Position numbers and translations under genes: made by a program
The notes under the pieces: model-generated
Databases searched by the model: none
Told to the model about the DNA's origin: nothing
What the model saw: only the letters and a program-made list of their open reading frames with translations
Source of the DNA: Siphonodentalium dalli
Taxonomy: Eukaryota; Mollusca; Scaphopoda; Gadilida; Siphonodentaliidae
Length of the DNA stretch: 64,000 bases
Assembly: GCA_032622095.1 (NCBI GenBank)
Contig: CP136061.1
Span: forward strand, 23,252,991-23,316,990
Reading direction: 5' to 3'
In this document: positions 1 to 64,000 of the stretch, one piece after another
Position numbering within the stretch: position 1 is the stretch's first letter
How the letters are laid out: each line of letters opens with the position of its first letter

Positions 1-111
1 TTTCGAAGGATTTGTGGCTCTAACCGAGAGATTCATGAATACAACGCAAGGATTTATGACCTTTTCGAAGGATTTATGGCTCTAACCCCAAGATTCATGA
101 CTACAACTCAG

Positions 112-173
112 GGATTTATGACTTTTTCGAAGGATTTATGGTTCTAACCCAGAGATTCATGAATAGAACTCAG
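112..173 (+). repeat. Three internal sub-repeats of 20, 21 and 21 bp within a monomer
   Basis: The monomer splits into 112-131, 132-152 and 153-173, beginning GGATTTATGA, GGATTTATGG and AGATTCATGA. The second and third units agree at 14 of 21 positions when aligned without gaps and both end in C.CAG. The first and second agree over their first nine bases and less well afterwards. This supports an origin of the 62-bp unit by triplication of a unit of about 21 bp followed by divergence. The pattern is visible in the sequence; the order of events is inference. Confidence 0.7.
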
Positions 174-174
174 G
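113..174 (+). repeat. Exemplar 62-bp satellite monomer (type C)
   Basis: This is one full unit in the commonest form, chosen as reference phase with base 1 = G of GATTTATGAC. Key elements are the T5 run at monomer positions 11-15, the TTCGAA dyad at 14-19, a second GATTTATG at 21-28, the TTCTAACCCAG segment at 30-40, the ATTCATGAAT dyad at 43-52 and AACTCAGG at 55-62. Positions 62 and 1-25 are nearly invariant across the window. Positions 26-61 carry the diagnostic variants, notably 26 (A/G), 28 (G/T), 30 (T/C), 32, 33, 39 (A/C), 40 (G/A), 48 (T/C), 51 (A/C/T), 54 (G/C), 58 (T/G) and 61 (G/A). Other types named here are A, B, D, E, F, G, H, I, J, K and M. Confidence 0.95.
126..164. other. Pair of dyad-symmetric elements in each monomer (TTCGAA and ATTCATGAAT)
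   Basis: In the exemplar, TTCGAA occupies 126-131 and the perfect 10-bp palindrome ATTCATGAAT occupies 155-164. Their centres are 31 bp apart, exactly half a monomer, so dyad centres recur every 31 bp along most of the array. Nearly all monomers keep TTCGAA. In monomer types ending GACTAC or GATTAC the second palindrome shrinks to TCATGA. Such elements could be protein-binding sites or could simply be inherited from the founder sequence. No binding protein can be named from the sequence. Confidence 0.75.
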
Positions 175-1228
175 GATTTATGACTTTTTCGAAGGATTTA
201 TGGTTCTAACCCAGAGATTCATGAATAGAACTCAGGGATTTAGGACTTTTTCGAAGGATTTATGGTTCTAACCCAGAGATTCATGAATAGAACTCAGGGA
301 TTTATGACTTTTTCGAAGGATTTATGGCTTTAACCCCGAGATTCATGACTACAACTCAGGGATTTATGACTTTTTCGAAGGATTTATGGTTCTAACTCAG
401 AGATTCATGAATACAACTCAGGGATTTATGACTTTTTCGAAGGATTTATGGTTCTAACCCAGAGATTCATGAATACAACTCAGGGATTTATGACTTTTTC
501 GAAGGATTTGTGGCTCTAACCCAGAGATTCATGATTACAACTCAGGGATTTATGACTTTTTCGAAGGATTTATGGTTCTAACCCAGAGATTCATGAATAG
601 AACTCAGGGATTTATGACTTTTTCGAAGGATTTATGGTTCTAACCCAGAGATTCATGAATAGAACTCAGGGATTTATGACTTTTTCGAAGGATTTATGGT
701 TCTAACCCAGAGATTCATGAATAGAACTCAGGGATTTATGACTTTTTCGAAGGATTTATGGCTTTAACCCCGAGATTCATGACTACAACTCAGGGATTTA
801 TGACTTTTTCGAAGGATTTATGGTTCTAACCCAGAGATTCATGAATACAACTCAGGGATTTATGACTTTTTCGAAGGATTTATGGTTCTAACCCAGAGAT
901 TCATGAATACAACTCAGGGATTTATGACTTTTTCGAAGGATTTGTTGCTCTAACCCAGAGATTCATGATTACAACTCAGGGATTTATGACTTTTTCGAAG
1001 GATTTGTGGCTCTAACCCAGAGATTCATGAATACAACGCAAGGATTTATGACCTTTTCGAAGGATTTATGGCTCTAACCCCAAGATTCATGACTACAACT
1101 CAGGGATTTATGACTTTTTCGAAGGATTTATGGTTCTAACCCAGAGATTCATGAATAGAACTCAGGGATTTATGACTTTTTCGAAGGATTTATGGTTCTA
1201 ACCCAGAGATTCATGAATAGAACTCAGG

Positions 1229-1415
1229 GATTTATGACTTTTTCGAAGGATTTGTGGCTCTAACCCAGAGATTCATGAATACAACTCAGGGATTTATGAC
1301 TTTTCGAAGGATTTATGGCTCAAACCCCGAGATTCATGACTACAACTCAGGGATTTATGACTTTTTTGAAGGATTTATGGTTCTAACCCAGAGATTCACG
1401 AATAGAACTCAGGGA
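1229..1415 (+). repeat. H-I-J monomer module with contraction (first of about 25 complete copies)
   Basis: The module is three monomers in fixed order. H has GTGGCTC and AATACAACTC. I begins with the 61-bp T4 form and has GGCTCAAAC and GACTACAACTC. J usually starts with TTTTTTGAAGG, where the TTCGAA dyad is lost by C to T, and carries TTCACGAATAG. The same module recurs with H 'GTGG' at 4413, 6891, 8935, 10731, 13334, 15625, 21263, 26717, 28266, 29567, 33843, 39297, 43759, 45804, 47353, 48530, 52125, 53488, 54169, 55221, 56336, 57388, 58503 and 62592. Intervals between copies are multiples of 62 minus the intervening contractions. It is the best landmark for aligning the higher-order structure. 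The 64-codon frame through each copy is a frame artefact. Confidence 0.85.
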
Positions 1416-4400
1416 TTTATGACTTTTTCGAAGGATTTATGGTTCTAACCCAGAGATTCATGAATAGAACTCAGGGATTTATGACTTTTTCGAAGAATTT
1501 ATGGTTCTAACCCAGAGATTCATGAATAGAACTCAGGGATTTATGACTTTTCGAAGGATTTATGGCTTTAACCCCGAGATTCATGACTACAACTCAGGGA
1601 TTTATGACTTTTTCGAAGGATTTATGGTTCTAACCCAGAGATTCATGAATACAACTCAGGGATTTATGACTTTTTCGAAGGATTTATGGTTCTAACCCAG
1701 AGATTCATGAATAGAACTCATGGATTTATGACTTTTTCGAAGGATTTATGGCTTTAACCCCGAGATTCATGTCTACAACTCAGGGATTTATGACTTTTTC
1801 GAAGGATTTATGGTTCTAACCCAGAGATTCATGAATACAACTCAGGGATTTATGACCTTTTCGAAGGATTTGTGGCTCTAACCCAGAGTTTCATGATTAC
1901 AACTCAGGGATTTATGACTTTTTCGAAGGATTTGTGGCTCTAACCCAGAGATTCATGAATACAACGCAAGGATTTATGACCTTTTCGAAGGATTTATGGC
2001 TCTAACCCCAAGATTCATGACTACAACTCAGGGATTTATGACTTTTTCGAAGGATTTATGGTTCTAACCCAGAGATTCATGAATAGAACTCAGGGATTTA
2101 TGACTTTTTCGAAGGATTTATGGTTCTAACCCAGAGATTCATGAATAGAACTCAGGGATTTATGACTTTTTCGAAGGATTTATGGTTCTAACCCAGAGAT
2201 TCATGAATAGAACTCAGGGATTTATGACTTTTTCGAAGGATTTATGGCTTTAACCCCGAGATTCATGACTACAACTCAGGGATTTATGACTTTTTCGAAG
2301 GATTTATGGTTCTAACCCAGAGATTCATGAATACAACTCAGGGATTTATGACTTTTTCGAAGGATTTATGGTTCTAACCCAGAGATTCATGAATACAACT
2401 CAGGGATTTATGACTTTTTCGAAGGATTTGTGGCTCTAACCCAGAGATTCATGATTACAACTCAGGGATTTATGACTTTTTCGAAGGATTTGTTGCTCTA
2501 ACCCAGAGATTCATGAATACAACGCAATGATTTATGACCTTTTCGAAGGATTTATGGCTCTAACCCCAAGATTCATGACTACAACTCAGGGATTTATGAC
2601 TTTTTCGAAGGATTTATGGTTCTAACCCAGAGATTCATGAATAGAACTCAGGGATTTATGACTTTTTCGAAGGATTTATGGTTTTAACCCAGAGATTCAT
2701 GAATAGAACTCAGGGATTTATGACTTTTTCGAAGGATTTATGGTTCTAACCCAGAGATTCATGAATAGAACTCAGGGATTTATGACTTTTTCGAAGGATT
2801 TATGGCTTTAACCCCGAGATTCATGACCACAACTCAGGGATTTATGACTTTTTCGAAGGATTTATGGTTCTAACCCAGAGATTCATGAATAGAACTCAGG
2901 GATTTATGACTTTTTCGAAGGATTTATGGTTCTAACCCAGAGATTAATGAATAGAACTCAGGGATTTATGACTTTTTCGAAGGATTTATGGTTCTAACCC
3001 AGAGATTCATGAATAGAACTCAGGGATTTATGACTTTTTCGAAGGATTTATGGTTCTAACCCAGAGATTCATGAATAGAACTCAGGGATTTATGACTTTT
3101 TCGAAGGATTTATGGCTTTAACCCCGAGATTCATGACTACAACTCAGGGATTTATGACTTTTTCGAAGGATTTATGGTTCTAACCCAGAGATTCATGAAT
3201 ACAACTCAGGGATTTATGACTTTTTCGAAGGATTTATGGTTCTAACCCAGAGATTCATGAATACAACTCAGGGATTTATGACTTTTTCGAAGGATTTGTG
3301 GCTCTAACCCAGAGATTCATGATTACAACTCAGGGATTTATGACTTTTTCGAAGGATTTGTTGCTCTAACCCAGAGATTCATGAATACAACTCAGGGATT
3401 TATGACTTTTCGAAGGATTTATGGCTCAAACCTCGAGATTCTTGACTACAACTCAGGGATTTATGACTTTTTCGAAGGATTTATGGTTCTAACCCAGAGA
3501 TTCACGAATAGAACTCAGGGATTTATGACTTTTTCGAAGGATTTATGGTTCTAACCCAGAGATTCATGAATAGAACTCAGGGATTTATGACTTTTTCGAA
3601 GGATTTATGGTTCTAACCCAGAGATTCATGAATAGAACTCAGGGATTTATGACTTTTTCGAAGGATTTATGGCTTTAACCCCGAGATTCATGACTACAAC
3701 TCAGGGATTTATGACTTTTTCGAAGGATTTATGGTTCTAACCCAGAGATTCATGAATACAACTCAGGGATTTATGACTTTTTCGAAGGATTTGTGGCTCT
3801 AACCCAGAGATTCATTATTACAACTCAGGGATTTATGACTTTTTCGAAGGATTTGTGGCTCTAACCCAGAGATTCATGAATACAACGCAGGGATTTATGA
3901 CTTTTTCGAAGGATTTGTGGCTCTAACCCAGAGATTCATGAATACAACGCAAGGATTTATGACCTTTTCGAAGGATTTATGGCTCTAACCCCAAGATTCA
4001 TGACTACAACTCAGGGATTTATGACTTTTTCGAAGGATTTATGGCTCTAACCCAGAGATTCATGAATAGAACTCAGGGATTTATAACTTTTTCGAAGGAT
4101 TTATGGTTCTAACCCAGAGATTCATGAATAGAACTCTGGGATTTATGACTTTTTCGAAGGATTTATGGCTTTAACCCCGAGATTCATGACTACAACTCAG
4201 GGATTTATGACTCTTTCGAAGGATTTATGGTTCTAACCCAGAGATTCATGAATACAACTCAGGGATTTATGACTTTTTCGAAGGATTTATGGTTCTAACC
4301 CAGAGATTCATGAATACAACTCAGGGATTTATGACTTTTTCGAAGGATTTGTGGCTCTAACCCAGAGATTCATGATTACAACTCAGGGATTTATGACTTT

Positions 4401-5637
4401 TTCGAAGGATTTGTGGCTCTAACCCAGAGATTCATGAATACAACTCAGGGATTTATGACTTTTCGAAGGATTTATGGCTCAAACCCCGAGATTCATGACT
4501 ATAACTCAGGGATTTATGACTTTTTTGAAGGATTTATGGTTCTAACCCAGAGATTCACGAATAGAACTCAGGGATTTATGACTTTTTCGAAGGATTTATG
4601 GTTCTAACCCAGAGATTCATGAATAGAACTCAGGGATTTATGACTTTTTCGAAGGATTTATGGTTCTAACCCAGAGATTCATGAATAGAACTCAGGGATT
4701 TATGACTTTTCGAAGGATTTATGGCTTTAACCCCGAGATTCATGACTACAACTCAGGGATTTATGACTTTTTCGAAGGATTTATGGTTCTAACCCAGAGA
4801 TTCATGAATACAACTCAGGGATTTATGACTTTTTCGAAGGATTTATGGTTCTAACCCAGAGATTCATGAATAGAACTCATGGATTTATGACTTTTTCGAA
4901 GGATTTATGGCTTTAACCCCGAGATTCATGTCTACAACTCAGGGATTTATGACTTTTTCGAAGGATTTATGGCTTTAACCCCGAGATTCATGACTACAAC
5001 TCAGGGATTTATGACTTTTTCGAAGGATTTATGGTTCTAACCCAGAGATTCATGAATACAACTCAGGGATTTATGACTTTTTCGAAGGAATTGTGGCTCT
5101 AACCCAGAGATTCATGATTACAACTCAGGGATTTATGACTTTTTCGAAGGATTTGTGGCTCTAACCCAGAGATTCATGAATACAACGCAAGGATTTATGA
5201 CCTTTTCGAAGGATTTATGGCTCTAACCCCAAGATTCATGACTACAACTCAGGGATTTATGACTTTTTCGAAGGATTTATGGTTCTAACCCAGAGATTCA
5301 TGAATAGAACTCAGGGATTTATGACTTTTTCGAAGGATTTATGGTTCTAACCCAGAGATTCATGAATAGAACTCAGGGATTTATGACTTTTTCGAAGGAT
5401 TTATGGCTTTAACCCCGAGATTCATGACTACAACTCAGGGATTTATGACTTTTTCGAAGGATTTATGGTTCTAACCCAGAGATTCATGAATACAACTCAG
5501 GGATTTATGACTTTTTCGAAGGATTTAGGGTTCTAACCCAGAGATTCATGAATACAACTCAGGGATTTATGACTTTTTCGAAGGATTTGTGGCTCTAACC
5601 CAGAGATTCATGATTACAACTCAGGGATTTATGACTT

Positions 5638-8600
5638 TTTCGAAGGATTTGTGGCTCTAACCGAGAGATTCATGAATACAACGCAAGGATTTATGACCTT
5701 TTCGAAGGATTTATGGCTCTAACCCCAAGATTCATGACTACAACTCAGGGATTTATGACTTTTTCGAAGGATTTATGGTTCTAACCCAGAGATTCATGAA
5801 TAGAACTCAGGGATTTATGACTTTTTCGAAGGATTTATGGTTCTAACCCAGAGATTCATGAATAGAACTCAGGGATTTAGGACTTTTTCGAAGGATTTAT
5901 GGTTCTAACCCAGAGATTCATGAATATAACTCAGGGATTTATGACTTTTTCGAAGGATTTATGGCTTTAACCCCGAGATTCATGACTACAACTCAGGGAT
6001 TTATGACTTTTTCGAAGGATTTATGGTTCTAACTCAGAGATTCATGAATACAACTCAGGGATTTATGACTTTTTCGAAGGATTTATGGTTCTAACCCAGA
6101 GATTCATGAATACAACTCAGGGATTTATGACTTTTTCGAAGGATTTGTGGCTCTAACCCAGAGATTCATGATTACAACTCAGGGATTTATGACTTTTTCG
6201 AAGGATTTATGGTTCTAACCCAGAGATTCATGAATAGAACTCAGGGATTTATGACTTTTTCGAAGGATTTATGGTTCTAACCCAGAGATTCATGAATAGA
6301 ACTCAGGGATTTATGACTTTTTCGAAGGATTTATGGTTCTAACCCAGAGATTCATGAATAGAACTCAGGGATTTATGACTTTTTCGAAGGATTTATGGCT
6401 TTAACCCCGAGATTCATGACTACAACTCAGGGATTTATGACTTTTTCGAAGGATTTATGGTTCTAACCCAGAGATTCATGAATACAACTCAGGGATTTAT
6501 GACTTTTTCGAAGGATTTATGGTTCTAACCCAGAGATTCATGAATACAACTCAGGGATTTATGACTTTTTCGAAGGATTTGTTGCTCTAACCCAGAGATT
6601 CATGATTACAACTCAGGGATTTATGACTTTTTCGAAGGATTTGTGGCTCTAACCCAGAGATTCATGAATACAACGCAAGGATTTATGACCTTTTCGAAGG
6701 ATTTATGGCTCTAACCCCAAGATTCATGACTACAACTCAGGGATTTATGACTTTTTCGAAGGATTTATGGTTCTAACCCAGAGATTCATGAATAGAACTC
6801 AGGGATTTATGACTTTTTCGAAGGATTTATGGTTCTAACCCAGAGATTCATGAATAGAACTCAGGGATTTATGACTTTTTCGAAGGATTTGTGGCTCTAA
6901 CCCAGAGATTCATGAATACAACTCAGGGATTTATGACTTTTCGAAGGATTTATGGCTCAAACCCCGAGATTCATGACTACAACTCAGGGATTTATGACTT
7001 TTTTGAAGGATTTATGGTTCTAACCCAGAGATTCACGAATAGAACTCAGGGATTTATGACTTTTTCGAAGGATTTATGGTTCTAACCCAGAGATTCATGA
7101 ATAGAACTCAGGGATTTATGACTTTTTCGAAGAATTTATGGTTCTAACCCAGAGATTCATGAATAGAACTCAGGGATTTATGACTTTTCGAAGGATTTAT
7201 GGCTTTAACCCCGAGATTCATGACTACAACTCAGGGATTTATGACTTTTTCGAAGGATTTATGGTTCTAACCCAGAGATTCATGAATACAACTCAGGGAT
7301 TTATGACTTTTTCGAAGGATTTATGGTTCTAACCCAGAGATTCATGAATAGAACTCATGGATTTATGACTTTTTCGAAGGATTTATGGCTTTAACCCCGA
7401 GATTCATGTCTACAACTCAGGGATTTATGACTTTTTCGAAGGATTTATGGTTCTAACCCAGAGATTCATGAATACAACTCAGGGATTTATGACCTTTTCG
7501 AAGGATTTGTGGCTCTAACCCAGAGATTCATGATTACAACTCAGGGATTTATGACTTTTTCGAAGGATTTGTGGCTCTAACCCAGAGATTCATGAATACA
7601 ACGCAAGGATTTATGACCTTTTCGAAGGATTTATGGCTCTAACCCCAAGATTCATGACTACAACTCAGGGATTTATGACTTTTTCGAAGGATTTATGGTT
7701 CTAACCCAGAGATTCATGAATAGAACTCAGGGATTTATGACTTTTTCGAAGGATTTATGGTTCTAACCCAGAGATTCATGAATAGAACTCAGGGATTTAT
7801 GACTTTTTCGAAGGATTTATGGTTCTAACCCAGAGATTCATGAATAGAACTCAGGGATTTATGACTTTTTCGAAGGATTTATGGCTTTAACCCCGAGATT
7901 CATGACTACAACTCAGGGATTTATGACTTTTTCGAAGGATTTATGGTTCTAACCCAGAGATTCATGAATACAACTCAGGGATTTATGACTTTTTCGAAGG
8001 ATTTATGGTTCTAACCCAGAGATTCATGAATACAACTCAGGGATTTATGACTTTTTCGAAGGATTTGTGGCTCTAACCCAGAGATTCATGATTACAACTC
8101 AGGGATTTATGACTTTTTCGAAGGATTTGTTGCTCTAACCCAGAGATTCATGAATACAACGCAATGATTTATGACCTTTTCGAAGGATTTATGGCTCTAA
8201 CCCCAAGATTCATGACTACAACTCAGGGATTTATGACTTTTTCGAAGGATTTATGGTTCTAACCCAGAGATTCATGAATAGAACTCAGGGATTTATGACT
8301 TTTTCGAAGGATTTATGGTTCTAACCCAGAGATTCATGAATAGAACTCAGGGATTTATGACTTTTTCGAAGGATTTATGGTTCTAACCCAGAGATTCATG
8401 AATAGAACTCAGGGATTTATGACTTTTTCGAAGGATTTATGGCTTTAACCCCGAGATTCATGACTACAACTCAGGGATTTATGACTTTTTCGAAGGATTT
8501 ATGGTTCTAACCCAGAGATTCATGAATACAACTCAGGGATTTATGACTTTTTCGAAGGATTTATGGTTCTAACCCAGAGATTCATGAATACAACTCAGGG

Positions 8601-10690
8601 ATTTATGACTTTTTCGAAGGATTTGTTGCTCTAACCCAGAGATTCATGATTACAACTCAGGGATTTATGACTTTTTCGAAGGATTTGTGGCTCTAACCCA
8701 GAGATTCATGAATACAACGCAAGGATTTATGACCTTTTCGAAGGATTTATGGCTCTAACCCCAAGATTCATGACTACAACTCAGGGATTTATGACTTTTT
8801 CGAAGGATTTATGGTTCTAACCCAGAGATTCATGAATAGAACTCAGGGATTTATGACTTTTTCGAAGGATTTATGGTTCTAACCCAGAGATTCATGAATA
8901 GAACTCAGGGATTTATGACTTTTTCGAAGGATTTGTGGCTCTAACCCAGAGATTCATGAATACAACTCAGGGATTTATGACTTTTCGAAGGATTTATGGC
9001 TCAAACCCCGAGATTCATGACTACAACTCAGGGATTTATGACTTTTTTGAAGGATTTATGGTTCTAACCCAGAGATTCACGAATAGAACTCAGGGATTTA
9101 TGACTTTTTCGAAGGATTTATGGTTCTAACCCAGAGATTCATGAATAGAACTCAGGGATTTATGACTTTTTCGAAGAATTTATGGTTCTAACCCAGAGAT
9201 TCATGAATAGAACTCAGGGATTTATGACTTTTCGAAGGATTTATGGCTTTAACCCCGAGATTCATGACTACAACTCAGGGATTTATGACTTTTTCGAAGG
9301 ATTTATGGTTCTAACCCAGAGATTCATGAATACAACTCAGGGATTTATGACTTTTTCGAAGGATTTATGGTTCTAACCCAGAGATTCATGAATAGAACTC
9401 ATGGATTTATGACTTTTTCGAAGGATTTATGGCTTTAACCCCGAGATTCATGTCTACAACTCAGGGATTTATGACTTTTTCGAAGGATTTATGGTTCTAA
9501 CCCAGAGATTCATGAATACAACTCAGGGATTTATGACCTTTTCGAAGGATTTGTGGCTCTAACCCAGAGATTCATGATTACAACTCAGGGATTTATGACT
9601 TTTTCGAAGGATTTGTGGCTCTAACCCAGAGATTCATGAATACAACGCAAGGATTTATGACCTTTTCGAAGGATTTATGGCTCTAACCCCAAGATTCATG
9701 ACTACAACTCAGGGATTTATGACTTTTTCGAAGGATTTATGGTTCTAACCCAGAGATTCATGAATAGAACTCAGGGATTTATGACTTTTTCGAAGGATTT
9801 ATGGTTCTAACCCAGAGATTCATGAATAGAACTCAGGGATTTATGACTTTTTCGAAGGATTTATGGTTCTAACCCAGAGATTCATGAATAGAACTCAGGG
9901 ATTTATGACTTTTTCGAAGGATTTATGGCTTTAACCCCGAGATTCATGACTACAACTCAGGGATTTATGACTTTTTCGAAGGATTTATGGTTCTAACCCA
10001 GAGATTCATGAATACAACTCAGGGATTTATGACTTTTTCGAAGGATTTATGGTTCTAACCCAGAGATTCATGAATACAACTCAGGGATTTATGACTTTTT
10101 CGAAGGATTTGTGGCTCTAACCCAGAGATTCATGATTACAACTCAGGGATTTATGACTTTTTCGAAGGATTTGTTGCTCTAACCCAGAGATTCATGAATA
10201 CAACGCAATGATTTATGACCTTTTCGAAGGATTTATGGCTCTAACCCCAAGATTCATGACTACAACTCAGGGATTTATGACTTTTTCGAAGGATTTATGG
10301 TTCTAACCCAGAGATTCATGAATAGAACTCAGGGATTTATGACTTTTTCGAAGGATTTATGGTTTTAACCCAGAGATTCATGAATAGAACTCAGGGATTT
10401 ATGACTTTTTCGAAGGATTTATGGTTCTAACCCAGAGATTCATGAATAGAACTCAGGGATTTATGACTTTTTCGAAGGATTTATGGCTTTAACCCCGAGA
10501 TTCATGACCACAACTCAGGGATTTATGACTTTTTCGAAGGATTTATGGTTCTAACCCAGAGATTCATGAATACAACTCAGGGATTTATGACTTTTTCGAA
10601 GGATTTATGGTTCTAACCCAGAGATTCATGAATACAACTCAGGGATTTATGACTTTTTCGAAGGATTTGTGGCTCTAACCCAGAGATTCA
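5638..10690 (+). repeat. Block alpha, copy 2, with a 2,044-bp tandem duplication
   Basis: Positions from 5,638 to about 8,517 follow positions 1 to about 2,880 at an offset of 5,637. Within it, the stretch from about 6,200 repeats again from about 8,245 at an offset of 2,044 bp (33 monomers minus 2). Markers are GTTGCTC at 6,581 and 8,625, H-I-J at 6,891 and 8,935, and second contractions at 7,182 and 9,226. The 2.7-kb marker pair GGTTTTAACCC and GACCAC of copy 1 recurs at 10,361 and 10,502 (offset 7,681), so the third sub-copy is the closest relative of the 2.7-kb region. No gene is present. Confidence 0.75.
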
Positions 10691-12080
10691 TGATTTCAAC
10701 TCAGGGATTTATGACTTTTTCGAAGGATTTGTGGCTCTAACCCAGAGATTCATGAATACAACTCAGGGATTTATGACTTTTCGAAGGATTTATGGCTCAA
10801 ACCCAGAGATTCATGACTACAACTCAGGGATTTATGACTTTTTCGAAGGATTTAAGGTTCTAACCCAGAGATTCACGAATAGAACTCAGGGATTTATGAC
10901 TTTTTTGAAGGATTTATGGTTCTAACCCAGAGATTCATGAATAGAACTCAGGGATTTATGACTTTTTCGAAGGATTTATGGTTCTAACCCAGAGATTCAT
11001 GAATAGAACTCAGGGATTTATGACTTTTTCGAAGGATTTATGGCTTTAACCCCGAGATTCATGACTACAACTCAGGGATTTATGACTTTTTCGAAGGATT
11101 TATGGTTCTAACCCAGAGATTCATGAATACAACTCAGGGATTTATGACTTTTTCGATTGATTTATGGTTCTAACCCAGAGATTCATGAATACAACTCAGG
11201 GATTTATGACTTTTTCGAAGGATTTGTGGCTCTAACCCAGAGATTCATGATTACAACTCAGGGATTTATGACTTTTTCGAAGGATTTGTGACTCTAACCC
11301 AGAGATTCATGAATACAACTCAGGGATTTATGACTTTTTCGAAGGATTTATGGCTTTAACCCCGAGATTCATGACTACAACTCAGGGATTTATGACTTTT
11401 TCGAAGGATTTATGGTTCTAACCCAGAGATTCATTAATACAACTCAGGGATTTATGACTTTTTCGAAGGATTTGTGGCTCTAACCCAGAGATTCATGATT
11501 ACAACTCAGGGATTTATGACTTTTTCGAAGGATTTGTGGCTCTAACCCAGAGATTCATGAATACAACGCAAGGATTTATGACCTTTTCGAAGGATTTAAG
11601 GCTCTAACCCCTAGATTCATGACTACAACTCAGGGATTTATGACTTTTTCGAAGGATTTATGGTTCTAACCCAGAGATTCATGAATAGAACTCAGGGATT
11701 TATGACTTTTTTGAAGGATTTATGGTTCTAACCCAGAGATTCATGAATAGAACTCAGGGATTTATGACTTTTTCGAAGGATTTATGGTTCTAACCCAGAG
11801 ATTCATGAATAGAACTCAGGGATTTATGACTTTTTCGAAGGATTTATGGCTTTAACCCCGAGATTCATGACTACAACTCAGGGATTTATGACTTTTTCGA
11901 AGGATTTATGGTTCTAACCCAGAGATTCATGAATACAACTCAGGGATTTATGACTTTTTCGAAGGATTTAGGGTTCTAACCCAGAGATTCATGAATACAA
12001 CTCAGGGATTTATGACTTTTTCGAAGGATTTGTGGCTCTAACCCAGAGATTCATGATTACAACTCAGGGATTTATGACTT
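10691..12080 (+). repeat. Mixed linker satellite segment
   Basis: This segment joins the alpha blocks. It opens with a monomer with GATTTCAAC (about 10,694), then a variant H-I-J module at 10,731 in which J has GGATTTAAGGTTC. It also holds private variants: TTCGATTGA at about 11,154, GTGACTC at about 11,288 and CCCCTAGATTC at about 11,608. From about 11.4 kb it matches about 20.0-21.3 kb at an offset of 8,611, sharing GGATTTAAGGCTC (11,597 and 20,208) and GGATTTAGGGTTC (11,970 and 20,581). It is therefore related to block beta rather than alpha. No gene is seen. Confidence 0.65.
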
Positions 12081-15000
12081 TTTCGAAGGATTTGTGGCTC
12101 TAACCGAGAGATTCATGAATACAACGCAAGGATTTATGACCTTTTCGAAGGATTTATGGCTCTAACCCCAAGATTCATGACTACAACTCAGGGATTTATG
12201 ACTTTTTCGAAGGATTTATGGTTCTAACCCAGAGATTCATGAATAGAACTCAGGGATTTATGACTTTTTCGAAGGATTTATGGTTTTAACCCAGAGATTC
12301 ATGAATAGAACTCAGGGATTTAGGACTTTTTCGAAGGATTTATGGTTCTAACCCAGAGATTCATGAATAGAACTCAGGGATTTATGACTTTTTCGAAGGA
12401 TTTATGGCTTTAACCCCGAGATTCATGACTACAACTCAGGGATTTATGACTTTTTCGAAGGATTTATGGTTCTAACTCAGAGATTCATGAATACAACTCA
12501 GGGATTTATGACTTTTTCGAAGGATTTATGGTTCTAACCCAGAGATTCATGAATACAACTCAGGGATTTATGACTTTTTCGAAGGATTTGTGGCTCTAAC
12601 CCAGAGATTCATGATTACAACTCAGGGATTTATGACTTTTTCGAAGGATTTATGGTTCTAACCCAGAGATTCATGAATAGAACTCAGGGATTTATGACTT
12701 TTTCGAAGGATTTATGGTTCTAACCCAGAGATTCATGAATAGAACTCAGGGATTTATGACTTTTTCGAAGGATTTATGGTTCTAACCCAGAGATTCATGA
12801 ATAGAACTCAGGGATTTATAACTTTTTCGAAGGATTTATGGCTTTAACCCCGAGATTCATGACTACAACTCAGGGATTTATGACTTTTTCGAAGGATTTA
12901 TGGTTCTAACCCAGAGATTCATGAATACAACTCAGGGATTTATGACTTTTTCGAAGGATTTATGGTTCTAACCCAGAGATTCATGAATACAACTCAGGGA
13001 TTTATGACTTTTTCGAAGGATTTGTTGCTCTAACCCAGAGATTCATGATTACAACTCAGGGATTTATAACTTTTTCGAAGGATTTGTGGCTCTAACCCAG
13101 AGATTCATGAATAAAACGCAAGGATTTATGACCTTTTCGAAGGATTTATGGCTCTAACCCCAAGATTCATGACTACAACTCAGGGATTTATGACTTTTTC
13201 GAAGGATTTATGGTTCTAACCCAGAGATTCATGAATAGAACTCAGGGATTTATGACTTTTTCGAAGGATTTATGGTTCTAACCCAGAGATTCATGAATAG
13301 AACTCAGGGATTTATGACTTTTTCGAAGGATTTGTGGCTCTAACCCAGAGATTCATGAATACAACTCAGGGATTTATGACTTTTCGAAGGATTTATGGCT
13401 CAAACCCCGAGATTCATGACTACAACTCAGGGATTTATGACTTTTTTGAAGGATTTATGGTTCTAACCCAGAGATTCACGAATAGAACTCAGGGATTTAT
13501 GACTTTTTCGAAGGATTTATGGTTCTAACCCAGAGATTCATGAATAGAACTCAGGGATTTATGACTTTTTCGAAGAATTTATGGTTCTAACCCAGAGATT
13601 CATGAATAGAACTCAGGGATTTATGACTTTTCGAAGGATTTATGGCTTTAACCCCGAGATTCATGACTACAACTCAGGGATTTATGACTTTTTCGAAGGA
13701 TTTATGGTTCTAACCCAGAGATTCATGAATACAACTCAGGGATTTATGACTTTTTCGAAGGATTTATGGTTCTAACCCAGAGATTCATGAATAGAACTCA
13801 TGGATTTATGACTTTTTCGAAGGATTTATGGCTTTAACCCCGAGATTCATGTCTACAACTCAGGGATTTATGACTTTTTCGAAGGATTTATGGTTCTAAC
13901 CCAGAGATTCATGAATACAACTCAGGGATTTGTGACCTTTTCGAAGGATTTGTGGCTCTAACCCAGAGATTCATGATTACAACTCAGGGATTTATGACTT
14001 TTTCGAAGGATTTGTGGCTCTAACCCAGAGATTCATGAATACAACGCAAGGATTTATGACCTTTTCGAAGGATTTATGGCTCTAACCCCAAGATTCATGA
14101 CTACAACTCAGGGATTTATGACTTTTTCGAAGGATTTATGGTTCTAACCCAGAGATTCATGAATAGAACTCAGGGATTTATGACTTTTTCGAAGGATTTA
14201 TGGTTCTAACCCAGAGATTCATGAATAGAACTCAGGGATTTATGACTTTTTCGAAGGATTTATGGTTCTAACCCAGAGATTCATGAATAGAACTCAGGGA
14301 TTTATGACTTTTTCGAAGGATTTATGGCTTTAACCCCGAGATTCATGAATACAACTCAGGGATTTATGACTTTTTCGAAGGATTTATGGTTCTAACCCAG
14401 AGATTCATGAATACAACTCAGGGATTTATGACTTTTTCGAAGGATTTATGGTTCTAACCCAGAGATTCATGAATACAACTCAGGGATTTATGACTTTTTC
14501 GAAGGATTTGTGGCTCTAACCCAGAGATTCATGATTACAACTCAGGGATTTATGACTTTTTCGAAGGATTTGTTGCTCTAACCCAGAGATTCATGAATAC
14601 AACTCAGGGATTTATGACTTTTCGAAGGATTTATGGCTCAAACCTCGAGATTCTTGACTACAACTCAGGGATTTATGACTTTTTCGAAGGATTTATGGTT
14701 CTAACCCAGAGATTCACGAATAGAACTCAGGGATTTATGACTTTTTCGAAGGATTTATGGTTCTAACCCAGAGATTCATGAATAGAACTCAGGGATTTAT
14801 GACTTTTTCGAAGGATTTATGGTTCTAACCCAGAGATTCATGAATAGAACTCAGGGATTTATGACTTTTTCGAAGGATTTATGGCTTTAACCCCGAGATT
14901 CATGACTACAACTCAGGGATTTATGACTTTTTCGAAGGATTTATGGTTCTAACCCAGAGATTCATGAATACAACTCAGGGATTTATGACTTTTTCGAAGG

Positions 15001-17650
15001 ATTTGTGGCTCTAACCCAGAGATTCATTATTACAACTCAGGGATTTATGACTTTTTCGAAGGATTTGTGGCTCTAACCCAGAGATTCATGAATACAACGC
15101 AGGGATTTATGACTTTTTCGAAGGATTTGTGGCTCTAACCCAGAGATTCATGAATACAACGCAAGGATTTATGACCTTTTCGAAGGATTTATGGCTCTAA
15201 CCCCAAGATTCATGACTACAACTCAGGGATTTATGACTTTTTCGAAGGATTTATGGCTCTAACCCAGAGATTCATGAATAGAACTCAGGGATTTATAACT
15301 TTTTCGAAGGATTTATGGTTCTAACCCAGAGATTCATGAATAGAACTCAGGGATTTATGACTTTTTCGAAGGATTTATGGCTTTAACCCCGAGATTCATG
15401 ACTACAACTCAGGGATTTATGACTCTTTCGAAGGATTTATGGTTCTAACCCAGAGATTCATGAATACAACTCAGGGATTTATGACTTTTTCGAAGGATTT
15501 ATGGTTCTAACCCAGAGATTCATGAATACAACTCAGGGATTTATGACTTTTTCGAAGGATTTGTGGCTCTAACCCAGAGATTCATGATTACAACTCAGGG
15601 ATTTATGACTTTTTCGAAGGATTTGTGGCTCTAACCCAGAGATTCATGAATACAACTCAGGGATTTATGACTTTTCGAAGGATTTATGGCTCAAACCCCG
15701 AGATTCATGACTACAACTCAGGGATTTATGACTTTTTTGAAGGATTTATGGTTCTAACCCAGAGATTCACGAATAGAACTCAGGGATTTATGACTTTTTC
15801 GAAGGATTTATGGTTCTAACCCAGAGATTCATGAATAGAACTCAGGGATTTATGACTTTTTCGAAGGATTTATGGTTCTAACCCAGAGATTCATGAATAG
15901 AACTCAGGGATTTATGACTTTTCGAAGGATTTATGGCTTTAACCCCGAGATTCATGACTACAACTCAGGGATTTATGACTTTTTCGAAGGATTTATGGTT
16001 CTAACCCAGAGATTCATGAATACAACTCAGGGATTTATGACTTTTTCGAAGGATTTATGGTTCTAACCCAGAGATTCATGAATAGAACTCATGGATTTAT
16101 GACTTTTTCGAAGGATTTATGGCTTTAACCCCGAGATTCATGTCTACAACTCAGGGATTTATGACTTTTTCGAAGGATTTATGGCTTTAACCCCGAGATT
16201 CATGACTACAACTCAGGGATTTATGACGTTTTCGAAGGATTTATGGTTCTAACCCAGAGATTCATGAATACAACTCAGGGATTTATGACTTTTTCGAAGG
16301 AATTGTGGCTCTAACCCAGAGATTCATGATTACAACTCAGGGATTTATGACTTTTTCGAAGGATTTGTGGCTCTAACCCAGAGATTCATGAATACAACGC
16401 AAGGATTTATGACCTTTTCGAAGGATTTATGGCTCTAACCCCAAGATTCATGACTACAACTCAGGGATTTATGACTTTTTCGAAGGATTTATGGTTCTAA
16501 CCCAGAGATTCATGAATAGAACTCAGGGATTTATGACTTTTTCGAAGGATTTATGGTTCTAACCCAGAGATTCATGAATAGAACTCAGGGATTTATGACT
16601 TTTTCGAAGGATTTATGGTTCTAACCCAGAGATTCATGAATAGAACTCAGGGATTTATGACTTTTTCGAAGGATTTATGGCTTTAACCCCGAGATTCATG
16701 ACTACAACTCAGGGATTTATGACTTTTTCGAAGGATTTATGGTTCTAACCCAGAGATTCATGAATACAACTCAGGGATTTATGACTTTTTCGAAGGATTT
16801 ATGGTTCTAACCCAGAGATTCATGAATACAACTCAGGGATTTATGACTTTTTCGAAGGATTTGTGGCTCTAACCCAGAGATTCATGATTACAACTCAGGG
16901 ATTTATGACTTTTTCGAAGGATTTGTTGCTCTAACCCAGAGATTCATGAATACAACTCAGGGATTTATGACTTTTCGAAGGATTTATGGCTCAAACCTCG
17001 AGATTCATGACTACAACTCAGGGATTTATGACTTTTTCGAAGGATTTATGGTTCTAACCCAGAGATTCACGAATAGAACTCAGGGATTTATGACTTTTTC
17101 GAAGGATTTATGGTTCTAACCCAGAGATTCATGAATAGAACTCAGGGATTTATGACTTTTTCGAAGGATTTATGGTTCTAACCCAGAGATTCATGAATAG
17201 AACTCAGGGATTTATGACTTTTTCGAAGGATTTATGGCTTTAACCCCGAGATTCATGACTACAACTCAGGGATTTATGACTTTTTCGAAGGATTTATGGT
17301 TCTAACCCAGAGATTCATGAATACAACTCAGGGATTTATGACTATTTCGAAGGATTTGTGGCTCTAACCCAGAGATTCATTATTACAACTCAGGGATTTA
17401 TGACTTTTTCGAAGGATTTGTGGCTCTAACCCAGAGATTCATGAATACAACGCAGGGATTTATGACTTTTTCGAAGGATTTGTGGCTCTAACCCAGAGAT
17501 TCATGAATACAACGCAAGGATTTATGACATTTTCGAAGGATTTATGGCTCTAACCCCGAGATTCATGACTACAACTCAGGGATTTATGACTTTTTCGAAG
17601 GATTTATGGTTCTAACCCAGAGATTCATGAATACAACTCAGGGATTTATG
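12081..17650 (+). repeat. Block alpha, copy 3 (868 bp shorter internally)
   Basis: It begins exactly as window position 1 and follows copy 1 at an offset of 12,080 to about 14.58 kb, then at 11,212 after an internal 14-monomer difference. Shared markers with copy 1 at 11,212 are TTCTTGAC (14,651), CATTATTAC (15,025), the H-I-J module (15,625) and GGAATTGTGG (16,299). Private changes include AATAAAACGC at about 13,111, GGATTTGTGACC at about 13,930 and GACGTTTTCG at about 16,226. The right boundary is blurred because a 1,363-bp duplication starts inside it. There is no gene. Confidence 0.75.
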
Positions 17651-18985
17651 ACTTTTTCGAAGGAATTGTGGCTCTAACCCAGAGATTCATGATTACAACT
17701 CAGGGATTTATGACTTTTTCGAAGGATTTGTGGCTCTAACCCAGAGATTCATGAATACAACGCAAGGATTTATGACCTTTTCGAAGGATTTATGGCTCTA
17801 ACCCCAAGATTCATGACTACAACTCAGGGATTTATGACTTTTTCGAAGGATTTATGGTTCTAACCCAGAGATTCATGAATAGAACTCAGGGATTTATGAC
17901 TTTTTCGAAGGATTTATGGTTCTAACCCAGAGATTCATGAATAGAACTCAGGGATTTATGACTTTTTCGAAGGATTTATGGTTCTAACCCAGAGATTCAT
18001 GAATAGAACTCAGGGATTTATGACTTTTTCGAAGGATTTATGGCTTTAACCCCGAGATTCATGACTACAACTCAGGGATTTATGACTTTTTCGAAGGATT
18101 TATGGTTCTAACCCAGAGATTCATGAATACAACTCAGGGATTTATGACTTTTTCGAAGGATTTATGGTTCTAACCCAGAGATTCATGAATACAACTCAGG
18201 GATTTATGACTTTTTCGAAGGATTTGTGGCTCTAACCCAGAGATTCATGATTACAACTCAGGGATTTATGACTTTTTCGAAGGATTTGTTGCTCTAACCC
18301 AGAGATTCATGAATACAACTCAGGGATTTATGACTTTTCGAAGGATTTATGGCTCAAACCTCGAGATTCATGACTACAACTCAGGGATTTATGACTTTTT
18401 CGAAGGATTTATGGTTCTAACCCAGAGATTCACGAATAGAACTCAGGGATTTATGACTTTTTCGAAGGATTTATGGTTCTAACCCAGAGATTCATGAATA
18501 GAACTCAGGGATTTATGACTTTTTCGAAGGATTTATGGTTCTAACCCAGAGATTCATGAATAGAACTCAGGGATTTATGACTTTTTCGAAGGATTTATGG
18601 CTTTAACCCCGAGATTCATGACTACAACTCAGGGATTTATGACTTTTTCGAAGGATTTATGGTTCTAACCCAGAGATTCATGAATACAACTCAGGGATTT
18701 ATGACTATTTCGAAGGATTTGTGGCTCTAACCCAGAGATTCATTATTACAACTCAGGGATTTATGACTTTTTCGAAGGATTTGTGGCTCTAACCCAGAGA
18801 TTCATGAATACAACGCAGGGATTTATGACTTTTTCGAAGGATTTGTGGCTCTAACCCAGAGATTCATGAATACAACGCAAGGATTTATGACATTTTCGAA
18901 GGATTTATGGCTCTAACCCCGAGATTCATGACTACAACTCAGGGATTTATGACTTTTTCGAAGGATTTATGGTTCTAACCCAGAG
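16260..18985 (+). repeat. 1,363-bp tandem duplication (22 monomers minus 1)
   Basis: Four markers repeat at exactly 1,363 bp: GGAATTGTGG at 16,299 and 17,662; the T4 contraction at 16,969 and 18,332; ATGACTATTTCG at 17,338 and 18,701; and CATTATTAC at 17,378 and 18,741. The two copies are adjacent, with a junction near 17.6 kb. The second copy leads into block beta. The outer boundaries are approximate because neighbouring monomers are nearly identical. Confidence 0.8.
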
Positions 18986-19047
18986 ATTCATGAATAGAAC
19001 TCAGGGATTTATGACTTTTTCGAAGGATTTATGGTTCTAACCCAGAG

Positions 19048-22000
19048 ATTAATGAATAGAACTCAGGGATTTATGACTTTTTCGAAGGATTTATGGTTCT
19101 AACCCAGAGATTCATGAATACAACGCAGGGATTTATGACTTTTTCGAAGGATTTGTGGCTCTAACCCAGAGATTCGTGAATACAACGCAAGGATTTATGA
19201 CCTTTTCGAAGGATTTATGGCTCTAACTCCGAGATTCATGACTACAACTCAGGGATTTATGACTTTTTCGAAGGATTTATGGTTCTAACCCAGAGATTCA
19301 TGAATAGAACTCAGGGATTTATGACTTTTTCGAAGGATTTATGGTTCTAACCCAGAGATTCATGAATAGAACTCAGGGATTTATGACTTTTTCGAAGGAT
19401 TTATGGTTCTAACCCAGAGATTCATGAATAGAACTCAGGGATTTATGACTTTTTTGAAGGATTTATGGCTTTAACCCCGAGATTCATGACTACAACTCAG
19501 GGATTTATGACTTTTTCGAAGGATTTATGGTTCTAACCCAGAGATTCATGAATACAACTCAGGGATTTATGACTTTTTCGAAGGATTTGTGGCTCTAACC
19601 CAGAGATTCATGAATACAACGCAGGGATTTATGACTTTTTCGAAGGATTTATGGCTCTAACCCAGAGATTCATGAATACAACGCAAGGATTTATGACTTT
19701 TTCGAAGGATTTATGGCTCAAACCCCGAGATTCAAGACTACAACTCAGGGATTTATGACTTTTTTGAAGGATTTATGGTTCTAACCCAGAGATTCACGAA
19801 TAGAACTCAGGGATTTATGACTTTTTCGAAGGATTTATGGTTCTAACCCAGAGATTCATGAATAGAACTCAGGGATTTATGACTTTTTCGAAGGATTTAT
19901 GGTTCTAACCCAGAGATTCATGAATAGAACTCAGGGATTTATGACTTTTTCGAAGGATTTATGGCTTTAACCCCGAGATTCATGACTACAACTCAGGGAT
20001 TTATGACTTTTTCGAAGGATTTATGGTTCTAACCCAGAGATTCATTAATACAACTCAGGGATTTATGACTTTTTCGAAGGATTTGTGGCTCTAACCCAGA
20101 GATTCATGATTACAACTCAGGGATTTATGACTTTTTCGAAGGATTTGTGGCTCTAACCCAGAGATTCATGAATACAACGCAAGGATTTATGACCTTTTCG
20201 AAGGATTTAAGGCTCTAACCCCAAGATTCATGACTACAACTCAGGGATTTATGACTTTTTCGAAGGATTTATGGTTCTAACCCAGAGATTCATGAATAGA
20301 ACTCAGGGATTTATGACTTTTTCGAAGGATTTATGGTTCTAACCCAGAGATTCATGAATAGAACTCAGGGATTTATGACTTTTTCGAAGGATTTATGGTT
20401 CTAACCCAGAGATTCATGAATAGAACTCAGGGATTTATGACTTTTTCGAAGGATTTATGGCTTTAACCCCGAGATTCATGACTACAACTCAGGGATTTAT
20501 GACTTTTTCGAAGGATTTATGGTTCTAACCCAGAGATTCATGAATACAACTCAGGGATTTATGACTTTTTCGAAGGATTTAGGGTTCTAACCCAGAGATT
20601 CATGAATACAACTCAGGGATTTATGACTTTTTCGAAGGATTTGTGGCTCTAACCCAGAGATTCATGATTACAACTCAGGGATTTATGACTTTTTCGAAGG
20701 ATTTGTGGCTCTAACCGAGAGATTCATGAATACAACGCAAGGATTTATGACCTTTTCGAAGGATTTATGGCTCTAACCCCAAGATTCATGACTACAACTC
20801 AGGGATTTATGACTTGTTCGAAGGATTTATGGTTCTAACCCAGAGATTCATGAATAGAACTCAGGGATTTATGACTTTTTCGAAGGATTTATGGTTCTAA
20901 CCCAGAGATTCATGAATATAACTCAGGGATTTAGGACTTTTTCGAAGGATTTATGGTTCTAACCCAGAGATTCATGAATAGAACTCAGGGATTTATGACT
21001 TTTTCGAAGGATTTATGGCTTTAACCCCGAGATTCATGACTACAACTCAGGGATTTATGACTTTTTCGAAGGATTTATGGTTCTAACTCAGAGATTCATG
21101 AATACAACTCAGGGATTTATGACTTTTTCGAAGGATTTATGGTTCTAACCCAGAGATTCATGAATACAACTCAGGGATTTATGACTTTTTCGAAGGATTT
21201 GTGGCTCTAACCCAGAGATTCATGATTACAACTCAGGGATTTATGACTTTTTCGAAGGATTTGTGGCTCTAACCCAGAGATTCATGAATACAACTCAGGG
21301 ATTTATGACTTTTCGAAGGATTTATGGCTCAAACCCCGAGATTCATGACTACAACTCAGGGATTTATGACTTTTTCGAAGGATTTATGGTTCTAACCCAG
21401 AGATTCACGAATAGAACTCAGGGATTTATGACTTTTTCGAAGGATTTATGGTTCTAACCCAGAGATTCATGAATAGAACTCAGGGATTTATGACTTTTTC
21501 GAAGGATTTATGGTTCTAACCCAGAGATTCATGAATAGAACTCAGGGATTTATGACTTTTTCGAAGGATTTATGGCTTTAACCCCGAGATTCATGACTAC
21601 AACTCAGGGATTTATGACTTTTTCGAAGGATTTATGGTTCTAACCCAGAGATTCATGACTACAACTCAGGGATTTATGACTTTTTCGAAGGATTTATGGT
21701 TCTAACCCAGAGATTCATGAATACAACTCAGGGATTTATGACTTTTTCGAAGGATTTGTGGCTCTAACCCAGAGATTCATGAATACAACGCATGGATTTA
21801 TGACTTTTTCGAAGGATTTATGGCTCTAACCCAGAGATTCATGAATACAACGCAAGGATTTATGACTTTTTCGAAGGATTTATGGCTCAAACCCCGAGAT
21901 TCATGACTACAACTCAGGGATTTATGACTTTTTTGAAGGATTTATGGTTCTAACCCAGAGATTCACGAATAGAACTCAGGGATTTATGACTTTTTCGAAG

Positions 22001-25000
22001 GATTTATGGTTCTAACCCAGAGATTCATGAATAGAACTCAGGGATTTATGACTTTTTCGAAGGATTTCTGGTTCTAACCCAGAGATTCATGAATAGAACT
22101 CAGGGATTTATGACTTTTTCGAAGGATTTGTGGCTCTAACCCAGAGATTCATGAATACAACGCAAGGATTTATGACCTTTTCGAAGGATTTATGGCTCTA
22201 ACCCCAAGATTCATGACTACAACTCAGGGATTTATGACTTTTTCGAAGGATTTATGGTTCTAACCCAGAGATTAATGAATAGAACTCAGGGATTTATGAC
22301 TTTTTCGAAGGATTTATGGTTCTAACCCAGAGATTCATGAATACAACGCAGGGATTTATGACTTTTTCGAAGGATTTGTGGCTCTAACCCAGAGATTCGT
22401 GAATACAACGCAAGGATTTATGACCTTTTCGAAGGATTTATGGCTCTAACTCCGAGATTCATGACTACAACTCAGGGATTTATGACTTTTTCGAAGGATT
22501 TATGGTTCTAACCCAGAGATTCATGAATAGAACTCAGGGATTTATGACTTTTTCGAAGGATTTATGGTTCTAACCCAGAGATTCATGAATAGAACTCAGG
22601 GATTTATGACTTTTTCGAAGGATTTATGGTTCTAACCCAGAGATTCATGAATAGAACTCAGGGATTTATGACTTTTTTGAAGGATTTATGGCTTTAACCC
22701 CGAGATTCATGACTACAACTCAGGGATTTATGACTTTTTCGAAGGATTTATGGTTCTAACCCAGAGATTCATGAATACAACTCAGGGATTTATGACTTTT
22801 TCGAAGGATTTGTGGCTCTAACCCAGAGATTCATGAATACAAAGCAGGGATTTATGACTTTTTCGAAGGATTTATGGCTCTAACCCAGATATTCATGAAT
22901 ACAACGCAAGGATTTATGACTTTTTCGAAGGATTTATGGCTCAAACCCCGAGATTCAAGACTACAACTCAGGGATTTATGACTTTTTTGAAGGATTTATG
23001 GTTCTAACCCAGAGATTCACGAATAGAACTCAGGGATTTATGACTTTTTCGAAGGATTTATGGTTCTAACCCAGAGATTCATGAATAGAACTCAGGGATT
23101 TATGACTTTTTCGAAGGATTTATGGTTCTAACCCAGAGATTCATGAATAGAACTCAGGGATTTATGACTTTTTCGAAGGATTTATGGCTTTAACCCCGAG
23201 ATTCATGACTACAACTCAGGGATTTATGACTTTTTCGAAGGATTTATGGTTCTAACCCAGAGATTCATTAATACAACTCAGGGATTTATGACTTTTTCGA
23301 AGGATTTGTGGCTCTAACCCAGAGATTCATGATTACAACTCAGGGATTTATGACTTTTTCGAAGGATTTGTGGCTCTAACCCAGAGATTCATGAATACAA
23401 CGCAAGGATTTATGACCTTTTCGAAGGATTTAAGGCTCTAACCCCAAGATTCATGACTACAACTCAGGGATTTATGACTTTTTCGAAGGATTTATGGTTC
23501 TAATCCAGAGATTCATGAATAGAACTCAGGGATTTATGACTTTTTCGAAGGATTTATGGTTCTAACCCAGAGATTCATTAATAGAACTCAGGGATTTATG
23601 ACTTTTTCGAAGGATTTATGGTTCTAACCCAGAGATTCATGAATAGAACTCAGGGATTTATGACTTTTTCGAAGGATTTATGGCTTTAACCCCGAGATTC
23701 ATGACTACAACTCAGGGATTTATGACTTTTTCGAAGGATTTATGGTTCTAACCCAGAGATTCATGAATACAACTCAGGGATTTATGACTTTTTCGAAGGA
23801 TTTAGGGTTCTAACCCAGAGATTCATGAATACAACTCAGGGATTTATGACTTTTTCGAAGGATTTGTGGCTCTAACCCAGAGATTCATGATTACAACTCA
23901 GGGATTTATGACTTTTTCGAAGGATTTGTGGCTCTAACCGAGAGATTCATGAATACAACGCAAGGATTTATGACCTTTTCGAAGGATTTATGGCTCTAAC
24001 CCCAAGATTCATGACTACAACTCAGGGATTTATGACTTGTTCGAAGGATTTATGGTTCTAACCCAGAGATTCATGAATAGAACTCAGGGATTTATGACTT
24101 TTTCGAAGGATTTATGGTTCTAACCCAGAGATTCATGAATAGAACTCAGGGATTTAGGACTTTTTCGAAGGATTTATGGTTCTAACCCAGAGATTCATGA
24201 ATAGAACTCAGGGATTTATGACTTTTTCGAAGGATTTATGGCTTTAACCCCGAGATTCATGACTACAACTCAGGGATTTATGACTTTTTCGAAGGATTTA
24301 TGGTTCTAACTCAGAGATTCATGAATACAACTCAGGGATTTATGACTTTTTCGAAGGATTTATGGTTCTAACCCAGAGATTCATGAATACAACTCAGGGA
24401 TTTATGACTTTTTCGAAGGATTTGTGGCTCTAACCCAGAGATTCATGATTACAACTCAGGGATTTATGACTTTTTCGAAGGATTTGGGGCTCTAACCCAG
24501 AGATTCATGAATACAACTCAGGGATTTATGACTTTTCGAAGGATTTATGGCTCAAACCCCGAGATTCATGACTACAACTCAGGGATTTATGACTTTTTCG
24601 AAGGATTTATGGTTCTAACCCAGAGATTCACGAATAGAACTCAGGGATTTAAGACTTTTTCGAAGGATTTATGGTTCTAACCCAGAGATTCATGAATAGA
24701 ACTCAGGGATTTATGACTTTTTCGAAGGATTTATGGTTCTAACCCAGAGATTCATGAATAGAACTCAGGGATTTATGACTTTTTCGAAGGATTTATGGCT
24801 TTAACCCCGAGATTCATGACTACAACTCAGGGATTTATGACTTTTTCGAAGGATTTATGGTTCTAACCCAGAGATTCATGAATAGAACTCAGGGATTTAT
24901 GACTTTTTCGAAGGATTTATGGTTCTAACCCAGAGATTCAAGAATAGAACTCAGGGATTTATGACTTTTTCGAAGGATTTATGGCTTTAACCCCGAGATT

Positions 25001-25490
25001 CATGACTACAACTCAGGGATTTATGACTTTTTCGAAGGATTTATGGTTCTAACCCAGAGATTCATGAATACAACTCAGGGATTTATGACTTTTTCGAAGG
25101 ATTTGTGGCTCTAACCCAGAGATTCATGAATACAACGCAGGGATTTATGACTTTTTCGAAGGATTTATGGCTCTAACCCAGAGATTCATGAATACAACGC
25201 AAGGATTTATGACTTTTTCGAAGGATTTATGGCTCAAACCCCGAGATTCATGACTACAACTCAGGGATTTATGACTTTTTTGAAGGATTTATGGTTCTAA
25301 CCCAGAGATTCACGAATAGAACTCAGGGATTTATGACTTTTTCGAAGGATTTATGGTTCTAACCCAGAGATTCATGAATAGAACTCAGGGATTTATGACT
25401 TTTTCGAAGGATTTATGGTTCTAACCCAGAGATTCATGAATAGAACTCAGGGATTTATGACTTTATCGAAGGATTTATGGCTTTAACCCC
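19048..25490 (+). repeat. 3,223-bp tandem duplication inside block beta copy 1
   Basis: Marker variants repeat at exactly 3,223 bp (52 monomers minus 1): GATTAATGAATAG at 19,046 and 22,269, TTCGTGAATAC at 19,173 and 22,396, TTCAAGAC at 19,731 and 22,954, and GACTTGTTCG at 20,811 and 24,034. The copies have since diverged at some sites. Examples are TTTGGGGCTC only in the second copy (about 24,484), GGATTTAAGAC only in the second (about 24,647), and GCATGG only in the first (about 21,790). The duplication predates the 12,580-bp event, since both copies recur in beta copy 2. Confidence 0.8.
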
Positions 25491-25637
25491 GAGATTCATG
25501 ACTACAACTCAGGGATTTATGACTTTTTCGAAGGATTTATGGTTCTAACCCAGAGATTCATGAATACAACTCAGGGATTTATGACTTTTTCGAAGGATTT
25601 GTGGCTCTAACCCAGAGATTCATGATTACAACTCAGG

Positions 25638-27186
25638 GATTTATGACTTTTTCGAAGGATTTGTGGCTCTAACCCAGAGATTCATGAATACAACGCAAGG
25701 ATTTATGACCTTTTCGAAGGATTTATGGCTCTAACCCCAAGATTCATGACTACAACTCAGGGATTTATGACTTTTTCGAAGGATTTATGGTTCTAACCCA
25801 GAGATTCATGAATAGAACTCAGGGATTTATGACTTTTTCGAAGGATTTATGGTTCTAACCCAGAGATTCATGAATAGAACTCAGGGATTTATGACTTTTT
25901 CGAAGGATTTATGGTTCTAACCCAGAGATTCATGAATAGAACTCAGGGATTTATGACTTTTTCGAAGGATTTATGGCTTTAACCCCGAGATTCATGACTA
26001 CAACTCAGGGATTTATGACTTTTTCGAAGGATTTATGGTTCTAACCCAGAGATTCATGAATACAACTCAGGGATTTATGACTTTTTCGAAGGATTTATGG
26101 TTCTAACCCAGAGATTCATGAATACAACTCAGGGATTTATGACTTTTTCGAAGGATTTGTTGCTCTAACCCAGAGATTCATGATTACAACTCAGGGATTT
26201 ATGACTTTTTCGAAGGATTTGTGGCTCTAACCCAGAGATTCATGAATACAACGCAAGGATTTATGACCTTTTCGAAGGATTTATGGCTCTAACCCCAAGA
26301 TTCATGACTACAACTCAGGGATTTATGACTTTTTCGAAGGATTTATGGTTCTAACCCAGAGATTCATGAATAGAACTCAGGGATTTATGACTTTTTCGAA
26401 GGATTTATGGTTCTAACCCAGAGATTCATGAATAGAACTCAGGGATTTATGACTTTTTCGAAGGATTTATGGCTTTAACCCCGAGATTCATGACTACAAC
26501 TCAGGGATTTATGACTTTTTCGAAGGATTTATGGTTCTAACCCAGAGATTCATGAATACAACTCAGGGATTTATGACTTTTTCGAAGGATTTATGGTTCT
26601 AACCCAGAGATTCATGAATACAACTCAGGGATTTATGACTTTTTCGAAGGATTTGTGGCTCTAACCCAGAGATTCATGATTACAACTCAGGGATTTATGA
26701 CTTTTTCGAAGGATTTGTGGCTCTAACCCAGAGATTCATGAATACAACTCAGGGATTTATGACTTTTCGAAGGATTTATGGCTCAAACCTCGAGATTCAT
26801 GACTACAACTCAGGGATTTATGACTTTTTTGAAGGATTTATGGTTCTAACCCAGAGATTCACGAATAGAACTCAGGGATTTATGACTTTTTCGAAGGATT
26901 TATGGTTCTAACCCAGAGATTCATGAATAGAACTCAGGGATTTATGACTTTTTCGAAGGATTTATGGTTCTAACCCAGAGATTCATGAATAGAACTCAGG
27001 GATTTATGACTTTTTCGAAGGATTTATGGCTTTAACCCCGAGATTCATGACTACAACTCAGGGATTTATGACTTTTTCGAAGGATTTATGGTTCTAACCC
27101 AGAGATTCATGAATACAACTCAGGGATTTATGACTTTTTCGAAGGATTTGTGGCTCTAACCCAGAGATTCATGATTACAACTCAGG
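25638..27186 (+). repeat. 25-monomer higher-order repeat, 1,549 bp (reference copy)
   Basis: Reading monomer types in order gives A B C C C D E E G, then A B C C D E E F, then H I J C C D E F: 9+8+8 = 25 monomers with one contraction, 1,549 bp. Types: A has GTGGCTC and AACGCAAGG; B has GGCTC, CCCCAAG and GACTAC; C has GGTTC and AATAG; D has GGCTTTAACCCCGAG; E has GGTTC and AATAC; F has GTGGCTC and GATTAC; G has GTTGCTC and GATTAC. Each of the three sub-blocks keeps the same internal logic, suggesting that a unit of 8-9 monomers was triplicated. The next unit starts directly at 27,187. Confidence 0.85.
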
Positions 27187-28426
27187 GATTTATGACTTTT
27201 TCGAAGGATTTGTGGCTCTAACCCAGAGATTCATGAATACAACGCAAGGATTTATGACCTTTTCGAAGGATTTATGGCTCTAACCCCAAGATTCATGACT
27301 ACAACTCAGGGATTTATGACTTTTTCGAAGGATTTATGGTTCTAACCCAGAGATTCATGAATAGAACTCAGGGATTTATGACTTTTTCGAAGGATTTATG
27401 GTTCTAACCCAGAGATTCATGAATAGAACTCAGGGATTTATGACTTTTTCGAAGGATTTATGGTTCTAACCCAGAGATTCATGAATAGAACTCAGGGATT
27501 TATGACTTTTTCGAAGGATTTATGGCTTTAACCCAGAGATTCATGACTACAACTCAGGGATTTATGACTTTTTCGAAGGATTTATGGTTCTAACCCAGAG
27601 ATTCATGAATACAACTCAGGGATTTATGACTTTTTCGAAGGATTTATGGTTCTAACCCAGAGATTCATGAATACAACTCAGGGATTTATGACTTTTTCGA
27701 AGGATTTGTTGCTCTAACCCAGAGATTCATGATTACAACTCAGGGATTTATGACTTTTTCGAAGGATTTGTGGCTCTAACCCAGAGATTCATGAATACAA
27801 CGCAAGGATTTATGACCTTTTCGAAGGATTTATGGCTCTAACCCCAAGATTCGTGACTACAACTCAGGGATTTATGACTTTTTCGAAGGATTTATGGTTC
27901 TAACCCAGAGATTCATGAATAGAACTCAGGGATTTATGACTTTTTCGAAGGATTTATGGTTCTAACCCAGAGATTCATGAATAGAACTCAGGGATTTATG
28001 ACTTTTTCGAAGGATTTATGGCTTTAACCCCGAGATTCATGACTACAACTCAGGGATTTATGACTTTTTCGAAGGATTTATGGTTCTAACCCAGAGATTC
28101 ATGAATACAACTCAGGGATTTATGACTTTTTCGAAGGATTTATGGTTCTAACCCAGAGATTCATGAATACAACTCAGGGATTTATGACTTTTTCGAAGGA
28201 TTTGTGGCTCTAACCCAGAGATTCATGATTACAACTCAGGGATTTATGACTTTTTCGAAGGATTTGTGGCTCTAACCCAGAGATTCATGAATACAACTCA
28301 GGGATTTATGACTTTTCGAAGGATTTATGGCTCAAACCTCGAGATTCATGACTACAACTCAGGGATTTATGACTTTTTTGAAGGATTTATGGTTCTAACC
28401 CAGAGATTCACGAATAGAACTCTGGG
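27187..28426 (+). repeat. Truncated 25-monomer higher-order repeat (first 20 monomers)
   Basis: This follows the reference higher-order repeat directly and runs A B C C C D E E G, A B C C D E E F, H I J. It then switches to monomers with AACGCAGGG and AACGCAAGG and a second I-J pair instead of the expected C C D E F. A private change makes its D monomer TTTAACCCAGAG (27,535), one B monomer has TTCGTGAC (about 27,853), and the J monomer reads AACTCTGGG (about 28,423). Confidence 0.75.
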
Positions 28427-30229
28427 ATTTATGACTTTTTCGAAGGATTTATGGTTCTAACCCAGAGATTCATGAATACAACGCAGGGATTTATGACTTT
28501 TTCGAAGGATTTATGGCTCTAACCCAGAGATTCATGAATACAACGCAAGGATTTATGACTTTTTCGAAGGATTTATGGCTCAAACCCCGAGATTCATGAC
28601 TACAACTCAGGGATTTATGACTTTTTTGAAGGATTTATGGTTCTAACCCAGAGATTCACGAATAGAACTCAGGGATTTATGACTTTTTCGAAGGATTTAT
28701 GGTTCTAACCCAGAGATTCATGAATAGAACTCAGGGATTTATGACTTTTTCGAAGGATTTATGGTTCTAACCCAGAGATTCATGAATAGAACTCAGGGAT
28801 TTATGACTTTTTCGAAGGATTTATGGCTTTAACCCCGAGATTCATGACTACAACTCAGGGATTTATGACTTTTTCGAAGGATTTATGGTTCTAACCCAGA
28901 GATTCATGAATAGAACTCAGGGATTTATGACTTTTTCGAAGGATTTATGGCTTTAACCCCGAGATTCATGACTACAACTCAGGGATTTATGACTTTTTCG
29001 AAGGATTTATGGTTCTAACCCAGAGATTCATGAATACAACTCAGGGATTTATGACTTTTTCGAAGGATTTGTGGCTCTAACCCAGAGATTCATGATTACA
29101 ACTCAGGGATTTATGACTTTTTCGAAGGATTTGTGGCTCTAACCCAGAGATTCATGAATACAACGCAAGGATTTATGACCTTTTCGAAGGATTTATGGCT
29201 CTAACCCCAAGATTCATGACTACAACTCAGGGATTTATGACTTTTTCGAAGGATTTATGGTTCTAACCCAGAGATTCATGAATAGAACTCAGGGATTTAT
29301 GACTTTTTCGAAGGATTTATGGTTCTAACCCAGAGATTCATGAATAGAACTCAGGGATTTATGACTTTTTCGAAGGATTTATGGTTCTAACCCAGAGATT
29401 CATGAATACAACTCAGGGATTTATGACTTTTTCGAAGGATTTATGGTTCTAACCCAGAGATTCATGAATACAACTCAGGGATTTATGACTTTTTCGAAGG
29501 ATTTGTGGCTCTAACCCAGAGATTCATGATTACAACTCAGGGATTTATGACTTTTTCGAAGGATTTGTGGCTCTAACCCAGAGATTCATGAATACAACTC
29601 AGGGATTTATGACTTTTCGAAGGATTTATGGCTCAAACCTCGAGATTCATGACTACAACTCAGGGATTTATGACTTTTTTGAAGGATTTATGGTTCTAAC
29701 CCAGAGATTCACGAATAGAACTCAGGGATTTATGACTTTTTCGAAGGATTTATGGTTCTAACCCAGAGATTCATGAATACAACGCAGGGATTTATGACTT
29801 TTTCGAAGGATTTATGGCTCTAACCCAGAGATTCATGAATACAACGCAAGGATTTATGACTTTTTCGAAGGATTTATGGCTCAAACCCCGAGATTCATGA
29901 CTACAACTCAGGGATTTATGACTTTTTTGAAGGATTTATGGTTCTAACCCAGAGATTCACGAATAGAACTCAGGGATTTATGACTTTTTCGAAGGATTTA
30001 TGGTTCTAACCCAGAGATTCATGAATAGAACTCAGGGATTTATGACTTTTTCGAAGGATTTATGGTTCTAACCCAGAGATTCATGAATAGAACTCAGGGA
30101 TTTATGACTTTTTCGAAGGATTTATGGCTTTAACCCCGAGATTCATGACTACAACTCAGGGATTTATGACTTTTTCGAAGGATTTATGGTTCTAACCCAG
30201 AGATTCATGAATACAACTCAGGGATTTAT

Positions 30230-33200
30230 GACTTTTTCGAAGGATTTGTGGCTCTAACCCAGAGATTCATGATTACAACTCAGGGATTTATGACTTTTTC
30301 GAAGGATTTGTGGCTCTAACCCAGAGATTCATGAATACAACGCAAGGATTTATGACCTTTTCGAAGGATTTATGGCTCTAACCCCAAGATTCATGACTAC
30401 AACTCAGGGATTTATGACTTTTTCGAAGGATTTATGGTTCTAACCCAGAGATTCATGAATAGAACTCAGGGATTTATGACTTTTTCGAAGGATTTATGGT
30501 TCTAACCCAGAGATTCATGAATAGAACTCAGGGATTTATGACTTTTTCGAAGGATTTATGGTTCTAACCCAGAGATTCATGAATAGAACTCAGGGATTTA
30601 TGACTTTTTCGAAGGATTTATGGCTTTAACCCCGAGATTCATGACTACAACTCAGGGATTTATGACTTTTTCGAAGGATTTATGGTTCTAACCCAGAGAT
30701 TCATGAATACAACTCAGGGATTTATGACTTTTTCGAAGGATTTATGGTTCTAACCCAGAGATTCATGAATACAACTCAGGGATTTATGACTTTTTCGAAG
30801 GATTTGTGGCTCTAACCCAGAGATTCATGATTACAACTCAGGGATTTATGACTTTTTCGAAGGATTTGTTGCTCTAACCCAGAGATTCATGAATACAACT
30901 CAGGGATTTATGACTTTTCGAAGGATTTATGGCTCAAACCTCGAGATTCATGACTACAACTCAGGGATTTATGACTTTTTCGAAGGATTTATGGTTCTAA
31001 CCCAGAGATTCACGAATAGAACTCAGGGATTTATGACTTTTTCGAAGGATTTATGGTTCTAACCCAGAGATTCATGAATAGAACTCAGGGATTTATGACT
31101 TTTTCGAAGGATTTATGGTTCTAACCCAGAGATTCATGAATAGAACTCAGGGATTTATGACTTTTTCGAAGGATTTATGGCTTTAACCCCGAGATTCATG
31201 ACTACAACTCAGGGATTTATGACTTTTTCGAAGGATTTATGGTTCTAACCCAGAGATTCATGAATACAACTCAGGGATTTATGACTATTTCGAAGGATTT
31301 GTGGCTCTAACCCAGAGATTCATTATTACAACTCAGGGATTTATGACTTTTTCGAAGGATTTGTGGCTCTAACCCAGAGATTCATGAATACAACGCAGGG
31401 ATTTATGACTTTTTCGAAGGATTTGTGGCTCTAACCCAGAGATTCATGAATACAACGCAAGGATTTATGACATTTTCGAAGGATTTATGGCTCTAACCCC
31501 GAGATTCATGACTACAACTCAGGGATTTATGACTTTTTCGAAGGATTTATGGTTCTAACCCAGAGATTCATGAATAGAACTCAGGGATTTATGACTTTTT
31601 CGAAGGATTTATGGTTCTAACCCAGAGATTAATGAATAGAACTCAGGGATTTATGACTTTTTCGAAGGATTTATGGTTCTAACCCAGAGATTCATGAATA
31701 CAACGCAGGGATTTATGACTTTTTCGAAGGATTTGTGGCTCTAACCCAGAGATTCGTGAATACAACGCAAGGATTTATGACCTTTTCGAAGGATTTATGG
31801 CTCTAACTCCGAGATTCATGACTACAACTCAGGGATTTATGACTTTTTCGAAGGATTTATGGTTCTAACCCAGAGATTCATGAATAGAACTCAGGGATTT
31901 ATGACTTTTTCGAAGGATTTATGGTTCTAACCCAGAGATTCATGAATAGAACTCAGGGATTTATGACTTTTTCGAAGGATTTATGGTTCTAACCCAGAGA
32001 TTCATGAATAGAACTCAGGGATTTATGACTTTTTTGAAGGATTTATGGCTTTAACCCCGAGATTCATGACTACAACTCAGGGATTTATGACTTTTTCGAA
32101 GGATTTATGGTTCTAACCCAGAGATTCATGAATACAACTCAGGGATTTATGACTTTTTCGAAGGATTTGTGGCTCTAACCCGGAGATTCATGAATACAAC
32201 GCAGGGATTTATGACTTTTTCGAAGGATTTATGGCTCTAACCCAGAGATTCATGAATACAACGCAAGGATTTATGACTTTTTCGAAGGATTTATGGCTCA
32301 AACCCCGAGATTCAAGACTACAACTCAGGGATTTATGACTTTTTTGAAGGATTTATGGTTCTAACCCAGAGATTCACGAATAGAACTCAGGGATTTATGA
32401 CTTTTTCGAAGGATTTATGGTTCTAACCCAGAGATTCATGAATAGAACTCAGGGATTTATGACTTTTTCGAAGGATTTATGGTTCTAACCCAGAGATTCA
32501 TGAATAGAACTCAGGGATTTATGACTTTTTCGAAGGATTTATGGCTTTAACCCCGAGATTCATGACTACAACTCAGGGATTTATGACTTTTTCGAAGGAT
32601 TTATGGTTCTAACCCAGAGATTCATTAATACAACTCAGGGATTTATGACTTTTTCGAAGGATTTGTGGCTCTAACCCAGAGATTCATGATTACAACTCAG
32701 GGATTTATGACTTTTTCGAAGGATTTGTGGCTCTAACCCAGAGATTCATGAATACAACGCAAGGATTTATGATCTTTTCGAAGGATTTAAGGCTCTAACC
32801 CCAAGATTCATGACTACAACTCAGGGATTTATGACTTTTTCGAAGGATTTATGGTTCTAACCCAGAGATTCATGAATAGAACTCAGGGATTTATGACTTT
32901 TTCGAAGGATTTATGGTTCTAAACCAGAGATTCATGAATAGAACTCAGGGATTTATGACTTTTTCGAAGGATTTATGGTTCTAACCCAGAGATTCATGAA
33001 TAGAACTCAGGGATTTATGACTTTTTCGAAGGATTTATGGCTTTAACCCCGAGATTCATGACTACAACTCAGGGATTTATGACTTTTTCGAAGGATTTAT
33101 GGTTCTAACCCAGAGATTCATGAATACAACTCAGGGATTTATGACTTTTTCGAAGGATTTAGGGTTCTAACCCAGAGATTCATGAATACAACTCAGGGAT

Positions 33201-36200
33201 TTATGACTTTTTCGAAGGATTTGTGGCTCTAACCCAGAGATTCATGATTACAACTCAGGGATTTATGACTTTTTCGAAGGATTTGTGGCTCTAACCGAGA
33301 GATTCATGAATACAACGCAAGGATTTATGACCTTTTCGAAGGATTTATGGCTCTAACCCCAAGATTCATGACTACAACTCAGGGATTTATGACTTGTTCG
33401 AAGGATTTATGGTTCTAACCCAGAGATTCATGAATAGAACTCAGGGATTTATGACTTTTTCGAAGGATTTATGGTTCTAACCCAGAGATTCATGAATATA
33501 ACTCAGGGATTTAGGACTTTTTCGAAGGATTTATGGTTCTAACCCAGAGATTCATGAATAGAACTCAGGGATTTATGACTTTTTCGAAGGATTTATGGCT
33601 TTAACCCCGAGATTCATGACTACAACTCAGGGATTTATGACTTTTTCGAAGGATTTATGGTTCTAACTCAGAGATTCATGAATACAACTCAGGGATTTAT
33701 GACTTTTTCGAAGGATTTATGGTTCTAACCCAGAGATTCATGAATACAACTCAGGGATTTATGACTTTTTCGAAGGATTTGTGGCTCTAACCCAGAGATT
33801 CATGATTACAACTCAGGGATTTATGACTTTTTCGAAGGATTTGTGGCTCTAACCCAGAGATTCATGAATACAACTCAGGGATTTATGACTTTTCGAAGGA
33901 TTTATGGCTCAAACCCCGAGATTCATGACTACAACTCAGGGATTTATGACTTTTTCGAAGGATTTATGGTTCTAACCCAGAGATTCACGAATAGAACTCA
34001 GGGATTTATGACTTTTTCGAAGGATTTATGGTTCTAACCCAGAGATTCATGAATAGAACTCAGGGATTTATGACTTTTTCGAAGGATTTATGGTTCTAAC
34101 CCAGAGATTCATGAATAGAACTCAGGGATTTATGACTTTTTCGAAGGATTTATGGCTTTAACCCCGAGATTCATGACTACAACTCAGGGATTTATGACTT
34201 TTTCGAAGGATTTATGGTTCTAACCCAGAGATTCATGACTACAACTCAGGGATTTATGACTTTTTCGAAGGATTTATGGTTCTAACCCAGAGATTCATGA
34301 ATACAACTCAGGGATTTATGACTTTTTCGAAGGATTTGTGGCTCTAACCCAAAGATTCATGAATACAACGCAGGGATTTATGACTTTTTCGAAGGATTTA
34401 TGGCTCTAACCCAGAGATTCATGAATACAACGCAGGGATTTATGACTTTTTCGAAGGATTTATGGCTCAAACCCCGAGATTCATGACTACAACTCAGGGA
34501 TTTATGACTTTTTTGAAGGATTTATGGTTCTAACCCAGAGATTCACGAATAGAACTCAGGGATTTATGACTTTTTCGAAGGATTTATGGTTCTAACCCAG
34601 AGATTCATGAATAGAACTCAGGGATTTATGACTTTTTCGAAGGATTTCTGGTTCTAACCCAGAGATTCATGAATAGAACTCAGGGATTTATGACTTTTTC
34701 GAAGGATTTGTGGCTCTAACCCAGAGATTCATGAATACAACGCAAGGATTTATGACCTTTTCGAAGGATTTATGGCTCTAACCCCAAGATTCATGACTAC
34801 AACTCAGGGATTTATGACTTTTTCGAAGGATTTATGGTTCTAACCCAGAGATTAATGAATAGAACTCAGGGATTTATGACTTTTTCGAAGGATTTATGGT
34901 TCTAACCCAGAGATTCATGAATACAACGCAGGGATTTATGACTTTTTCGAAGGATTTGTGGCTCTAACCCAGAGATTCGTGAATACAACGCAAGGATTTA
35001 TGACCTTTTCGAAGGATTTATGGCTCTAACTCCGAGATTCATGACTACAACTCAGGGATTTATGACTTTTTCGAAGGATTTATGGTTCTAACCCAGAGAT
35101 TCATGAATAGAACTCAGGGATTTATGACTTTTTCGAAGGATTTATGGTTCTAACCCAGAGATTCATGAATAGAACTCAGGGATTTATGACTTTTTCGAAG
35201 GATTTATGGTTCTAACCCAGAGATTCATGAATAGAACTCAGGGATTTATGACTTTTTTGAAGGATTTATGGCTTTAACCCCGAGATTCATGACTACAACT
35301 CAGGGATTTATGACTTTTTCGAAGGATTTATGGTTCTAACCCAGAGATTCATGAATACAACTCAGGGATTTATGACTTTTTCGAAGGATTTGTGGCTCTA
35401 ACCCAGAGATTCATGAATACAAAGCAGGGATTTATGACTTTTTCGAAGGATTTATGGCTCTAACCCAGATATTCATGAATACAACGCAAGGATTTATGAC
35501 TTTTTCGAAGGATTTATGGCTCAAACCCCGAGATTCAAGACTACAACTCAGGGATTTATGACTTTTTTGAAGGATTTATGGTTCTAACCCAGAGATTCAC
35601 GAATAGAACTCAGGGATTTATGACTTTTTCGAAGGATTTATGGTTCTAACCCAGAGATTCATGAATAGAACTCAGGGATTTATGACTTTTTCGAAGGATT
35701 TATGGTTCTAACCCAGAGATTCATGAATAGAACTCAGGGATTTATGACTTTTTCGAAGGATTTATGGCTTTAACCCCGAGATTCATGACTACAACTCAGG
35801 GATTTATGACTTTTTCGAAGGATTTATGGTTCTAACCCAGAGATTCATTAATACAACTCAGGGATTTATGACTTTTTCGAAGGATTTGTGGCTCTAACCC
35901 AGAGATTCATGATTACAACTCAGGGATTTATGACTTTTTCGAAGGATTTGTGGCTCTAACCCAGAGATTCATGAATACAACGCAAGGATTTATGACCTTT
36001 TCGAAGGATTTAAGGCTCTAACCCCAAGATTCATGACTACAACTCAGGGATTTATGACTTTTTCGAAGGATTTATGGTTCTAATCCAGAGATTCATGAAT
36101 AGAACTCAGGGATTTATGACTTTTTCGAAGGATTTATGGTTCTAACCCAGAGATTCATTAATAGAACTCAGGGATTTATGACTTTTTCGAAGGATTTATG

Positions 36201-39200
36201 GTTCTAACCCAGAGATTCATGAATAGAACTCAGGGATTTATGACTTTTTCGAAGGATTTATGGCTTTAACCCCGAGATTCATGACTACAACTCAGGGATT
36301 TATGACTTTTTCGAAGGATTTATGGTTCTAACCCAGAGATTCATGAATACAACTCAGGGATTTATGACTTTTTCGAAGGATTTAGGGTTCTAACCCAGAG
36401 ATTCATGAATACAACTCAGGGATTTATGACTTTTTCGAAGGATTTGTGGCTCTAACCCAGAGATTCATGATTACAACTCAGGGATTTATGACTTTTTCGA
36501 AGGATTTGTGGCTCTAACTGAGAGATTCATGAATACAACGCAAGGATTTATGACCTTTTCGAAGGATTTATGGCTCTAACCCCAAGATTCATGACTACAA
36601 CTCAGGGATTTATGACTTGTTCGAAGGATTTATGGTTCTAACCCAGAGATTCATGAATAGAACTCAGGGATTTATGACTTTTTCGAAGGATTTATGGTTC
36701 TAACCCAGAGATTCATGAATAGAACTCAGGGATTTAGGACTTTTTCGAAGGATTTATGGTTCTAACCCAGAGATTCATGAATAGAACTCAGGGATTTATG
36801 ACTTTTTCGAAGGATTTATGGCTTTAACCCCGAGATTCATGACTACAACTCAGGGATTTATGACTTTTTCGAAGGATTTATGGTTCTAACTCAGAGATTC
36901 ATGAATACAACTCAGGGATTTATGACTTTTTCGAAGGATTTATGGTTCTAACCCAGAGATTCATGAATACAACTCAGGGATTTATGACTTTTTCGAAGGA
37001 TTTGTGGCTCTAACCCAGAGATTCATGATTACAACTCAGGGATTTATGACTTTTTCGAAGGATTTGGGGCTCTAACCCAGAGATTCATGAATACAACTCA
37101 GGGATTTATGACTTTTCGAAGGATTTATGGCTCAAACCCCGAGATTCATGACTACAACTCAGGGATTTATGACTTTTTCGAAGGATTTATGGTTCTAACC
37201 CAGAGATTCACGAATAGAACTCAGGGATTTAAGACTTTTTCGAAGGATTTATGGTTCTAACCCAGAGATTCATGAATAGAACTCAGGGATTTATGACTTT
37301 TTCGAAGGATTTATGGTTCTAACCCAGAGATTCATGAATAGAACTCAGGGATTTATGACTTTTTCGAAGGATTTATGGCTTTAACCCCGAGATTCATGAC
37401 TACAACTCAGGGATTTATGACTTTTTCGAAGGATTTATGGTTCTAACCCAGAGATTCATGAATAGAACTCAGGGATTTATGACTTTTTCGAAGGATTTAT
37501 GGTTCTAACCCAGAGATTCAAGAATAGAACTCAGGGATTTATGACTTTTTCGAAGGATTTATGGCTTTAACCCCGAGATTCATGACTACAACTCAGGGAT
37601 TTATGACTTTTTCGAAGGATTTATGGTTCTAACCCAGAGATTCATGAATACAACTCAGGGATTTATGACTTTTTCGAAGGATTTGTGGCTCTAACCCAGA
37701 GATTCATGAATACAACGCAGGGATTTATGACTTTTTCGAAGGATTTATGGCTCTAACCCAGAGATTCATGAATACAACGCAAGGATTTATGACTTTTTCG
37801 AAGGATTTATGGCTCAAACCCCGAGATTCATGACTACAACTCAGGGATTTATGACTTTTTTGAAGGATTTATGGTTCTAACCCAGAGATTCACGAATAGA
37901 ACTCAGGGATTTATGACTTTTTCGAAGGATTTATGGTTCTAACCCAGAGATTCATGAATAGAACTCAGGGATTTATGACTTTTTCGAAGGATTTATGGTT
38001 CTAACCCAGAGATTCATGAATAGAACTCAGGGATTTATGACTTTTTCGAAGGATTTATGGCTTTAACCCCGAGATTCATGACTACAACTCAGGGATTTAT
38101 GACTTTTTCGAAGGATTTATGGTTCTAACCCAGAGATTCATGAATACAACTCAGGGATTTATGACTTTTTCGAAGGATTTGTGGCTCTAACCCAGAGATT
38201 CATGATTACAACTCAGGGATTTATGACTTTTTCGAAGGATTTGTGGCTCTAACCCAGAGATTCATGAATACAACGCAAGGATTTATGACCTTTTCGAAGG
38301 ATTTATGGCTCTAACCCCAAGATTCATGACTACAACTCAGGGATTTATGACTTTTTCGAAGGATTTATGGTTCTAACCCAGAGATTCATGAATAGAACTC
38401 AGGGATTTATGACTTTTTCGAAGGATTTATGGTTCTAACCCAGAGATTCATGAATAGAACTCAGGGATTTATGACTTTTTCGAAGGATTTATGGTTCTAA
38501 CCCAGAGATTCATGAATAGAACTCAGGGATTTATGACTTTTTCGAAGGATTTATGGCTTTAACCCCGAGATTCATGACTACAACTCAGGGATTTATGACT
38601 TTTTCGAAGGATTTATGGTTCTAACCCAGAGATTCATGAATACAACTCAGGGATTTATGACTTTTTCGAAGGATTTATGGTTCTAACCCAGAGATTCATG
38701 AATACAACTCAGGGATTTATGACTTTTTCGAAGGATTTGTTGCTCTAACCCAGAGATTCATGATTACAACTCAGGGATTTATGACTTTTTCGAAGGATTT
38801 GTGGCTCTAACCCAGAGATTCATGAATACAACGCAAGGATTTATGACCTTTTCGATGGATTTATGGCTCTAACCCCAAGATTCATGACTACAACTCAGGG
38901 ATTTATGACTTTTTCGAAGGATTTATGGTTCTAACCCAGAGATTCATGAATAGAACTCAGGGATTTATGACTTTTTCGAAGGATTTATGGTTCTAACCCA
39001 GAGATTCATGAATAGAACTCAGGGATTTATGACTTTTTCGAAGGATTTATGGCTTTAACCCCGAGATTCATGACTACAACTCAGGGATTTATGACTTTTT
39101 CGAAGGATTTATGGTTCTAACCCAGAGATTCATGAATACAACTCAGGGATTTATGACTTTTTCGAAGGATTTATGGTTCTAACCCAGAGATTCATGAATA

Positions 39201-40280
39201 CAACTCAGGGATTTATGACTTTTTCGAAGGATTTGTGGCTCTAACCCAGAGATTCATGATTACAACTCAGGGATTTATGACTTTTTCGAAGGATTTGTGG
39301 CTCTAACCCAGAGATTCATGAATACAACTCAGGGATTTATGACTTTTCGAAGGATTTATGGCTCAAACCTCGAGATTCATGACTACAACTCAGGGATTTA
39401 TGACTTTTTTGAAGGATTTATGGTTCTAACCCAGAGATTCACGAATAGAACTCAGGGATTTATGACTTTTTCGAAGGATTTATGGTTCTAACCCAGAGAT
39501 TCATGAATAGAACTCAGGGATTTATGACTTTTTCGAAGGATTTATGGTTCTAACCCAGAGATTCATGAATAGAACTCAGGGATTTATGACTTTTTCGAAG
39601 GATTTATGGCTTTAACCCCGAGATTCATGACTACAACTCAGGGATTTATGACTTTTTCGAAGGATTTATGGTTCTAACCCAGAGATTCATGAATACAACT
39701 CAGGGATTTATGACTTTTTCGAAGGATTTGTGGCTCTAACCCAGAGATTCATGATTACAACTCAGGGATTTATGACTTTTTCGAAGGATTTGTGGCTCTA
39801 ACCCAGAGATTCATGAATACAACGCAAGGATTTATGACCTTTTCGAAGGATTTATGGCTCTAACCCCAAGATTCATGACTACAACTCAGGGATTTATGAC
39901 TTTTTCGAAGGATTTATGGTTCTAACCCAGAGATTCATGAATAGAACTCAGGGATTTATGACTTTTTCGAAGGATTTATGGTTCTAACCCAGAGATTCAT
40001 GAATAGAACTCAGGGATTTATGACTTTTTCGAAGGATTTATGGTTCTAACCCAGAGATTCATGAATAGAACTCAGGGATTTATGACTTTTTCGAAGGATT
40101 TATGGCTTTAACCCCGAGATTCATGACTACAACTCAGGGATTTATGACTTTTTCGAAGGATTTATGGTTCTAACCCAGAGATTCATGAATACAACTCAGG
40201 GATTTATGACTTTTTCGAAGGATTTATGGTTCTAACCCAGAGATTCATGAATACAACTCAGGGATTTATGACTTTTTCGA
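30230..40280 (+). repeat. Block beta, copy 2 (offset 12,580 bp)
   Basis: The stretch matches about 17.65-27.70 kb base for base except for scattered substitutions. Differences noted by eye: 19,602 A/32,182 G; 20,193 C/32,773 T; 23,939 C/36,519 T; 25,465 A/38,045 T; 26,276 A/38,856 T; 27,535 A/40,115 C. The list is not exhaustive, but about ten changes in 10 kb suggest roughly 99.9% identity. The offset stays constant, so no indel separates the copies. The left edge is soft (neighbouring variants stop matching near 30.2 kb). The right edge is the 4,462-bp duplication junction near 40.28 kb. Confidence 0.85.
38218..39766 (+). repeat. 25-monomer higher-order repeat, 1,549 bp
   Basis: This has the same monomer order as the reference unit at 25,638-27,186, displaced by exactly 12,580 bp. 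It carries one distinguishing substitution (TTCGATGG at 38,851), which is passed on to its 4,462-bp duplicate. Its H-I-J module begins at H position 39,297. Confidence 0.85.
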
Positions 40281-42679
40281 AGGATTTATGGTTCTAACCC
40301 AGAGATTCATTAATACAACTCAGGGATTTATGACTTTTTCGAAGGATTTGTGGCTCTAACCCAGAGATTCATGATTACAACTCAGGGATTTATGACTTTT
40401 TCGAAGGATTTGTGGCTCTAACCCAGAGATTCATGAATACAACGCAAGGATTTATGACCTTTTCGAAGGATTTAAGGCTCTAACCCCAAGATTCATGACT
40501 ACAACTCAGGGATTTATGACTTTTTCGAAGGATTTATGGTTCTAATCCAGAGATTCATGAATAGAACTCAGGGATTTATGACTTTTTCGAAGGATTTATG
40601 GTTCTAACCCAGAGATTCATTAATAGAACTCAGGGATTTATGACTTTTTCGAAGGATTTATGGTTCTAACCCAGAGATTCATGAATAGAACTCAGGGATT
40701 TATGACTTTTTCGAAGGATTTATGGCTTTAACCCCGAGATTCATGACTACAACTCAGGGATTTATGACTTTTTCGAAGGATTTATGGTTCTAACCCAGAG
40801 ATTCATGAATACAACTCAGGGATTTATGACTTTTTCGAAGGATTTAGGGTTCTAACCCAGAGATTCATGAATACAACTCAGGGATTTATGACTTTTTCGA
40901 AGGATTTGTGGCTCTAACCCAGAGATTCATGATTACAACTCAGGGATTTATGACTTTTTCGAAGGATTTGTGGCTCTAACTGAGAGATTCATGAATACAA
41001 CGCAAGGATTTATGACCTTTTCGAAGGATTTATGGCTCTAACCCCAAGATTCATGACTACAACTCAGGGATTTATGACTTGTTCGAAGGATTTATGGTTC
41101 TAACCCAGAGATTCATGAATAGAACTCAGGGATTTATGACTTTTTCGAAGGATTTATGGTTCTAACCCAGAGATTCATGAATAGAACTCAGGGATTTAGG
41201 ACTTTTTCGAAGGATTTATGGTTCTAACCCAGAGATTCATGAATAGAACTCAGGGATTTATGACTTTTTCGAAGGATTTATGGCTTTAACCCCGAGATTC
41301 ATGACTACAACTCAGGGATTTATGACTTTTTCGAAGGATTTATGGTTCTAACTCAGAGATTCATGAATACAACTCAGGGATTTATGACTTTTTCGAAGGA
41401 TTTATGGTTCTAACCCAGAGATTCATGAATACAACTCAGGGATTTATGACTTTTTCGAAGGATTTGTGGCTCTAACCCAGAGATTCATGATTACAACTCA
41501 GGGATTTATGACTTTTTCGAAGGATTTGGGGCTCTAACCCAGAGATTCATGAATACAACTCAGGGATTTATGACTTTTCGAAGGATTTATGGCTCAAACC
41601 CCGAGATTCATGACTACAACTCAGGGATTTATGACTTTTTCGAAGGATTTATGGTTCTAACCCAGAGATTCACGAATAGAACTCAGGGATTTAAGACTTT
41701 TTCGAAGGATTTATGGTTCTAACCCAGAGATTCATGAATAGAACTCAGGGATTTATGACTTTTTCGAAGGATTTATGGTTCTAACCCAGAGATTCATGAA
41801 TAGAACTCAGGGATTTATGACTTTTTCGAAGGATTTATGGCTTTAACCCCGAGATTCATGACTACAACTCAGGGATTTATGACTTTTTCGAAGGATTTAT
41901 GGTTCTAACCCAGAGATTCATGAATAGAACTCAGGGATTTATGACTTTTTCGAAGGATTTATGGTTCTAACCCAGAGATTCAAGAATAGAACTCAGGGAT
42001 TTATGACTTTTTCGAAGGATTTATGGCTTTAACCCCGAGATTCATGACTACAACTCAGGGATTTATGACTTTTTCGAAGGATTTATGGTTCTAACCCAGA
42101 GATTCATGAATACAACTCAGGGATTTATGACTTTTTCGAAGGATTTGTGGCTCTAACCCAGAGATTCATGAATACAACGCAGGGATTTATGACTTTTTCG
42201 AAGGATTTATGGCTCTAACCCAGAGATTCATGAATACAACGCAAGGATTTATGACTTTTTCGAAGGATTTATGGCTCAAACCCCGAGATTCATGACTACA
42301 ACTCAGGGATTTATGACTTTTTTGAAGGATTTATGGTTCTAACCCAGAGATTCACGAATAGAACTCAGGGATTTATGACTTTTTCGAAGGATTTATGGTT
42401 CTAACCCAGAGATTCATGAATAGAACTCAGGGATTTATGACTTTTTCGAAGGATTTATGGTTCTAACCCAGAGATTCATGAATAGAACTCAGGGATTTAT
42501 GACTTTTTCGAAGGATTTATGGCTTTAACCCCGAGATTCATGACTACAACTCAGGGATTTATGACTTTTTCGAAGGATTTATGGTTCTAACCCAGAGATT
42601 CATGAATACAACTCAGGGATTTATGACTTTTTCGAAGGATTTGTGGCTCTAACCCAGAGATTCATGATTACAACTCAGG

Positions 42680-44228
42680 GATTTATGACTTTTTCGAAGG
42701 ATTTGTGGCTCTAACCCAGAGATTCATGAATACAACGCAAGGATTTATGACCTTTTCGAAGGATTTATGGCTCTAACCCCAAGATTCATGACTACAACTC
42801 AGGGATTTATGACTTTTTCGAAGGATTTATGGTTCTAACCCAGAGATTCATGAATAGAACTCAGGGATTTATGACTTTTTCGAAGGATTTATGGTTCTAA
42901 CCCAGAGATTCATGAATAGAACTCAGGGATTTATGACTTTTTCGAAGGATTTATGGTTCTAACCCAGAGATTCATGAATAGAACTCAGGGATTTATGACT
43001 TTTTCGAAGGATTTATGGCTTTAACCCCGAGATTCATGACTACAACTCAGGGATTTATGACTTTTTCGAAGGATTTATGGTTCTAACCCAGAGATTCATG
43101 AATACAACTCAGGGATTTATGACTTTTTCGAAGGATTTATGGTTCTAACCCAGAGATTCATGAATACAACTCAGGGATTTATGACTTTTTCGAAGGATTT
43201 GTTGCTCTAACCCAGAGATTCATGATTACAACTCAGGGATTTATGACTTTTTCGAAGGATTTGTGGCTCTAACCCAGAGATTCATGAATACAACGCAAGG
43301 ATTTATGACCTTTTCGATGGATTTATGGCTCTAACCCCAAGATTCATGACTACAACTCAGGGATTTATGACTTTTTCGAAGGATTTATGGTTCTAACCCA
43401 GAGATTCATGAATAGAACTCAGGGATTTATGACTTTTTCGAAGGATTTATGGTTCTAACCCAGAGATTCATGAATAGAACTCAGGGATTTATGACTTTTT
43501 CGAAGGATTTATGGCTTTAACCCCGAGATTCATGACTACAACTCAGGGATTTATGACTTTTTCGAAGGATTTATGGTTCTAACCCAGAGATTCATGAATA
43601 CAACTCAGGGATTTATGACTTTTTCGAAGGATTTATGGTTCTAACCCAGAGATTCATGAATACAACTCAGGGATTTATGACTTTTTCGAAGGATTTGTGG
43701 CTCTAACCCAGAGATTCATGATTACAACTCAGGGATTTATGACTTTTTCGAAGGATTTGTGGCTCTAACCCAGAGATTCATGAATACAACTCAGGGATTT
43801 ATGACTTTTCGAAGGATTTATGGCTCAAACCTCGAGATTCATGACTACAACTCAGGGATTTATGACTTTTTTGAAGGATTTATGGTTCTAACCCAGAGAT
43901 TCACGAATAGAACTCAGGGATTTATGACTTTTTCGAAGGATTTATGGTTCTAACCCAGAGATTCATGAATAGAACTCAGGGATTTATGACTTTTTCGAAG
44001 GATTTATGGTTCTAACCCAGAGATTCATGAATAGAACTCAGGGATTTATGACTTTTTCGAAGGATTTATGGCTTTAACCCCGAGATTCATGACTACAACT
44101 CAGGGATTTATGACTTTTTCGAAGGATTTATGGTTCTAACCCAGAGATTCATGAATACAACTCAGGGATTTATGACTTTTTCGAAGGATTTGTGGCTCTA
44201 ACCCAGAGATTCATGATTACAACTCAGG
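42680..44228 (+). repeat. 25-monomer higher-order repeat, 1,549 bp
   Basis: This is the copy of the 38,218-39,766 unit produced by the 4,462-bp duplication, including the TTCGATGG marker at 43,313. It is followed immediately by an expanded 33-monomer version. Confidence 0.85.
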
Positions 44229-46273
44229 GATTTATGACTTTTTCGAAGGATTTGTGGCTCTAACCCAGAGATTCATGAATACAACGCAAGGATTTATGAC
44301 CTTTTCGAAGGATTTATGGCTCTAACCCCAAGATTCATGACTACAACTCAGGGATTTATGACTTTTTCGAAGGATTTATGGTTCTAACCCAGAGATTCAT
44401 GAATAGAACTCAGGGATTTATGACTTTTTCGAAGGATTTATGGTTCTAACCCAGAGATTCATGAATAGAACTCAGGGATTTATGACTTTTTCGAAGGATT
44501 TATGGTTCTAACCCAGAGATTCATGAATAGAACTCAGGGATTTATGACTTTTTCGAAGGATTTATGGCTTTAACCCCGAGATTCATGACTACAACTCAGG
44601 GATTTATGACTTTTTCGAAGGATTTATGGTTCTAACCCAGAGATTCATGAATACAACTCAGGGATTTATGACTTTTTCGAAGGATTTATGGTTCTAACCC
44701 AGAGATTCATGAATACAACTCAGGGATTTATGACTTTTTCGAAGGATTTGTTGCTCTAACCCAGAGATTCATGATTACAACTCAGGGATTTATGACTTTT
44801 TCGAAGGATTTGTGGCTCTAACCCAGAGATTCATGAATACAACGCAAGGATTTATGACCTTTTCGAAGGATTTATGGCTCTAACCCCAAGATTCATGACT
44901 ACAACTCAGGGATTTATGACTTTTTCGAAGGATTTATGGTTCTAACCCAGAGATTCATGAATAGAACTCAGGGATTTATGACTTTTTCGAAGGATTTATG
45001 GTTCTAACCCAGAGATTCATGAATAGAACTCAGGGATTTATGACTTTTTCGAAGGATTTATGGCTTTAACCCCGAGATTCATGACTACAACTCAGGGATT
45101 TATGACTTTTTCGAAGGATTTATGGTTCTAACCCAGAGATTCATGAATACAACTCAGGGATTTATGACTTTTTCGAAGGATTTATGGTTCTAACCCAGAG
45201 ATTCATGAATACAACTCAGGGATTTATGACTTTTTCGAAGGATTTGTTGCTCTAACCCAGAGATTCATGATTACAACTCAGGGATTTATGACTTTTTCGA
45301 AGGATTTGTGGCTCTAACCCAGAGATTCATGAATACAACGCAAGGATTTATGACCTTTTCGAAGGATTTATGGCTCTAACCCCAAGATTCATGACTACAA
45401 CTCAGGGATTTATGACTTTTTCGAAGGATTTATGGTTCTAACCCAGAGATTCATGAATAGAACTCAGGGATTTATGACTTTTTCGAAGGATTTATGGTTC
45501 TAACCCAGAGATTCATGAATAGAACTCAGGGATTTATGACTTTTTCGAAGGATTTATGGCTTTAACCCCGAGATTCATGACTACAACTCAGGGATTTATG
45601 ACTTTTTCGAAGGATTTATGGTTCTAACCCAGAGATTCATGAATACAACTCAGGGATTTATGACTTTTTCGAAGGATTTATGGTTCTAACCCAGAGATTC
45701 ATGAATACAACTCAGGGATTTATGACTTTTTCGAAGGATTTGTGGCTCTAACCCAGAGATTCATGATTACAACTCAGGGATTTATGACTTTTTCGAAGGA
45801 TTTGTGGCTCTAACCCAGAGATTCATGAATACAACTCAGGGATTTATGACTTTTCGAAGGATTTATGGCTCAAACCTCGAGATTCATGACTACAACTCAG
45901 GGATTTATGACTTTTTTGAAGGATTTATGGTTCTAACCCAGAGATTCACGAATAGAACTCAGGGATTTATGACTTTTTCGAAGGATTTATGGTTCTAACC
46001 CAGAGATTCATGAATAGAACTCAGGGATTTATGACTTTTTCGAAGGATTTATGGTTCTAACCCAGAGATTCATGAATAGAACTCAGGGATTTATGACTTT
46101 TTCGAAGGATTTATGGCTTTAACCCCGAGATTCATGACTACAACTCAGGGATTTATGACTTTTTCGAAGGATTTATGGTTCTAACCCAGAGATTCATGAA
46201 TACAACTCAGGGATTTATGACTTTTTCGAAGGATTTGTGGCTCTAACCCAGAGATTCATGATTACAACTCAGG
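44229..46273 (+). repeat. 33-monomer expanded higher-order repeat, 2,045 bp
   Basis: The order is A B C C C D E E G, A B C C D E E G, A B C C D E E F, H I J C C D E F. This equals the 25-monomer unit with one extra 8-monomer block (496 bp), visible as GTTGCTC at 44,750 and 45,246. It shows that 8-monomer blocks are themselves gained and lost in register. The H module is at 45,804. Confidence 0.8.
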
Positions 46274-49200
46274 GATTTATGACTTTTTCGAAGGATTTGT
46301 GGCTCTAACCCAGAGATTCATGAATACAACGCAAGGATTTATGACCTTTTCGAAGGATTTATGGCTCTAACCCCAAGATTCATGACTACAACTCAGGGAT
46401 TTATGACTTTTTCGAAGGATTTATGGTTCTAACCCAGAGATTCATGAATAGAACTCAGGGATTTATGACTTTTTCGAAGGATTTATGGTTCTAACCCAGA
46501 GATTCATGAATAGAACTCAGGGATTTATGACTTTTTCGAAGGATTTATGGTTCTAACCCAGAGATTCATGAATAGAACTCAGGGATTTATGACTTTTTCG
46601 AAGGATTTATGGCTTTAACCCCGAGATTCATGACTACAACTCAGGGATTTATGACTTTTTCGAAGGATTTATGGTTCTAACCCAGAGATTCATGAATACA
46701 ACTCAGGGATTTATGACTTTTTCGAAGGATTTATGGTTCTAACCCAGAGATTCATGAATACAACTCAGGGATTTATGACTTTTTCGAAGGATTTGTTGCT
46801 CTAACCCAGAGATTCATGATTACAACTCAGGGATTTATGACTTTTTCGAAGGATTTGTGGCTCTAACCCAGAGATTCATGAATACAACGCAAGGATTTAT
46901 GACCTTTTCGAAGGATTTATGGCTCTAACCCCAAGATTCATGACTACAACTCAGGGATTTATGACTTTTTCGAAGGATTTATGGTTCTAACCCAGAGATT
47001 CATGAATAGAACTCAGGGATTTATGACTTTTTCGAAGGATTTATGGTTCTAACCCAGAGATTCATGAATAGAACTCAGGGATTTATGACTTTTTCGAAGG
47101 ATTTATGGCTTTAACCCCGAGATTCATGACTACAACTCAGGGATTTATGACTTTTTCGAAGGATTTATGGTTCTAACCCAGAGATTCATGAATACAACTC
47201 AGGGATTTATGACTTTTTCGAAGGATTTATGGTTCTAACCCAGAGATTCATGAATAGAACTCAGGGATTTATGACTTTTTCGAAGGATTTGTGGCTCTAA
47301 CCCAGAGATTCATGATTACAACTCAGGGATTTATGACTTTTTCGAAGGATTTGTGGCTCTAACCCAGAGATTCATGAATACAACTCAGGGATTTATGACT
47401 TTTCGAAGGATTTATGGCTCAAACCTCGAGATTCATGACTACAACTCAGGGATTTATGACTTTTTTGAAGGATTTATGGTTCTAACCCAGAGATTCACGA
47501 ATAGAACTCAGGGATTTATGACTTTTTCGAAGGATTTATGGTTCTAACCCAGAGATTCATGAATACAACGCAGGGATTTATGACTTTTTCGAAGGATTTA
47601 TGGCTCTAACCCAGAGATTCATGAATACAACGCAAGGATTTATGACTTTTTCGAAGGATTTATGGCTCAAACCCCGAGATTCATGACTACAACTCAGGGA
47701 TTTATGACTTTTTTGAAGGATTTATGGTTCTAACCCAGAGATTCACGAATAGAACTCAGGGATTTATGACTTTTTCGAAGGATTTATGGTTCTAACCCAG
47801 AGATTCATGAATAGAACTCAGGGATTTATGACTTTTTCGAAGGATTTATGGTTCTAACCCAGAGATTCATGAATAGAACTCAGGGATTTATGACTTTTTC
47901 GAAGGATTTATGGCTTTAACCCCGAGATTCATGACTACAACTCAGGGATTTATGACTTTTTCGAAGGATTTATGGTTCTAACCCAGAGATTCATGAATAC
48001 AACTCAGGGATTTATGACTTTTTCGAAGGATTTGTGGCTCTAACCCAGAGATTCATGATTACAACTCAGGGATTTATGACTTTTTCGAAGGATTTGTGGC
48101 TCTAACCCAGAGATTCATGAATACAACGCAAGGATTTATGACCTTTTCGAAGGATTTATGGCTCTAACCCCAAGATTCATGACTACAACTCAGGGATTTA
48201 TGACTTTTTCGAAGGATTTATGGTTCTAACCCAGAGATTCATGAATAGAACTCAGGGATTTATGACTTTTTCGAAGGATTTATGGTTCTAACCCAGAGAT
48301 TCATGAATAGAACTCAGGGATTTATGACTTTTTCGAAGGATTTATGGTTCTAACCCAGAGATTCATGAATACAACTCAGGGATTTATGACTTTTTCGAAG
48401 GATTTATGGTTCTAACCCAGAGATTCATGAATACAACTCAGGGATTTATGACTTTTTCGAAGGATTTGTGGCTCTAACCCAGAGATTCATGATTACAACT
48501 CAGGGATTTATGACTTTTTCGAAGGATTTGTGGCTCTAACCCAGAGATTCATGAATACAACTCAGGGATTTATGACTTTTCGAAGGATTTATGGCTCAAA
48601 CCTCGAGATTCATGACTACAACTCAGGGATTTATGACTTTTTTGAAGGATTTATGGTTCTAACCCAGAGATTCACGAATAGAACTCAGGGATTTATGACT
48701 TTTTCGAAGGATTTATGGTTCTAACCCAGAGATTCATGAATACAACGCAGGGATTTATGACTTTTTCGAAGGATTTATGGCTCTAACCCAGAGATTCATG
48801 AATACAACGCAAGGATTTATGACTTTTTCGAAGGATTTATGGCTCAAACCCCGAGATTCATGACTACAACTCAGGGATTTATGACTTTTTTGAAGGATTT
48901 ATGGTTCTAACCCAGAGATTCACGAATAGAACTCAGGGATTTATGACTTTTTCGAAGGATTTATGGTTCTAACCCAGAGATTCATGAATAGAACTCAGGG
49001 ATTTATAACTTTTTCGAAGGATTTATGGTTCTAACCCAGAGATTCATGAATAGAACTCAGGGATTTATGACTTTTTCGAAGGATTTATGGCTTTAACCCC
49101 GAGATTCATGACTACAACTCAGGGATTTATGACTTTTTCGAAGGATTTATGGTTCTAACCCAGAGATTCATGAATACAACTCAGGGATTTATGACTTTTT

Positions 49201-49850
49201 CGAAGGATTTGTGGCTCTAACCCAGAGATTCATGATTACAACTCAGGGATTTATGACTTTTTCGAAGGATTTGTGGCTCTAACCCAGAGATTCATGAATA
49301 CAACGCAAGGATTTATGACCTTTTCGAAGGATTTATGGCTCTAACCCCAAGATTCATGACTACAACTCAGGGATTTATGACTTTTTCGAAGGATTTATGG
49401 TTCTAACCCAGAGATTCATGAATAGAACTCAGGGATTTATGACTTTTTCGAAGGATTTATGGTTCTAACCCAGAGATTCATGAATAGAACTCAGGGATTT
49501 ATGACTTTTTCGAAGGATTTATGGTTCTAACCCAGAGATTCATGAATAGAACTCAGGGATTTATGACTTTTTCGAAGGATTTATGGCTTTAACCCCGAGA
49601 TTCATGACTACAACTCAGGGATTTATGACTTTTTCGAAGGATTTATGGTTCTAACCCAGAGATTCATGAATACAACTCAGGGATTTATGACTTTTTCGAA
49701 GGATTTGTGGCTCTAACCCAGAGATTCATGATTACAACTCAGGGATTTATGACTTTTTCGAAGGATTTGTGGCTCTAACCCAGAGATTCATGAATACAAC
49801 GCAAGGATTTATGACCTTTTCGAAGGATTTATGGCTCTAACCCCAAGATT
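46274..49850 (+). repeat. 25-monomer-derived satellite, truncated units
   Basis: From 46,274 the order is A B C C C D E E G, A B C C D E, C, F, H I J: 20 monomers, with a C replacing the second E at about 47,250. It then switches to the AACGCAGGG and AACGCAAGG monomers and a second I-J pair, as at 28.4 kb. A further module is at 48,530, 1,177 bp (19 monomers minus 1) after the one at 47,353, whereas the equivalent interval at 28-29.6 kb is 1,301 bp: a two-monomer difference. This region is the counterpart of about 27-30 kb. There is no gene. Confidence 0.7.
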
Positions 49851-52320
49851 CATGACTACAACTCAGGGATTTATGACTTTTTCGAAGGATTTATGGTTCT
49901 AACCCAGAGATTCATGAATATAACTCAGGGATTTATGACTTTTTCGAAGGATTTATGGTTCTAACCCAGAGATTCATGAATACAACGCAGGGATTTATGA
50001 CTTTTTCGAAGGATTTGTGGCTCTAACCCAGAGATTCGTGAATACAACGCAAGGATTTATGACCTTTTCGAAGGATTTATGGCTCTAACCCCGAGATTCA
50101 TGACTACAACTCAGGGATTTATGACTTTTTCGAAGGATTTATGGTTCTAACCCAGAGATTCATGAATAGAACTCAGGGATTTATGACCTTTTCGAAGGAT
50201 TTATGGTTCTAACCCAGAGATTCATGAATAGAACTCAGGGATTTATGACTTTTTCGAAGGATTTATGGTTCTAACCCAGAGATTCATGAATAGAACTCAG
50301 GGATTTATGACTTTTTTGAAGGATTTATGGCTTTAACCCCGAGATTCATGACTACAACTCAGGGATTTATGACTTTTTCGAAGGATTTATGGTTCTAACC
50401 CAGAGATTCATGAATACAACTCAGGGATTTATGACTTTTTCGAAGGATTTGTGGCTCTAACCCAGAGATTCATGAATACAACGCAGGGATTTATGACTTT
50501 TTCGAAGGATTTATGGCTCTAACCCAGAGATTCATGAATACAACGCAAGGATTTATGACTTTTTCGAAGGATTTATGGCTCAAACCCCGAGATTCATGAC
50601 TACAACTCAGGGATTTATGACTTTTTTGAAGGATTTATGGTTCTAACCCAGAGATTCACGAATAGAACTCAGGGATTTATGACTTTTTCGAAGGATTTAT
50701 GGTTCTAACCCAGAGATTCATGAATAGAACTCAGGGATTTATGACTTTTTCGAAGGATTTATGGTTCTAACCCAGAGATTCATGAATAGAACTCAGGGAT
50801 TTATGACTTTTTCGAAGGATTTATGGCTTTAACCCCGAGATTCATGACTACAACTCAGGGATTTATGACTTTTTCGAAGGATTTATGGTTCTAACCCAGA
50901 GATTCATTAATACAACTCAGGGATTTATGACTTTTTCGAAGGATTTGTGGCTCTAACCCAGAGATTCATGATTACAACTCAGGGATTTATGACTTTTTCG
51001 AAGGATTTGTGGCTCTAACCCAGAGATTCATGAATACAACGCAAGGATTTATGACCTTTTCGAAGGATTTAAGGCTCTTACCCCAAGATTCATGACTACA
51101 ACTCAGGGATTTATGACTTTTTCGAAGGATTTATGGTTCTAACCCAGAGATTCATGAATAGAACTCAGGGATTTATGACTTTTTCGAAGGATTTATGGTT
51201 CTAACCCAGAGATTCATGAATAGAACTCAGGGATTTATGACTTTTTCGAAGGATTTATGGTTCTAACCCAGAGATTCATGAATAGAACTCAGGGATTTAT
51301 GACTTTTTCGAAGGATTTATGGCTTTAACCCCGAGATTCATGACTACAACTCAGGGATTTATGACTTTTTCGAAGGATTTATGGTTCTAACCCAGAGATT
51401 CATGAATACAACTCAGGGATTTATGACTTTTTCGAAGGATTTAGGGTTCTAACCCAGAGATTCATGAATACAACTCAGGGATTTATGACTTTTTCGAAGG
51501 ATTTGTGGCTCTAACCCAGAGATTCATGATTACAACTCAGGGATTTATGACTTTTTCGAAGGATTTGTGGCTCTAACCGAGAGATTCATGAATACAACGC
51601 AAGGATTTATGACCTTTTCGAAGGATTTATGGCTCTAACCCCAAGATTCATGACTACAACTCAGGGATTTATGACTTTTTCGAAGGATTTATGGTTCTAA
51701 CCCAGAGATTCATGAATAGAACTCAGGGATTTATGACTTTTTCGAAGGATTTATGGTTCTAACCCAGAGATTCATGAATAGAACTCAGGGATTTAGGACT
51801 TTTTCGAAGGATTTATGGTTCTAACCCAGAGATTCATGAATAGAACTCAGGGATTTATGACTTTTTCGAAGGATTTATGGCTTTAACCCCGAGATTCATG
51901 ACTACAACTCAGGGATTTATGACTTTTTCGAAGGATTTATGGTTCTAACTCAGAGATTCATGAATACAACTCAGGGATTTATGACTTTTTCGAAGGATTT
52001 ATGGTTCTAACCCAGAGATTCATGAATACAACTCAGGGATTTATGACTTTTTCGAAGGATTTGTGGCTCTAACCCAGAGATTCATGATTACAACTCAGGG
52101 ATTTATCACTTTTTCGAAGGATTTGTGGCTCTAACCCAGAGATTCATGAATACAACTCAGGGATTTATGACTTTTCGAAGGATTTATGGCTCAAACCCCG
52201 AGATTCATGACTACAACTCAGGGATTTATGACTTTTTCGAAGGATTTATGGTTCTAACCCAGAGATTCACGAATAGAACTCAGGGATTTATGACTTTTTC
52301 GAAGGATTTATGGTTCTAAC
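49850..52320 (+). repeat. Partial third copy of block beta
   Basis: This stretch follows about 18,990-21,458 at a constant offset of 30,862 bp: TTCGTGAATAC at 50,035 (19,173), GGATTTAGGGTTC at 51,439 (20,577) and the H-I-J module at 52,125 (21,263). It is less similar to 19-21.4 kb than beta copy 2 is. It has AACCCCGAG where that copy has AACTCCGAG (about 50,090), TTCATGAC instead of TTCAAGAC (about 50,593), plus private CTCTTACCCC (about 51,075) and GGATTTATCAC (about 52,102). It is an older relative rather than a recent duplicate. Confidence 0.75.
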
Positions 52321-52990
52321 CCAGAGATTCATGAATACAACTCAGGGATTTATGACTTTTTCGAAGGATTTATGGTTCTAACCCAGAGATTCATGAATAG
52401 AACTCATGGATTTATGACTTTTTCGAAGGATTTATGGCTTTAACCCCGAGATTCATGACTACAACTCAGGGATTTATGACTTTTTCGAAGGATTTATGGT
52501 TCTAACCCAGAGATTCATGAATACAACTCAGGGATTTATGACTTTTTCGAAGGATTTGTGGCTCTAACCCAGAGATTCATGATTACAACTCAGGGATTTA
52601 TGACTTTTTCGAAGGATTTATGGTTCTAACCCAGAGATTCATGAATAGAACTCAGGGATTTATGACTTTTTCGAAAGATTTAATGTTCTAACCCAGAGAT
52701 TCATGAATAGAACTCAGGGATTTATGACTTTTTCGAAGGATTTATGGCTTTAACCCCGAGATTCATAACTACAACTCAGGGATTTATGACTTTTTCGAAG
52801 GATTTATGGTTCTAACCCAGAGATTCATTAATACAACTCAGGGATTTATGACTTTTTCGAAGGATTTGTGGCTCTAACCCAGAGATTCATGATTACAACT
52901 CAGGGATTTATGACTTTTTCGAAGGATTTGTGGCTCTAACCCAGAGATTCATGAATACAACGCAAGGATTTATGACCTTTTCGAAGGATT
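52320..52990 (+). repeat. Satellite with hybrid monomer order
   Basis: About eleven monomers follow the module at 52,125. They include one with AACTCATGG (52,403), seen elsewhere only in alpha-type and 54-62 kb segments, the CGAAAGATTTAATG variant (about 52,672) and CATAACTAC (about 52,764). The last two markers recur at about 55.0, 57.2 and 62.4 kb. This mixes alpha-like and right-end features. No gene is seen. Confidence 0.65.
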
Positions 52991-52991
52991 T

Positions 52992-54355
52992 ATGGCTCTA
53001 ACCCCAAGATTCATGACTACAACTCAGGGATTTATGACTTTTTCGAAGGATTTATGGTTCTAACCCAGAGATTCATGAATAGAACTCAGGGATTTATGAC
53101 TTTTTCGAAGGATTTATGGTTCTAATCCAGAGATTCATGAATAGAACTCAGGGATTTATGACTTTTTCGAAGGATTTATGGTTCTAACCCAGAGATTCAT
53201 GAATAGAACTCAGGGATTTATGACTTTTTCGAAGGATTTATGGCTTTAACCCCGAGATTCATGACTACAACTCAGGGATTTATGACTTTTTCGAAGGATT
53301 TATGGTTCTAACCCAGAGATTCATGAATACAACTCAGGGATTTATGACTTTTTCGAAGGATTTATGGTTCTAACCCAGAGATTCATGAATACAACTCAGG
53401 GATTTATGACTTTTTCGAAGGATTTGTGGCTCTAACCCAGAGATTCATGATTACAACTCAGGGATTTATGACTTTTTCGAAGGATTTGTGGCTCTAACCC
53501 AGAGATTCATGAATACAACTCAGGGATTTATGACTTTTCGAAGGATTTATGGCTCAAACCCCGAGATTCATGACTACAACTCAGGGATTTATGACTTTTT
53601 TGAAGGATTTATGGTTCTAACCCAGAGATTCACGAATAGAACTCAGGGATTTATGACTTTTTCGAAGGATTTATGGCTCTAACCCCAAGATTCATGACTA
53701 CAACTCAGGGATTTATGACTTTTTCGAAGGATTTATGGTTCTAACCCAGAGATTCATGAATAGAACTCAGGGATTTATGACTTTTTCGAAGGATTTATGG
53801 TTCTAATCCAGAGATTCATGAATAGAACTCAGGGATTTATGACTTTTTCGAAGGATTTATGGTTCTAACCCAGAGATTCATGAATAGAACTCAGGGATTT
53901 ATGACTTTTTCGAAGGATTTATGGCTTTAACCCCGAGATTCATGACTACAACTCAGGGATTTATGACTTTTTCGAAGGATTTATGGTTCTAACCCAGAGA
54001 TTCATGAATACAACTCAGGGATTTATGACTTTTTCGAAGGATTTATGGTTCTAACCCAGAGATTCATGAATACAACTCAGGGATTTATGACTTTTTCGAA
54101 GGATTTGTGGCTCTAACCCAGAGATTCATGATTACAACTCAGGGATTTATGACTTTTTCGAAGGATTTGTGGCTCTAACCCAGAGATTCATGAATACAAC
54201 TCAGGGATTTATGACTTTTCGAAGGATTTATGGCTCAAACCCCGAGATTCATGACTACAACTCAGGGATTTATGACTTTTTTGAAGGATTTATGGTTCTA
54301 ACCCAGAGATTCACGAATAGAACTCAGGGATTTATGACTTTTTCGAAGGATTTAT
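52992..54355 (+). repeat. 681-bp tandem duplication (11 monomers minus 1)
   Basis: The stretch from a B-type monomer (GGCTCTAACCCCAAG) at about 52,992 through the H-I-J module at 53,488 repeats from about 53,674 through the module at 54,169. GGTTCTAATCCAG sits at about 53,118 and 53,799. The junction near 53,672 falls inside the module, so J runs straight into a B-type monomer there (GGCTC instead of GGTTC). This also changes the last residue of the spurious reading frame from F to L. Confidence 0.85.
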
Positions 54356-57300
54356 GGTTCTAACCCAGAGATTCATGAATAGAACTCAGGGATTTATGAC
54401 TTTTTCGAAGGATTTATGGTTCTAACCCAGAGATTCATGAATAGAACTCAGGGATTTATGACTTTTCGAAGGATTTATGGCTTTAACCCCGAGATTCATG
54501 ACTACAACTCAGGGATTTATGACTTTTTCGAAGGATTTATGGTTCTAACCCAGAGATTCATGAATACAACTCAGGGATTTATGACTTTTTCGAAGGATTT
54601 ATGGTTCTAACCCAGAGATTCATGAATAGAACTCATGGATTTATGACTTTTTCGAAGGATTTATGGCTTTAACCCCGAGATTCATGTCTACAACTCAGGG
54701 ATTTATGACTTTTTCGAAGGATTTATGGTTCTAACCCAGAGATTCATGAATACAACTCAGGGATTTATGACTTTTTCGAAGGATTTGTGGCTCTAACCCA
54801 GAGATTCATGATTACAACTCAGGGATTTATGACTTTTTCGAAGGATTTGTGGCTCTAACCCAGAGATTCATGAATACAACGCAAGGATTTATGACCTTTT
54901 CGAAGGATCTATGGATCTAACCCCAAGATTCATGACTACAACTCAGGGATTTATGACTTTTTCGAAGGATTTATGGTTCTAACCCAGAGATTCATGAATA
55001 GAACTCAGGGATTTATGACTTTTTCGAAAGATTTAATGTTCTAACCCAGAGATTCATGAATAGAACTCAGGGATTTATGACTTTTTCGAAGGATTTATGG
55101 CTTTAACCCCGAGATTCATAACTACAACTCAGGGATTTATGACTTTTTCGAAGGATTTATGGTTCTAACCCAGAGATTCATGATTACAACTCAGGGATTT
55201 ATGACTTTTTCGAAGGATTTGTGGCTCTAACCCAGAGATTCATGAATACAACTCAGGAATTTATGACTTTTCGAAGGATTTATGGCTCAAACCTCGAGAT
55301 TCATGACTACAACTCAGGGATTTATGACTTTTTCGAAGGATTTATGGTTCTAACCCAGAGATTCACGAATAGAACTCAGGGATTTATGACTTTTTCGAAG
55401 GATTTATGGCTCTAACCCAGAGATTCATGAATAGAACTCAGGGATTTATGACTTTTTCGAAGGATTTATGGTTCTAACCCAGAGATTCATGAATAGAACT
55501 CAGGGATTTATGACTTTTTCGAAGGATTTATGGTTCTAACCCAGAGATTCATGAATAGAACTCAGGGATTTATGACTTTTTCGAAGGATTTATGGCTTTA
55601 ACCCCGAGATTCATGACTACAACTCAGGGATTTATGACTTTTTCGAAGGATTTATGGTTCTAACCCAGAGATTCATTAATACAACTCAGGGATTTATGAC
55701 TTTTTCGAAGGATTTGTGGCTCTAACCCAGAGATTCATGATTACAACTCAGGGATTTATGACTTTTTCGAAGGATTTGTGGCTCTAACCCAGAGATTCAT
55801 GAATACAACGCAAGGATTTATGACCTTTTCGAAGGATTTATGGCTCTAACCCCAAGATTCATGACTACAACTCAGGGATTTATGACTTTTTCGAAGGATT
55901 TATGGTTCTAACCCAGAGATTCATGAATAGAACTCAGGGATTTATGACTTTTTCGAAGGATTTATGGTTCTAATCCAGAGATTCATGAATAGAACTCAGG
56001 GATTTATGACTTTTTCGAAGGATTTATGGTTCTAACCCAGAGATTCATGAATAGAACTCAGGGATTTATGACTTTTTCGAAGGATTTATGGCTTTAACCC
56101 CGAGATTCATGACTACAACTCAGGGATTTATGACTTTTTCGAAGGATTTATGGTTCTAACCCAGAGATTCATGAATACAACTCAGGGATTTATGACTTTT
56201 TCGAAGGATTTATGGTTCTAACCCAGAGATTCATGAATACAACTCAGGGATTTATGACTTTTTCGAAGGATTTGTGGCTCTAACCCAGAGATTCATGATT
56301 ACAACTCAGGGATTTATGACTTTTTCGAAGGATTTGTGGCTCTAACCCAGAGATTCATGAATACAACTCAGGGATTTATGACTTTTCGAAGGATTTATGG
56401 CTCAAACCCCGAGATTCATGACTACAACTCAGGGATTTATGACTTTTTTGAAGGATTTATGGTTCTAACCCAGAGATTCACGAATAGAACTCAGGGATTT
56501 ATGACTTTTTCGAAGGATTTATGGTTCTAACCCAGAGATTCATGAATAGAACTCAGGGATTTATGACTTTTTCGAAGGATTTATGGTTCTAACCCAGAGA
56601 TTCATGAATAGAACTCAGGGATTTATGACTTTTCGAAGGATTTATGGCTTTAACCCCGAGATTCATGACTACAACTCAGGGATTTATGACTTTTTCGAAG
56701 GATTTATGGTTCTAACCCAGAGATTCATGAATACAACTCAGGGATTTATGACTTTTTCGAAGGATTTATGGTTCTAACCCAGAGATTCATGAATAGAACT
56801 CATGGATTTATGACTTTTTCGAAGGATTTATGGCTTTAACCCCGAGATTCATGTCTACAACTCAGGGATTTATGACTTTTTCGAAGGATTTATGGTTCTA
56901 ACCCAGAGATTCATGAATACAACTCAGGGATTTATGACTTTTTCGAAGGATTTGTGGCTCTAACCCAGAGATTCATGATTACAACTCAGGGATTTATGAC
57001 TTTTTCGAAGGATTTGTGGCTCTAACCCAGAGATTCATGAATACAACGCAAGGATTTATGACCTTTTCGAAGGATCTATGGATCTAACCCCAAGATTCAT
57101 GACTACAACTCAGGGATTTATGACTTTTTCGAAGGATTTATGGTTCTAACCCAGAGATTCATGAATAGAACTCAGGGATTTATGACTTTTTCGAAAGATT
57201 TAATGTTCTAACCCAGAGATTCATGAATAGAACTCAGGGATTTATGACTTTTTCGAAGGATTTATGGCTTTAACCCCGAGATTCATAACTACAACTCAGG

Positions 57301-57690
57301 GATTTATGACTTTTTCGAAGGATTTATGGTTCTAACCCAGAGATTCATGATTACAACTCAGGGATTTATGACTTTTTCGAAGGATTTGTGGCTCTAACCC
57401 AGAGATTCATGAATACAACTCAGGAATTTATGACTTTTCGAAGGATTTATGGCTCAAACCTCGAGATTCATGACTACAACTCAGGGATTTATGACTTTTT
57501 CGAAGGATTTATGGTTCTAACCCAGAGATTCACGAATAGAACTCAGGGATTTATGACTTTTTCGAAGGATTTATGGCTCTAACCCAGAGATTCATGAATA
57601 GAACTCAGGGATTTATGACTTTTTCGAAGGATTTATGGTTCTAACCCAGAGATTCATGAATAGAACTCAGGGATTTATGACTTTTTCGAA
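53670..57690 (+). repeat. 2,167-bp-spaced duplication (35 monomers minus 3)
   Basis: Positions from about 53,670 to 55,520 match about 55,837-57,687 at an offset of 2,167. Markers are GGTTCTAATCCAG (53,799/55,966), the module at 54,169/56,336, the second contraction at 54,460/56,627, GGATCTATGGATC (54,906/57,073), CGAAAGATTTAATG (55,025/57,192) and the module at 55,221/57,388. The match ends where the first copy has one more C monomer before D than the second. The module spacing alternates 1,052 and 1,115 bp. Confidence 0.8.
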
Positions 57691-58810
57691 GGATTTATGG
57701 CTTTAACCCCGAGATTCATGACTACAACTCAGGGATTTATGACTTTTTCGAAGGATTTATGGTTCTAACCCAGAGATTCATGAATACAACTCAGGGATTT
57801 ATGACTTTTTCGAAGGATTTGTGGCTCTAACCCAGAGATTCATTATTACAACTCAGGGATTTATGACTTTTTCGAAGGATTTGTGGCTCTAACCCAGAGA
57901 TTCATGAATACAACGCAGGGATTTATGACTTTTTCGAAGGATTTGTGGCTCTAACCCAGAGATTCATGAATACAACGCAAGGATTTATGACATTTTCGAA
58001 GGATTTATGGCTCTAACCCCGAGATTCATGACTACAACTCAGGGATTTATGACTTTTTCGAAGGATTTATGGTTCTAACCCAGAGATTCATGAATAGAAC
58101 TCAGGGATTTATGACTTTTTCGAAGGATTTATGGTTCTAACCCAGAGATTAATGAATAGAACTCAGGGATTTATGACTTTTTCGAAGGATTTATGGTTCT
58201 AACCCAGAGATTCATGAATACAACGCAGGGATTTATGACTTTTTCGAAGGATTTGTGGCTCTAACCCAGAGATTCGTGAATACAACGCAAGGATTTATGA
58301 CCTTTTCGAAGGATTTATGGCTCTAACCCCGAGATTCATGACTACAGCTCAGGGATTTATGACTTTTTCGAAGGATTTATGGTTCTAACCCAGAGATTCA
58401 TGAATAGAACTCAGGGATTTATGACTTTTTCGAAGGATTTATGGTTCTAACCCCGAGATTCATGATTACAACTCAGGGATTTATGACTTTTTCAAAGGAT
58501 TTGTGGCTCTAACCCAGAGATTCATGAATACAACTCAGGAATTTATGACTTTTCGAAGGATTTATGGCTCAAACCTCGAGATTCATGACTACAACTCAGG
58601 GATTTATGACTTTTTCGAAGGATTTATGGTTCTAACCCAGAGATTCACGAATAGAACTCAGGGATTTATGACTTTTTCGAAGGATTTATGGCTCTAACCC
58701 AGAGATTCATGAATAGAACTCAGGGATTTATGACTTTTTCGAAGGATTTATGGTTCTAACCCAGAGATTCATGAATAGAACTCAGGGATTTATGACTTTT
58801 TCGAAGGATT
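57690..58810 (+). repeat. Truncated block-beta head and re-entry to H-I-J module
   Basis: From about 57.69 to 58.44 kb the sequence follows about 18.59-19.34 kb at an offset of 39,100: CATTATTAC at 57,841, GATTAATGAATAG at about 58,146 and TTCGTGAATAC at 58,273. It breaks near 58,445, where a C-like monomer with CCCCGAG runs into GATTACAAC and another H-I-J module (58,503) that is 1,115 bp after the one at 57,388. TTCAAAGG at 58,491 is a private loss of the TTCGAA dyad. No gene is seen. Confidence 0.7.
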
Positions 58811-58811
58811 T

Positions 58812-61800
58812 ATGGTTCTAACCCAGAGATTCTTGACTACAACTCAGGGATTTATGACTTTTTCGAAGGATTATGGCTCTAACCCCGAGATTCATGAATA
58901 CAACGCAGGGATTTATGACTTTTTCGAAGGATTTATGGTTCTAACCCAGAGATTTATGATTACAACTCAGGGATTTATGACTGTTTTGAAGGATTTATGG
59001 CTCTAACCCGGAGATTCATGAATAGAACTCAGGGATTTATGACTTTTTCGAAGGATTTATGGTTCTAACCCAGAGATTCATGATTACAACTCAGGGATTT
59101 ATGACTGTTTTGAAGGATTTATGGCTCTAACCCGGATATTCATGAATACAACGCAGGGATTTATGACTTTTTCGAAGGATTTGTGGCTCTAACCCCGAGA
59201 TTCATGACTACAACTCAGGGAGTTATGACGTTTTCGAAGGATTTATGGCTCTTACCCAGAGATTCATGATTACAACTCAGGGATTTTTGACTTTTTCGAA
59301 GGATTTGTGGCTCTAACCCAGAGATTCAAGAATACAACGCAGGGATTTATGACTTTTTTGAAGGATTTGTGGCTCTATCGCAGAGATTCATGAATACAAC
59401 TCAGGCATTCATGACTTTTTCGAAGGATTTATGTCTCTAACCCCGAGATTCATGACTACAACTCAGGGATTTATGACTTTTTCGAAGGATTTATGGCTCT
59501 AACCCCGAGATTCATGACTACAACTCAGGGAGTTATGACTTTTTCGAAGGATTTATGGTTCTAACCCAGAGATTCATGAATAGAACTCAGGGATTTATGA
59601 CTTTTTCGAAGGATTTATGGTTCTAACCCAGAGATTCATGAATAGAACTCAGGGATTTATGACTTTTTCGAAGGATTTATGGTTCTAACCCAGAGATTCA
59701 TGATTACAACGCAGGGATTTATGACTTTTTCGAAGGATTTGTGGCTCTAACCCAGAGATTCGTGAATACAACGCAAGGATTTATGACCTTTTCGAAGGAT
59801 TTATGGCTCTAACCCCGAGATTCATGACTACAACTCAGGGATTTATGACTTTTTCGAAGGATTTATGGTTCTAACCCAGAGATTCATGAATAGAACTCAG
59901 GGATTTATGACTTTTTCGAAGGATTTGTGGTTCTTACCCAGTGATTCATGAATACAACTCAGGGATTTATGACTTTTTCAAAGGATTTATGGTTCTAACC
60001 CAGAGATTCATGAATACAACTCAGGAATTTATTACTTTTTCGAAGGATTTATGGCTCTAACCCAGAGATTCTTGACTACAACTCAGGGATTTGTGACTTT
60101 TTCGAAGGATTTGTGGCTCTAACCCAGAGATTCATGAATACAACGCAGGGATTTATGACTTTTTCGAAGGATTTGTGGCTCTATCGCAGAGATTCATGAA
60201 TACAACTCTGGGATTCATGACTTTTTGGAAGGATTTATGTCTCTAACCCCGAGATTCATGACTACAACTAAGGGATTTATGACTTTTTCGAAGGATTTAT
60301 GGCTCTAACCCCGAGATTCATGACTACAACTCAGGGAGTTATGACTTTTTCGAAGGATTTATGGTTCTAACCCAGAGATTCATGAATAGAACTCAGGGAT
60401 TTATGACTTTTTCGAAGGATTTATGGTTCTAACCCAGAGATTCATGAATAGAACTCAGGGATTTATGACTTTTTCGAAGGATTTATGGTTCTAACCCAGA
60501 GATTCATGAATAGAACTCAGGGATTGATGACTTTTTCGAAGGATTTATGGTTCTAACCCAGAGATTCATGAATACAACTCAGGGATTTATGACTTTTTCG
60601 AAGGATTTATGGTTCTAACCCAGAGATTCATGATTACAACTCAGGGATTTATGACTTTATCGAAGGATTTATGGCTCTAACCCAGAGATTCGTGATTACA
60701 ACTCAGGGATTTATGACTTTTTTGAAGGATTTATGGCTCTAACCCGGAGATTCATGAATACAATTATGGGATTTGTGACTTTTTCGATGGATTTATGGCT
60801 CTAACCCCGAGATTCATGACTACAACTCAGGGATTTATGACTTTTTCGAAGGATTTGTGGTTCTTACCCAGTGATTCATGAATACAACTCAGGGATTTAT
60901 GACTTTTTCAAAGGATTTATGGTTCTAACCCAGAGATTCATGAATACAACTCAGGGATTTATGACTTTTTCAAAGGATTTATGGTTCTAACCCAGAGATT
61001 CATGAATACAACTCAGGAATTTATGACTTTTTCGAAGGATTTATGGCTCTAACCCAGAGATTCTTGACTACAACTCAGGGATTTATGACTTTTTCGAAGG
61101 ATTATGGCTCTAACCCCGAGATTCATGAATACAACGCAGGGATTTATGACTTTTTCGAAGGATTTATGGTTCTAACCCAGAGATTTATGATTACAACTCA
61201 GGGATTTATGACTGTTTTGAAGGATTTATGGCTCTAACCCGGAGATTCATGAATAGAACTCAGGGATTTATGACTTTTTCGAAGGATTTATGGCTCTAAC
61301 CCCGAGATTCATGACTACAACTCGGGGATTTATGACTTTTTCGAAGGATTTGTGGCTCTAATCCAGAGATTCATGAATACAACGCAGGGATTTATGACTT
61401 TTTCGAAGGATTTATGGTTCTAACCCAGAGATTCATGATTACAACTCAGGGATTTATGACTGTTTTGAAGGATTTATGGCTCTAACCCGGATATTCATGA
61501 ATACAACGCAGGGATTTATGACTTTTTCGAAGGATTTGTGGCTCTAACCCCGAGATTCATGACTACAACTCAGGGAGTTATGACGTTTTCGAAGGATTTA
61601 TGGCTCTCACCCAGAGATTCATGATTACAACTCAGGGATTTTTGACTTTTTCGAAGGATTTGTGGCTCTAACCCAGAGATTCAAGAATACAACGCAGGGA
61701 TTTATGACTTTTTTGAAGGATTTGTGGCTCTATCGCAGAGATTCATGAATACAACTCAGGCATTCATGACTTTTTCGAAGGATTTATGTCTCTAACCCCG

Positions 61801-61915
61801 AGATTCATGACTACAACTCAGGGATTTATGACTTTTTCGAAGGATTTATGGCTCTAACCCCGAGATTCATGACTACAACTCAGGGAGTTATGACTTTTTC
61901 GAAGGATTTATGGTT
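58812..61915 (+). repeat. Internal duplication of the diverged island (offset 2,231 then 2,355 bp)
   Basis: The contracted monomer, GACTGTTTTGAAGG and CCCGGAG repeat at 2,231 bp (58,868/61,099). Farther right, CCCGGATATTC (59,131/61,486), GGGAGTTATGACG (59,218/61,573) and CTATCGCAG (59,375/61,730) repeat at 2,355 bp. The extra 124 bp is exactly two monomers inserted in the second copy near 61.28-61.40 kb. A shorter echo of 806 bp (13 monomers) links CTATCGCAG at 59,375 and 60,181. Confidence 0.8.
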
Positions 61916-61920
61916 CTAAC
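58812..61920 (+). repeat. Diverged satellite island
   Basis: The monomers here are still 62 bp and in register but carry many variants rare or absent elsewhere: GACTGTTTTGAAGG (58,980, 59,104, about 61,211 and 61,459), CCCGGAGATTC and CCCGGATATTC, GGGAGTTATGAC, GGGATTTTTGAC, CTATCGCAGAG (59,375, 60,181 and 61,730), GGCATTCATGAC, TTTTTGGAAGG (about 60,223) and TTCAAAGG. Two monomers are contracted by a T lost from GGATTTATGG rather than from the T5 run (58,868 and 61,099). The diagnostic A-B-C-D-E-F order is mostly absent. It looks like an older, less homogenised part of the array. No gene or foreign insert is present. Confidence 0.85.
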
Positions 61921-63650
61921 CCAGAGATTCATGAATACAACTCAGGGATTTATGACTTTTTCGAAGGATTTATGGTTCTAACCCAGAGATTCATGAATAG
62001 AACTCATGGATTTATGACTTTTTCGAAGGATTTATGGCTTTAACCCCGAGATTCATGTCTACAACTCAGGGATTTATGACTTTTTCGAAGGATTTATGGT
62101 TCTAACCCAGAGATTCATGAATACAACTCAGGGATTTATGACTTTTTCGAAGGATTTGTGGCTCTAACCCAGAGATTCATGATTACAACTCAGGGATTTA
62201 TGACTTTTTCGAAGGATTTGTGGCTCTAACCCAGAGATTCATGAATACAACGCAAGGATTTATGACCTTTTCGAAGGATCTATGGATCTAACCCCAAGAT
62301 TCATGACTACAACTCAGGGATTTATGACTTTTTCGAAGGATTTATGGTTCTAACCCAGAGATTCATGAATAGAACTCAGGGATTTATGACTTTTTCGAAA
62401 GATTTAATGTTCTAACCCAGAGATTCATGAATAGAACTCAGGGATTTATGACTTTTTCGAAGGATTTATGGCTTTAACCCCGAGATTCATAACTACAACT
62501 CAGGGATTTATGACTTTTTCGAAGGATTTATGGTTCTAACCCAGAGATTCATGATTACAACTCAGGGATTTATGACTTTTTCGAAGGATTTGTGGCTCTA
62601 ACCCAGAGATTCATGAATACAACTCAGGAATTTATGACTTTTCGAAGGATTTATGGCTCAAACCTCGAGATTCATGACTACAACTCAGGGATTTATGACT
62701 TTTTCGAAGGATTTATGGTTCTAACCCAGAGATTCACGAATAGAATTCAGGGATTTATGACTTTTTCGAAGGATTTATGGCTCTAACCCAGAGATTCATG
62801 AATAGAACTCAGGGATTTATGACTTTTTCGAAGGATTTATGGTTCTAACCCAGAGATTCATGAATAGAACTCAGGGATTTATGACTTTTTCGAAGGATTT
62901 ATGGCTTTAACCCCGAGATTCATGACTACAACTCAGGGATTTATGACTTTTTCGAAGGATTTATGGTTCTAACCCAGAGATTCATGAATACAACTCAGGG
63001 ATTTATGACTTTTTCGAAGGATTTGTGGCTCTAACCCAGAGATTCATTATTACAACTCAGGGATTTATGACTTTTTCGAAGGATTTGTGGCTCTAACCCA
63101 GAGATTCATGAATACAACGCAGGGATTTATGACTTTTTCGAAGGATTTGTGGCTCTAACCCAGAGATTCATGAATACAACGCAAGGATTTATGACATTTT
63201 CGAAGGATTTATGGCTCTAACCCCGAGATTCATGACTACAACTCAGGGATTTATGACTTTTTCGAAGGATTTATGGTTCTAACCCAGAGATTCATGAATA
63301 GAACTCAGGGATTTATGACTTTTTCGAAGGATTTATGGTTCTAACCCAGAGATTAATGAATAGAACTCAGGGATTTATGACTTTTTCGAAGGATTTATGG
63401 TTCTAACCCAGAGATTCATGAATACAACGCAGGGATTTATGACTTTTTCGAAAGATTTGTGGCTCTAACCCAGAGATTCGTGAATACAACGCAAGGATTT
63501 ATGACCTTTTCGAAGGATTTATGGCTCTAACCCCGAGATTCATGACTACAACTCAGGGATTTATGACTTTTTCGAAGGATTTATGGTTCTAACCCAGAGA
63601 TTCATGAATAGAACTCAGGGATTTATGACTTTTTCGAAGGATTTATGGTT
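61920..63650 (+). repeat. Copy of the 56.7-58.4 kb segment (offset 5,204 bp)
   Basis: After the diverged island, the sequence returns abruptly to homogenised satellite matching about 56,716-58,445 at 5,204 bp (84 monomers minus 4): AACTCATGG at 62,003 (56,799), GGATCTATGGATC at about 62,277, CGAAAGATTTAATG at about 62,396, the module at 62,592 and CATTATTAC at 63,045. The two segments flank the island, which suggests that it was enclosed by a duplication. Where the left copy breaks at 58,445, this one continues normally. Confidence 0.8.
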
Positions 63651-64000
63651 CTAACCCAGAGATTCATGAATAGAACTCAGGGATTTATGACTTTTTCGAA
63701 GGATTTATGGTTCTAACCCAGAGATTCATGAATAGAACTCAGGGATTTATGACTTTTTTGAAGGATTTATGGCTCTAACCCCGAGATTCATGACTACAAC
63801 TCAGGGATTTATGACTTTTTCGAAGGATTTATGGTTCTAACCCAGAGATTCATGAATACAACTCAGGGATTTATGACTTTTTCGAAGGATTTGTGGCTCT
63901 AACCCAGAGATTCATGAATACAACGCAGGGATTTATGACTTTTTCGAAGGATTTATGGCTCTAACCCAGAGATTCATGAATACAACGCAAGGATTTATGA
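62850..64000 (+). repeat. Start of a further block-beta copy, cut by the window end
   Basis: Markers match about 18.55-19.70 kb at a constant 44,304 bp: CATTATTAC 63,045 (18,741), TTCGTGAATAC 63,477 (19,173) and GACTTTTTTGAAGG 63,751 (19,447). The last base of the window corresponds to 19,696 and lies in the AACGCAAGG monomer. A small difference is GGCTCTAACCCC here versus GGCTTTAACCCC at 19.46 kb. The array very likely continues with more beta sequence past the window. Confidence 0.8.

Follow-up and report, generated by a model that had tools for sequence, protein, structure and literature searches.

What keeps a 62-bp repeat in strict register over 64 kb, how did such an array come to be, and does its homogeneity point to a centromere? 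Long pure arrays with higher-order repeats are a standard form of eukaryotic satellite DNA, and the window analysed here, i. e. the whole stretch of 64,000 bp (all positions given are window positions on the plus strand), is filled by an array of this kind. TRF and wrap-around alignment agree on one uninterrupted array of 1,033 monomers from position 1 to 64000, with a G+C content of about 37%. The single row returned by TRF (1-64,000, period 62, 1033.0 copies, 93% matches, 0% indels) spans the entire window, the outcome of a check proposed along with the earlier sequence-only reading, and three mononucleotide shuffles of the window gave 1, 0 and 0 rows. In the wrap-around alignment to the 62-bp consensus all 64,000 of 64,000 bases were placed with no insertion and 43 single-base deletions; the first base corresponds to monomer position 1 and the last to position 59, three bases short of a full period. 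The monomers are 62 bp long in 989 cases and 61 bp in 43, and the final one is cut to 59 bp by the window end, adding up to 64,000 bp. The sequence-only reading had arrived at 1,033 x 62 - 3 - 43 = 64,000, and this sum is exact to the base; likewise, its statement that no further net indel, transposon or unique sequence is present was borne out by the alignment, with 0 insertions and only the 43 one-base deletions. All 1,033 monomers in the window lie head-to-tail on one strand, so that many adjacent copies of one unit in the same orientation, the arrangement by which a satellite is recognised, occupy it from end to end. The G+C content is even (36.9-37.6% in 4-kb steps). Neither TRF nor the wrap-around alignment detected foreign DNA or insertions in the 64 kb; moreover, the window contains no N bases, no open reading frame of at least 100 amino acids, and no match at the gathering threshold to any of 4,227 Rfam families.

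The monomer is itself built of smaller units: alignment and self-match identify it as three degenerate copies of a 21-bp unit, a feature missed in the sequence-only reading. In a copy identical to the consensus (435..496), three units of 21, 21 and 20 bp share the motif GATTYATG. Compared with itself, the consensus gives its highest match count at a shift of 21 (33 of 62 positions), a maximum this high being found in 0.08% of 20,000 shuffles (P 0.0008), and the trimer score of the 21/21/20-bp split was reached by none of 300 shuffles; the ungapped identities among the three units are 13/21, 13/20 and 12/20. For WW dinucleotides, the strongest periodic component lies at 10.33 bp, with six repeats in each monomer (P 0.014 in one of several tests). 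The 10.33-bp component is also raised for AA/TT (P 0.017), yet here a 5.2-bp component is stronger, and the 20.7-bp components of the dinucleotides are ordinary (P 0.21 and 0.66). Three other properties of the monomer were ruled out as explanations: intrinsic curvature, calculated in a wedge model, is exceeded by 26% of 1,000 shuffles; the best hairpin has a z of -1.38 and is equalled in folding by 16 of 200 shuffles; and a 10-bp palindrome occurs in 9% of 5,000 shuffled monomers. The palindrome in question, ATTCATGAAT, is perfect at consensus positions 31-40 and broken in 352 of the 1,033 copies by a C or T at position 39. The sole CpG of the consensus (in TTCGAA, monomer positions 4-5) is retained in 982 of 1,033 monomers, with a C to T change in 46.

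The monomers in turn form an irregular higher-order repeat of 8-9 monomers, which the sequence-only reading had overlooked. Counting the cut last monomer, there are 128 distinct monomer sequences. Over lags 1-59, the identity between monomers peaks at lag 9 (0.950) and lag 8 (0.947), and both values exceed the maximum of 0.940 reached in 300 shuffles of the monomer order. Adjacent monomers are less alike (0.937 at lag 1) than repeats of the higher-order unit, as is the rule for a higher-order repeat. The longest repeated run of identical monomers comprises 72 monomers, as compared to at most 7 in 50 order shuffles. In a code of 14 monomer classes, in which rarer haplotypes were given to the nearest class, there are 33 occurrences of the string EFAAACBBD (9 monomers, 558 bp) and 9 of an 8-monomer form, with other variants interspersed. 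One of these, E F A A H G I A a in place of E F A A A C B B D, is found by the class code at 993..1548; this region contains an H-class contraction at 1301 and an A-class contraction at 1548.

The most recent layer is a series of kilobase-scale duplications by which the array has expanded, and this expansion too had gone unnoticed. As many as 925 of the 1,033 monomers belong to blocks that are 30 or more monomers long and have a twin in the window with at most 8 mismatches per 1,860 bp (at most 0.43%), and 623 lie in such twinned blocks with at most one mismatch; in five permuted monomer orders, the best 30-monomer pair had 60-67 mismatches each. Blocks at 17 offsets passed the threshold, with differences of 0-0.38%: those at offsets of 33, 35, 52, 91, 104 and 124 monomers differ by 0-0.27%, and those at larger offsets by up to 0.38%. 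A full tandem copy, in which the block equals or exceeds the offset in length, is present at offsets of 33 and 72 monomers, whereas the block is shorter than the offset at 35, 52, 91, 104 and 203 monomers, nearly full at 35 and 203. These differences lend support to the earlier description of the array as long, transposon-free and actively homogenised within the window, and together with the alignment the analysis of monomer order confirms that its copies vary by substitutions and by gain or loss of whole monomers.

Four of the duplications serve as examples. One, at an offset of 203 monomers (12,580 bp), pairs 17593..27694 with 30173..40274 in the block comparison, with 163 monomers matched and 11 mismatches (0.11%). 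In another, 72 monomers (4,462 bp) are duplicated perfectly in direct tandem, the first copy lying at 35813..40274 and the second at 40275..44736. The exact run at the 4,462-bp offset extends over 4,498 bp (35790-40287). When the second 72-monomer copy was removed in silico, the 203-offset match lengthened until it covered 171 of 203 monomers, with a total of 12 mismatches; since this removal lets the match run on, the 72-monomer duplication is nested in the second copy of the 203-offset pair and younger than that pair. At an offset of 33 monomers, a tandem duplication covers 6196..10655, its matched block of 39 monomers exceeding the offset (2 mismatches). The blocks at an offset of 35 monomers (2,167 bp) occupy 53660..57683; the copies share 30 of 35 monomers unchanged and are identical over 1,875 bp.

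The longest stretch outside the twinned blocks is an older, more diverged patch of 54 monomers at 58490..61834, for which the rest of the window offers no near-identical block of 30 monomers. Here, 16 of 54 monomers have an identical counterpart outside their own region, versus 944 of 979 in the remainder. Both contractions in the TTT run fall in this patch, and it contains an internal duplication of its own at offsets of 36 and 38 monomers. The patch is perhaps a relic of an older layer of the array.

These observations are best read, with high confidence, as a eukaryotic nuclear satellite that arose by layered amplification and has been homogenised by exchange in monomer register. As suggested by the trimer signal, a unit of about 21 bp would have been tripled and diverged to give the 62-bp monomer. 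Variants of this monomer were then amplified as the irregular 8-9-monomer higher-order repeat seen in the class pattern, and the latest step was the duplication of blocks of tens to about 200 monomers, visible as near-identical copies. Since monomer register is never lost along the array, each duplication comprises a whole number of monomers. The junctions of the duplicated blocks bear on the kind of register that was kept. Random monomer pairs differ by 3.9 bases per monomer; at the junctions of the 72 pair, the mean is 4.25 upstream and 4.25 downstream, for the 35 pair the values are 3.4 and 2.6, for the 33 pair 3.9 and 0.9, and the 203 pair has 1-7 mismatched bases upstream. The flanks of the four junctions thus mostly match the random-pair level and lend no support to exchange guided by higher-order likeness; therefore, the higher-order register did not constrain the exchanges. 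Exchange outside this register would also account for the irregularity of the higher-order pattern. The homology available for it would be the roughly 94% likeness among monomers, and the process was probably an exchange or repair between misaligned sister copies that depends on homology, with unequal crossing over and break-induced or synthesis-dependent copying as candidate forms. The pattern would fit gene conversion, break-induced replication and unequal crossing over alike. As to its role, the satellite is likely to be structural, as part of bulk heterochromatin, with a centromere as one plausible site.

The site itself matters, since the sequence-only reading had taken a long, transposon-free, actively homogenised array as what is expected at a functional centromere core. 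An uninterrupted and homogenised array cannot separate a centromere from other heterochromatin because both types share this architecture. The array may, with about an even chance, be a satellite of non-centromeric heterochromatin, i. e. of a subtelomere, a knob, a sex chromosome or a B chromosome. Nothing among the sequence features seen is specific for centromeres, and such satellites are common according to a survey of tandem repeats and a study of Vicia faba (PMC4053949, PMC5895790); a positive sign of this location is lacking as well, the window being satellite from end to end with no telomere repeat or unique flank.

That the array forms a functional centromere core carrying the centromeric histone, and owes its homogeneity to this role, is a serious possibility that falls somewhat short of being probable. 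In being long, uninterrupted, recently homogenised and organised in a higher-order repeat it resembles many plant and animal centromeres, and the WW component at 10.33 bp, six per monomer, would suit this role (P 0.014, one of several tests), although for AA/TT alone the 5.2-bp component exceeds that at 10.33 bp. The CENP-B box, NTTCGNNNNANNCGGGN, has nine essential bases. The consensus agrees with it at six of the nine, a level equalled or exceeded by 1,430 of 3,000 shuffles, and the box was discarded as a candidate on this ground. With each of the 1,033 monomers closed on itself, the best agreement is 6/9 in 773 monomers, 7/9 in 257, 8/9 in 3 and 9/9 in none, so that the nine essential bases of a CENP-B-box satellite are found together in no monomer; agreement at chance level argues against a centromere core. 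The comparative data point both ways: the survey reports that, of 171 species with Sanger data, 76 had a clear higher-order structure, and that there is no fixed monomer length at centromeres, but the same architecture is found in non-centromeric satellites, and in maize the knob repeats outnumber CentC (PMC4053949). Similarly, the V. faba study describes centromeric monomers of 44 to 2033 bp alongside non-centromeric satellites, with seven satellites enriched in CenH3 and the other analysed clusters not (PMC5895790). It is tempting to go further and to speculate on an undescribed centromere satellite with an unusually short 62-bp monomer, phasing by six helical turns, and kilobase-scale turnover that keeps the monomer but not the higher-order register; we would regard this as rather doubtful.

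Part of the recent duplication pattern might instead be an assembly artefact, with a block repeated or mis-joined by the assembler. The exact adjacent duplication of 4,462 bp may have arisen very recently, or it may reflect an assembly error: its copies are identical over the 4,498-bp run, the 35-monomer-offset pair is identical over 1,875 bp, and the flanks of the 72-pair junction are no more alike than random monomers. We nevertheless consider an artefact unlikely, as divergence among the other blocks is graded (0.04-0.38%) over many offsets and there are few sporadic changes in homopolymers; moreover, the repeat array as such would remain.

Amplification in layers also bears on the length of the monomer. 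The sequence-only reading had called the economy of indels striking and had placed 43 contractions individually. This number is right, and 41 of the 43 shorten the TTTTT run, the other 2 the TTT run; however, 33 are on a class H background, 8 on class A and 2 on one diverged monomer type that is present twice. Because all of them fall on three monomer backgrounds, the 43 contractions probably represent about three inherited events rather than 43, and this shared ancestry makes the bookkeeping less remarkable. The substitutions comprise 83 distinct alleles (31 transitions and 52 transversions). About three indel events against 83 substitution alleles are few if indels make up 10% of mutations (binomial P 0.02) and ordinary if they make up 5% (P 0.37), both values being rough as distinct alleles are not independent events and the indel count is inferred from the three backgrounds; the claimed economy holds at the higher share but is unremarkable at the lower. 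It is tempered, too, by the fact that the array has been copied so recently that most monomers have recent common ancestry. That selection, by nucleosome or protein phasing, keeps the monomer length and hence indels few is improbable: the low P at a 10% indel share and the WW periodicity at 10.33 bp would agree with it, but the P of 0.37 at 5%, the dependence among alleles, and the ordinary curvature (exceeded by 26% of 1,000 shuffles) and energy of the hairpin (z -1.38; 16/200 shuffles fold equally well) speak against it, and recent common ancestry together with exchange in monomer register would suffice. The strict monomer length would thus reflect exchanges that kept the monomer register, and the little time that has passed since the array was last copied.

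A eukaryotic origin is suggested by the kind of sequence and by searches of non-eukaryotic collections, which yielded no true match. One 17-base consensus piece matched 29 stretches in GTDB, once each, which is about the chance level (an estimated 30 or so are expected for 257 billion bases on two strands), and one viral contig. A second 17-base piece was present at none of these 30 GTDB and viral loci, two further exact-pattern scans of viral sequences yielded nothing, and BLAST with the first 3,000 of the 64,000 bases found nothing, whether in distant mode against plasmids and phages or, for E. coli genomes, in near mode only. Consensus strings of 16-17 letters gave no hit in the text of 5.39 million papers, a weak sign since satellites are usually deposited in databases. 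Other items of this size in the literature are not seen to describe this array: the "62 bp" of a goat gene deletion, a frog PcP190 region and a shared fragment in a nematode study are different things, and in cattle a satellite unit of about 62 bp, which might conceivably be related, mediates a deletion in a ROR2 intron. The array is an ordinary kind of sequence, and its family, as judged by a comparison that covered prokaryotic, viral, phage and plasmid collections, is perhaps undescribed.

Known satellites offer parallels for each level of this organisation. The chicken CNM repeat is 41-42 bp long and built of units of about 21 bp. By this description its subunits are like those of the window monomer, a dimer there and a trimer here. 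Primate alpha satellite, as is generally known, resembles the array in having diverged monomers within a larger repeated unit and long stretches in a single register; in contrast, the higher-order unit of the window is irregular, with 8-9 monomers and many variants, and its agreement with the CENP-B box is at chance. The monomer of human alpha satellite measures 171 bp in the survey, versus 62 bp here, and the short-monomer centromere satellites of plants listed there, such as that of soybean with 92 bp, are like the window in having a monomer well below nucleosome size (PMC4053949). In size, the centromeric monomers of V. faba, of 44 bp and up, offer a similar parallel (PMC5895790). The general knowledge of satellites is left unchanged by this array, and a centromere claim needs other data. 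What the window provides is a clean example of turnover in a short-monomer satellite, with nested duplications whose sizes are known and which are directly legible in the sequence, and these readable duplications are useful both for measuring turnover rates and for judging how assemblers perform on repeats.
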